The notes below the pieces were generated by a model. The model was not told the origin of the DNA. It ran no database searches and saw only the letters and a list, made by a program, of their open reading frames with translations. Below, piece by piece: positions 1 through 64,000 of a stretch of DNA of 64,000 bases. Source of the stretch: Halichondria panicea (Eukaryota > Porifera > Demospongiae > Suberitida > Halichondriidae); contig NC_087377.1 of NCBI RefSeq assembly GCF_963675165.1, positions 7,147,122 through 7,211,121 on the forward strand, given 5' to 3'. The translations under genes and the position numbers were made by a program. The first letter of the stretch is position 1. Each line of letters opens with the position of its first letter.

Positions 1-1353
1 TGTGACATTTTTAGCTGCAGTTTCAGTAAAAAAAATTTACCGCGGCCGTTATTCGAACGTGCGGTCATCAAGGCAGTAATTGCACGTCGTTAATGACGAC
101 ATGCAATTACTGATACGCGATTAATCACTGTACGAATCACAGTGAATATTAGGACAACATGCGATTATTGTAAAAATTGTCTGTATACTGATCCATTATT
201 ACTATAATCATAATTTTATGATATGCTATTAGCAACTGGAGAGTGTACATGCAGCAATTAATCCCGTATCACATCTGGTCCAGTAATTGCACGTTGTCAT
301 TGACAGTATCATCAAATACAAGAATGCATTCTAGCTGACAAGTTTATGGAATGCTACTATAACAACCCCAACCACAACCATGTATGGAAAAAGTGCACTC
401 AATGGAGAATGTGTATGAACATTCATGGACAACTAAAAACAAACATCGTACACAACAGCTTTATTGCCGTTACTAAAAAAGGAATTGATACAGAAATAGC
501 CATATCAACTAATGAAAAAACAAGCAGTGGTCATATTAATTATACCAAAATATTTGCTGGTGAAAAACCTTAATTGCGAATGAGCCAAATCAGCAGAAAA
601 ATTGATCTTTTGCGATCTAACTATTTGCGTTCTGGCAAGGATCGTGTGCAGCAGGTTTTGCACTTTATTGAAAATTGATCTTTTGCGATCTAACTATTTG
701 CGTTCTGGCAAGGATCGTGTGCAGCAGGTTTCAAAAACATGGCGAGAGGAAAGTTACTTCACAACAACGACTGCTGCTCAGCAAATGCCAGAGTGAAAGC
801 AAAAAATGGTGAGAGGCATTAAGCAAGCGCACGCTTGCAACACTCGTTTTGCTGGAGTATTGTGTATAATAATTATTAATTAATAGCTAGTACATGCATA
901 TAATTATGTGTTCATGGTGAATTAAATTATAGGAAGTCAAAGCTCATACACTTGAATATGTCTTCTAGCCTCGATCTACGAATTTGTTCTAACTATAATT
1001 ATACATTAGTGTATTATCTAGTTATCCATGCATATGCGAGAAATTTTTGTGAGGTGGAAGGTTTTCGTTTTTCGAGGGCAGAAAATTAAAATTAGGATAA
1101 ACTCCCACGCACCGGTATTTCACATGCAAAGCTTATTGGTGGGTGTGGTCTCCTGGCAATGAACCGCGAATATTAGATCCCATGAATACTGAGGGCTCTG
1201 GAGCCAAAAAAATTTCCCGCTATACGGTACCTGGTTTGCAATTGTCTACAAAAGATTGTGACCACAAAATAATGAATAAGGCAGTTTAATAATGGAGGAC
1301 AGGCCATGCCCATCTAAATTTAGTTTTGTAAAGTCAAAAATGTTGAGATATAA
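1..1353. other. Left flank: repeats, no gene seen
   Basis: 1-175 matches 50945-51140 (a repeat with GGCAGTAATTGCACGTCG inverted arms). 180-560 matches 33950-34320, the flank repeated between receptors. 602-659 is duplicated at 674-731 (72-bp period). 1036-1229 is a copy of the MITE that ends TTTCCCGCTATACGGT, found just 3' of nearly every receptor tail. No coding sequence is supported. Confidence 0.6.
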
Positions 1354-4304
1354 TTAATTAGTTTTCGGGAGCACATCCTCGTACTCATGAACTGGCTCAA
1401 TGCTCTCATACTCTCCCTCTATTGTTACCGGGGCTTGTGAGTTATCAATCCTCTGTCTCCGCGGTTTCTTTGTTTGCTCATAAGCAATGTTCTTCTTGAG
1501 TACTGGAGCATAAGCTTCGTTGGTCTGCTCAATTCCTGGAAACGTTGAGCACCAATGCACTTGTCCGCCTGACTCGGGAGCTTGAATAGTTACTGCGCAT
1601 GAAGGTCAATGTATTTGTATCTAGCAACGTATATGACTTAAATTATTATTTACCTTCATTTTGCATCTTTTTTCTTTTTTTTAGACAAATTACACCAACA
1701 ACAATGACTACAAGCAATAGCAGAATCACCACCACAGTTATCCCTGTTATAAATTATATAGGTGTATTTTAGCTACACATTTAATACTATTTGCTTTACC
1801 AGCTATTACTCCGGGCAATGGAAATTGGGACCCAGTAACAGGTGGGGGATCGGTAGGAGACAAAGTAGAAGGTGCACCTGTACACAACACAGTAAACTGT
1901 AACGAAAATGAGCTACCAAATACGCTTACTTGTTGGTGGATTGAGTTGCCTAATGAGTGATACCTTCCCGTCGAAGATGAACTGTGAGCTATTCCAAGAG
2001 TAGACTATCACATGGCCATTAGCAAAGGTGTCACTGACAGAGAAGCTCGTTGAACTTGCAAATGAGTCAATGAGAGCAACTAAAATTCTGTCGAGATTGA
2101 TGGTAGACTGAAACAAAACAAGACAAACGACATCAGAATCAGCACAAGTCACTTGTGCATCTCCATTTGGCAATTTTGTGACAGAAACACCCTCACTACT
2201 GGGAGGTTGTCCTAAAAAAGGAATAATTATAACAAGTGATAATGAAAAAGGATACTAATTTTAGCGAATTTGTAATTAACTCTAAATTATGTCCGCGTTA
2301 ATAAATTCTTTTTTCAATGAAAATGTACCTCTAAGAGTATGCTAAACAAGCTAGCCCTTTTTTCAGATATAGATATCTAACTCCAAACTTTCTATTCAAC
2401 CTTAAAACTCGTACATCTTTTGACACAACTATTGTGCTAATGAATTGCTGTTGTAAATCTGGCTAAAACAGTACCCTAAAACAGAGAAAATCTGAAAATG
2501 CTTCCCATTCTTAATAGTAACCTTTAGGTAGACATGTGCAAAAATACCTCCATCTCCCGAGGACACCGCAACAGATATATTCCCGCTGTCAGCTGCAATT
2601 GAGATGGGCATTCTCGGCAGAGAATTGCATTCAAAATCAAACGTCATCACACTGTAGTTTCCACTGGGAACAGCTAATATTGTGAAATTGTCACTCCTGC
2701 TACGAGGTATGGTCATTACTTTTATGTTAGTAAAATCCAACTCTCCATCAATGATACGTATCACACAGACAAGAGCTCCGGGAGAGAGGGTACCTTCAAC
2801 ATACTCAATGCTAACACTAATACAACCACCACCAGGGCATTCAGACACCAGGATTTCTTGAACGTCAAATGTACCTGATAGATAATTATATCATCAAAAT
2901 ACACATGATAGGCTGAGCCGCTCACTGATTTTAATGTTCTCAAACACGAGGTCTATTCCATTCTCATCAGTCAGTGTGACACTGTATTCTGTCATCTTGT
3001 CAGTGGGGAGGGAGAAACTGAGTGAGCCATCAAACAAAGAGTCCGTGATTGAACCGCTGATGGAGGGAGTCAATAGGTCAGAGTCCACACGATACCAAGT
3101 GAACCTTGTACAACTGGGTATCTGGAGAACGTTAGTATGTATGTGTATATCTCACCAACTATAAAAGAACTCACGATGGCTTTAAACCCTACTGACTTAT
3201 TGTCCCCACTTTCACGAATACGATGTGGTTCTTTAGTGCTACCTGCACAATGTAGAAGTGTAACAAGCAGCGTGTATATGTTATAGTACACTATACACAC
3301 CTTCTACCCTTGTAAAGAACCCGGTAACTGGTTCACTGGTTCTTCCCCTCATCTCTCCTTCAGTAGGAGTCACGGTGAAGGAGAATCTGTCACACACACT
3401 GATGGGGTTGGAATACGTGAAGATGTACTCATTAACAAGTCCACACTCAGAATCGAGAACAACTGTTTGAGTTGAGTCGAGTGTTGTCGTGTTGATGTCC
3501 ACACAGTACTCAGTGAGGGGTAGAGCATTCCACATCACAGTGATGGTATTTGGAGCAGTCAGAACATTAGTGATTACCGTTTCTAGGGAAATGCCTACAA
3601 AATCTTACATAAATTATAGTTACTAATTCACCATGAACAGTTAGAGTTGCTGTGGTCGATATTTCAGACCTTACAGTATCAAAGCCATTTGTGATCAGAG
3701 CCCGACACTAAACAACAGAGTTGTTGTGCTGTGGAGTGGCCAAAATTGTCAGTGTGGCTGGTCTACCAGGGGATGAAGGTCGACGTACTCTAACAATTTC
3801 TGTATCTGCTCCGGATATGGTATTGTTTATTGCCCAATCATAAGTAACAAAGAATCCCTCCACTTGATACTGACAACTGAACACTGCCTCCAGTCCCTCG
3901 GATCTCTCCACTGACAATGGCTGTAACTGTGAACTGAGCTGTGAGAAATAAGAACAAACACAATAAATGTACAATATATAGACTAGCTCTCGCTATTCCG
4001 GCTCTCTGAAGTACGGAATATACCGGCCATTACTCTATAGTGTATATAGCGAGTATATTTTGAGGGTATAAATGTTCGCTTTTGGAAAGGTTTTTGCTGA
4101 TTTAATTTTCGTGGAATAGCGCAAATTCGCGGTACATGCCTAATCTGCGAAAACCGCAAACATTTATACCATCGAAACATTCCTGCTATACGGTGAGCGT
4201 TTGAAATATTGATAACTTTACTGCCAAATTAACTTACCTTTTACAGCTATGATGAATGACCCTATCATAAAAAAGAAAGTGAATGATGTCAAACTCTTGT
4301 CCAT
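1354..4304 (-). pseudogene. R1: Ig/FN3 type I receptor gene with disrupted Ig exon
   Basis: Exons from 5' to 3': signal 4238-4304, Ig 3632-3938, FN3 3301-3582, J 3175-3242, A 2926-3121, B 2548-2874, C 1930-2211, linker 1800-1877, TM 1654-1743, tail 1354-1592. There is no 15-nt microexon. The signal exon starts MDKSLTSF and has a hydrophobic core. The Ig exon is 307 nt: it has one extra base near 3925 compared with its paralogs, and Gln before the F-strand Cys is TAG (3708-3710). All other exons are in frame. Because the Ig exon is phase 1-1, skipping it would leave a 542-residue Ig-less receptor. The tail keeps YAPV, YEQT, YESI and YEDV but ends early (LPKTN), without the C-terminal YVNV. It is a pseudogene, or a gene expressed only as an Ig-less form; an assembly error cannot be excluded. 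Confidence 0.78.
4020..4196. repeat. MITE with GAGGGTATAAATGTTCGC ends (R1 first intron)
   Basis: The left arm (AGCGAGTATATTTTGAGGGTATAAATG) and right arm (CATTTATACC...GCTATACGGT) are inverted repeats. Further copies lie at about 8815-8968, 33595-33720, 51917-52093 and 58318-58445. There is no coding capacity. Confidence 0.7.
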
Positions 4305-4496
4305 CAGATCATGAGTGTATATCTACATGTACTAAGCTTTGTGGAAGAATAAGATTTAGTTTATCCATGCATATCTGTGTACAGCTACAACACAAATTCA
4401 ATGTACAATCTCTTCCATGTATTTACTCACCTATTTACTGACACATACACATAGATAAATTAATGCCATGACATACTGAAACTGTCCTATTCATAG

Positions 4497-4514
4497 TGTG
4501 ATCTTTACCAATCC
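4497..4514 (-). promoter_or_regulatory. Conserved upstream element of R1 (GGATTGGTAAAGATCACA)
   Basis: On the minus strand GGATTGGTAAAGATCACA lies about 193 nt upstream of the ATG. The same 18-mer occurs upstream of R2, R3, R7 and R8. It contains an inverted CCAAT box. A promoter role is inferred from its position and conservation only; the whole flank is duplicated, so conservation is partly shared ancestry. Confidence 0.45.
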
Positions 4515-5617
4515 TGTATCTAGATCTGTACATGTACGATCAATATGAGAATGAATTTTAAGCCGACAAGTTTACTGGAATGCTACCATGACAACCCCAA
4601 CCACAACCATAATTATATAGAAAAAGTGCACTCATTATATAAACATTCATGTTCAGTTTGGACAACTATAATAAACAGCTTTATTAAAATAAGGAATTGA
4701 TTTTGAAAGTGGCTAATGACAAAAACAAACAGTAGATTTATGTGGTCATAACTATAAACATTAACTCCTACACACTATTCAATGGGATGCAGTTGAAGCA
4801 TATGTAACTAGAGCCTCAAATCAATCGTTCACAACCTTTTGTATGAGGTCATTTCTGTATCGCAATTGCACTGCATTGTGCATTGTGCTGACGTGGAAAC
4901 AAGACATGCAGTCCATTAACCAAGAATGTTAGCTTTTAGTACTCATACCCTTGTGTCAACAAAGAGCATGCATTCCCATTTGAGTACATTATAGCATGGA
5001 CACCTCTTAAAAATGACAACCCCTAACAATGTTTTAAGGCAGCACTCAGTAAAGTAACACATTATTCACATGCAGTCATGCAAATGCACTAAAGTAGTAA
5101 AGTGCTGGAGTGTGGTTGCACTAAGTAGGTTGTGTAAACGCAGTGTAGTACATGTATATGCATAATGAAAGTCTGTCTTGTAGCCTCTTCAAACTGTGTA
5201 ATAGGTCTAGTACACATTTTTATTGTACATCACTACCGGGGGTATACATGTACCTTTGATCAAAAATAGTACTCCTATAAGTAGTGTGTGTGTTTTAGTT
5301 GTCCATTCAGGTAAAGTACGTACCCTTATATAGAATAGAGTAATAGTATCTGTTCCACAAGGCCATCTGATTCATCATTTGTATGTATAGCCTCGATTTC
5401 AGGCCACGCTATAATTTATTTCTTAGGACCTGCAAAAAACAATTCCACTTGGCGTGGGACTTTAAAAGCGCTGTGATTGAAAAACGGTATTATTTACACT
5501 AGCCCGCAATCCCCAGATAATTGTGCTAACATTACATAGCTTATAAACAGCAAGGGTATCAAATAATGTAATAGCAAATAATTATAGACAGTGCATATCT
5601 ATCTTCATACTATGTAC

Positions 5618-5682
5618 CTTTCACAGTTATGGTGTATGTCCGAAGACAAAGTAATGTCAAACTAGCCAGTGTAATCACCCAT
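5618..5682 (-). pseudogene. Broken distal signal exon (R1)
   Basis: Homolog of the exon at 60969-61029, starting MGDYT, with 4 extra nt before the LTLLCL segment, which brings a TAG into frame. The donor (GTACATAG) is kept. Confidence 0.65.
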
Positions 5683-6179
5683 CAAAGCATAATTATGTGT
5701 GACAAGCTATGTAGAACAAAGTTAGTACAGCTCACCTATAAATCAGAGGCAACTTTAAATATAGGGACTGGTAAATATCATAATCCACGACACTCTAAGA
5801 ATCCAGGTAAATGTACGTGTATAATTGATTTCAGTTTTGTACAAATTGATAGAATCGTACATTGTACAATCGTATACTGTACAGCGGCGTAAGGTGCAAA
5901 ATTTCGTATTTTTTTCGAAAACACTGCGACAGCAGGAAGAAGAAACGAAAATTAAATAGGATAAACTCCCACGCACGTACCGGTATTTCACATGCAAAGC
6001 TATTGGTGGGTGTGGTTTCCTGGAATTAAACGCGAATACTAGAACCCACGAACATTTCTGCTGAGGGCTCTGGAGCCAAATACATTTAGCGAAATAGTGC
6101 ACCCGCGAAAATTTCCCGCTATACAGTATACAAAATTAATAATAATATTATGTGGGATAAAAATATATGGGTAAATCTG

Positions 6180-9100
6180 TCAGTTAACGTTAACATAAAC
6201 ATAATTTGCACGACTTGCTTTTCCCTGAGGAAAAACATCCTCGTACTCATGAACTGGCTCAATGCTTTCATACTCTCCCTCTGTTGTTGCCGGGGTTTGT
6301 GAATTATTGATCCTCTGTCCCCGTGGTTTCTTTGTTTGCTCATAGGCAATGTTCCTCTTGAGTACTGAAGCATAAGCTTCGTTGGGCTGTTCAATTCCTG
6401 CAAACGTTGATGACCAATCCACTCTTCCATCTGACTCTGGAACCTCAACTGCATGTCAATTGTTCAAGACAAGTTAACGAAAGATTTAGGTACCTTCATT
6501 GTGTCTCCGTTTCCTTAAAATCACAACGACAGTTCCAACAGCTGTGACCACAAGCAATACCAGAATCACTAAACCTAAAAATGTTAGCCATATATTTAGA
6601 GTGCACCCCTTAACCTTAACCAGAGTCCATTGACTTACCTGCTATAGCTGCTGCTGTGACAGTGAATGGAGAGAATCATTATGATACACTTTTATAGCAC
6701 TAGAAACCTACCAGCGATAACTGATATTGGCAGGGACTCAATATTAGGAGGAGGTGGGTCTGTTTGTGGATCAGACGTTGGAGGTGTAGTGGGAGCAGCT
6801 GCAACAGAAATCGAGGAGGAGGAATAAGTAATTGTCAGTTCTGATAATCTACAGAGGCACTTACTGGTGAGTAGATCCAATTGTATAATGAAGGATACCT
6901 CTCCTTCAAAGATGGACTCCAAACTATTCCAAGAGTACACCACCACATAGCCATCACCATAGTCCTTCTTCAGAGAAAGGACAGTTGAATTATATGTTGA
7001 GTTGATGAAACCGACAATCACTCCGTCCAAAATGGTGGTGGAGGATTGGAACAAGACTAGACAACTCAGGGCAGAGTCAGAGCAGGTCACTTCAACACTT
7101 CCATTTGTTAACTTCGTTGCACTAATGCCCTTACTGGGTGGTGGACTGGTACTTCCTACAATGAAGAGTGATCACATGATGGACCTTACGATATAAAAAC
7201 GAAGTATGTACCTTCACCACCAGTGGTGGCCATCGTCATATTCTTAACATCTGCTGCCATTGAGATGGGAATTCTTGGTAAAGAACTATTCTCCAGATCA
7301 AAAGTTATCATTGTGTAACTTCCACTGGGAACAGGTATGGTGAAATTCTCACTCCTGCTACGAGGGATAGTGACCAATCTCATACTAGCAAAATTCAACT
7401 ATCCATCAATGATACGTATCACACAGACAAGAGCTCCGGGAGAGACAGTACCTTCAACATACACAATGTTCAAACAAAGATCACCACCACCAGGACATTC
7501 AGACACTAGGAGGTCTTGAACATCAAATGTACCTGATAGAGACACATTTTTATCTGTTAAAATGAACGTGATTGACTCACTGATTGGAATATTTTCAAAC
7601 ACGAGGTCTATTCCATTCTCATCAGTCAGTGTGACACTGTATTCTGTCATCTTGTCAGTGGGGAGGGAGAAACTGAGTGAGCCATCAAACAGAAGAGGGT
7701 CCGTGATTGGAAGGTTGATTGGGGTAGTCAATAGGTCAGAGTCCACATGATACCGAGTGAACCTTGTGCAACTTGGTATCTGGAGAACGATAGTATGCAA
7801 GTGTCGTTCTCAATTGACTATAAAATTACTCACAATGGCTTTAAACCCTACTGACTTATTCTCCTCACTTTCACGAACACGATGTCGTTCTTCAATACTA
7901 CCTGCACAATATAGAAGTGTAACAAGCAGCGTAATAATTGAAGGACAGAGACACTTTCCATACAAGTGAGCGATCTTTTATAAGACGAATACATTACACA
8001 GATAATAACTTATAACAAGACATGAGATTATGTTAGAGTGCACCATACACACCTTCTGCCCTCGTAAAGAACCCAGTAACTGGTTCACTGGTTGTTCCCC
8101 TCATCTCTCCTTCAGTAGGAGTCACAGTGAAGGAGAATCTGTCACACACACTGATGGGGTTGGAGTACGTGAAGATGTACTCCATTAACCAGTCCACACA
8201 CAGAATCAAAAACAACTGTTTGAGTTGATTCCAGAGTTGTACTGTTGATGTCCACACAATACTCAGTGAGAGGTAGAGCATTCCATGTCACGGTAATGGT
8301 GTTTGGAGCAGTCAGAACATTAGTGATGACCGTTCCTACAGGGAAATGCCTACAAAACCTTACACACATAATTATAGTTACTACTCACCATGAACAGTTA
8401 GAGTTGCTGTGATCGATACTTCAGACCTTACAATAAAAATGCCATTTCTGATTACAGCCAGACACTGAACAACAGAGTTGTCGTGCTGTGGAGTGGTCAA
8501 GATTGTCAGTGTAGTTGTACCACCAGGAGATGAAGGTCGACGAGCTCTAACAGTTTCTGAATCTGCTCCAACAAAGGAATTGTTTATTGCCCAATCATAA
8601 GTAACAGTCAATCCCTCCACTTGATACTGACACCAGAACACTGCCTCCAGTCCCTCGGTGCTCTCCACTGACTCTGGCTGTATTGTGAACTGAGCTGTGA
8701 GAAATAAGAACAAACACAACAAATGTACAATAATTATATAGACTAGCTCTCGCTATTCCGGCTCTCTGAAGTACGGCCACATCAATATAATTATATACCG
8801 GCCATTACTCTAGCGTATAGCGAGTATATGTTATTTCGAGGGTATAAATGTTCGCTTTTGGAAAGGTTTTCGCGGAATAGCGCATACATGCGATGTTATA
8901 AATTCACGGTACATGCCTAATCCGCGAAAACTACGAACATTATACCCTCGAAATATACCCACTATAATTATGGTATTGAATTTGGCCACTGTACACTCAA
9001 GGTAGGTTAAGGCTGTTTTTTTCTTGAAATTGAAGGAAAGTGTACTATAGAACTACCATTTTTTGTAAAAAAAATCTTTCCGTAAACATGAATACCATTC

Positions 9101-11071
9101 ATCTGATAACATTATTATATCTTGTTATGTGCGTTAACTGTGACCAAATATGACTTACCAATAGTTTTTTCAATGCTGCCTCCAATATCAAGTTGTAAAA
9201 AGCAAAATTGGTATCAAAAGAAAGCGAGATCTACTAGAAACAATGTGGATATTTGGTGTGAGCGCATTTTAGACCTGATTATAGTAACTTTATTGAGAAA
9301 AAAATGCTCAAAAAACGTGAAAATTTATGACATGTATGCTTACTGTACAAAATACGTGATAGCAGTCCTCTATATCCACTTGGTTTCTATTGCACTGTTA
9401 GTAAAAGCTTTCTTTTGATACTAAGATTGTACCATGAACGTGATTATTGGAGGCAGCATTCTTTGGTTAAAGTAAATAGCAAGTTAACGTACACAACAAG
9501 GCAGTAACAATGACAACAATGTTATCATCCTGATCCGTTTTATGTATCTAATATGAATCCCGAATAAAAAGGTACACATGCAATGAAACCATTACACAAT
9601 GACAATAAATAGACTGCAATGCACCCTCATTTATGGCCTATAATTATATTTTTGAAACGGCCTTAACCAACCTCGCATGGAAAGGATTGCTAGCTAGATG
9701 TTTTTACTGCACAAAATTCACCCATAAGTAGTGACATAATTATAATTATACAACGTAAACAACGATTTCAAAAAGTCGAGTAGCTATAGACATACAGTAA
9801 TTACTGGCAAACTTTAACAGCAAAAATCTGATATGCCAACACAATGGTATAAGTAACAGTTAACAATGACAACAATGTTATCATCCTGATCCGTTTTATG
9901 TATCTAATATGAATCCCGAATAAAAAGGTACACATGCAATGAAACCATTACACAATGACAATTGACAATAAATAGAATCTTCAATCTCTTTCATTGTAAC
10001 ACCACAAATATCACTACAAGTATGTGATGTATTTCTAAACAAACCTCATGTATACAGACTATAATTATGTGCAAGTGGAAATGTACATGTATAGCTACAT
10101 GCAATTTGACTTAATTGTACAGTGTCAAATGCAATGATTAATAGAGTAAGCCAAGCGACACACATTTTCAGGGAGAGACACTAAGAGATTGAGAGTCATT
10201 GTATGTAAAAATAGACATGATCAAGTATCATGCCTAGAAGTAATCCGGCCGCTTTACTCGTACACATCAGTAATTTAAAGTCGGTGGTTCAAATACTCAA
10301 TAATCGATATTTTCAACCTATTGCCCTATTGCCGACTATATACAGCTGTGAAAGTTCTATAAGCTTTGCTAGAGACATATGGGGTACCCGCCATACCTCA
10401 TACTATTATATGATGCTCAGAACAAAGGCAAAAGCATGTAAAATAGGCTAAACTGCTGAGTTAGCATGATTTGTTACATATGACGCAAAAACCTGATGCA
10501 ATCTAACTCAGCCTGAGTCTATTTTGCCATAGCCTTTTTCCTTTGTTTTATACACTTTTGAGCATCGTATGAGGCAAGGCGGGTACATACTGAATCTCCT
10601 CGTAGTTTTTTCACAAATGGCGCCCAATATTGAGAATTGACTACCATGTGTTCAACATCACTTTGTGAAAAAACTATAATTATTTATGACTAAATATTCT
10701 AGAAAGGCTAGGCTCTATGTGTAGGTGCTATACATGCAGATGCCAGTAGATATCGCTCTGGAAGCAAAAAAGTGACTGCGTCCGACAATGAGGTAAACGG
10801 CCGACACTTCGGACTATCATCAAACCTCTTTTAGTAGCTATATATACATATCTCTGCTGCAGGGTCTTTTGTATGTAGGACATTTTCAGGCCTTCACATG
10901 CACAAAAGTTGAAAAGTCTAGAGTTACAGCAGGTTGTTTTGTGAGTGTCTGATTTTTATAGAGACGGCCAAATATTGATAAGTTATACTGCCAAATTAAC
11001 TTACCTTTTACAGCTATGATGAATGACCCTATCATAAAAAAGAAAGTGAATGATGTCAAACTCTTGTCCAT
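6180..11071 (-). CDS. R2: Ig/FN3 tyrosine-tail receptor, FN3 exon frameshifted
   Basis: Exons: signal 11005-11071, Ig 8389-8694, FN3 8053-8335, J 7834-7901, A 7581-7779, B 7212-7532, C 6865-7155, linker 6712-6798, microexon 6639-6653, TM 6495-6575, tail 6180-6448. The Ig domain has the B-strand Cys (FWCQYQ), the core Trp (YDWAINN) and the F-strand Cys (VVQC). The FN3 exon is 283 nt instead of 282: an extra C near 8182 shifts the frame after CGLVN. That exon is phase 1-1, so skipping it restores an open receptor. The TM helix (LVILVLLVVTAVGTVVVVIL) is followed by RKRR. The tail carries YASV, YEQT, YESI, YEDV and YVNV. The first intron is 2.3 kb and holds transposon remains. It is a likely recent pseudogene, or an FN3-less isoform. 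Confidence 0.8.
9001..9673. mobile_element. Transposon-like insertion in R2 first intron
   Basis: The ends are inverted repeats (GGTAGGTTAAGGCTGTTT at 9001 and AACGGCCTTAACCAACC near 9657-9673). An inner inverted pair, ATGCTGCCTCCAAT and ATTGGAGGCAGCAT, lies near 9173 and 9447. The R8 intron has the uninterrupted flanks (58448-58480), so this is an empty-site comparison. No transposase is seen. Confidence 0.6.
9503..9975. repeat. 110-bp direct repeat pair in R2 first intron
   Basis: A segment with ATGACAACAATGTTATCATCC is present at about 9509-9618 and again at 9866-9970, almost unchanged. The equivalent place in R8 lacks it. Confidence 0.7.
10381..10587. repeat. Foldback MITE (R2 first intron)
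   Basis: Imperfect inverted arms of about 90-100 bp (GGGTACCCGCCATACCTCATA ... GAGGCAAGGCGGGTAC). A second copy lies at 59046-59270 in the R8 intron at the same relative place, which supports common descent of R2 and R8. Confidence 0.75.
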
Positions 11072-11256
11072 CAGATCCTGAGTGTAGTAGATCTACATGT
11101 ACTAAGCTGTGTGGAAGAATAAGATTTAGTTTAGCCATGCATATTTATGTAAAGCTACAACACAAATTCAATGTACAATCTCTTCCATGTATATACTCAC
11201 CTATTTACTGACACATAGAAACCTGACATTAATACTGAAACTGTCCTATTCATAGT

Positions 11257-11274
11257 GTGATCTTTACCAATCCT
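11257..11274 (-). promoter_or_regulatory. Conserved upstream element of R2
   Basis: Same 18-mer, about 186 nt upstream of the R2 ATG. Confidence 0.45.
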
Positions 11275-12823
11275 GTATCTAGATCTGTACATGTATCGAT
11301 CAATACGAGAATGCATTTTAAGCCGACAAGTTTACTGGAACGCTTCCATGACAACCCCAACCACAACCATAATTATATAGAAAAACTGCACTCATTATAT
11401 AAACATTCATGTTCAGTTTGGACAACTATAAATAGTCAAACTAAAAACATCACAACAGCTTAAACTGTGACTAAAAAGGAATTGATTTTGAAAGTGGCTA
11501 ATGGAAAAACAAACAGTAGATTTATGTGGTCATAACTATATAAACATTAACTCCTATACACTATTCAATGGGATGCAGTCGAAGCGTATGTAACTAGAGC
11601 ATCAAATCAATCGTTACAACCTTTTATATGAGGTCATTCCTGTGCTGCACTTGTATTGCATTGTGCATTGTGCTGACGTGGAAACAAAACATGCAGTCAT
11701 TAACCAAGAATGTTAGCTTTTAGTACTCATACCCTTGTGTCAACAAAGTACAGTCATGCATTCCCATTTGAGTACGTACATTATAGCATGGACACCTCCA
11801 ACCTCCCTAACAATGTTTTAAGGCAGCACTCAGTAAAGTAAAACATTATTCACAGTCATGCAAATGCACTAAAAATTAATAGTGAAGTGCTGGAGTGTGG
11901 TTGCGTAAACGCAGTGTAGTACATGTAACATGATATGCATGATGAAAGTCTGTCTTGTAGCCTCTTTGAACTATATGATAGGTATAGTACACATTTTTAT
12001 TGACATCACTACCGGGGGTATATACCTTTGATAGCAAATATAGTATTCCTTTATCATTAAGGTGTAAATATTATTGTGTGTGTGTTTCAGTTGTCCATTC
12101 TGGTGAAGTACGTACAATGCACAATACATGTAGATCAAACCATGCACATTTGATCATACATACAAGTTACAGTTACTTCTAACTACAGGGCCACAAACAA
12201 TTAATGAGGATTTTCCAGTGACGCGCAAATAGAACAATAATTTTACATAATTATAGTTGGCGCTTATAATTATATAGCATTGGAATAGAAAATAGTAGCT
12301 GTTCCACAAGGCCACCTGATTACGTGTGTATAGCCAAAGGCGTATGAAAAGAGGGCATGCAACTCACAAAGTATATTGTGTATGCGTCGTATCATTGATG
12401 AGTCAGCAGGATATGCTATATTTAGCCCAACCTCCCACTAGGGAATAGAGTAAAAAAAGGCTAGTCTAGAGTATAAAGTATACACGTGCAATAAATAATT
12501 ATTGTTTACTATTTTTAGACATAAACCCCGCCTATTTGTAAATTGTAGTTGCATGTAATGATTGTAGTTGCATGCCCTCTTCTCTTCATACGCCCTTGCT
12601 ATAGCCTCGATTTCAAGCCAAGCTATAATTTCTTTCTAAGTGCCAGCAAAAAATAATTCCGCTTGGTGCTCAATTGGAGTGGAGCGCTGTATTGAAAACG
12701 GTATTTACACTGGCCCAATATCTCCATTATAAACAACAAAGGTATCACTATGTTTTTCTAGCATTATAACAATAACTAATAATTATTGCCTAGACAGTGC
12801 ATATCTATCTTCATACTATGTAC

Positions 12824-12888
12824 CTTTCACAGTTATGGTGAATGTCCGAAGACAAAATAATGTCAAACTAGTGTATATAATCACCCAT
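12824..12888 (-). pseudogene. Broken distal signal exon (R2)
   Basis: Same exon type. A 4-nt TATA insertion after MGDY gives a stop (CAC TAG). Donor kept. Confidence 0.65.
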
Positions 12889-13338
12889 CAAAGTACATGT
12901 GTGCCAAGCTATGTAGAACAAAGTTAGTAACAACTAACAATGCACTCACCTATAAATCAGAGGCGACTTTAAATATAGGGACTGGTAAATATCATACATA
13001 ATCCACGACACACTAAGAATGCATGTAAATGTACATGTATATCAGTTTTGTACAAATTGAGAGAATCGTACATTGTACAATCGTATACCGTACAGCGGGA
13101 AATTTCGTGAGGTGAGCTTTTCGAGGGCAAAAAGAAGACACGAAAATGGGATAAACTCCCACGCACCGGTATTTCACATGCAAAGCTATTGGTGGGTGTG
13201 GTTTCCTGGCATTAAACATAATACTAGACAAACATTTCTGCTTAGAGCTCTGGAGCCAAATAGCGAAAATGTGCACCCGCGATAATTTCCCGCTATACGG
13301 TATATAATGTGTGGGATAAAAATAAATGGGTAAATCTG

Positions 13339-16300
13339 TCAGTTAACGTTAACATAATTTGCACGACTTGCTTTTCCCTGAGGCAACACATCCTCATACA
13401 CATGAACTGGCTCAATACTCTCATAATGTCCCTCTGTTGTTGCCGGGGCTTGTGAGTCATCGATCCTTTGTCCCCGTGGTTTCTTTGTCTGCTCATAGGC
13501 AATGTTCCTCGTCAGTACTGAAGCATAAGCTTCGTTGGGCTGCTCAATTCCTGCAAATGTTGATGACCAATCCACTCTTCCATCTGACTCTGGAACCTCA
13601 ACTGCATGTCAATTGTTCAAGACAAGTTAACCATTGATTTAGGTATACCTGCATTTTGTCTCTGTTTTCTTAAAATCACAACGACAGTTCCAACAGCGGT
13701 GACCACAAGCAATAGCAGAATCACCAAACCTAAAAATGTATAATTTTATGTTAGCCATTCTTTTAGAGTACGTACCTTAACCCAGTAATCGGTAAATATT
13801 CACAAACTGATGGTTTATCATAAATTATGCTATTCTATTCTATACAAACTATTCAGTGCTCTATAGGTGCATTGACTTACCAGCTATAGCTGCTGCTGTG
13901 ACAATGAATGGATAGAATCATTATAATGATACACTTTACAGCACTAGAAACCTACCAGCGATAACTGATGTCAGCAGGGACTCTATATCAGGAGGAGGTG
14001 GGTCTGTTTGTGGATCAGATGTTGGAGGTGTAGTGGGAGCAGCTGCAACAGAAATGATGAGGCGGAATAAGTGATTGTCAGTTCTGATAATCTACAGAGG
14101 CACTTACAGGTGGGTAGATCCAGTTGTATAATGAGCAATACCTCTCCTTCAAAGATGGACTGTGAACTATTCCAAGAGTACACCACCACATAGCCATCAC
14201 CAAAAGTGTCCTTTAAAGAGATGATAGTTGAGACTTCAGAAGAGTTGATGAAACCGACAATCACTCTGTCCAAGATGGTGGATTGGAACAAGACTAGACA
14301 ATTCAGGGCAGAGTCACAGCAGGTCACTTCAACCTCTGCATTTGTTAACTTGGTAGCACTAATACTCTCTCTGGGTGGTGGACTGGTAATGTCTATGGTG
14401 AAGTAAATGACAATTCTTATATAGTCTCTATAATGCAGAGCAAAAACACACGGAGCACTCACCTTCACCAGTCGAGTTCACTGTCATCTTGTTTTGACTG
14501 AGTGCTACCATGGAGATGGGCATTCTTGGTAAATGGTTGCTCTCCAGATCAAAAGTAATCACTCGGTATTCTCCACTAGGAACAGGAATGGTGAAAATTT
14601 CACTTGAATTCCGAGGGATGGTGACAAGTTTTATGTCAAACACTCCATTAATAATACGAACTGCACAGACGAGAGCTCCGGGAGAGAGGGTACCTTCAAC
14701 ATACACAATGCTCACACAAATACCACCACCACCAGGACATTCAGACACTAGGAGGTCTTGAACGTCAAATGTACCTGATAGAGATGATTATTAAAATGAA
14801 CATGCATCATTGAACTCACTGATTGAAATGTTCTCAAACACGAGGTCTATTCCATTCTCATCAGTCAGTGTGACACTGTATTCTGTCATCTTGTCAGTGG
14901 GGAGGGAGAAACTGAGTGAGCCATCAAACAGAAAAGGGTCCGTGATTGGAAGGTTGATGGAGGGAGTCAATAGGTCAGAGTCCACACAATACCGAGTGAA
15001 CTTTATACAACTTGGAACCTAGAATTTTATGAGAGAACTCAACAAACTAAAATGCATTCTTAACAACAAAACAAACAATTAAAATCGAATCACTCACAGT
15101 TGCCCTAAATTTGACTAATTTATTCCTTTTATTTTCAAGAATACGATGTTGTTCTCCACTACCTGCATAATATTATAGAACTGTAATACTATTATTATGG
15201 TATAAACACACCTTCTACTATCGTAAATAACCCAGTACATAATTCACTGGTTGTTCCTCTCATCTCTCCATCAATAGGAGTCACAGTGAATCTGGCACAC
15301 ACACTGTTATCAGAGTACATGAAGACGTACTCATTAGTCAGTCCACACACAGAATCGATAACAACTGTTTCAGTTGAGTCTAGAGTTGACTCGGTGATGT
15401 CCACACAGTAGTTAGTGAGGGGTAGAGCATTCCATGTCACGGTAATGGTGTTTAGAGCAACAATAAGATGAGTGAGGACCGTCTCTAATGTATATAAGAA
15501 TAAGAAAAGAAAATTATGCTGAGACAATCAAGAAATGGACTCACCACAAACAACTCGAGATGCTGTGGATGAAATCACAAATGTATGATCAGGGCCACTT
15601 CTGATACCAGCCTCACAATACACAACAGAGTTGTTGTGCTGTGGAGTGGCCATGATTGTCAGTGTGGTTGGTCCACCAGGAGATGAAGGTCGACGTACTC
15701 TAACAGTTTCTGTATCTGCTCCGACAAAGAAATTGTTTATAAACCAATCATACGACACATCGAATCCCTCGGCTTGATACTGACAACTGAACACTGCCTC
15801 CAGTCCCTCGGCTCTCTCCACTGACACTGGCTGCACTGTGAACTGAGCTGTGAGAAAATATTGGCACACAGACGTCGTTATAGTTACTGTACTTAACGAA
15901 AAGTATGAGCCTGACCTACACAATCATAATTATAAGTTGTGGTCAATCATTTTGTCTAAATTAGCAATAAAATATGTAAAAATTTATTGTGCTTCAGTAC
16001 TTTATTCAGGAAATTTAAAAGTACAATACACACCATGCAGAACTTTGACAGCACACAATTAAATTTTATATGTATCGGTGCAGTATTGTGTACGTAGTCA
16101 AACATTCTGGGGTCGAGATTCAGGGGAGACAATAATTATGGCTCGCACACACACACACAAAAACGTAAGCTGGTATAAACATTTGGTGAATAAATTTCGT
16201 GGGTTGACTCGTTACCGAAAGCCAAGCAGATAATTAAAGAACAGTTTTCGTCAAATTAATTGTTGTGTATATAGGATTGCGCTAACCCACGAAAAAACAG

Positions 16301-16696
16301 CGAACGTACATTAACATTAAGCCCCTCGCGAGTATTTCGGGCTATACGGTAGATATAATTATGTATATCAGGTTTCGATTGCAAATTTTGCAAACGAAAG
16401 AGTATGCAAACAAAAGTGTGATCTGACTCGGAAAGGAACATACATACAATTAGCATGCTTCACATGCAGTTATGGCAGAGCTTATACAATGTTGTTCGCA
16501 ATTGCATGACTAATTTACGCACTCAAAACTCTATAATTATACGATCTAGTAATACAGTAGATTCTATTTTGGCAACCATTGTACGCTGAAATTTATAAAA
16601 TGTGTACTGCCAATGTAACAAAATACCTTTTACAGCTAGCTCTATGAATGACCCTGCCATAAAGAAGACAGTGATGAATGTCAAACTCTTGTCCAT
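13339..16696 (-). CDS. R3: intact Ig/FN3 type I receptor with tyrosine-motif tail (650 aa)
   Basis: Eleven exons, all in frame: signal 16627-16696, Ig 15545-15847, FN3 15212-15484, J 15098-15162, A 14820-15018, B 14463-14774, C 14108-14392, linker 13956-14042, microexon 13881-13895, TM 13649-13729, tail 13339-13601. They sum to 1953 nt. Approximate residues: signal 1-23, Ig 24-124 (VFSCQYQ, YDWFINN, VVYC), FN3 125-215 (ITVTWNA), J 216-237, A/B 237-407, C 408-502, Pro/Thr linker 503-531, TM 532-558, basic stop-transfer, cytoplasmic tail to 650. The tail has five tyrosine motifs, ending in YVNV, a Grb2-type SH2 site. The ligand is unknown. The Ig and FN3 folds and the single TM indicate a plasma-membrane receptor; signalling is inferred from the tail. 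The J (65 nt) and FN3 (273 nt) exons are shorter than in R2/R8 and match R9. Confidence 0.88.
15848..16626 (-). other. R3 first intron
   Basis: Contains a CA microsatellite (about 16147-16160) and a MITE-like block (about 16165-16352) ending CATTTCGGGCTATACGGT, with a copy at 42235-42432. No coding sequence seen. Confidence 0.55.
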
Positions 16697-18041
16697 CAGA
16701 TCATGAAGCTGCTGGGAAGATACTGCTACAATCATCACTTTATAACTATATGAAGTGATGTTTAGTGTGATCTTTACCAATCCTATAGATAACATCAGTC
16801 TGAAGTTCAGAGGAAATTAATTAAGGGAACAAGGAACAAAGCCACCTCCTTAATTCTGTAATGTTCTATCATATCCCAAAGTGCACTGTAGAGATGACAT
16901 TATTACTCTTTGGGTACATTTCAAGACTGAATATATGTACGTGCATGTAGACTACGTGTGCATTTTCGATATATATCCCAGACCCCATCTCGCTGCGGCC
17001 TGTGAGGTGAATATTAATTTACAAATCATAGAGCAGTGATAGTCGCATTGACACCTTTTACAACATATTCAACTATTGAAGGAGGATGATCGGAGGGACG
17101 TAGCCAATCTCTTTTTGTATATACTAAACAATGTACAGCAAGTTTATAATAATAAGCACATTCACTTTGCTGACCAGTTTACTGCAATGACAATCCCAAC
17201 CACAACCATAATAATTATTATCATGTTCAGTTTATACAACTATAGAATAGTCAAGCTAAAAACATCACAACAGCTTTGCCGTGACTAAAAAAGGGAATTG
17301 ATGACAGATTTAGCTTATGTAACTATAGAGCCTCAAATCAATCGTCTTCATTGTATGAGGTCATTCCTGTGCTGTGCATTGTGCTGATGTGAAAATAGCA
17401 GTCCTTTAACCAAGAATGTTAGCTTTTAGTACTCATACCCTTGTGTCAACAAAGTGCATTCATTTCCATTCAGTACATGTACATAATTTTATATGAGAAT
17501 ATAAGCATGAACACCTCTTAAAAAGGATATACTAATGCAGCACTCAGTAAAGTAACATACTTATTCACGATTATGCAAATGCACTAAAGTAGTGAAGTGC
17601 TGGAGTGAGGTTGCGTAAACGCAGTGTAGTGCATGTATATGCATGATGAATTAAATGAAAGTCTGTCTTGTAGCCTCTTCAAACTATAATAGGTCTAGTA
17701 CACATTTTATTGACATCACTACCGGGAAAAAATAGTATTCCTCTATCATTAAGGTGTACATATTATTGTGTGTGTGTTTCAGTTGTCCATTCTGGTGAGG
17801 TACGTACAATGCACAATACATGTAGATCAAACCATACACACTTGATCATACACAGTTATAGTTACTTCTAATTACAGGGCCACTAACAATTAATGGTATT
17901 TCACATGGGTGTAGTTTCCTGGCATTGAAACGCGAATACCCATGAAATTTCTGCTGAGGGCTCTGTAGCCATGCAAATAGTGAAAATGTGCACGCGCAAA
18001 AATTTCCCGCTATACGGTATAAAAATAAATGTGGAAATCTG
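16697..18041. other. R4-R3 intergenic region
   Basis: Repeated 5' flank of R3. It lacks the distal signal exon: the flank joins at about 17885 directly to the right half of the tail-adjacent MITE (to 18020), so the exon was probably deleted. Confidence 0.55.
16766..16783 (-). promoter_or_regulatory. Conserved upstream element of R3
   Basis: Same 18-mer, but only about 70 nt upstream of the R3 ATG. Confidence 0.45.
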
Positions 18042-19316
18042 TCAGTTAACGTTAACATAATTTGCACGACTTGCTTTTCCCAGAGGCAACACATCCTCGT
18101 ATTCATGAACTGGCTCAATGCTTTCATACTGTCCCTCTTTTGTTGCCGGGGCTTATGAGTCATCGATCCTTTGTCCCCGTGGTTTCTTTGTCTGCTCATA
18201 GGCAATGTTCTTCTTGAGCTTGAGTACTGGAGCATAAGCTTCGTTGGGCTGCTCAATTCCTGCAAATGTTGATGACCAATCCACTATTCTATCTGACTCT
18301 GGAACCTCAACTGTGTTGAGAATAAGTGACATCTCTTCACAATAACCACGGCTACAACAATAGCTATGGTGACTACCAGGAGAAGCAGTACCACGACCAC
18401 GGTTATGATACCTTTATAACAGACAAAATACAATGTGCAGGCAGCCATGAATTAACATCATTCACCTGCTATTAGTACTATCATGGGCGATGGAACTGGA
18501 GATCCAGTAGTATCAGGAGGTGATTGTGTAGGGGGAGGAGCTGCAAGAGCAAGAACAAACGCATACAATTCTGAAACTGAAACTAACTCTTGGCTTACCA
18601 GTTGGTAGCTCTAATTGACTAATGAAGGATACCTTCCCATCAAAGATGGTCTCACCAGAATCACTGTTCCAAGTGTACACTACCATATAAACATCGGAAG
18701 TGGTACTAAGAGTGACAACAGTTCTGTCATTAGGTGGTTCAATAAAACCAATCATCACCATCTGATCAAGAGATTGAAACAATGCTAGACAACTCTGGCC
18801 AGAGGTATTGCAGGTCACTTCAGCACTAAAGTCTTCCATTTGATAGTTTAGTGACAGTGATGCCCTCAGAATTAGGTGGAGAATTTGGTTCAGTGGAAGA
18901 TTCTAAGGAAATGGTAACCCAAAAACAATTAAATTACTACAAAAGAAGGTACATGTACAAGATTGACACACTGCATGGTCGACTCACCATTACTCAAAAA
19001 CATAGTTTCATCGTCAGCCGCCACAGACATGGGAATTCTTGGTACACTCATATTGTTGTTCTCAAGGTCAAATGCAACCACACTGTAATTTCCACTAACA
19101 GCCACAGGGATGGTAAAATGGTCACTTATATTCCGTCGAATTGGCAGTAGTCTTATGCTTTCTAAGTCCAATGAGTTGTCAGACAATACACCTATCACAC
19201 AGACAAGAGCTCCGGGAGAGATGGTACCTTCAATATACTCAATGCTCCTTCAGGGCAAACGTCCACACTCAAATCTTGAACATCAGTTGTTCCTATGGAA
19301 AATGTTGTAAATATTA

Positions 19317-19903
19317 AATACCGTAGAAACTGGATTATTAGCGCATGCGCTTTTAGGGTCAATAGCAGAGCTCTATACGCTTATATTCGAGAATGCGCCT
19401 ATAATGCAGTCATTTCGAGCCCCACCCAGCAACCGGATGTCTCTGTGATGAGAGCTGACTCGCAAGCTGGCTATAAAGCGAGCAAGCAAGGCAAGCAGGC
19501 AACCCAAACTGGATATATATCATACTATTATGTTACAGTTCATTTTACAGTTCATTTACATCATTTAAATTCATATTATAAAAACATTCATATTGACTAG
19601 GAACATGGAATAAAAGGACCTCATCCATGTCTCACATTCTCTCAGCATGATCAGACAAGGTATAACAGCATGCCCAGAGAGTCCTTACAGATGGATATCA
19701 CCAGCTATATAGCTATCATGCACTGTACAAGCTAACTACCTCATAGATAAATAAAATTAGCTGAATCAATTCTAAAATGTCACTAATAACCTTCGCATAA
19801 TTGGAAAAGCGCTTCAATTCGAGTATAAAAAGCCTGCAGTTGCTTAAAATAAAGATACGCTTATAATCGAGTAAGCGCTAATAATCCAGTTTCTACGGTA
19901 CAG
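19317..19903. mobile_element. MITE in R4 A-B intron
   Basis: Inverted ends CCGTAGAAACTGGATTATTA and TAATAATCCAGTTTCTACGG, flanked by TA. The internal sequence has no open frame of note. It is inserted directly beside the next MITE. Confidence 0.8.
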
Positions 19904-20412
19904 TAGAACTTCAATTATCCGGACACTTTGGTTCCAGAGGCATGCAGACCAGATAACTTAATATGCCAGATAATCGAATGGATAAACCACCATGTCTTGA
20001 TCACCCATTTCATTGATAAACAGCAGTGTCTGTGGCGCAAACAGGGTTTTATCTAGGATTAAAAGTTTTGGGGGGGAAGGTTTACGCACACCGCAAAATG
20101 TTTGGCTACTTCCACATGTGTTGATCACACCCATTATTACATACTAGTGCATCACAGTAGATCTAGTTACATATTGCACATCAGACAGTACTAATGTGAT
20201 GATGTCATTATTATACACATATTTTGGGGGAGAAGATGAGCATTTGGGGGGGGGGAAGGTTCACCCCAGCCCCCCCCCCACAAGATGAAACCCTGGCAAA
20301 AAATAAACATGCCTGTGTCCACGGTAACAGCAGGTAATTGCACATGCGCATTAAGGAACACGCCCATTTTCAGAGAAAATTGCCAAGCCGGATAATCGAG
20401 GTTCTATACTGT
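19904..20412. mobile_element. Pogo/Tigger-like MITE in R4 A-B intron
   Basis: Ends CAGTAGAACTTCAATTATCC and GGATAATCGAGGTTCTATAC, flanked by TA, the style of pogo-type elements. It contains G-rich and C-rich tracts (about 20225-20280). A shorter, internally deleted copy sits at the same intron position in R6 (36932-37236). Confidence 0.75.
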
Positions 20413-21607
20413 AACTACTACTGAATAACACAACTTACTGATTAGCATGTCCTTGAATATGAGGCGCACACCCATGATCGAAGTAAGTGTCATAGAGATG
20501 TTGATTATCTGGTCAGTGGGAAGAGAGACATTTATCATTTGGGGATCTTCGATGGTCTCATTGATGGGTGCCAATATGTCAGAGGTCACTTGGTAGGAGG
20601 TGAAGTTGGTACAGTTGGGTACCTAAGAGGTGCGCTGAATAAGTGTTTCTTACAGTCAATATGTCTCTTACCAGAGATTCACTATTTTTCTCAACACATT
20701 TCCTCCCTGACTGATACGGGGAGCGAGATTGTTATTATCTGTGGTAATCGTCAACCTTAAAACACGATTCACAGTACCTGATACTTGTGTAAAGAACCCA
20801 GTGACTGGTTCACTCTGATTTCCTTCCACTCCTGACTCACTAGTAATTGGAGTTACAGTGAAGGTGAATATATCACAGACAGTGTGGTTCTTAAGTTGTT
20901 GATAATTAAACTGCACTTGATTTTGAATCCCATTTAGAGGAGGAAGTGCAACCATCTCATTGGTGACCAGAGGCACCAGGGAGATGTCCACACGATAGGC
21001 GAGGTTATTCATAGTGAAATTATTCATTATGGAGACGGTAATTTTGGTTTCACCATTCAACACCTCAAGCATTACACAATCTGGGAAAATAAGCACAGTA
21101 ACTTAAGGTATACTTTCTACAATAAACGCTCTGAGAAAAAAGGCCTCATTGAAAGCAACTGTGCCAAGGTGTACGCTCTACAAATAATTGTACTACTCAC
21201 CAACTATCAATGTTGCATTCCTTGAGAACACTACACCACTCACTGAAAATGCTGCACACTGAATGACACTGTTGTTGAACTGTGAGCTAGCTGGGATTAT
21301 CAGCACAGAGGGGCGACCTAAAGTGCCTCCAGCTACTCTGATTTCAGATGAAAAGTTAGAGTCTCTAGACTGAAGGTCATTCACAAGCCAAGCATGAGCT
21401 GATGCAGGAGACAGGCACTCAAACTTTGCAAATAATCCCTCGGCTTGTACCACTGACTCGGGCTCAATTGTAAACTGCTGGGCTGTGTATATGATAAATG
21501 TATGGTACTAGGAAAACAGGTATGCACATCACTACCTATGATAGGAAAAAAATTAATAGTACCCTTTATTCTATAATAATTGTGTATGTTTCATCGTCCA
21601 TCCATTC

Positions 21608-21832
21608 AACCGTATAGCGCGAAATTTTCGCGGATTTCGTGGGTTAGCAATCCTACACGAAAATTAAGTCCACGAAAATTGTTCTTTAATTACAATTATC
21701 TGCTATAAGGTGCAAAGATTTAAAGGTGTGGCTTCTGGTAAGCAGCCATTCCGCGAACATTGTGCAACGAAACGCTTTTAGAGGCCAATCCACGAAATAT
21801 AAGTGCCTCGAAAATTTCGCGCTATATGGTAT
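21608..21832. repeat. MITE in R4 first intron
   Basis: Inverted ends ACCGTATAGCGCGAAATTTTCGC and GAAAATTTCGCGCTATATGGT. Same ACCGTATAGCG terminal motif as the tail-adjacent MITEs, with a different interior. Confidence 0.75.
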
Positions 21833-23029
21833 ACAATGCACAATTGATCTAGTAATTTGATAATACACAATTACAGTAAATTTTGCATATAATATAATTA
21901 TATTTAACTATCGTCTTCTTCTAATTACAGCGACACACAAATAGAACAAGGGGGAAAAATTGAGTTTGGTGCTTAGCATTAGCTAGAGTTAACGTAAAAT
22001 ACATGATAGTAGCTGTTCCACGAGGCTATATATAAATGGATCAATTGTACACGTTGTGTACATAATTATAGATAGCGTTGATTGATTTAGGCCACGTTAT
22101 TTTTTTTCTAATAACCGCCAATAAAATAATTCCACTTTACTTGCCGCTCAATTAATTGGAGCGCTTCTATTATGGTGTCGCTGTAGAAGAAAAACGGTAT
22201 TATCTACACTGGCTACAAATTATGGGCCATCACTCCCATCAGTCTGCCACATTCTTTTAATTACAGCCACAATCTCAATTGTGGTAGCATTAGCCTATGA
22301 GTATCACCACCATGTGTTAATATTGGACCCAATTGCGATAAGAATAGCAAAATAATCCCAAGGACCATGCATACTGTAATACCACGATTTAAGGGGAAAC
22401 TTTTACGATTCCACAGGTAGCGTTGAAAAGTTATGTTGGTATCCTGGTGTTGCATATTCTCTAATTGGAGGTAACTCCACCTAGTCTATTTGCCTCGATT
22501 TCAGGCTGTGTATTTTCTAGTAGGCTATATAATCGAGGCTAGGGTGTGGCTATAATAATTTACCTCCATTTAGGATGCGACATTAAAAAATAATTGTAAT
22601 CGCTACTTTTAGAGGTCAGAAAATTGCCTGAGCTTGAGGCTAGGGTGTCGCATATTTGGAGCAAAGTGGTCTTACGGTAGCTATACTTTATGGTGTATAC
22701 TTACGTACCTTTTACAGCTAGAATGTCAAACTAGTGTCATCCATCAAAGCATAGTAGGTGTGCCAAGCTGGCTATGTAGTAGAAAATGAAACACATTCAG
22801 TAGTTGTATGACCATAGATGTAGGAGAGACTACTCAAAGGGACTGGTAAAGATCACAATAGTAAGACACTAATTTTACAGAATCATGTTATGATGTACAA
22901 TTAGATCTACAACTTTCATTTTCAGTTTTGTACAAATTATATTATTATTGATACATTGTACAATCATACAACTGTGTGGGATAAAATTAAAAGCTGTATA
23001 AAATCTGGTACATAGGGTAAAACTAAGTT

Positions 23030-26000
23030 TCAGTTAATGTTAACATAATTTGCATGACTTGCTTTTCCTTGAGGCATCACATCCTCATACACATGAACTG
23101 GCTCAATACTCTCATAATGTCCCTCTACTGTTGCCGGGGCTTGTGAGTCATCGATCCTTTGTCTCCGTGGTTTCTTTGTCTGCTCATAGGCAATGTTCTT
23201 CTTGAGCTTGAGTACTGACGCATAAGCTTTGTTGGGCTGCTCAGTTCCTGCAAATGTTGATGACCAATCCACTCTTCCATCTGACTCTGGAACCTCAACT
23301 GCATGTCAATTGTTCAAGACAAGTTAACCATTGATTTAGGTATACCTTCATTTTGTCTCCGTTTTCTTAAAATCACAACGACAGTTCCAACAGTGGTGAC
23401 CACAAGCAATAGCAGAATCACCAAACCTAAAAATGTGCATGCATATATTTTAGCCATACTATTATTTTACAAACTGCGTCATATAATTATGCTATTCTAT
23501 TCCACAAACTAGTCAGTGCTCTGTAGGTATTGACTTACCAGCTATGGCTGCTGCTGTGACAGTGAATGGAGAGAATCATTATGATACACTTATATAGAAT
23601 TATAGAAACTTACCAGCGATAACTGATGTTGGCAGAGACTCAATATCAGGAGGAGGTGGGTCTGTTTGTGGATCAGACGTTGGAGGTGTAGTGGGAGCAG
23701 CTGCAACAGAAAAATCACGATGATAATTATGTTAGCTCTGATAATCTACAGAAACACTTACTGGTGGTGGGTAGATCCAGTTGTATAATGAGAGATACCT
23801 CTCCTTCAAAGATGGACTGTGAAGTATTCCAAGAATACACCACCACATAGCCATCACCAAAGGTGGCATTTAAGGAGATGACAGTTGACGTCGAAGAAGC
23901 GTTGATGAAACCAACTAGTACCCTTTTCAAGATGGTGGTAGATTGGAACAAGACTATACAATTCAGGGCAGAGTCAGAACAGATTACACTAACCTCTTGG
24001 TTTATTAATCTGGTTGCACTAATGCCCTCTCTGAGTGGTGGACTGGTAATGTCTACAATAAATAATTTTTATAACACACAGCAATAACACACAGAGCAAG
24101 TACCTTCACCAATCAAGTTCACTGTCATCTCGTTTTGACTGAGTGCTACCACGGAGACGGGCATTCTTGGTAAATGGTTGCTCTCCAGATCAAAAGCAAT
24201 CACTCGGTATTCTCCACTAGGAACAGGAATGGTGAAATTTTCAATAGAATTCCGAGGGATGGTAACCAGTTTCATGTTAGCAAAATCAAACACTCCATCA
24301 ATGATACGAATTGCACAGACGAGAGCTCCGGGAGAGACAGTATCTTCAACATACACAATGCTCACACAAATACCACCACCACCAGGACATTCAGACACTA
24401 GCAGGTCTTGAATGTCAAATGTACCTGAGTGAATAATCATGATGTCTGTTCAAACATATACTTAATAGACTCACTGACTGGAATGTTCTCAAACATGAGG
24501 TCTATTACATTCTCATCAGTGAGTGTGACACTGTATTCTGTCATCTTGTCAGTGGGGAGGAAGAAACTGAGTGAGCCATTAAACAGAAGAGGGTCCATGA
24601 TTGGAAGGTTGATGGAGGGAGTCAATAGGTCAGAGTCTACACGATACCGAGTGAACCTTGTACAATTTGGTATCTGTAGACAGTATAAGTATAGTGCATG
24701 TGTAAATCTCACCAACTATAAAATTACTCACAGTGGCTTTAAACCATACTGACTTAATCTCCCCACTTTCATGAATACGATGTCGTTCTTCAATACTACC
24801 TGCACAATGTAGAATTGTAACAAGCAGCGTGTATATATATTATTTTAGAGTGCATCATACACACCTTCTGCCCTCGTAAAGAACCCAGTAACTGGTTCAC
24901 TGGTTGTTCCCCTCATCTCTCCATCAGTAGGAGTCACAGTGAAGGAGAATCTGTCACACACACTAATGGGGTTGGAGTACATGAAGATGTATGCATTAGC
25001 CAGTCCACACACAGAATCAAGAACAACTGTTTCAGTTGAGTCGAGAGTTGTCCTGGTGATGTCCACACAGTACTCAGTGAGGGGTAGAGCATTCCATGTC
25101 ACAGTGATGGTGTTTGGTGCAGTGATAACGTTAGTGATGGCCGTTGCTATAGTGCAATGATTATAACAAAGTTCATGCGCAGAAAGTTACTAACTCCATA
25201 AACTGTTAGAGTTGCTGTGGTCGATATTTCAGACCTTACAATATCGATGCCATCTAGAACTCTAGCCACACACTGAACATCAGAGTTGTTATGCTGTGTA
25301 GTGGCCAAGATTATCAGTCTTGATGGTCCACCAGGAGATGAAGGTGGACGTACTCTAACAGTTTCTGTATCTGCTCTGACTAAAGAATTGTTTATTGCCC
25401 AATCATAAATAACAGTCACTCCCTCGGCTTGATACTGACACCTGAACACTGCCTCCAGTCCCTCGGCTCTCTCAATTGAAAATGGCAGTACTGTGAACTG
25501 AGCTGTGAGAAAATATTGGAAGGACATCGTTATGGGTTACTGTATAAATCAAGAGTATAATCATTATTATAAGTCAGGTCAATCAGACATCACTGTCTAA
25601 ATGAAAGCACCGCGGGTGCTGATGCCTCGGTGGAGGTGCCAAAGCTACATAACATAAAACTACTAATAGCTAGCTTTTATACACACATTAATTATAATTA
25701 TCATGATGAACATCTTTAATTGCTGCATGCAATCAACCTAATAGTGGGTAATGATCAACCATGATTGTTGTTAAAAACGATTGATGCAAAAGTTCACGCT
25801 AAAATTAATGGCTGCAAGTTAGCAGAGCCTTGCAGCTCTCTGCTCACTCTTGCAGCTACCAATAGCTAGCGTTCTAGTGCAGAGCCAACTACTAAGTAGA
25901 GTAGTAACACTCGGTGAACAAGTTTTGCTACGGGCTCTTCTGAAAAGGCTGCAATGGCATTCCAAGTAAGCAAAACTAGGCATAACTCGAGAACGAAGCA

Positions 26001-26100
26001 TTATTTTGTAAATCCACGAATTAAAATCCAAGTAAACATGACTAGAAGCCTATAGAAACTCTTACTTGCACTTGATTCATCCTTGAGCAGCTGTAGCGGT

Positions 26101-26134
<34 letters not shown>

Positions 26135-27269
26135 CCGTATACCTCGCTTGCGCATGCGCACCGAGGCATAATTAGCAACACAATCATGTAATAGAGTGCA
26201 ATGGTTGGAAGTGTTAGAACTTCAAGAACATGAAGTAAAACCATCTATGAGAGTCTTTAAAGACACTTTCTTTTGGTGATGCAAGAAACCTATACCCAGT
26301 CAAATCTTGGACGTTCTAACACTTCCAACTACTTTCTACTCTTCTCTAAGAAGCAGTACAAAGAGATCTGGGGACCCATCTTATAAACGGAGGCAGCAGG
26401 TCTTGCCAGGCATCACTTTACAGGCATCTCTTTACTCCTCATTCCGCTTATATCTCCAGTTTAACTTGCTTTCTAGAGCTACTTCAAACTCCACATGCAG
26501 TAGAAATTCTTACTCTCAAGCTGTACGTTGTTTAAATAGATAAACAGATCTTTACGATGCAATGAACTCTGGTCAAAGCGCGTGCAGTGCAATTGATTTG
26601 CCAGTAAAGTAAATTTTCCAGAGCAGGCCAATCGTGACGTCACGGTAAATTAAATTCCTCATGCCTTATGCGCAACTGGTCTATTGTAGTTCAGCAGTTT
26701 ATTGGTAATTTAAAAGTACAATGCACACCAGTAATTTGGTAGCACACAATTTGATTTGTGTACAGAGATTATGGGGAGATAATAATTCAGTATAGGCTCG
26801 CACACACACACCGACAAAAACTATAAGCTGAGGTACCCTAGCAGAAACTAACTGTAAATGGATCAAAAGTGTGCCAATAGTGGTGGTACTCATGCAGAGG
26901 AGCATCACATGCTGGACTATAACTATGAGTCACAATCTCTGGCTGCATATGTAGTTATGTATAGCGGGTGCAAACGAAAGAGTGATCTGACTTGTATTAA
27001 GGAGCATACAATTAGCATGCTTCACGTGCAATTCCCAATAGTATCCAGGCTTATACAATGTCGTTCGCAATTGTCTAATTAGGCACTCGAAACTCAGTAT
27101 ACGATCTACATGTAGAATAGTAAATTCCATTGTGGCAACATTACTTTGTATGCAGCAGTATTTACTACCAATGTAACATAACAGCCTTACCTTTTACAGC
27201 TATGATGAATGACCCTGCCATAAAAAGAAAAGTGAAAGATGTCAACATTGTCAAACTCTTGTCCATCAT
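23030..27269 (-). CDS. R5: Ig/FN3 type I receptor with tyrosine-motif tail (about 667 aa)
   Basis: Exons: signal 27191-27269, Ig 25191-25502, FN3 24865-25146, J 24732-24799, A 24475-24673, B 24104-24424, C 23762-24052, linker 23614-23700, microexon 23539-23553, TM 23346-23426, tail 23030-23298; total 2004 nt. The signal exon has two adjacent ATGs (27269 and 27266) and a longer hydrophobic stretch than its paralogs. The usual Ig donor (G|GTGAGC in R8) is mutated to GGAGTTAG. The model uses the next in-phase GT (GTAACT at 25190), which adds three residues. The alternative is loss of the Ig exon, also in frame. The Ig domain has FRCQYQ, YDWAINN and DVQC. The tail has YASV, YEQT, YESI, YEDV and YVNI. 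The first intron is 1.7 kb and contains a CA microsatellite and foldback repeats. Confidence 0.8.
25503..27190 (-). other. R5 first intron
   Basis: Contains a possible MITE about 25610-26170 (GATGCCTCGGTGG ... CACCGAGGCATAATTAG), a CA microsatellite 26099-26131, and a foldback 26205-26330 with GTTGGAAGTGTTAGAAC arms. No coding sequence seen. Confidence 0.5.
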
Positions 27270-28835
27270 GTCAGAGCGCGCGGCATGAAGCTGTGTCACT
27301 GTAGATCTACATAATAGATCTATAATTATAGCTACTAGATCTACTAGCCATATCTATGAATGGCAACACAAGCTACAACACAATCTACACCCATACTCCC
27401 TTCAGATCACTCTGAGTCTCACCTTTACTTTACTGTTTAGTGTACAAGACATGACAGCAGAAGCCAGCCAATACTAGAGAAATAGGATTGGTAAAGATCA
27501 CACTAGTCTAGATCTAGTGTCTAGATCTTGACTAATAGCTCTAGATCTAGTGTGATCTTTACCAATCGTATATCTACAATGCCATCTATCTCCTGTCTCT
27601 AGCTCTTCACCTGTTCAAGTAACATGAGTAATGTATACAAAATTAATGTTAATTAACTATTACCCTCCATCATATCCCAGGTGCACTGTATAGTATTATC
27701 TTTTGGATACAATTCAAGACTGAGTACGTAGGTGTACGTGTTACCCTATCCCAGCTCAGACCTGACTCTCCTCATTTCTCACGGATGGAACTGACTTGAG
27801 GTGATACATATATATTTTGTCGATTAAATCATTACAGCCCCACCATCCGGGCATGAAACTCAGACTGAACAACCTATTTGCTAATTTTCTGGCTCTTGTA
27901 AAAAGGCATGTTTGTGTTTCCAAGGCAGTCGTCTTTAATTGTATGCACATGCATTGTTTTGATGCATATGCCATCTTTTTATTTATCTCTTAGCTCACAT
28001 TGCATTGCTACATTTTGTACCTCTCCGCTCTTGGATTGTTCATGCAACGTGTTTGTCTACTCAGGTGCACTAAGGACTGGGACCTTCAATTATTGCTGAA
28101 TTTGCAAATTATAAGCCCCGCCCACACGGTCGCCATGGTTCCGCCCACGCGTTCATTACTTCAACGTACCACTCCCTTTTCATTTTGCAGTAATTCAGCT
28201 AGTTTAGAGAAGTGACTTAGTCGGCGTTTAAAACACCCTCTAGTAAAGCTTGCGAGGCAATAGATGACTTCCATAAACCTTCCTTAGCTGATTTATCCTT
28301 GTACTTTGTCAAAAAATTGTTGACCATGTCCCTGGGAAGCCTACTATCCAAGATGAGACTGCTACATCAAACAACTTTCTGTTATTTCTCCCTTGCAAAG
28401 ACCAGGAGGGCTAAGCGCTAGAGTGAGTTATTAGCTTAGATAGAACTAAGTATAATGAGCAGCAGCAATAGCTAGTAGACTTAGTGTTTAAACGCCGATT
28501 TTTCAATAGAAAAGTGAAATAGTGCTTCGACAAAACGGACCACCCCCACTGATCAATTAGTGGGCGGGGCTTCATTTTAATATTTTCCTAGAGAATGGAA
28601 GCCAGTGTTTCATTTCATCATAAAAGTTTTGCACAGATTAATATACACAGTAAACAGCAGCAGGTTAAAGTGCCTCTTATAAATGTCTTTTTTATGTTGG
28701 TCCCAGTCCTTAATGCACCTGAGTATGTAGCAACTTACTACCATTCACCATACATGCATGGGCAAAGTGTCTGCAGGACTCTTATCACGGCAGGTGCAGT
28801 GTACAGTTTGGATAGTGATATCTGCATAAGGTGTG
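27270..28835. other. Region between R5 and the retrotransposon
   Basis: R5 5' flank with the inverted promoter-like pair, then nested foldbacks: an outer pair AAGCCCCGCCCAC (about 28112) and GTGGGCGGGGCTT (about 28561), and an inner pair CGGCGTTTAAAACAC (28221) and GTGTTTAAACGCCG (28483). No gene is supported. Confidence 0.5.
27485..27567. promoter_or_regulatory. Inverted pair of the conserved element upstream of R5
   Basis: The element occurs twice, facing in opposite directions (27485-27502 and 27551-27567), with CTAGATCTAG palindromes between. The minus-strand-oriented copy is about 282 nt upstream of the R5 ATG. Confidence 0.45.
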
Positions 28836-28981
28836 TGTGGTATAACTGTATTTACTATGTATGCTGTTTGTATTTATCCTTTGTTAGTGTTGTGATCTTT
28901 ACCTTATGATTTGTGCGCATGTCTTATGTTGTCTCGTGTTGATAAAGCTACATTGGTACCTGTCTAATCCCTAATTCTACA
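28836..28981 (+). repeat. 5' LTR (146 bp)
   Basis: Starts TGTGGTATAACTG and ends CCCTAATTCTACA, so it has the usual TG...CA ends. It reads as identical to the 3' LTR at 32843-32988. It is unusually short for a gypsy LTR. It contains TGTGATCTTTACC, a 13-mer also found in the conserved element upstream of the receptor genes. Confidence 0.95.
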
Positions 28982-29000
28982 TGGTGTCAGAAGTGGGATC
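28982..29000 (+). promoter_or_regulatory. Primer-binding site, tRNA-Leu type
   Basis: TGGTGTCAGAAGTGGGATC follows the 5' LTR directly. Its reverse complement ends CCCACTTCTGACACCA, which fits the 3' end of a eukaryotic leucine tRNA including CCA. Confidence 0.8.
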
Positions 29001-29012
29001 CCCTCTCTAAAG

Positions 29013-32000
29013 ATGGCAGGAAGCTTACTACAACCCCCAAATGCATTTAGTTTCGATAAACCAGAAGAATGGAGTCGCTGGAAAGGAAGGTTCCAACAGT
29101 ATCGCATTGCCTCTGGTCTTTCCACGGAATCAGGCGAAAGACAGGTCAGTACCCTACTTTACTGTATGGGAGAAGCGTCAGAAGACATCCTGAACATGTC
29201 AGGAATATCCAATGAAGATAAAAAAGTTTTCGACAGCGTCATCGCGAGATATGATGCCCATTTCAAGGTTCGAAAGAACGTAATCTTCGAAAGAGCGTGT
29301 TTTAACAGACGTCAACAAGAAAAGGGAGAATCGATTGAACTTTTTATTACTTCCCTACACCAAGCCGCCGACAACTGCGAGTACGGCGCGATCAAAGATG
29401 AGATGATACGGGACCGCCTCGTCGTAGGTATTCAAGACCAATCCCTTTCAGAGCGACTACAGATGGAGGCAGACCTCACATTGGAGAAAGCAAAGAAACT
29501 TGTGCGACAGCGAGAAGCAGTAAAACAACAAGCAGCCCACCTAAAGGGCACTGCCAGTGACCAATCTGGATTAGAAGAAGTAAAAACTCGTTACATACCC
29601 AAGAACAAACGATTCACTAAACCACAGAGCAAAGCACAAACGTGTCAACGATGTGGAAAAAGTCCTCATTCATTTCAACGCTGTCCAGCTAGAGATGCTG
29701 TATGTTTCAAATGTGACCGAAAGGGACACTATGGCTCCCAATGCCTTTCTAAGGGTGTTGCCGAGATTACAGAGAACATGAGCGTACGAGACCCCGACCC
29801 CGACAGCGACGAGTTCTACCTAGATTCTGCACAAACAGGGGAAACAGGAAAAGCATGGAAGCTCCAGGTGACAGTTAACAGTATACCAGTGACTTTTAAG
29901 GTGGACACAGGTGCCGAAGTCACCGCAGTATCGGAAAACACCTGGAAATCAATGCCACAGACCCCTACCCTCCAAAAAGCCACGAAAACACTCTGCGGAC
30001 CAGATTGCAAACCACTCACTCTGCTAGGAGAAACAGAAGTCCATCTTCAAGTGCAGCAAAGAAAATGCACTCAAAAAATTTTCGTTGTGGAAAACCTCCG
30101 AAATAACTTACTCGGCCTCCCAGCGATTAGAGCACTACAAGTACTCGAACAAGTGGGAGAAATCCAAGATGATTCAGTGGTCCAGCAGTATCCCGAGATC
30201 TTTAAAGGACTTGGAACTTTTAAAACAGACTATACGATACGCCTGAAACCCGATGCCACCCCGTTTGCCATATACGTCCCACGACGTGTGGCACTGCCAC
30301 AACGCCCTGAAGTCGAAAAGGAGCTACAACGAATGCAACAACTGGGTGTAATCTCTAAAGTCAGTGAGCCAACACCATGGTGTGCGGGAATGGTCATTGT
30401 TACCAAGCCGTCAGGAAAACTCCGTGTATGTGTCGACCTAAAACCATTAAATGAAAACGTGATGAGAGAAGTACACCCACTACCTAAAGTTGATTCCACC
30501 CTTGCCCAAATGGCAGGGGCCAAAGTGTTCACCAAGTTAGACACAAATAGCGGTTTTTGGCAAGTCCCATTGTCACAAGAGTCCAGGCTCCTTACTACGT
30601 TCCTTACACCAATTGGCCGATTTTGCTTCAATAAGCTACCCTTCGGCATCAACAGTGCCCCAGAGCATTTCCAGCGGAAAATGAACGAGCTTCTAGCTGA
30701 CATTCCAGGAGTCCTTGTCCACGTCGACGACATCCTGATATTTGCTGCCACCAGGGACGTGCATGACCAAAGACTACACGAGGTCCTTAAACGGATACAA
30801 AACGAAGGGCTCACCCTCAACAAAGCCAAATGTAAATTCCACCAATCCAGGATCGAATACCTAGGACACATCATCGATAGCGAGGGCATATCTCCTGACC
30901 CTAAAAGGACAGAGGCCATAAGAAAAATGCCTCCTCCAGCATCCCTCACTGAACTGAGAAGGTTCATGGGAATTGTCAACCAACTCAACAAATTCTCTCC
31001 CAAAATTGCAGAATTGTCTCAGCCATTGCGCAAACTCCTCAGCCCAAAACAGCCCTACACATGGACACCAAGCCAGGATGACGCCTTTCAAAAGCTCCAG
31101 GAAGAAATCTCTTCAAATCGAGTATTGGCCTTGTACGACCTCGAAAAGCCTACCAAAATCAGTGCCGATGCATCTGCCTACGGTTTAGGTGCTGTACTCT
31201 TACAACAAAACGACAAGGAATGGCGTCCGGTCGCGTTTGCCTCGCGTGCACTCACCGAAACGGAAACTAGATATGCACAAATCGAAAAAGAGGCCCTCGC
31301 CCTCACATGGGCATGTGAAAAGTTTTCCGAATATGTTCTAGGGAAAAGGTTCGAACTGGAGACAGACCATAAACCCTTGGTGCCAATACTGGGACAGAAG
31401 AGCCTTGATACTTTACCACCTCGAGTACTTCGTTTCAGGATCCGACTGACGAGATTTGACTACACTATCTACCACTCACCAGGAAAATCCCTATATTTGG
31501 CTGATACACTTTCGCGAGCACCCATCAATACTCTACCCCAAAAGAGTGACATGGACGCAGAGAAGGAAACCGAAAATCTAGTGGATTCCGTAATTACTAG
31601 CCTACCTGCAGAAGAAGCCAGCCTAGAGACATATCGTCATGCACAGTCAGAGGACCCAACATGTTCCAAGATTATTGAGTTCTGTAAGTCAGGTTGGCCC
31701 AACAGGAACCAACTCAAAGGAGAAGTCAGCAAGTACTATCAAGTCAGGTCATCACTCACTTACACCCGACATTTGCTACTTTATGGGTCGAGAATTGTAA
31801 TCCCAGAAAAGTTGAGAAAAGAAACAATGGAAAAAATCCACAGTGGCCACCAAGGAATCGTTCGTTGCAGACTGCGAGTCGCCCAATCAGTATGGTGGCC
31901 AGGTGCCTCAAAAACCATGGAGACATTTGTTACACACTGTCCAGAATGCCAAAAGAACACAGCTCCCCACAGAGAGCCCCTCATGCCATCAAAACTACCC

Positions 32001-32825
32001 AGCTATCCTTGGGAGAAAGTGGGGACAGATTTGTTCGAAATCGATAAGACTACATACTTAATCGTGGTCGACTATTTTTCTCGATTTATCGAAGTACAGA
32101 AACTTTCGAACACAACAGCATCTGGAGTGATTACAGCACTGAAAGCTATATTCGCACGGCATGGAATTCCTTCAATTATGATCAGCGACAATGGCCCTCA
32201 ATATAACTGCAAAGAAATGAGGGAATTCGCAGGCAAGTATAACTTTTGCCATATCACCAGCAGCCCTTACCACCCACAGTCAAACGGTCTAGCTGAAAGG
32301 TCAGTCAAGACGGCTAAACTACTCTTGAAGGACTCTCCAGACCCATGCAAGGCTCTGCTGAGCTACAGGGCAACCCCCCTACCTTCTTGTGGTTTTAGTC
32401 CAGCTGAACTCCTTATGGGACGAAAAATTCGTACTGATGTCCCACAAATTCAGAGTACATTCGTACCAAAGTGGTCATATCTCAAAGAATTTAAAGAAAC
32501 CGATGAGAAGAACAAGCATAAACAAAAACGTGATTACGACCAACGACACCGTGCCCGACCACTAATGCCGCTACCTGAACATACACCCGTATGGGTAGAC
32601 ACTCCACATGGACAGGTTCCAGGGAGTATTGTGACAACCTCTACACAACCACGCTCCTACCAAGTTGATACACCATCAGGTGAAGTTCGCAGGAACAGAG
32701 TACAGTTACGACTTCGAGGTGAAACTGAGACCAATGAAACCGATGTGCCTCCTGTACCAACTGAACGGAACACTCGATCAAAAACTGGATCAGCCCCAGG
32801 TCCCCCGGACTATTTACGTTGTTGA
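29013..32825 (+). CDS. gag-pol: Gag-Pol polyprotein of Ty3/gypsy retrotransposon (1270 aa)
   Basis: One uninterrupted frame; the ATG follows the primer-binding site by 12 nt. Residues 1 to about 205 are the Gag capsid region. Two CCHC zinc knuckles (C-x2-C-x4-H-x4-C) lie at about 211-224 and 231-244. The aspartic protease has VDTGAE at about 297-302. The reverse transcriptase has LDTNSGFWQVPL and the catalytic VDD at 571-573. RNase H has ADAS near 718-721. Integrase has an HHCC-type zinc region from about His943, then D1006 (GTDLFE), D1059 (SDNGPQY) and E1095 (GLAERS); the D-D35-E spacing is canonical. All catalytic motifs seen are intact. Gag and Pol are fused with no frameshift site, and the stop lies just before the polypurine tract. 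Base usage is richer in GC than the surrounding DNA. Confidence 0.96.
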   Translation: MAGSLLQPPNAFSFDKPEEWSRWKGRFQQYRIASGLSTESGERQVSTLLYCMGEASEDILNMSGISNEDKKVFDSVIARYDAHFKVRKNVIFERACFNRRQQEKGESIELFITSLHQAADNCEYGAIKDEMIRDRLVVGIQDQSLSERLQMEADLTLEKAKKLVRQREAVKQQAAHLKGTASDQSGLEEVKTRYIPKNKRFTKPQSKAQTCQRCGKSPHSFQRCPARDAVCFKCDRKGHYGSQCLSKGVAEITENMSVRDPDPDSDEFYLDSAQTGETGKAWKLQVTVNSIPVTFKVDTGAEVTAVSENTWKSMPQTPTLQKATKTLCGPDCKPLTLLGETEVHLQVQQRKCTQKIFVVENLRNNLLGLPAIRALQVLEQVGEIQDDSVVQQYPEIFKGLGTFKTDYTIRLKPDATPFAIYVPRRVALPQRPEVEKELQRMQQLGVISKVSEPTPWCAGMVIVTKPSGKLRVCVDLKPLNENVMREVHPLPKVDSTLAQMAGAKVFTKLDTNSGFWQVPLSQESRLLTTFLTPIGRFCFNKLPFGINSAPEHFQRKMNELLADIPGVLVHVDDILIFAATRDVHDQRLHEVLKRIQNEGLTLNKAKCKFHQSRIEYLGHIIDSEGISPDPKRTEAIRKMPPPASLTELRRFMGIVNQLNKFSPKIAELSQPLRKLLSPKQPYTWTPSQDDAFQKLQEEISSNRVLALYDLEKPTKISADASAYGLGAVLLQQNDKEWRPVAFASRALTETETRYAQIEKEALALTWACEKFSEYVLGKRFELETDHKPLVPILGQKSLDTLPPRVLRFRIRLTRFDYTIYHSPGKSLYLADTLSRAPINTLPQKSDMDAEKETENLVDSVITSLPAEEASLETYRHAQSEDPTCSKIIEFCKSGWPNRNQLKGEVSKYYQVRSSLTYTRHLLLYGSRIVIPEKLRKETMEKIHSGHQGIVRCRLRVAQSVWWPGASKTMETFVTHCPECQKNTAPHREPLMPSKLPSYPWEKVGTDLFEIDKTTYLIVVDYFSRFIEVQKLSNTTASGVITALKAIFARHGIPSIMISDNGPQYNCKEMREFAGKYNFCHITSSPYHPQSNGLAERSVKTAKLLLKDSPDPCKALLSYRATPLPSCGFSPAELLMGRKIRTDVPQIQSTFVPKWSYLKEFKETDEKNKHKQKRDYDQRHRARPLMPLPEHTPVWVDTPHGQVPGSIVTTSTQPRSYQVDTPSGEVRRNRVQLRLRGETETNETDVPPVPTERNTRSKTGSAPGPPDYLRC

Positions 32826-32832
32826 GTGACTT

Positions 32833-32842
32833 AAGGGGGAGA
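32833..32842 (+). promoter_or_regulatory. Polypurine tract
   Basis: AAGGGGGAGA lies immediately before the 3' LTR, the expected site for priming plus-strand DNA synthesis. Confidence 0.85.
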
Positions 32843-32988
32843 TGTGGTATAACTGTATTTACTATGTATGCTGTTTGTATTTATCCTTTGTTAGTGTTGT
32901 GATCTTTACCTTATGATTTGTGCGCATGTCTTATGTTGTCTCGTGTTGATAAAGCTACATTGGTACCTGTCTAATCCCTAATTCTACA
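32843..32988 (+). repeat. 3' LTR (146 bp)
   Basis: TG...CA ended and reads as identical to the 5' LTR. It is followed by the GTGTG target duplication. Confidence 0.95.
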
Positions 32989-33272
32989 GTGTGTAGCAAT
33001 ATAATTATTCTAGGGAAGATCTGTTTGTTGCAGTTATAGTAGGAGAATTGTCATAGTTATGAAAACACACTGAGGTGTCTGGCTAAAATAGATAAAGAGT
33101 TGAGCTATACATGCAGTTGTGTAGCACAGTGCTCGATAATTATTGCTGACACTGCAGTTAGCCTATTATAATTATATAATTGGTCTGCAAGGTCCCTCCA
33201 GGCTCGTATATGCATGTTCTTTAATTCACGTATACTGAAACCAAATATCATGCGTAGTTTTGTCAGAGCAGC

Positions 33273-33881
33273 CTTGTGATAATAAGATTATTACGTCAGT
33301 ACAACCAATTTTGGATCTAGAGTGAGAGAGTCGCATGAGATAATTATTGTACCATGCTACTCGTGAATGAGATTGTGAGAAACCTAGTTTTAATTTGGCA
33401 AATTTTACTAATGTTAAAAGTGGCCACCAATATTGAAGTGGCAGAGTAGCCACACCTGAGGCGCGCCGAATTAAATCTTTCATCGTAATACTCACAAAAT
33501 CTTCGTGTCATGTATATACTGATATATACATGACACATAAATCTAGATATATAAATCTAGATATATACATGTATATTATGATTTATGGTTATTCGAGGGT
33601 ATAAACGTTTGTGATTTCGCTGAGCACGCATGTACTTACACCAACGAATTTAATATCGCATATGCTTGCTGCAAAACGGCTCCTATTCGCGAAAATTAAA
33701 TCCGCAAAAACCTTTCTAACGTGCCACTTTTAAAAAATCGATAGTCAGTATAATTGCCAAATTAAACTAGGTTTCTCACAATCTCATTCACGAGTAGCAT
33801 GGTACCAATAATTATCTCATGAGACTCTCACTCTAGATCCAAAATTGGTTGTACTGGCGTAATAATCTTACTATCACAAGA
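33273..33881. repeat. Large foldback element with about 130-bp arms
   Basis: Arms 33273-33402 and 33754-33881 are inverted repeats with few mismatches (left arm includes ACAACCAATTTTGGATCTAG, right arm includes CTAGATCCAAAATTGGTTGT). The spacer holds an ATATA-rich palindrome (33515-33575) and a MITE copy. Confidence 0.8.
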
Positions 33882-35342
33882 TGGTTCGGCTCGTTAACTG
33901 AATGTTTATTGTTGTCCCACTCTCCTCTCATGTCATAAAATGTAATTATATTGTCTGTATACTGATCCATTATTACTATAATCGTATATGATGTGCTATT
34001 AGTGACTGGAGAGTGTACAGTAATTAATCCCGTATCACATCCGGTCCAGTAATTGCACGTTGTCATTGACAGTATCATCAAATGCAAGAATGCATTCTAG
34101 CTGACCAGTTTACGGAACGCTACTATGACAGCCCCAACCACAACCATGTATGGAAAAAGTGCACTCAATGGAGAATGTGTATAAACATGCATTCATGCAT
34201 CTTCAGTTTGGACGACTATAAATAAATAGAATAGTCAAACTAAAAACATCACAACAGCTTTATTAAACCGTGACTAAAAAAGGAATTGATTTAAAAGTGG
34301 CTAATGCATGGAAAAAACTAGATTTATGTGGTCATAATTATAAATACACACTATTCGATGGGATGCAGTCGAAGGTACGTATGTAACTAGAGCATCAAAT
34401 CAATCGTCTTCACTGTATGAGGTCATTCCTGTATCGCACTTGTATTGCATTGTGCATTGTGCTGACGTGGAAACAAAACATGCAGTCCATTAACCAAGAA
34501 TGTTAGCTTTTAGTACTCATACCCTTGTGTCAACAAAGTGCCCATTTGAGTACATATCATGATTTTAGGCCACGCTATAATTTCTTTCTTAGAACCTAAG
34601 TGCCACCAAAAAACAATCCCGCTTGGCGCTTAAATGGAGTGGACTTTAAAAGCATTGTGATTGAAAAACGGTATATATTATTTACACTGGCCCACTACAT
34701 GTATCTCCGGATAATTACAGTGCTATTCAGCAATATTCTTTTTTTACAAAGATACAACCACCATGTTTTTCTAGACCCAATTGCTAGCAAATAATTATTG
34801 CCTAGACAACTATCTTCATACTATGTACCTTTTACAGTTATGGTGAATGTCCGAAGACAAAGTAATGTCAATCTAGTGTAATCACCAATTAAAGCATAAT
34901 TATGTGTGCCAAGCTATGTAGAAGAAAGTTAGTACATGTGTATAATAACAATGCACTCACCTAAATAAATATAAGGACTGTTAACTATCACAATAATAAT
35001 ACACAATCCACGACACACTAAGAATGCATGTAACACGTATCAGTTTTGTACAAATTGAGAAAATCGTACATTGTACAATTGTATACCGTACAGCGGGAAC
35101 ATTTCGTGAGGTGTATTTTTCGAGGGCCAAAAAAAGACGCGAAAATAGGATAAACTCCCACGCACCAGTATTTCACATACAAAGCTATTGGTGGGTTTGG
35201 TTTCCTGGCATTGAAACGCAAATACTAGAACCCATGAACATTTCTGCTGAGGGCTCTGTAGCCAAAATTAATATGCACCCGTGAAAATTTCCCGCTATAC
35301 GGTTATACAAATGTATGGGATAAAAATAAATGTGGAAATCTG
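33882..35342. other. R6-side flank
   Basis: Another copy of the inter-receptor flank (33950-34800), the broken distal exon 34829-34889, and the tail-adjacent MITE 35082-35303 ending 40 nt from the R6 stop codon. No gene. Confidence 0.55.
34829..34889 (-). pseudogene. Broken distal signal exon (upstream of R5)
   Basis: Same exon type, with the start codon mutated (ATGGGTG to ATTGGTG). It lies 7.5 kb upstream of the R5 proximal exon, separated from it by the retrotransposon. Confidence 0.6.
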
Positions 35343-38300
35343 TCAGTTAACGTTAACATAATCTGCACGACTTGCTTTTCCCTGAGGTAACACATCCTCG
35401 TACTCGTGAACTGGCTCAATGCTCTCATACTCTCCCTCTGTTGTTGCCGGGGCTTGTGAGTCATCGATCCTCTGTCCCCGTGGTTTCTTTGTTTGCTCAT
35501 AAGCAATGTTCCTCGTCAGTACTGGAGCATAAACTTCGTTGGGCTGCTCAATTCCTGGAAATGTTGATGACCAATCCACTCGTCCATCTGACTCTGGAAC
35601 CTCAACTGCGTTGAGAAGAAGTGATATGAAAAAATTTAAACTAATTGATATCACCTCCATAACGGCTTTGTTTTCTCTTCATAATAACCATGGCTACAAC
35701 GATAGTTATGATGACTACCAGGAGCAGCAGTACCACGACTACGGTGATGATACCTTTATAAAAGACAAAAATATACAAACAGCCATCATTTACCTGCTAT
35801 TAGTACTATGGGCAACAATAGAACTGGAGATCCAGTAGTATCGGGAGGTGATTGTGTAGGGGGAGGACCTGCAACAGAGTACATACAATTCTGAAACTGA
35901 AACTAACTATTGGCTTACTTGTTGGTAGCTCCAATTGACTAATGAAGGATACCTTCCCATCAAAGATGGTCTCACCAAAATCACTGTTCCAAGTGTACAC
36001 TACCACATAAACATCAGAAGTGGCATTAAGAGTGACAGTGGTTCTGTCATTAGGTGGTTCAATAAAACCAATCATCACCATCGATCGGATCAAGAGAGGT
36101 TGGAGAGGTTTTAGATTGAAACAACGCTAGACAACTCTGGCCAGTGGTAGTGCAGGTCACTTCAGCACTTCCATTTGATAGTTTAGTGACAGTGATGCCC
36201 TCAGAATTAGGTGGAGAATTTGGTTCAGTGGAAAATTCTGGAACCCAACAACAATAATTAATACTTAGATTTAATCTATATACGGTCGGTATAGCGCTTA
36301 ATTTTCACATATTGCTCATTTTACCCATAAGTATTGCTCTTAATTTTCGAGGATAGAGATTTAAACGACCACGCCCCTTACAATACCGGAATTAAGCAAA
36401 TTATTCTTTGTGTTCGACGTCAATCAGCCAAAGTTTTGCTCCTTGAAAATATATAACACTAGGGTACCATGCACACTACAAAAAAAGGTACATGTATACA
36501 ACACTGACACACTAAGTATATAGCCGACTTACTATTGCTCAAATTGATCGTCATGCAGCCACTATAGATAACACTTGTCATTACTCACCATTGCTCAAAA
36601 ACATAGTTTCCTCGTCGGCCACTATAGAAATGGGTATTCTTGGTACACTCATATTGTTGTTCTCAAGGTCAAATGCAACCACACTGTAATTTCCACTAAC
36701 AGCCACCGGGATGGTAAAATGGTCACTTATACTCCGTCGAATTGGCAGTAGTCTTATGCTTTCTAAGTCCAATGAGTTGTCAGACAATACACCTATCACA
36801 CAGACAAGAGCTCCGGGAGAGATGGTACCTTCAACATACTCAATGCTCGCACAGTTTCCTCCAGGGCAAACATCTACACTCAAATCTTGAACATCAGTTG
36901 TTCCTATGGAAAACGTTGTAAATATTAAATACAGTAGAACTTCAATAACACAGTAGATCTAGTTACATATTGCACATCATAGACAGTACTAATGTGATAA
37001 TGTCATTATTATATACACATTTTAGGGGAGAAGATGAGCATTTTGGGGGGGGGGGGGAAGGTTCACCCCAGCCCCCCCCCTAGATGAAACCCTGGCAAGA
37101 AATAAACATGCCTGTGTCCACGGTAACAGCAGGTAATTGCACATGCGCATTAAGGAACAAGCCCATTTTGAAAAAATTGCCAAGCCGGATAATCGAGGTT
37201 CCAGATAATAGAGGGCCGGATAATAGAGGTTCTACTGTAACTACTACTGAATAACACGACTTACTGATTAGCATGTCCTTGAATATGAGGCGCACACCCA
37301 TGATCGAAGTAAGCGTCACAGAGATGTTGATTATTTGGTCAGTGGGAAGAGAGACATTTATCATTTGGGGATCTTCGATGGTCTCATTGATGGGTGCCAA
37401 TACGTCAGAGGTCACTTGGTAGGAGGTGAAGTTGGTACAGTTGGGTACCTGAGAGGTGCACTGAATAAAGGTGTCTTACAGTCAATACGTCTCTTACCAT
37501 ACCACCGAGATGTACTATTTTCCTCAACACATTTCCTCCCTGACTGATGAAGGGAGCGACATTGGTATTATCTGTGGTAATTGTTAAGCAAAACACACAT
37601 TATTTTAATTCACAGTACCTGTTACTCGTGTGAAGAACTCAGTGACTGGTTCACTAGATCTTCCTTCCATTCCTGACTCACTAATTGGAGTCACGGTAAA
37701 GGAGAATATATCACAGACAGTGTGGTTCTTAAGTTGTTGATAATTAAACTGCACTTGATTTTGAATCCCATTTACAGGAGGAAGTGCAACCATCTCATTG
37801 GTGACCAGAGGCACCAGGGAGATGTCCACACGATAGGCGAGGTTATTCATAGTGAAATTATTCATTACGGAGACGGTAATTTTGGTTTCACTATTCAACA
37901 CCTCAAGAATTACACGCTCTGAGAAAGTAAGCACAGCAACTCAAGGTATACTTTCTACAATACACCACTCACCAACTATCAATGTTGCATTCCTTGAGAA
38001 GACTCCACCACTCAGTGAAGCTGCTGCACACTGAATGACACTGTTGTTGAACTGTGAGCTAGCTGGGACGGTCAGCACTGAGGGACGACCTTCACTTCCT
38101 TCAACTACTCTGATTTCAGATGTAAGGCTTGTAGACCCTATGCCATTCACAAACCAAAGATGACCTACTGCTCCAGGAGACAGGCACTTAAACTCTGCCA
38201 ATAATCCCTCGGCTTGTACCACTGACTCGGGCTCAACTGTAAACTGCTGGGCTGTACATTGCACATGTTAATATAGTGACAACCATACAGATATATATCA

Positions 38301-38973
38301 TACCTTCAATAACTGTGCATGGTTGTAAGAAGCAAGTATGAAGACGGAAAGGCCAATTGAATAATTATGTACATAATACCTTTGATTAGTATTCTTCAAA
38401 AATGACAAACTCATAATTGTGCATGTTTCAGTCGTCCATTCAGGTAAAGTACGTACAATGCACAATATTGACAAGTACAATAAATATTGCACATGCATCT
38501 AATTATCATCTTCTTCTTCTAATATACAGGGACACACAAATCTAGTTTGGCGCTTAGCGTTAGCTAGAATATAGAATGCATGATAGTAGCCGTTCCAAGA
38601 GGCTATAATAATGGATCAATAGTACATATAAGCGTCAATCGATTTTAGGCCGCGTTATTTCTTTTATGTGCAAACAAAAAATAATTCCAGAATTTACTTG
38701 CTGCTCAATTGGAGCGTTTCTATTTAGGGTGGTGCTGTAATATGGTATTATCTACACTGGCCATAAACTAGTGGGCCATTGTAGGTAATACCGTATTCTA
38801 GTTACAGCCACAATCTCTGGAATTACAAAGCAAGCAATAGCCTACCACCATGACTAGACTAGGAATAGCAAAATAATTCCTAGACCATGCATAGCTAACA
38901 TACCTTTTACAGCTATGGTAAACATCCCCGCAAGCAGAAGGAATGTTAAACTAGATCTAGTGTAATCATCCAT
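35343..38973 (-). CDS. R6: divergent Ig/FN3 receptor, exon C frameshifted
   Basis: Exons: signal 38904-38973 (starts MDDYTRSSLTFLLLAG), Ig 37973-38251, FN3 37619-37918, J 37498-37571, A 37265-37448, B 36589-36903, C 35919-36237, linker 35794-35868, TM 35655-35753, tail 35343-35605. There is no microexon. The ectodomain matches R4 and is clearly diverged from the other receptors; the Ig exon has FKCLSP and the core LWFVN, and FN3 has long inserts. Exon C is 319 nt: against R4 it has an 18-nt in-frame insertion plus 4 extra nt (GATCCGATCGATGG for GATCAGATGG, near 36080-36090), which breaks the frame; skipping C would restore it. TM (IITVVVVLLLLVVIITIVVAM) and tail (YAPV, YEQT, YESI, YEDV, YVNV) are intact. 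The tail is nearly the same as in the other subfamily, in contrast to the ectodomain. Confidence 0.8.
36932..37236. mobile_element. Deleted pogo-like MITE in R6 A-B intron
   Basis: Starts CAGTAGAACTTCAATA and ends TAATAGAGGTTCTACTG. It is orthologous in position to 19904-20412 in R4 but lacks its left third. G-tract at 37046-37058 and C-tract at 37071-37080. Confidence 0.75.
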
Positions 38974-39309
38974 CAAAGCATAGACTACTAGTAGAAAAAT
39001 GAATTACATCTAGATCTAGACTGTGATAGTTATTGCGCGTGTACAGTGTAACCTCGCGGACCCATGGAGACCCTGGTATATTATAACCTCTGGCTTGCGA
39101 GACTATGTACAGTGTATGTTATAATTAATTTTTGGCGGGTAATTATTTTTCAAGGGTAGACTCTATAATGCATGAACAGGCAATTTTTGCGGTTGATATT
39201 TTCGCAGGTTGGTGCAATTTGTGAATTGCACATTGACAAAACATAATTATTAGCACTCGAAGATTATACCCACCATAATTATACATGTACCATATAGGTA
39301 GATATGCAT

Positions 39310-40025
39310 GTGTGTGTGTGTGCATGTCCACAAAGTTCCTTACATCAAGATAAATTCCTTACAAATGGCAGACTGTGAGTTGAGTATGCATTGTTTGCAT
39401 GCGGTTATATGGGTTGCATGGTATATGTGCATGCGCCCTTTACGTAGAGATAAATTCATTACACATGCAGCGTCTGTTGTGTATACATGCATGTATATAC
39501 ATGTCCTTAAAGTTCCTTACATGAGTATAAATCCCTTACAAATATGTGTGCCGATCACACATACATGCATGCATGCATGTGGGTGTGCATGTGCATGTAC
39601 ATAATTATATATATATATATAATATGTCCCTGACAGTTCCTTACATAAGGAGAAATTGCTTACAAATATAATTATAGTTGCAATTTCGTTGTATATGCAT
39701 GCATGCATGTGTATGTCCTGAAAGTTCCTTACAATAAGGAGAAATTCCTTACAAGTATATTGTGTATCACATGTGCATGCATGTATGCATGGGTGTGCAT
39801 CACATGTGTATATGCCTGAAAGTTTCTTACATAAGGAGAAATTCCTTACAAATAAATTATGGTGTCCAATTTTATTGTGTATCACATGTGGGTGCATGTG
39901 CATCACATGCATGTATGCATGGGTGTGCATCACATGTGTGTATGCCTGAAAGTTCCTTACATAAGGAGAAATTCCTTACAAATAAATGATGGTGTCCAAT
40001 TTATTGTATATCACATGTGGGTGCA
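39310..40025. repeat. Degenerate minisatellite, about seven units
   Basis: A core like AGTTCCTTACATAAGGAGAA followed by ATTCCTTACAAAT recurs near 39335, 39445, 39510, 39635, 39722, 39820 and 39950. Spacers of variable length are rich in GCATGCATG and ATCACATGTG. Confidence 0.8.
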
Positions 40026-40299
40026 TGATTTCTGTGTTATTGCTACTAGTTACTTCTTAGCTTCCTACAGAACAACTAGATAGGTGCAATGCTTATGTAC
40101 AGCAGTTAATTCTATCAGCTATGACTCTTCTTTTTGCAAAGTCTCAAGTAAGCAATGGGAAAATTTTTTTATATAGCTATAACTAGAACCTGCATGGTTC
40201 TGGACTTTAGAATTCCTATGAAAATTGTATTTTTGTGTCATGAAAAAAGGTAAGAAAATAGTTATGAACCAACCATACGTGCATATAGAGTAAATGTAA

Positions 40300-41280
40300 A
40301 AGTGAGCTGTCTGATTCTTTATACCGGACCCTGTCACACCAATGTGTACTTGGGTACGTTTCCTATCAATTTAATTTGTAGCTACATTAATTTCATTAAT
40401 TTTACCGCATTTTTTGCCACAACACATACACACATTGGATTTGTATGCTATTATTCTACATGTAGACCCTCTTAACCATGCATCCTTCAACTGCTATAAA
40501 CTTTGTTTGGGCTGTCTGGTTCTTTATAATGGTCGTTGTCAGGGCATTTACACAAATTTGAGTACTGTACTAGCATCATGTATTTTTGGTCACAAATTTT
40601 GTGAGTTAATATTCTGCAGGTAGACCTTCTATCCTAACCACCCTCCAAGTGAGCTGTCTGATTCTTTATACAGGACCCTGTCACACCAATGTGTACTTGG
40701 GTATGTTTCCTATCAATTTAATTTGTAGTTACATATTAATTTCATTAATTTTACCGCATTTTTTGCCACAATTAACACATACACACATTGGATTTGTATG
40801 CTATTATTCTACATGTAGGCCCTCTTAACCATCCTTCAACTGCTATAAACTTTGTTTGGCCTGTCTGGCTCTTTATAATGGTCGTTGTCAAGGCATTTAC
40901 ACAAATTTGAGTACTGTACTAATTTGTAGCATATTTTTGGTCCCAAATTTTGTGAGTTAATATTCTGCAGGTAGGCCTTCGATCCTAACCACCCTCCAAG
41001 TGAGCTGTCTGATTCTTTATATCGGACCCTGTCACACCAATGTGTACTTGGGTACGTTTCCTATCAATTTAATTTATAGCTACATTAATTTCATTAATTT
41101 TACCGCATTTTTTGCCACAACACATACACACATTGGATTTGTATGCTATTATTCTACATGTAGACCCTCTTAACCATCCTTCAACTGCTATAAACTTTGT
41201 TTGGCCTGTCTGGTTCTTTATAATGGTCGTTGTCAAGGCATTTACACAAATTTGAGTACTGTACTAATTTGTAGCATATT
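40300..41280. repeat. Tandem repeat of about 350 bp, 2.8 copies
   Basis: Copies begin AAGTGAGCTGTCTGATTC at 40300, 40647 and 40998 (periods 347 and 351). The third is truncated near 41280. The copies are very similar to each other. No coding frame is conserved. Confidence 0.9.
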
Positions 41281-42731
41281 GTGCATCTCTTACATTTTCA
41301 GTGGTGTACGTCGGACTGACTTAAAGTAAGTACTAAAGGACTCTACTTAGAAGATGACCTATTGCTATTGGCTAACGCTCACAATCCCCTGTTGAAGGGC
41401 AGGAGGCTGTGAGAGTTGTCAGTGAATGCTCAATCTACACTTGTCAGATCGATACTGCTAATTTTTGATGAACAAGTTGTTATTGGACATAATCATGGAC
41501 ATAATTATAACACATACGTACGTACGTTACATTTTCTATTGTACATGTATTTGTTTGTACGAAATAAATGTACTAAGTATACATGCATGCATTCCATTAA
41601 TATCTTGACAACTTCTTGACAACTTCTTTGGTTCGTCATTGTGCACCCCTGTAGCTATAGGATACAGCAATATAATAGCATAATAATTATTATACATAAA
41701 ATAATTATAGACTAGATAGACATGCATGTACAGGTGTACAGTACAGGGCTAGGCTAGGGGTATTAAATTATTATTAGATTAGAATCTTAAAATTATGTAC
41801 AGCTACGAGCAAATGTACAGCTACGAGCAAATGTACAAACCACAATGGTGAATGTGAACTAGTAAATTGGTGAACCTGGTATGTTGCTAACAAGAACTGC
41901 CAGTGACCTTCACCAATAAAATGGTAATAACAAGGTGATAATCACCAGTATTGTGTATCACTGTTACAATTCACCAACAAAATGTTAAATAAAAAGGTGA
42001 TGATCACCATTTATTTAGGTAGTGAAAAAAGAGCAATGGTGACAATTTCAGCCTTTTACACTGGTGAAGTAGAAAAATGGTGAAGCTGACCACTCAAATT
42101 GGTGACCTTCACCGGGGTGTTTTTACTGTGTATATAGTCAAACATTCCGGGGCCGAGATTGTGACATAGTTAAACATTCTGGGGCCGAGATTCAGGGGAG
42201 ACAATAATTATGGCTCGCACACACACACACTGACAAAACCGTAAGCCGGTATAAAAATTTGTTGCATAAATTTCGTTGGTTGACTCATTACCAAAAGCAC
42301 TCCCAGGCCAAGCAGATAATTAAAGAAAAATTTTCGTCGAATTAATTTTTGTGTACGATTGCGCTAACCCACAAAAAAACAGCAAACGTACATTAACATT
42401 AAGCCCCTCGCGAGCATTTCGGGCTATACGGTATAATTATATAATTATGTATACCAGGTTTTGATTGCAAATTTTGCAAACGAAAGAGTATGCAAACAAA
42501 AGTGTGATCTGACTCGCAAAGAACATACATACAATTAGCAAGCTTCACATGCAATTTGCAATAGTTACAGCAGAGCTTATACAATGTCGTTCGCAATTGC
42601 GTGACTATAATTTACGCACTCGAAACTCCATAATTATACGATCTAGTACTAGAGTAGATTTTATTTTGGCAACAACATTGCTGTACGCTGAAATTTATAA
42701 ATTAATGTGTACTGTCAATGTAACAAAATAC
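41281..42731. other. Repeat-rich, gene-free stretch
   Basis: 41870-42125 is dense in GGTGA and TCACC words that can fold on each other. 42126-42730 repeats the R3 first-intron sequence (CA tract, MITE ending CTATACGGTA). No gene seen. Confidence 0.5.
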
Positions 42732-42804
42732 CTTTTACAGCTAGCTCTATGATGAATGACCCTGCCATAAAGAAGACAGTGATGAATGTCAAACTCTTGT
42801 CCAT
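42732..42804 (-). other. Orphan receptor signal-peptide exon
   Basis: An intact 73-nt first exon: ATG at 42804-42802, MDKSLTFITVFF..., ending in AAAG|GTATTTTG, phase 1 like all family first exons. It is closest to the R3 signal exon. No Ig, FN3 or later exons follow; downstream are tandem repeats and then R6 (own first exon 38904-38973). It is either a remnant of a lost receptor copy or a distant alternative first exon for R6, about 3.8 kb upstream of it. Its flank 42126-43020 matches the R3 upstream flank at 16080-16820. Confidence 0.75.
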
Positions 42805-42866
42805 CAGAGCATGAAGCTGTTGGGAAGATACTGCAGACTGCATGCTACAATCATCACTTTATAACA

Positions 42867-43011
42867 TCACTTTATATGAAGTGATGTTTACCTTATACTA
42901 TAAGGTAAACATCACTTCATATAAAGTGAACTTCAGACTGATGTGATCTATAGGATTGGTAAAGATCACACTATAACTTTACCAATCCTATAGATCACAT
43001 CAGTCTGAAGT
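42867..43011. repeat. Two adjacent perfect palindromes at the orphan first exon
   Basis: Palindrome 1: 31-bp arms 42867-42897 and 42899-42929 around a single C. Palindrome 2: 35-bp arms 42930-42964 and 42977-43011, each arm containing GGATTGGTAAAG of the conserved upstream element. They lie 63 to 207 nt upstream of the orphan signal exon. Confidence 0.85.
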
Positions 43012-44007
43012 TCAGAGGAAATGGAACACAAGGAACAAAGCTACCTCTTTAATTCTGTAATAATTATTCTATCATATCCCAAGGTGCATGCACTGTAGAG
43101 AAGTGCACTCATTGTATAAACATTCATGTTCAGTTTAGACAACTATAGAGATAGTCAAGCTAAAAACATCAACAGCTTAACCGTGACTAAAAAAGGAATG
43201 ATGACAGATTTTGAAAGTAGTCATAAAAAAACAGTAGATTTATGTGGTCATAATTATAAGCATTAACTCCTACACACTATTCGCAGTCGAAGTGTATGTA
43301 ACTAGAGCATCGAATCAATCGTCTTCATTGTATGAGGTCATTCCCTGTGTATTGTATTGTGCATTGTATTGTGCATTGTATTGTGCATTAATTGTGATGA
43401 CGTGGACACAGCAGTCCATTAACCAAAAATGTTTTTAGTACTCATATCAACAAAGTGCGTGCATTCCCATTTGAGTACATGTATCATTTTTATAATGAGA
43501 ATATAAGCATGGACACCTCTTAAAAAGGACAACCTCATAATTACAACGTTTTATAAGGCAGCACTCAGTACAATAACACATTATTCACAGTCATGCAAAT
43601 GCTAGTGAAATGCTGGAGTGTGGTTGCGTAAACGCAGTGTAGTACATGTATAAGCATAAATGAAAGTCTGTCTTGTAGCCTCTTCAAACTATAATAGGTC
43701 TAGTACATTGACATGACTACCGGAGGGGTACCTTTCATAAAAAATAGTACTCCTCTATTATTAAGTAGTGTGTTTCAGTTGTCCATTCTGGTGAAGTACG
43801 TACAATGCACAATACATGTATATAGATCAAACCAAGCACATTTGATCATAATTATACAGTTATAGTTACTTCTAATACCAGGGCCACTAACAATGGTGAT
43901 TTTCCAGTGACGTGTAAATAGAACAAGAAATTTTACATAATTATAGTAAGGGCGTATGAAGAGAAGAGGGGATGCAACTCACAAAGTATACTGTGTATGC
44001 GTCGTAT

Positions 44008-45556
44008 TATTACCCGAGGCGCGTGGGCGGCCACGGGTATAGTAGTCTGTTGGTTTGTTTGTTTGTTACCCGAGGCGCGCGTGGGCGGCCACGGGTATAG
44101 TAGTCCGTTGGTCTGTTTGTTTGTTTGTAATGTGTGAGTCTACTCACCTGCATGCCATGGCACTGCGTTTACAGCATGGATAGCCTTCATACAACAAGTT
44201 ATTAATTTTAATAGTGGCAGAATTTCATGTTAAACCTTCGTTGTCAAATAAAAACGAGCAAAAGCTAAGAAGCTTGTGACTGGGTCTGCTTACCTGGATG
44301 CTCTAGCACTGCGTTTACAGCATGGGTAGCCTCCACACAACAAGTCAGTACTTCTAATAGTGGCAGCTTTCGGTGTTAAAGCTTCGTTGTCTAATAAAAG
44401 CGAGCAAAATGTAGCTTGAACAGAACTTGCACATGCGTTACTTATAACTGAAGTGATCCTGTACCAGGTCCAGAAACAATGGAACAGGGTCACTAAAGTA
44501 GAAAGCTGTATATACCAGGAACAATATTGGAACAGGGTCACTAAAGCAGAAAGCTTGCTTTAGCTGACTGGGATCCATGCAGGACCTGGAGCCATACTTC
44601 TCTGAGACTCCATGCTTCTTTGCTGTGATCCTAATCCACAGTGCATATATTTATAGTACTACTACCTGTTCTCAAATGTTTCAGCATGCCTCCAGTCTGG
44701 TTTAGTTTTATTGCTCCTGAGTTGCTGTGCAAGTCATGCATGATGATGATAACAACATCACTATATGCACTGCATTATATCAGTCTTCTGGTTTCTTTAT
44801 AATCATGTCACCAGCCGAGGGTTTGCACTTTAGTGCTCTAGTTTGTTTGTTTGTCTGTTTGTCACGAGTATATCTACTCACCTGGATGCCACAGCACTGC
44901 GTTTACAGCATGGATAGCCTTCACACAACAATATCTTGGTTTAAATAGTGACAGATTGTGATGTTAAAGCTTCTTTGTCGAGCAAAAGCTAAGAAGCTTG
45001 AACAAGCTTGTGACTGGGTCTGCTTACCTGGATGCTCTAGCACTGCGTTTACAGCATGGGTAGCCTCCACATAACAAGTCAGTACTTCTAATAGTGGCAG
45101 CTTTCGGTGTTAAAGCTTCTTTGTCTAATAAAAGCGAGCAAAATGTAGCTTGAACAGAACTTGCACATGCGTTACTTATAACTGAAGTGATCCTGTACCA
45201 GGTCCAGAAACAATGGAACAGGGTCACTAAAGTAGAAAGCTGTATATACCAGGAACAATGGAACAGGGTCACTAAAGTAGAAAGCTTGCTTTAGCTGACT
45301 GGGATCCATGCCTGGAGCCATACTTCTCTAAGACTCCAGGCTTCTTTGCTGTGATCCTAATCCACAGTGCATATTATCTATAGTACTACTTGTTCTCAAA
45401 TGTTTCAGCATGCCTCCAGTCTGGTTTAGTTTTATTGCTCCTGAGTTGCTGTGCAAGTCATGCATGATGATGATAACAACATCACTATATGCACTGCATT
45501 ATATCAGTCTTTTGGTTTCATGTCACCAGCCGAGGGTTTGCACTTTAGTGCTCTAG
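44008..45556. repeat. Nested insertion with a 734-bp tandem duplication
   Basis: Two 56-bp units (ACCCGAGGCGCG ... CACGGGTATAGTAGTC) precede two large units that begin near 44130 and 44865. For example GACTGGGTCTGCTTACCTGG is at 44278 and 45012. The block interrupts a MITE whose uninterrupted copy is at 12333-12597. An 82-83-residue minus-strand frame is kept in both large units (44290-44541, 45024-45272), but I see no known domain. Confidence 0.75.
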
Positions 45557-45952
45557 TTGATGAGTCAGCAGGATATGCTATATTTAGCCCAACCTCCCAC
45601 TAGGATAGTCTATAGAGTATAAAGTGCACGTGCAATAAATTCTTTACTATTTGTAGACATAAACTCCCGCCCATTTGTAAATTGTATGCATGCCCTCTTC
45701 TCTTCATGCGCCCTTGCTATAGCCTCGATTTCAAGCCAAGCTATAATTTCTTTCTAAGTGCCAGCAAAAATAATTCCGCTTGGCGCTCAATTGGAGTGGA
45801 CTTTAAAAGCGCTGTGATTGAAAACGGTATTATTTACACTGGCCCAATATCTCCGTTATAAACAGCAAAGGTATCACTATGTTTTTCTAGCATTATAACA
45901 ATAGCAAATAGTTATTGCCTGGACAGTGCATATCTATCTTCATACTATGTAC

Positions 45953-46012
45953 CTTTCACAGTTTGGTGAATGTCCGAAGACAAAATAATGTCAAACTAGT
46001 GTAATCACCCAT
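45953..46012 (-). pseudogene. Broken distal signal exon (upstream of orphan exon and R6)
   Basis: Same exon type. ATG and MGDYTSLTLFCLRTFT are present, but one base is deleted just before the donor, giving a TGA stop. Confidence 0.65.
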
Positions 46013-46029
46013 CAAAACAGGTGTGCCCA

Positions 46030-46872
46030 TAGATATAAGAAGGGAGAGGGATGGGAAACGGAGCACGTGCGCACAATCACTTCTGTGTAATGCCAAAGGT
46101 TGATCCGCGTTTCGGCTCTAGACACCCCGCCAACCCAGCGGGAAATGTTATTACTATCATTTACAGCTCCCCACTGGGACTCTTAGTACTGTGCTGAGCA
46201 TCCACACCTACTGTGCATCATATAGAAGCGTTGTGTATCTCACCAAGAGCTTGAAAACTTTCAAAGGCAGTTTTTTGAGTGTTGTATTATCGTTTCGGCT
46301 CTATCTAGTGGCTTTGTGTACCTTCTACAAGGAGAGGCTGTGACTACAGCCCTATGATTCCCTTTTTCTTAAGTAGCTGGGCATTGTATGCAAGTAAAAT
46401 CAAAGTCACTTGGCTTTAGGTTGGTAAGTAATGTTCATTTTTGTCTTAGTAAGCTGGTTTACTTTTTGTGTACCAAGTTACATCAATGATTGAATGTAGG
46501 TAAATGTCTCATTGATAGTTGGTTCATCGTATCGGCACAGTGAATTACGACAGAACTTTGCTACATTTCCATAATTCTCTATCATGTCTGTGACTGTACT
46601 GGAATACTCAACGGTACAGACAGAGCTCCTCTCAAGAATTTGCTGTCCAAGCTGCTTTTTACTGCTTGGAGGGTCTCACTAACTATTGCTGCTACCTTGT
46701 TGCGACTGTTCCACTAGCCATTGCTAATACATGGAGCTCAGTAGCTAGTTTATAGCCTAGTACTAGCTAAAAGCATGGGTTGGAGGAAATAAAGAAGAAA
46801 ACATTGACCGAAACGTGGATCGTCAATGCTATTTACGTAGTATTTCCCATCCCTCTCCCTTCTTATATGTAT
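46030..46872. mobile_element. Non-autonomous DNA transposon with inverted ends
   Basis: Inverted ends ATATAAGAAGGGAGAGGGAT and ATCCCTCTCCCTTCTTATAT. GGTGTGCC before and after looks like an 8-9-bp target duplication, and the flanks rejoin to match the R2 flank at 12895-12910. No transposase frame. Confidence 0.75.
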
Positions 46873-47312
46873 GGTGTGCCAAGCTATGTAGAACAAAGCT
46901 AACAATGCACTCACCTATAAATCAGAGGCGACTTTAATATAAGGACTGTTAAATATCACAAATAATAATACAAAATCCACGACACACTAAGAATGGATGT
47001 AAATGTACATGTATATCAGTTTTGTACAAATTGAGAGAATCGTACATTGTATAATCGTATACCGTACAGCGGGAAATTTCGTGAGGTGAGCTTTTCGAGG
47101 GCAAAAAGAAGACGCGAAAATGGGATAAACTCCCACGTACCAGTATTTCACATGCAAAGCTATTAGTGGGTGTGGTTTCCTGGCATTAACATAATACTAG
47201 ACAAACATTTCTGCTTAGAGCTCTGGAGCCAAATAGCGAAAATGTGCACCCGCAATAATTTCCCGCTATACGGTATATAAATGTTTGCGATAAAAATAAA
47301 TGGGTAAATTTG
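46873..47312. repeat. R7 3' flank with tail-adjacent MITE
   Basis: The MITE at about 47058-47276 has ends TACCGTACAGCGGGAAATTTCG and TTTCCCGCTATACGGTA, inverted repeats. It ends about 37 nt beyond the R7 stop codon. Confidence 0.7.
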
Positions 47313-47640
47313 TCAGTTAACGTTAACATAATTTGCACGACTTGCTTTTCCCTGAGGCAACACATCCTCGTACACATGAACTGGCTCAATACTCTCATAA
47401 TGTCCCTCTACTGTTGCCGGGGCTTGTGAGTCATCGATCCTTTGTCTCCGTGGTTTCTTTGTCTGCTTATAGGCAATGTTCTTCTTGAGCTTGAGTACTG
47501 AAGCATAAGCTTCGTTGGGCTGCTCAATTCCTGCAAATGTTGATGACCAATCCACTCGTCCATTTGACTCTGGAACCTCAACTGCATGTCAATTGTTCAA
47601 GACAAGTTAACCATTGATTTAGGTATACCTGCATTTTGTC

Positions 47641-48401
47641 TAGACTCGCAAGCCACTCCCTTTTCTCTGATTGGACGGGGGCGGGAGAAAAGGGACTGGT
47701 GACTCTGGGCTACAGCTTGTGTAAATCAGGAATGCTATTAACTATTAATGTCACGTGCAAATTATCCAATTTATTCTGATGCGTCAAAAGCTAAAGACAC
47801 ACAGAAGACAAGTATACAGATCTATCTAGCCAGCCTTTTGATTTTATAGATCCTTGTACCAGTGTCTGTTGTGCCACAACTTGTGGATTAGCATGGAACA
47901 GCATGAACGTAGAAATCTTGGCAGTCCTTCTTTGAACCGAGGAGTGGCAGCGATTTAAGACAGCTTGTACAAGTCTGACTACTCTCAATTCAACTGCTGC
48001 CCTCTGCCATTATCTGTCTTGTATTGTACAGGTTATTAAAAGCTTTAGGCAACCAATGACTTTCGGCTGCCAGTTCTCATCACGTAAAACTAAAACAAGC
48101 TAATCTCTGCTGGTGTCTTAGATGACTATATCCTAGCTGAATGCCTGATGATGTTATTACTCCATCATCTTCTCTTTTCTAGCACTAGCATCCATTCTTA
48201 AACTGTAGCTAAGAAGCCCGCGATCACTTTTGCAGGCTACGCAATTCTACTTAACCTCACGCAATTTTTGGATCACGTGGAAAAATCAATGAATAATCTC
48301 TACCCAAATTCTGGTAGAGACACAAAATGTGTCCCAGAGTCACCAGTCCCTTTTCTCCCGCCCCCGTCCAATCAGAGAAAAGGGAGTGGCTTGCGAGTCT
48401 A
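47641..48401. mobile_element. Non-autonomous DNA transposon with 69-bp terminal inverted repeats
   Basis: The two ends are perfect inverted repeats of 69 bp starting TAGACTCGCAAGCCACTCCC. The flanking CATTTTGTC (47632-47640 and 48402-48410) is a 9-bp target duplication. No transposase frame is seen. Long TIRs with a 9-bp duplication fit a Mutator-like (MULE) derivative; a foldback or Merlin-type element is possible. The empty site is visible in all paralogous TM exons. Confidence 0.9.
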
Positions 48402-50637
48402 CATTTTGTCTCCATTTTCTTAAAATCACTACGACAGTTACAACAGTGGTGACCACAAGCAATAGCAGAATCACCAAACCTAAAAATGTATATGTTAGCC
48501 ATTCTTTTAGAGTACCTTAACCCTGTAAACGGTAAATATTCACAAACTGATGGTTTATCATAAATTATGCTATTTTATTCCATATGCTATTTTATTCTAT
48601 ACAAACTAATCAGTGCTCTGTCCTACATGTTGGCCATATTTAGAGTTAACCTTAACCAGAGTCCATTGACTTACCAGCTATAGCTGCTGCTGTGACAGTG
48701 AATGGAGAGAATCATTATGATACACTTTTATAGTATTAGAACCTACCAGCGATAACTGATGTCAGCAGAGACTCCATATCAGGAGGAGGTGGGTCTGTTT
48801 GTGGATCAGAAGTTGGAGGTGTAGTGGGAGCAGCTGCAATGAAAAAATCAATGGATGATGTTAGCTCTGATAATCTACAGAGGCACTTACTGGTGGGTGG
48901 ATCCAGTTGTATAATGAGTGATGCCTTCCCTTCAAAGATGGACTGTGAACTATTCCAAGAGTACACCACCACATAGCCATCACCATAGTCCTTCTTCAGA
49001 GAGAGGACAGTCGAGTGAGTTGATGAAACCAACAATCACTCTGTCCAAGATGGTGGTGGATTGGAACAAGACTAGACAACTCAGGGCAGAGTCAGAGCAG
49101 GTTACTTCAACACTTTCATTTGGTAACTTCATTGCACTAATGCCCTCACTAGATGGTGGACTAGTAGGGTCTACAATGAAGAGTGCATATAAATATTGAG
49201 ACTACATAATGGTCCTTACGATATAAATAACGTGATGAAGTACGTACCTTCACCACCAGTGTTGGCCATCATCATATTCTTAACATCTGCTGCCATTGAG
49301 ATGGGAATTCTTGGTAAAGAACTATTCTCCAGATCAAAAGCTATCACTCTGTAACTTCCACTAGGAACAGGTATGGTGAAATTCTCACTCCTGCTACGAG
49401 GGATAGTGACCAATCTCATACTAGCAAAATCCAACTCTTCATCAATGATACGTAACACACAGACAAGAGCTCCGGGAGAGAGGGTACCTTCAACATACTC
49501 AATACTCACACAAATACCATCACCACCAGGACATTCAGACACTAGGAGGTCTTGAACATCAAATGTACCTGGTAGAGACACCTTTTTTATCTGTTCAAAT
49601 GAACGTGATTGACTCACTGATCGGAATGTTCTCAAACACAAGGTCTGTTCCATTCTCATCAGTCAGTGTGACACTGTATTCTGTCATCTTGTCAGTGGGG
49701 AGGGAGAAACTGAGTGAGCCATCAAACAGAAGAGGGTCCGTGATTGAACGGTTGATGGAGGGAGTCAATAGGTCAGAGTCCACACGATACCGAGTGAACC
49801 TTGTACAACTGGGTATCTGGAGAACGTTAGTATGCATGTGTGCATGTGTAAATCTCAACTGACTATAAAATTACTCACAGTGGCTTTAAACCCTACTGAC
49901 TTATTCTCCCCACTTTCACGAATACGATTTCGTTCTTCAATACTACCTGCACAATGTAGAATTGTAACAAGCAGCGTATATATGTTAGAGTGCACCATAC
50001 ACACCTTCTGCCCTCGTAAAGAACCCAGTAACTGGTTCACTGGTTGTTCCCCTCATCTCTCCTTCAGTAGGAGTCAGAGTGAAGGAGAATCTGTCACACA
50101 CACTGATGGGGTTGGAGTACGTGAAGATGTACTCATTAGCCAGTCCACACACATAATCAAGAACAACTGTTTGAGTGGAGTCGAGAATTGTCCTGGTGAT
50201 GTCCACACAGTACTCAGTGAGGGGTAGAGCATTCCATGTCACGGTAATGGTGTTTGGAGCAGTCAGAACATTAGTGATTACCGTTCCTATAGGGAAATAC
50301 CTACAAAACCTTATACACAGTACTAACTCACCATGAACAGTTAGAGTAGCTGTGATCGATACTTCAGACCTTACAGTAATCATGCCATTTCTGATTGTAG
50401 CCTGACACTGAACAACAGAGTGGTCGTGCTGTGGAGTGGCCAAGATTATCAGTGTGGCTGGTCCACCAGAGGATGAAGGTGGACGTACTCTAACAGTTTC
50501 TGTATCTGTTGAGACTATAGAATTGTTTATTGCCCAATGATAAGTAACAAAGAATCCCTCCACTTGATACTGACACTTGAACACTGCCTCCAGTCCCTCA
50601 GCTCTCTCCATTGACAATGGCTGTTCTGTGAACTGAG

Positions 50638-53600
50638 CTGTGAGAAAATATTGGCATGCAGACGTCGTTATGGGTTACTGTACTTTATTAAGAGTATAAT
50701 TGTATTCATTATGAGCCTGACTACACAATAAGTAATGATCAATTTTTTCCACATCACTATAATTAGATCTATGTCTAGAGTATGGCTAAGAGTGCAAATG
50801 GGATTAATAGCAATGGCAAGGATACTAATTGCACGAGGCATAGCCGAGTGCTATTAACCTTGCCAGTGCTTGTTATGAGTGCTATTAATCCCTTATTGCA
50901 CGAGTAGCCATACTATTGATTGTTAATCGTTTGTGATGCAGTTATAAAGACATTTTTAGCTGCAGTTTCAGTAAGTTTCAGTAAAAAAATTAGCTGCGGC
51001 TGTTATTCGAACGTGCGGTCGTCAAGGCAGTAATTGCACGTCGTTAATGACGACGTGCAATTACTGCCTTGACGACGTGCAATTACTGATACGCGATTAA
51101 TCACTGTACGAATCACAGTGAATAATAGGACAACATGCGATTAGCAATAATTTGTGTTTCAGCAGTTCATTCAGGTAATTTATTACACAACAGATCTACA
51201 TGTATTATATACGATAGTCACACATTCCGGGATTGAGATTCCTGGGAGATAATAATTATAGGCTAGAACACACACTGACAATTACCGTAAGCCGGTAAAA
51301 GCATTTCGTTGAATAAACTTTGTGGCTTGACTGCTTACCGGAAGCATTCTCAGGCCATGCCTTTTAATCTTTGCATTGTTATATCGAATTGCTAATTAAC
51401 CCACGAAAACAGCAAACATTAAGCCCCTCGAACATTTTGCGCTATATATTATGTGTATTGGGTTTCGATTGCAAATTGCGAATTTTGCAAATGAAAGAGA
51501 GATCTGACTCGCATACAATTAGCATGCTTCACTTCACTACGCAATAGTTACAGCTTATACATTACGCACTCGAACTCGGTCATACAATAGATAGTAAAGG
51601 GATTGGAAACGCATCACGTGCACCAATGTTTTCAATAGAGTCTGGATGGTACAATCCTACTTACGATTTTCATGTTAGTCAAGAGGTCATTTGCTGTTTT
51701 CTAAGCTTTATTTTTGACCTCAAGATCATTCTTTCCGCCAATCAGCTATTTGGGTACAAAAGCTTTCCAATGGTAGTGGTGCCATAAAGTTTGGGTGGTG
51801 TAGTGTACCCAAAAAGTGTTTTCAACTTTAAAAGTTAGGGTGAGTTGTTTGCAGAAGCATTATTGCTCAATAAATTGTAGATTGGTCACGTCAGATAATC
51901 TTGTTCTTGATACACCGTATAGTGGGTATATTTCAAGGGTATAAACTTTCATTTTCGCGGAATAGGAGCCTTTCTGCAGCATGCATGCTTGCGATATTAA
52001 ATTCGTGGGTATAAATGTTCGCGGTACATGCTTGATCAGCAAAAACCGCGAACATTTTTATACCCTCGAAATATACCCGCTATATACGGTATAGCATAAT
52101 TTATAAGCCTCATAATTATTGCATGGTCCTGAATTTAATGAGTTACACTCCTAAATTTTCGGTACTGTAATTAAACAACTTTTTTTTAAAGTGATTTAAT
52201 TAATTGTCTTTTTAGGATGTGAAGTAAAAAGCTCGTAAGAAAAGGTGCAAGTCAGATCCAACTCTCTCTTCAACAAAACAAATTAGAAAGACATAAATTC
52301 AACATGTCATCCATAAGACACGTAGTAACCTCACCTTATTATTAAGTATACGTGCATGTTAGTTTTATGCTTTTGTGTACACCGTAGTTTTTGTTTCTCT
52401 CTGTGAATCCACTATAATTATAACATATTCCATAAAGTGCAGTATACACTTATGATTAGTCAAGACTCATACAAAGGGACTTCAATAAAGTATAATAATA
52501 AATATAATTATACATTTTTTGTCGTGTTTATGTAATTCTAGCTTTTTTGCTGATATGGATGCCATCATGTAGCCTCGATTTCATGCCGCAATGAAGAGCC
52601 TGTAACCGAGACTAACATCAGTAAGTAGGATTGAGACATATGACGAAATGAGTTTCTAATCCCTTTTCTTTACTATCTATGCATAATTATATACAAACGT
52701 AAACAATACGTACTGAATCTCGTCGTAGTTTTTTCATAAATGGCGCTGTGATATTGAGAACTTGACTATACCATGTGTTCAACACCACTTTGTAAAAAAC
52801 TAGGAGATTCACTATAATTATGGCTAAAATTCTAGAAAGGCTAGGCTCTATATGTGTATATCTGATATACAGATGCCAGTACATTATAGTTCTGGAAGCA
52901 AAAAAGTGACCGTCCGACAATTGAGGTGAACGTTAATTAAACCTCTTTCAGTAGCTATATCTCTGCTGCAGCTGTTTTTTTTGGTGTAGCTGTAGTAGGA
53001 CAGGTGAAAGCCTTCACTTAGCCTCAATCCCAGGCCGCTCTTCCTCGAAGAGAGGGCCTGGTATCGACTGCTTGCGCATGCACTAACCATTAGCCAGATA
53101 CCGGCTAACGCAAGATAACAACGTGTATGCTCAGTAAAACAACGACGTCACAACGAACGGAAGTCGATTGAAGGAAGTACAGTAGGCTCAGTCAACCTTT
53201 GGACCATGCAGCTTGGCTGGAATAGCGAGGTGGCTGTATTTCGGGAAATAGCCGCGGCTTAAAACCGACCTTACCTCGAATCTAATGACTAATTTTGCGG
53301 TTCTTGTCTCAAGGATAATGTCAAGGATAATGAAGGATAATGAATCATTTGTTCTCTATTTAATTGTAATTCAATTTTATTTGCTAAACCACACCCAAAA
53401 CTTCACTCATATCCGGCCGTAATACATTACATCGAAAACCTTGTTTGGGACAGCCAGCACTGGCTGGTGTACGGAATAGCGAGTGGCCGTACTTCAGGGT
53501 GAGTTTTGTGCAGTAAACATATAGCTAGCATTCCGTGCAAAGCCAAATGGCCAGGTATATCGAGGTGGACGTACTTCAGAGAGCCGGAATAGCGAGTGTC

Positions 53601-53836
53601 TACAAAGTTCGATTGAAGGTTTCTAGCCCATCTGAGAAAAAGCTGATAGCTACCCGTAGCCTGCTATACCCTGTAGTGATAACAACACATGTACTGTACA
53701 CACTTAGTCAATCTAATCAAAGTGGTGCTAAATGTTGCAAGAATATACATGTCACGAGTGCAGCAGGTTGTTTAGTGAGGGTCCTATTTTTAGAGACGGC
53801 AGAATATTGATAAGTTATACTGTCAAATTAACTTAC
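50638..53836 (-). other. R7 first intron (3.2 kb)
   Basis: 50945-51140 repeats the left end of the window. 51587-52680 is bounded by inverted ends ATAGATAGTAAAGGGATT and AATCCCTTTTCTTTACTATCTAT, a probable transposon, and contains a MITE (51917-52093). 52700-53000 matches the R2 and R8 introns. No coding sequence seen. Confidence 0.55.
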
Positions 53837-54075
53837 CTTTTACAGCTATGATGAATGACCCTATCATAAAAAAGAATGTCAAACTCTTGTCCATCAGATC
53901 ATGAGTGTAGATCTACATGTGCTAAGCTGTGTGGAAGAAGATTTAGTTTAGCCATGCATATCTATGTACAGCTACAACACAAATTCAATGTACAATCTCT
54001 TCCATGCATTTACTCACCTATTTACTGACACAGATAAAGGTTGCTGACATTAATACCGAAAGTATATATTCATAG

Positions 54076-54093
54076 TGTGATCTTTACCAATCC
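54076..54093 (-). promoter_or_regulatory. Conserved upstream element of R7
   Basis: Same 18-mer, about 182 nt upstream of the R7 ATG. Confidence 0.45.
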
Positions 54094-55256
54094 TGTATCT
54101 ATATTAACTGTACATGTATCGATCAATACAAAAATGAATTTTAAGCCGACAAGTTTACTGAAACGCTTCCATGACAACCCCAACCACAACCATAATTATA
54201 TAGAAAAAGTGCACTCATTATATAAACATTCATGTTCAGTTTGGACAACTAGAATAGTCGAACTAAAAACATCACAATTAACAGCTTTATTAAACCGTGA
54301 CTAAAAAAGGAATTTATTTTGAAAGTGGCTATAATGGCAATAACAAACAGTAGATTTATGTGGTCATAACTATATAAATATTAACTCCTACATACTATTA
54401 TTAGATGGGATGCAGTTGAAGCGTATGTAACTAGAGCCTCAAATCAATCGTTCACAACCTTTTGTATAAGGTCATTCCTGTATTGCACTTGTATTGCATT
54501 GTGCATTGTGCTGACGTGGAAACAAAACATGCAGTCCATCAACCAAGGATGTTAGCTTTTAGTACTCATATCCTTGTGTCAACAAAGTGCATTCATTCCC
54601 ATTTGAGTACATTATAGCATAGACACCTCCAACCTCCCTAACAATGTTTAAGGCAGCACTCAGTAAAGTAACATAATTATTATTCACATGCAGTCATGCA
54701 AATGCACTAAAATAGTAAATTACTGGAGTGTGGTTGTGTAAACGCAGTGTAGTACATGTATATGCATGATTGTTTGTCTTGTAGCCTCTTCGAACTGTGT
54801 AATAGGTTTAGTACATTGTACAACACTACCGGGGGTATACTTTAGCAAAAATAGTACTCCTCTATTAGGTACTAAGTAGTGTGTGTGTTTCAGTTGTCCA
54901 TTCAGGTAAAGTGCGTACGCTTATATAGAATAGCTAGAGTAATAGTACCTGTTCCACAAGGCCACCTGATTGATCATTTGTACGTATAGCCTCGATTTCA
55001 GGCCACGCTATAATTTCTTTCTAATAACCTAAGTGCCAGCAAAAAATAATTCCGCTTGGCGCTCAATTGGAGTGGATTTAAAAGCGCTGTGATTGAAAAA
55101 CGGTATTATTTACACTGGCCCACAATCTCCGGATAATTATGCTAACATTACATAGCTTACAAACAGCAAGGGTATCACCATGTTTTTCTAGCATAATTAT
55201 AACAATAGCAAATAATTATTGCCTAGACAGTGCATATCTATCTTCATACTATGTAC

Positions 55257-55310
55257 CTTTCACAGTTATAGTGAATGTCCGAAGTCAAGCTAGTGTAATC
55301 ACTCGATCAT
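55257..55310 (-). pseudogene. Broken distal signal exon (R7)
   Basis: Same exon type. The sequence after ATG runs into TGA within four codons, and part of the hydrophobic core is deleted. Confidence 0.6.
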
Positions 55311-55774
55311 CAAAGCATACGGTGTGCCAAGCTATTTAGTTAGTACAGCTCACCTATAAATCAGAGGCGACTTTAAATATAGGGACTGGTAAATATCATA
55401 CATAATCCACGACACTCTAAGAATCCAGGTAAATGTACATGTATAATGATTGTACAAATTGATAGAATCGTACATTGTACTGTACAGCGGCATAATGTGC
55501 AAAAATTTCGTATTTTTAAAGGGAAAAATGCGACAGCAGAAAAAGAAGAAACGAAAATTGAAACTAAACTGGGATAAACTCCCACGTACCGGTATTTCAC
55601 ATGCAAAGCTATTGGTGGGTGTGGTTTCCTGGAATTGAACCGCGAATACTAGAACCCACGAACATTTCTGCTGAGGGCTCTGGAGCCAAATAGCGAAAAT
55701 GTGCACCCGCGAAAATTTTCCGCTATACAGTATACAAAATTAATATGTGGGATAAAAATAAATGGGTAAATCTG

Positions 55775-58700
55775 TCAGTTAACGTTAACATAATTTGCAC
55801 GACTTGCTTTTCCCTGAGGTAACACATCCTCGTACTCATGAACTGGGTCAATACTTTCATACTCTCCCTCTGTTGTTGCCGGGGTTTGTGAATCACTGAT
55901 CCTTTGTCCCCGTGGTTTCTTTGTCTGTTCATAGGCAATGTTCTTCTTGAGCTTGAGTACTGAAGCATAAGCTTCGTTGGGCTGTTCAATTCCTGCAAAC
56001 GTTGATGACCAATCCACTCTTCCATCTGACTCTGGAACCTCAACTGCATGTCAATTGTTCAAGACAAGTTAACGAATGATTAATTTTAGGTACCTTCATT
56101 TTTTCTCCGTTTCCTTAAAATCACAACGACAGTTCCAACAGCTGTGACCACAAGCAATACCAAAATCACTAAACCTAAAATTGTTAGCCATATTTAGAGT
56201 GCACCCCTTAACCCCTTAACCAGAGTCCATTGACTTACCTGCTATTGCTGCTGCTGTGACGTGACAGTGAATGAATCATTATGATACACTTTACAGCACT
56301 AGAAACCTACCAGTGATAACTGATGTTGGCAGGGACTTCATATCAGGAAGAGGTGGGCCTGTTTGTGGATCAGAAGTTGGAGGTGTAGTGGGAGCAGCTG
56401 CAATGAAAAAATCAATGGATGATGTTAGCTCTGATAATCTACAGAGGCACTTACTGGTGGGTGGATCCAGTTGTATAATGAGTGATGCCTTCCCTTCAAA
56501 GATGGACTGTGAACTATTCCAAGAGTACACCACCACATAGCCATCACCATAGTCCTTCTTCAGAGGGAGGACAGTTGAGTTATACGTTGAGTTGATGAAA
56601 CCAACAATCACTCTGTCCAAGATGGTGGTGGGTTGGAACAAAACTAGACAACTCAGGGCAGAGTCAGAGCAGGTTACTTCAACACTTCCATTTGGTAACT
56701 TGGTTGCACTAATGCCCTCACTGGGTGGTGGACTGGTACTTCCTACAATGAAGAGTGCATATAAATATTGAGACCACACGATGGTCCTTACGATATAAAT
56801 AACGTGATGAAGTACGTACCTTCACCACCAGTGTTGGCCATCGTCATATTCTTAACATCTGCTGCCATTGAGATGGGAATTCTTGGTAGAGAACTCTTCT
56901 CCAGATCAAAAGCTATCACTCTGTAACTTCCACTGGGAACAGGTATGGTGAAATTCTCACTCCTGCTACGAGGGATAGTGACCAATCTCATACTAGCAAT
57001 ATCCAACTCTCCATCAATGATACGTATCACAGAGACGAGAGCTCCGGGAGAGACAGTACCTTCAACATACACAATGCTCACACAAATACCACCACCAGGA
57101 CATTCAGACACTAGGAGGTCTTGAACATCAAATGTACCTGATAGAGACACATTTTTTATCTGCTCAAATGAACGTAATGTACTCACTGATTGAAACGTTC
57201 TCAAACACGAGGTCTATTCCATTCTCATCAGTCAGTGTGACACTGTATTCTGTCATCTTGTCAGTGGGGAGGGAGAAACTGAGTGAGCCATCAAACAGAA
57301 GAGGGTCCGTGATTGAACGGTCGATGGAGGGAGTCAATAAATCAGAGTCCACACGATACCGAGTGAACCTTGTACAACTGGGTATCTGGAGAACGTTAGT
57401 ATGTATGTGTGCATGTGTAAATCTCACCAACTATAAAATTACTCACAGTGGCTTTAAACCCTACTGACTTGTTGTCCCCACTTTCACGAATACGATGTCG
57501 TTCTTCAATACTACCTGCACAATGTAAAAATGTAACAAGGCAGCATGTATATATGTTAGAGTGCACCATACACACCTTCTGCCCTCGTAAAGAACCCAGT
57601 ATTTGGTTCACTGGTTGTTCCCCTCATCTCTCCATCAGTAGGAGTCACAGTGAAGGAGAATCTGTCACACATACTGATGGGGTTGGAGTACGTGAAGATG
57701 TACTCATTAGCCAATCCACACACAGAATCAAGAACAACTGTTTGTGTTGAGTCCAGAGTTGTCCTGTTGATGTCCACACAGTACTTAGTGAGGGGTAGAG
57801 CATTCCACATCACAGTAATAGTGTTTGTAGCATTCAGAACGTCAGTGATGATTGTTGCTATAGTGCAATGATTATTTGAAACGCCTTATGCACAGGAAGT
57901 TACTAGCTCACCATAAACTGTTAGAGTTGCTGTGATCGATAATTCAGACCTTACAATATCAAAGCCATTTCTGGTTGCAGCCCGACACTGAACAACGGAG
58001 TTGTTGTGCTGTGGAGTGGCCAATATTGTCAGTGTGGCTGGTTCACCAGGAGATGAAGGTGGACGTACTCTAACAGTTTCTGTATCTTCTCTGACTAAGG
58101 AATTGTTTATTGCCCAATCATAAGTAACAACGACTCCTTCCACTTGATACTGACACCTGAACACTGCCTCCAGTCCCTCAGCTCTCTCCACTGACACTGG
58201 CTGTACTGTGAACTGAGCTGTGAGAAATAAGAACAAACACAACAAATGTACAATAATTATATAGACTGCTCTCGCTATTCCGGCTCTCTGAAGTACAGAA
58301 TATACCGGCCATTACTCTAGCGTATATAGCGAGTATATTTCAAGGGTATAAATGTTTGCCTTTGGCGGATTTAATTTTCGTGGAATAGTGCATACATGCA
58401 ATATTAAATTCGCGGTACGTACTTAATCCACAAAAACCACAAACATCTTGAATTTGACCACTATACATGGCACGGATTGCTAGCTAGATGTTTACTGCAC
58501 AAAACTCGCCCATAAGTAGTGTAATTATACAACGTAAACAATGATTTCAAAAAGTCGAAGCTATAGGCATACAGTAATTACTGGCAAACTTTAACAGCAA
58601 AAATCCGATATGCCAACACAATGGTATAAGTAAGGCAGTTAACAACCACCTTCAATCTCTTTCATTGTAACACCACAAATATCACTACAAGTATGTGACG

Positions 58701-59750
58701 TATTTCTAAACAAACCTCATGTATACAGACTATAATTATGTGCAAGTCGAAATGTACATGTACATGCAATTTGACTTAATTGTACAGTGTCAAATGCAAT
58801 GATTAATAGAGTAAGCCAAGTGACACACATTTTCAGGGAGAGACACTAAGAGATTGAGAGTCATTGTATGTAAAAATAGACATGATCAAGTATCATGCCT
58901 AGAAGTAATCCGGCCGCTTTACTCGTACACATCAGTAGTTTAAAGTCGGTGGTTCAAATACTCAATAATCGATATTTTTAACCTATTGCCCTATTGCCGA
59001 CTAGCTGTACAGCTGTGAAAGTTCTATAAGCTTTGCTAGAGACCTATGGGGTACCAGCCATGCCTCATACTATTATATGATGCTCAGAACAAAGGCAAAA
59101 GCATGCAAAATAGGCTAAACTGCTGAGTTTGCATGATTTGTTCCATATGACGCAAAAACCTGATGCAATCTAATCATGCTAACTCAGCCTGAGTCTATTT
59201 TGCCGTAGCCTTTTTCCTTTGTTTTATACACTTCTGAGCATCGTATGAGGCAAGGCGGGTACATATTGAATCTCCTCGTAGTTTTTTCACAAATGGCGCC
59301 CAATATTGAGAATTGACTACCATGTGTTCAACATCACTTTGTGAAAAACTCTAATTATTTATGACTAAATATTCTAGAAAGGCTAGGCTCTATGTGTAGG
59401 TGCTATACATGCAGATGCCAATAGATATATCGCTCTGGAAGCAAAAAAGTGACTGCGTCCGACAATGAGGTAAACGGCCGACACTTCGGACTATCACCAA
59501 ACCTCTTTTAGTAGCTATATATACATATATCTCTGCTGCAGGATCTTTTGTATGTAGGACATTTTCAGGCCTTCACATGCACAAAAGTTGAAAAGTCTGG
59601 AGTTGCAGCAGGTTGTTTTGTGAGTGTCTGATTTTTATAGAGACGGCCAAATATTGATAAGTTATACTGCCAAATTAACTTACCTTTTACAGCTATGATG
59701 AATGACCCTATCATAAAAAAGAAAGTGAATGATGTCAAACTCTTGTCCAT
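55775..59750 (-). CDS. R8: intact Ig/FN3 type I receptor with tyrosine-motif tail (659 aa)
   Basis: Eleven exons, all in frame: signal 59684-59750, Ig 57912-58217, FN3 57576-57857, J 57447-57514, A 57187-57385, B 56820-57137, C 56455-56742, linker 56311-56397, microexon 56239-56253, TM 56094-56174, tail 55775-56043; total 1980 nt. Approximate residues: signal 1-22, Ig 23-124, FN3 125-218, J 219-241, A/B 242-413, C 414-509, linker 510-538, TM 539-565, tail 571-659. Ig has VFRCQYQ, YDWAINN and VVQC. The tail has YASV, YEQT, YESI, YEDV and YVNV. A second intact phase-1 signal exon lies upstream at 60969-61029, so two alternative starts are possible. The 1.5-kb first intron shares transposon remains with R2, its closest partner. 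Ligand and pathway are unknown. Confidence 0.88.
58218..59683 (-). other. R8 first intron
   Basis: MITE copy 58318-58445, foldback MITE 59046-59270; otherwise collinear with the R2 first intron apart from the R2-specific insertions. No coding sequence seen. Confidence 0.6.
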
Positions 59751-59934
59751 CAGATCATGTGTAGATCTATATGTACTATAAGCTGTGTGGAAGAAGATTT
59801 AGTTTAGCCATGCATATCTATGTACAGCTACAACACAAATTCAATGTACAACCTCTTCCATGTATTTACTCACCTATTTACTGACACAGATAAATGGCAA
59901 ATTATACTGACATCAATACTGAAACTATTCATAG

Positions 59935-59952
59935 TGTGATCTTTACCAATCC
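59935..59952 (-). promoter_or_regulatory. Conserved upstream element of R8
   Basis: Same 18-mer, about 185 nt upstream of the R8 ATG. Confidence 0.45.
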
Positions 59953-60968
59953 TGTATTGTATCGATCAATACAAGAATGCATTTTAAGCCGACAAGTTCA
60001 AGTACTGGAACGCTACGATGACAACCCCAACCACAACCATAACTACATAGAAAAAGTGCACTCATTAAATAAACATTCATGTTCAGTTTGGACAACTTAG
60101 AATAGTCAAACTAAAAACATCACACAACAGCTTTATTAAATCGTGACGAATTTATTTTGAAAGTGGCTAATGACAAAAACAAACAGTAGATTTATGTGGT
60201 CATAACTATACAAACATTAACTCCTACACACTATTCGATGGGATGCAGTTGAAGGGTATAGAGCCTCAAATCAATCATTCACAACCTTTTGTATATATGA
60301 GGTCATTCCTGTACTGCACTTGTATTGCATTGTGCATTGTGCTGACGTGGAAACAAAACATACAGTCGAATGTTAGCTTTTAGTACTCATACCCTTGTGT
60401 CAACTAAGTGCTGGAGTGAGGTTGCATAAACGCAGGGTAGTACATGTACATGATATGCCTGTGCATGATGAAAGTCTGTCTTGTAGCCTCTTCAAACTGT
60501 GTAATAGGTCTAGTACACATTTTTATTGTACATCACTACCGGAGGGGTATACCTTTGATAGCAAAAATAGTACTCCTCTATTATTAAGTAGTGTGTGTGT
60601 TTCAGTTGTCCATTTAGGTAAAGTACGTACGCTTATATGGAATAGTACCTGTTCCACAAGGCCATCTGATTCATCATTTGTACGTATAGCCTCGATTTCA
60701 GGCCACGCTATAATTTCTTTCTTAGAACATAAGTGCCAGCAAAAAATAATTCCGCTTGGCACTCAAATGGAGTGGGACTTTAAAAGCGCTGTGATTGAAA
60801 ATCGGTATTATATACACTGGCCCACAATCTCCGGATAATTGTGCTAACATTACATAGCAACATTCTTATAAACAGCAAAGGTATCACAGTCACCATAGAC
60901 CCAATTGCATATAACAATAGCAAATAATTATTGCCTAGACAGTCCATATCTATCTTCATACTACGTAC

Positions 60969-61029
60969 CTTTCACAGTTATGGTGAATGTCTGAAGACAA
61001 AATAATGTCAAACTAGTGTAATCACCCAT
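60969..61029 (-). other. Alternative distal signal exon of R8 (intact)
   Basis: A 61-nt exon: ATG at 61029-61027, MGDYTSLTLFCLQTFTITVK, then G|GTACGTAG, phase 1. It joins in frame to the Ig exon just as the proximal exon (59684-59750) does. A diverged copy of the upstream promoter-like element (GGACTGGTAAATATCA) lies about 75 nt further upstream. Equivalent exons near the other genes are broken, so this may be a last survivor or already unused. Confidence 0.6.
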
Positions 61030-61532
61030 CAAAGCATAATTATGTGTGCCAAGCTATGTAGAAGAAATTTAGTACAGCTCACACCGGCCTATAAATCAGA
61101 GGCGACTTTAAATATAGGGACTGGTAAATATCATACATAATCCACGACACTCTAAGAATCCAGGTAAATGTACATGTATAATCATTATGTTTATGCTGCT
61201 GTTAAATTGTAACAAATTGATAGAATCGTACATTGTACTGTACAGCGGCGTAATGTGCAAAATTTCGTATTTCTCAAGAGAAAAATGCAACAGCAGAAAA
61301 AGAAGAAACGAAAATTGAAACTAAACTGGGATAAACTCCCATGTACCGTTATTTCACATACAAAGCTATTGGTGGGTGTGGTTTCCTGGCATTGAACCGC
61401 GAATACTAGAACCCACAAACATTTCTGCTGAGGGCTCTGGAACCAAATAGCGAAAATGTGCACCCCGCGATAGTTTCCCGCTATACAGTATACAAAATTA
61501 ATGTGTGGGATGAAAATAAATGGGTAAATCTG

Positions 61533-64000
61533 TCAGTTAATGTTAACATAATTTGCACGACTTGCTTTTCCCTGAGGTAACACATCCTCGTACACATGAA
61601 CTGGCTCAATGCTTTCATACTCTCCCTCTGTTGTTGCCGGGGCTTGTGAGTCATTGACCCTCTGTCCCCGTGGTTTCTTTGTCTGCTCATAGGCAATGTT
61701 CCTCTTGAGTACTGGAGCATAAGCTTCGTTGGGCTGTTCAATCTCTGCAAATGTTGATGACCAATCCACTCTTCTATCTGACTCTGGAACCTCAACTGCA
61801 TGTCAATTGTTCAAGATAAGTAAACAAAATTAATGATTTAGGTACCTTCATTTTGTCTCCGTTTCCTTAAAATCACAACGACAATTCCAACAGCGGTGAC
61901 CACAAGCAATAGCAGAATCACCAAACCTAAAAATGTACATGTTAGCCATTCTTTTAGAGTGTACCTTAACACGAAGTAAACAGTAGATAATCACAAACTG
62001 ATAGTGTATATAATCCTTTCGCGGTAAATAGAGTGTACCTTAACGGTAATAACCCAGTAAACGGTAAATATTCACAAACTGATGGTTTACATAATAATAA
62101 TAATTATATGCTATTTCATACAAACTAGTCAGTGCTCTGTAGATTGACTTACCAGTTATAGCTGCTGCTGTGACAGTGAATGGAGAGAATCATTATGATA
62201 CATTTTTACAGCACTAGAAACCTACCAGCGATAACTGATGTCAGCAGGGACTCCATATCAGGAGGAGTTGGGTCTGTTTGTGGATCAGACGTTGGAGGTA
62301 TAGTGGGAGCAGCTGTTGGACATGTAGTGGGAGCAGCTGTAATGAAAAAAGCAATGGATGATGTTAGCTCTGATAATCTACAGAGGCACTTACAGGTGAG
62401 TAGATCAAGTTGTATAATGAGCGATACTTCTCCTTCAAAGATGAACTCCAAACTATTCCAAGAGTACACCACCACATAGCCATCACCAAAGGTGTCATTT
62501 AAAGAGAGGACAGTTGAGGTCGAAGAAGCGTTGATGAAACCAACTAGTACTCTGTCCAAGATGATGGTGGATTGGAACAAGACTAGACAATTCAGGGCAG
62601 AGTCACAGCAGGTCACTTCAACCTCTCCATTTGTTAACTTGGTAGCACTAATACTCTCTCTGGGTGGTGGACTGGTAATGTCTACGGTAAATGACTATGA
62701 TTATAGCACAGCAATAACACATAGAGCACGTACCTTCACCAGTGGAGTTCACTGTCATAATGTCTTGACTTATTGCTACCATAGAGATGGGCATATTTGG
62801 TAAATGGTTGCTCTCCAGATCAAAAGCAATCACTCGGTATTCTCCACTAGAAACAGGAATGGTGAAATTCTCAATAGAATTCCGAGGGATGGTAACCAGT
62901 TTCATGTTAGCAAAATCAAGCACTCCAAGCACTTCATTAACGACACGTATCACACAGACGAGAGCTCCGGGAGAGAGGGTACCTTCAACATACTCAATGC
63001 TCACACAAATACCACCACCAGGACATTCAGACACTAGGAGGTCTTGAACATCAAATGTACCTGATAGAGATATTTATAAATGAACACGCCTCATTGAACT
63101 CACTGATTGAAATGTTCTCAAACACGAGATCTATTCCATTCTCATCAGTCAGTGTGACACTGTATTCTGTCATCTTGTCAGTGGGGAGGGAGAAACTGAG
63201 TGAGCCATCAAACAGAAGAGGGTCCGTAATTGGAAGGTCGATGGAGGGAGTCAATAGGTCAGAGTCCACACGATACCGAGTGAACCTTGTGCAACTTGGA
63301 ACCTAGAATATTATAGAGAGAACTCAAAATGCATTCTTAACAAACTAACGAACAACTAAAATTGAATCACTCACAGTTGCCCTAAATTTGACTAATTTAT
63401 TCCTTTTAGTTTCAAGAATACGATGTTGTTCTCCACTACCTGCATAATAATAGAAGTGTAATCCAACATTATGGTATAAACACACCTTCTGCCCTTGTAA
63501 ATAACCCAGTACATAATTCACTGGTTGTTCCCCTCATCTCTCCATCAGTAGGAGTCACAGTGAATCTGGCACACACACTGTTATCAGAGTACATGAAAAT
63601 GTACTCATTAGTGAATCCACACAGAGAATCGATAACAACTGTTTCAGTTGAGTCTAGAGTTGACTCGGTGATGTCCACACAGTAGTCAGTGAGGGGTAGA
63701 GCATTCCACATCACGGTAATGGTATTCGGTGCAACAATAAAGGGAGTGAGGACCGTCTCTAATTATGTGATAAGGAAAAAGAAAATAATTATGCTGAAAC
63801 AATCAAGATAATGACTCACCATGAACAACTAGAGATGCTGTGGATGAATCTGCTAAAGTAATATCAGTGCCATTTATGATAACAGCACTACAATACACAA
63901 TAGAGTTGTTGTGCTGTAAAGTGGCCAAGATTGTCAGTGTGGTTGATCCACCAGGAAATGAAGGTCGACGTGCTCTAATAGTTTCTGTATCTGGTCCCAC
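61533..64000 (-). CDS. R9: Ig/FN3 receptor with tyrosine-motif tail, 5' end outside window
   Basis: Visible exons, all in frame: Ig 63820 to beyond 64000 (partial), FN3 63486-63758, J 63375-63439, A 63104-63302, B 62734-63060, C 62394-62681, linker 62226-62336, microexon 62153-62167, TM 61846-61926, tail 61533-61795. FN3 and J have the shorter lengths (273 and 65 nt) shared with R3, its closest relative here. The linker is 24 nt longer than in the paralogs because of an internal duplication of the AAPT(C/I)PT segment. The microexon encodes AAAIT instead of AAAIA. The tail has YAPV, YEQT, YESI, YEDV and YVNI. The signal peptide and the N-terminal half of the Ig domain lie to the right of the window. 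Intact as far as it can be seen. Confidence 0.88.

What the first reader, a model, noticed from the sequence alone, without database searches (positions are those of the whole stretch)
1354..64000. Nine-copy tandem array of Ig/FN3 receptors with multi-tyrosine tails
Nine head-to-tail, same-strand genes share one exon plan: signal, Ig, FN3, unknown beta-rich modules, TM, tyrosine tail. The mix of open, tail-less and decayed copies, and ectodomains that differ more than tails (R6 against the rest), is the pattern of clustered recognition receptors such as cnidarian Alr, leukocyte receptor complexes and KIR. I know of no described sponge system with exactly this plan. The array continues beyond the right edge.
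Basis: partly seen in the sequence, partly recalled or inferred. Interest (0 to 1): 0.87.

Follow-up and report, generated by a model that had tools for sequence, protein, structure and literature searches.

The report
Sponge Ig receptor gene complex
The window is the middle of a large chromosome region in the breadcrumb sponge packed with copies of one kind of cell-surface receptor whose outer part varies while its inner signalling tail is kept alike or swapped, which is how clustered recognition receptors are built in other animals and makes it a good candidate for a sponge self/non-self or microbe-sensing system.

Summary
Confirmed and enlarged. The window (Halichondria panicea) holds nine minus-strand copies of one gene: signal peptide, Ig, FN3-like domain, beta modules, TM, multi-tyrosine tail. 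Copy H splices in silico (11 exons) to a clean 659-aa protein that matches NCBI LOC135339104 apart from the tail. Four copies read intact (C, E, H, I); five are broken. The array passes both edges: at least 48 such tail loci in 0.84 Mb, and 19 related ones at 3.44-3.70 Mb.

New here: (1) the same ectodomain also occurs on a second, long tail (YDV motifs, proline-rich, Death-like domain). (2) Tails of two anciently diverged subfamilies are alike at synonymous sites too (dS 0.14 against 0.8-1.2 in ectodomain exons), so tails are homogenised or swapped, not merely constrained. (3) Copy A is an alpha head on a gamma rear: genes recombine in blocks. (4) Ig dN/dS is about 1, other exons 0.5-0.7, with overlapping intervals.

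Best reading: a germline recognition-receptor complex that works like Alr or KIR clusters but is a member of neither. Ligand, expression and polymorphism are untested. New variant of a known kind.

The parts
1354..4304 (-). copy A: mosaic, alpha head (signal, Ig, FN3, M2a) on gamma rear (M2b, M3, TM, short tail); stop in Ig exon
   Evidence: NCBI models it only from FN3 on (P0008)
6180..11071 (-). copy B (alpha): frameshift in FN3, stop in M2b; tail open
13339..16696 (-). copy C (alpha): all ten exon types open with AG/GT borders
   Evidence: 15-nt exon seen; no database record for it among the 16
18042..21482 (-). copy D (beta): no signal exon found, M2b and M3 acceptors not found, stop in tail
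23030..27269 (-). copy E (alpha): intact; equals NCBI LOC135339104 isoform X3 (P0002); its tail exon is also the tail of isoform X5
35343..38973 (-). copy F (beta): frameshift in M3; tail open
47313..53894 (-). copy G (alpha): frameshift in M3; TM-exon donor destroyed by an inserted element
55775..59750 (-). copy H (alpha): intact reference copy, 11 exons, 659 aa
61533..64000 (-). copy I (alpha): intact; continues to 64842 right of the window; equals P0005 (source not shown)
59684..59750 (-). H exon 1, signal peptide MDKSLTSFTFFFMIGSFIIAVK
57912..58217 (-). H exon 2, Ig domain (Cys-Trp-Cys)
   Evidence: Pfam Ig_3 E 2.7e-4, I-set E 8.9e-4, both below cut-off; 11 PDB sequences at E<=0.01, ten antibody light chains and Dscam
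57576..57857 (-). H exon 3, FN3-like domain
   Evidence: (no Pfam)
57447..57514 (-). H exon 4 (E3), linker, phase 1 to 0
57187..57385 (-). H exon 5, module M2a
   Evidence: no Pfam
56820..57137 (-). H exon 6, module M2b; family-wide genome probe; fold not predicted
   Evidence: no Pfam
56455..56742 (-). H exon 7, module M3: predicted Ig/FN3-like beta sandwich
56311..56397 (-). H exon 8, Pro/Thr-rich stalk
56239..56253 (-). H exon 9, 15-nt mini exon
   Evidence: NCBI model P0001 carries the same residues
56094..56174 (-). H exon 10, transmembrane segment
55775..56043 (-). H exon 11, cytoplasmic tail with five tyrosines (YASV, YEQT, YESI, YEDV, YVNV)
47641..48401 (.). inserted element with 82-bp terminal inverted repeats (95%), flanked on both sides by CATTTTGTC, at the 3' border of G's TM exon

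Best explanation
The window is part of a roughly 0.84-Mb germline-encoded recognition-receptor complex. Each intact gene makes a type I membrane receptor: the Ig and FN3-like head binds a ligand (inferred), modules M2-M3 and the stalk hold it off the membrane (inferred), and the tail, which carries four to five conserved tyrosines, is phosphorylated and read by SH2 proteins (inferred). Other genes in the same complex put the same ectodomain on a long tail with YDV motifs, proline-rich stretches and a Death-like domain, so similar ligands can be coupled to two different outputs (architecture shown, signalling inferred). Diversity is made by tandem duplication, point change in the Ig exon, and recombination that exchanges head, rear and tail blocks between copies (mosaics shown); tails are homogenised among subfamilies by conversion or exchange (shown by synonymous divergence), which keeps the output common while heads drift apart. 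Whether the ligands are microbial, self/allogeneic or neighbouring cells cannot be told from the sequence; I put microbe or environment sensing a little above allorecognition.
For: Nine ordered copies in the window; 48 tail loci between C1:6.910 and 7.746 Mb, 43 of 48 with an M3 exon within 2.5 kb upstream on the same strand. Full splice model with signal peptide, TM and tail, matched by NCBI apart from the tail. Ig dN/dS 1.08 (bootstrap 0.74-1.61) against 0.51-0.68 in FN3, M2a, M2b, M3 and tail, over C, E, H, I and G's open exons; Ig loop codons carry more replacements than framework, seven alpha copies (permutation 2 of 2000). Tyrosines stand in 27, 26, 27 and 27 of 27 distinct readable tails at four sites, 20 of 27 at the fifth (the fetched rows among these come from loci that I chose, without stops). 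Tail dS alpha-beta 0.139 against 0.81-1.21 in ectodomain exons; beta tails not one clade (AU p 0.033) while M2b splits the two cleanly. A shares 89-100% with H up to M2a and 87-96% with K from M2b on. Second tail: P0010 Death domain E 2.4e-4; 11 tail-II loci in the complex, 9 with an M3 exon upstream (8 within 4.2 kb, one at 11.5 kb) and no tail I between. SH2 domains exist in the genome, 71 matches.
Against: No expression, ligand or population data. Ig dN/dS does not exceed 1 significantly, its interval overlaps those of the other exons (FN3 0.42-1.18, tail 0.23-1.07), and in the beta/gamma set it is 0.75 (three copies). Loop codons also have higher dS (0.300 against 0.152; 57 of 2000 two-sided), and I set the loop limits after seeing where variation lay, so relaxed selection or less conversion would do as well. 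Five of nine copies are broken, which also fits a decaying expansion. The Death match is just under Pfam's cut-off (21.6 against 22.6 bits) and a Death exon lies within 15 kb downstream of only 4 of 11 tail-II loci. No canonical ITIM or ITAM. In the tail tree most branches are weak, and its well-supported branches alone do not rule out one origin of beta tails.
Confidence: 0.68

Rival explanations
1. Allorecognition complex (a special case of the best reading): the same genes mediate self/non-self recognition of tissue in the sponge, with individuals differing in which heads they carry.
For: Size, clustering, mosaics and Ig divergence resemble the Hydractinia allorecognition complex (41 Alr genes; passage seen in PMC11999971). 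Sponges show graft recognition (recall). Paired outputs would suit fuse/reject decisions.
Against: No polymorphism, mapping or binding data; no homophilic interface tested; the family was found in H. panicea only, so no link to any mapped locus.
Confidence: 0.27
2. Cassette sharing: ectodomain copies with their own promoters are spliced over long distances onto one shared tail exon, as in protocadherin or UGT1A loci, so that one locus yields many heads on one tail.
For: NCBI LOC135339104 isoform X5 is all ten upstream exons of copy H joined to the tail exon of copy E, 33 kb away, skipping the tails of H, G and F; isoform X3 is copy E with the same tail. Tails are interchangeable in frame (phase 1) and alike.
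Against: Each of the nine copies keeps its own tail exon, and H's own tail is intact 50 nt after its TM exon with good splice sites. The tails are so alike that reads from other alleles could be aligned to the wrong copy, which would make such a model by mistake; I could not see the reads.
Confidence: 0.12
3. Adhesion or developmental receptors expanded by neutral tandem duplication, with relaxed selection on the Ig exon and no recognition role.
For: Five of nine copies broken; Ig dN/dS not above 1; [quoted passage not shown]
Against: Two tail types on one ectodomain; four tail tyrosines kept in 27 distinct tails with one exception at one site (selected tails); intact copies amid dead ones.
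Confidence: 0.22
4. Assembly artefact: collapsed or duplicated haplotypes made the array.
For: Repetitive region; some pairs of loci far apart have equal match scores, such as 7350752 and 7486147, so a few may be assembly duplicates.
Against: Long DNA matches between copies in the window are mostly 78-92% identical, copies carry distinct insertions, and they lie on an 18.1-Mb contig.
Confidence: 0.03

Closest known systems
Hydractinia symbiolongicarpus Alr genes (allorecognition complex)
   Same: Tandem IgSF receptors in one large complex with many paralogues (41 genes: PMC11999971 passage; the rest recall)
   Different: Here one Ig exon, an FN3-like domain and M2-M3 modules rather than tandem Alr Ig domains; a second tail type with a Death-like domain; phylum Porifera; allorecognition role untested
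KIR / LILR of the mammalian leukocyte receptor complex
   Same: Clustered, conversion-rich IgSF receptors in which similar ectodomains are coupled to different tails (recall)
   Different: No vertebrate relatives found at the sensitivity; no canonical ITIM; alternative output is a long Death-type tail, not a short tail with a charged TM
Molluscan CgIgIT2 (oyster Ig receptor with ITAM)
   Same: Invertebrate Ig receptor with a tyrosine signalling tail (PMC11999971 passage)
   Different: Five Ig domains and a classic ITAM (same passage); not part of such an array as far as I recall
Sponge Ig receptors: Geodia RTK and SAM proteins, Ig-TIR receptors
   Same: Sponge membrane proteins with Ig domains (Geodia: recall; Ig-TIR: PMC8242945 passage)
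   Different: No kinase or TIR domain found here
Protocadherin / UGT1A clusters
   Same: Two NCBI isoforms share one 3' exon between two upstream copies
   Different: Each copy here has its own 3' exon; shared use is unproven

Membership tests
Clustered germline IgSF recognition receptors (general kind) | tandem array of type I Ig receptors with signal peptide and TM | tested here: met
Clustered germline IgSF recognition receptors (general kind) | same ectodomain family with alternative cytoplasmic outputs | tested here: met
   (architecture only)
Clustered germline IgSF recognition receptors (general kind) | positive or balancing selection on the binding domain | tested here: inconclusive
   Ig dN/dS 1.08 (0.74-1.61) in alpha, 0.75 in beta/gamma; loops
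Clustered germline IgSF recognition receptors (general kind) | polymorphism between individuals and ligand binding | not testable with these tools
   one assembly only
Alr (cnidarian allorecognition) | sequence kinship to Alr genes | tested here: inconclusive
   only H. panicea proteins found, but the search is limited to relatives that share exact words
Alr (cnidarian allorecognition) | Alr-type tandem Ig ectodomain (recall) | tested here: not met
   one Ig exon followed by FN3-like and M2/M3 modules
KIR/LILR paired receptors | canonical ITIM ([ILVS]xYxx[ILV], recall) in the long tail | tested here: not met
   0 of 5 consensus tail tyrosines fit (residue -2 is E; I but T at +3; G; H; A), alignment
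ITAM receptors | Yxx[LI]-x6-8-Yxx[LI] (recall) | tested here: not met
   YESI-x5-YEDV: spacing 5 and V at the second +3
Sponge Ig-type receptor tyrosine kinases | cytoplasmic kinase domain | tested here: not met
   no kinase match in copy H or in six relatives, two of them with tail II
Protocadherin/UGT1A-type shared constant exon | several variable cassettes spliced to one shared 3' exon | tested here: inconclusive
   two NCBI isoforms share E's tail, but 9 of 9 copies hold a tail exon

The most novel reading that the evidence does not exclude
C1:6.91-7.75 Mb is the sponge's histocompatibility (allorecognition) complex: a modular set in which head, rear and tail blocks are recombined in the germ line, and the same heads are issued with either a phosphotyrosine tail or a Death-type tail, so that contact between individuals is scored by paired outputs; possibly with heads also spliced to a shared tail.
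Probability: 0.22. Interest if true: 0.95.

Novelty: new variant of a known kind. Interest (0 to 1): 0.74.

Why it matters
Sponge tissue recognition and microbe discrimination are known as phenomena (recall), but in the papers I could search I saw no mapped Ig receptor complex behind them. This locus gives a concrete candidate with coordinates, intact copies and testable predictions. It would show that clustered IgSF receptors with shared tails and paired outputs exist in Porifera, by independent origin or deep ancestry. Domain-based censuses could overlook it, since its Ig exon scores below Pfam's cut-off and the other exons of copy H tried score nothing.

Tried and rejected
Purifying selection as the sole cause of alike tails: rejected, because synonymous sites are equally alike between alpha and beta tails. 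Positive selection on Ig: not shown. Loss of tail exons in some copies: rejected. Novel fold for M3: not supported; it models as an Ig/FN3-like sandwich, though with weak matches. Relatives in other species: none found in three protein searches, one of them with the tail alone, but these score only candidates that share exact words. RNA families at gathering score: none in the window. PDB sequence search with the FN3 exons: none at E<=0.1. NCBIfam for three members: none at E<=0.01.

Limits and dropped rows. One search gave a first dN/dS table that included broken copies and, in M2b, a mis-hit from the left-flank copy; superseded. In one search the copy Lb rows for Ig, FN3 and M3 were dropped (my coordinates were out of frame), so alpha-beta values rest on J and F (Ig, FN3, tail), J, Lb and F (M2a, M2b) or J alone (M3). 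The intron and 3'-flank comparisons there include broken copies. In one search row A is misframed and row L065 is the same locus as J; I count 27 tails. Several fetched rows there end before the fifth tyrosine because I fetched only the matched stretch, so 20 of 27 is a lower bound for that site. In one search the alpha/beta labels of 13 fetched tails come from the M2b match nearest upstream. The 15-nt exon was checked in H and seen in C only; NCBI's model of E lacks it.

Literature: ten searches in open-licence PMC papers; I saw no description of this family in the listings, but subscription papers are not held. I saw passages of PMC8242945, PMC12345144 and PMC11999971; all others only as listings.

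Full report
Identity and place. The window is C1:7,147,122-7,211,121 of a 131-Mb, 39-contig genome. A protein spliced from it matches NCBI's LOC135339104 isoform X5 of Halichondria panicea at 98%, on a contig of the same length, 18,138,809 bases, and 653 of 659 residues of that record are found letter for letter in the window's exons. The organism is therefore the breadcrumb sponge (Demospongiae, Suberitida).

State of the copies. C, E, H and I are open from signal to stop with splice borders in place for the ten exon types checked; A, B, D, F and G are broken in the ways listed under the observation check. G's TM exon lost its donor to an element with 82-bp inverted repeats. Among the 16 database proteins there are full-length equivalents of E (P0002), I (P0005, source not shown) and K right of the window (P0013), partial ones of A (P0008) and J (P0015), and a full-length one of H with E's tail (P0001); none for C.

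Extent. Genome-wide exon searches (lower bounds) place 48 tail loci between C1:6.910 and 7.746 Mb, 23 on the minus and 25 on the plus strand; 43 of 48 have an M3 exon within 2.5 kb upstream on the same strand; 13 of 48 tails have a stop or are split. A sister cluster at C1:3.440-3.695 Mb has 19 related tail loci (42-70% identity); the copies that I read there (parts of six 10-kb stretches) mostly have an Ig-FN3-Ig-FN3 ectodomain, without M2/M3. Two copies lie on C2, and C8:4.48-4.54 Mb has the Ig-FN3-M2-M3 ectodomain with a tail related to tail II.

Subfamilies and mosaics. Alpha (B, C, E, G, H, I) and beta (D, F, and J and Lb outside the window) share 40-70% of bases in head and rear exons (H against J) but 92% in the tail. 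Copy A is 89-100% like H from signal to M2a, but 87-96% like copy K from M2b through M3, TM and tail; K in turn has a beta head (80-92% to J in signal, Ig and FN3). So heads, rears and tails recombine as blocks.

Tails. Among open exons, tail dS is 0.112 within alpha and 0.139 between alpha and beta, while ectodomain dS between alpha and beta is 0.81-1.21 (for the copies used see Tried and rejected). The last intron is on average 90% identical within alpha (15 pairs) but 56% between alpha and beta (18 pairs); the 250 nt after the stop show no alpha/beta split (means 0.67 within alpha, 21 pairs, and 0.68 between, 28 pairs; range 0.40-0.97). A tail tree does not keep beta together (AU p 0.033; two changes; most branches weak), whereas the M2b tree splits alpha and beta with full support. 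The alike block thus begins near the tail exon and in many pairs reaches into the 3' flank: conversion or exchange, with ordinary constraint (dN/dS about 0.5) on top. Four tyrosines stand in 27, 26, 27 and 27 of 27 distinct tails and the fifth (YVN[VI]) in 20 of 27 (rows A and L065 left out; fetched rows were chosen without stops). None fits canonical ITIM or ITAM (motifs recalled). YVNV has the pYxN form that Grb2-type SH2 domains take (recall). The genome has 71 SH2 matches.

Two outputs. P0010 and P0011 carry the same ectodomain on a long tail with YDV-type motifs and proline-rich stretches; P0010 ends in a Death domain (E 2.4e-4, 1 bit under cut-off; P0011's model ends before that part). 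In the genome 11 loci of this tail lie inside the complex; 9 have an M3 exon upstream on the same strand (8 within 4.2 kb, one at 11.5 kb) with no tail I between; a Death exon match lies downstream within 15 kb in 4 of the 11, one of them partial and one with a stop. This is the layout of paired receptors: like heads, unlike signals.

Selection. Over C, E, H, I and G's open exons dN/dS is 1.08 (0.74-1.61) for Ig, 0.68 (0.42-1.18) FN3, 0.54 M2a, 0.51 M2b, 0.57 M3 (four copies), 0.51 (0.23-1.07) tail; in the beta/gamma set Ig is 0.75 (0.39-1.49; three copies) and the tail 0.29. Ig loop codons of seven alpha copies carry more replacements than framework (0.339 against 0.145; 2 of 2000 permutations), but their dS is higher too (0.300 against 0.152; 57 of 2000), and loop limits were set after seeing the variation, so this shows a variable Ig, not proven positive selection.

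A puzzle. NCBI's isoform X5 joins ten exons of H to E's tail, 33 kb on, past the tails of H, G and F; X3 is E with the same tail. Either tails are shared by long-range splicing or reads from near-identical tails were misplaced. H's own tail is intact and 50 nt away, so I favour the second, at about 7 to 1.

Mechanism and verdict. Shown: architecture, extent, mosaics, tail homogenisation, two tail types. Inferred: ligand binding by the head, phosphorylation of the tail, Death-type signalling. Not testable here: ligand, expression, polymorphism. One earlier study of immune receptors in this sponge worked from a de novo transcriptome without a genome and classed receptors by conserved domains (PMC8242945, passages); the exons here lie below Pfam's cut-offs, so such a count could miss them. 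I saw no description of the family in the ten searches named under Tried and rejected. I file it as a new variant of clustered IgSF recognition receptors.

Noticed in passing
window 28836-32988: Ty3/gypsy-type LTR element on the plus strand between copies E and F: one 1285-aa gag-pol frame (RT, RNase H, integrase) and two 146-bp ends that are 100% identical, hence a recent insertion.
   Followed up: partly
window 47641-48401: Short element with 82-bp terminal inverted repeats (95%), flanked on both sides by CATTTTGTC, sitting at the TM exon border of copy G.
   Followed up: partly
window 12825-12875, 34830-34883, 42748-42804, 45965-46012, 60970-61029: Extra signal-peptide-like exons without a gene of their own directly downstream; relics of duplication or alternative first exons.
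   Followed up: no
window 40300-41280 and 39758-40029: Tandem repeats of 345 bp (2.8 copies) and 130 bp (2.2 copies) between copies F and G.
   Followed up: no
right of the window, G000:C1:7236475-7238647: Plus-strand pieces of the Death-type tail with no M3 exon within 12 kb upstream, inside a minus-strand part of the array.
   Followed up: no
G000:C8:4482000-4536000 (L049-L051): A third, more distant set of Ig-FN3-M2-M3 receptors with a multi-YDV tail and Death-like exons.
   Followed up: partly
P0017 (LOC135339333 isoform X2): NCBI model in which the stalk is joined straight to the tail without a TM segment; would be soluble or cytosolic if real.
   Followed up: no
G000:C1:7350752-7351066 and 7486147-7486461: Pairs of loci with equal match scores about 135 kb apart, also 7364959 and 7687562 about 320 kb apart: recent large duplications or assembly duplicates.
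   Followed up: no
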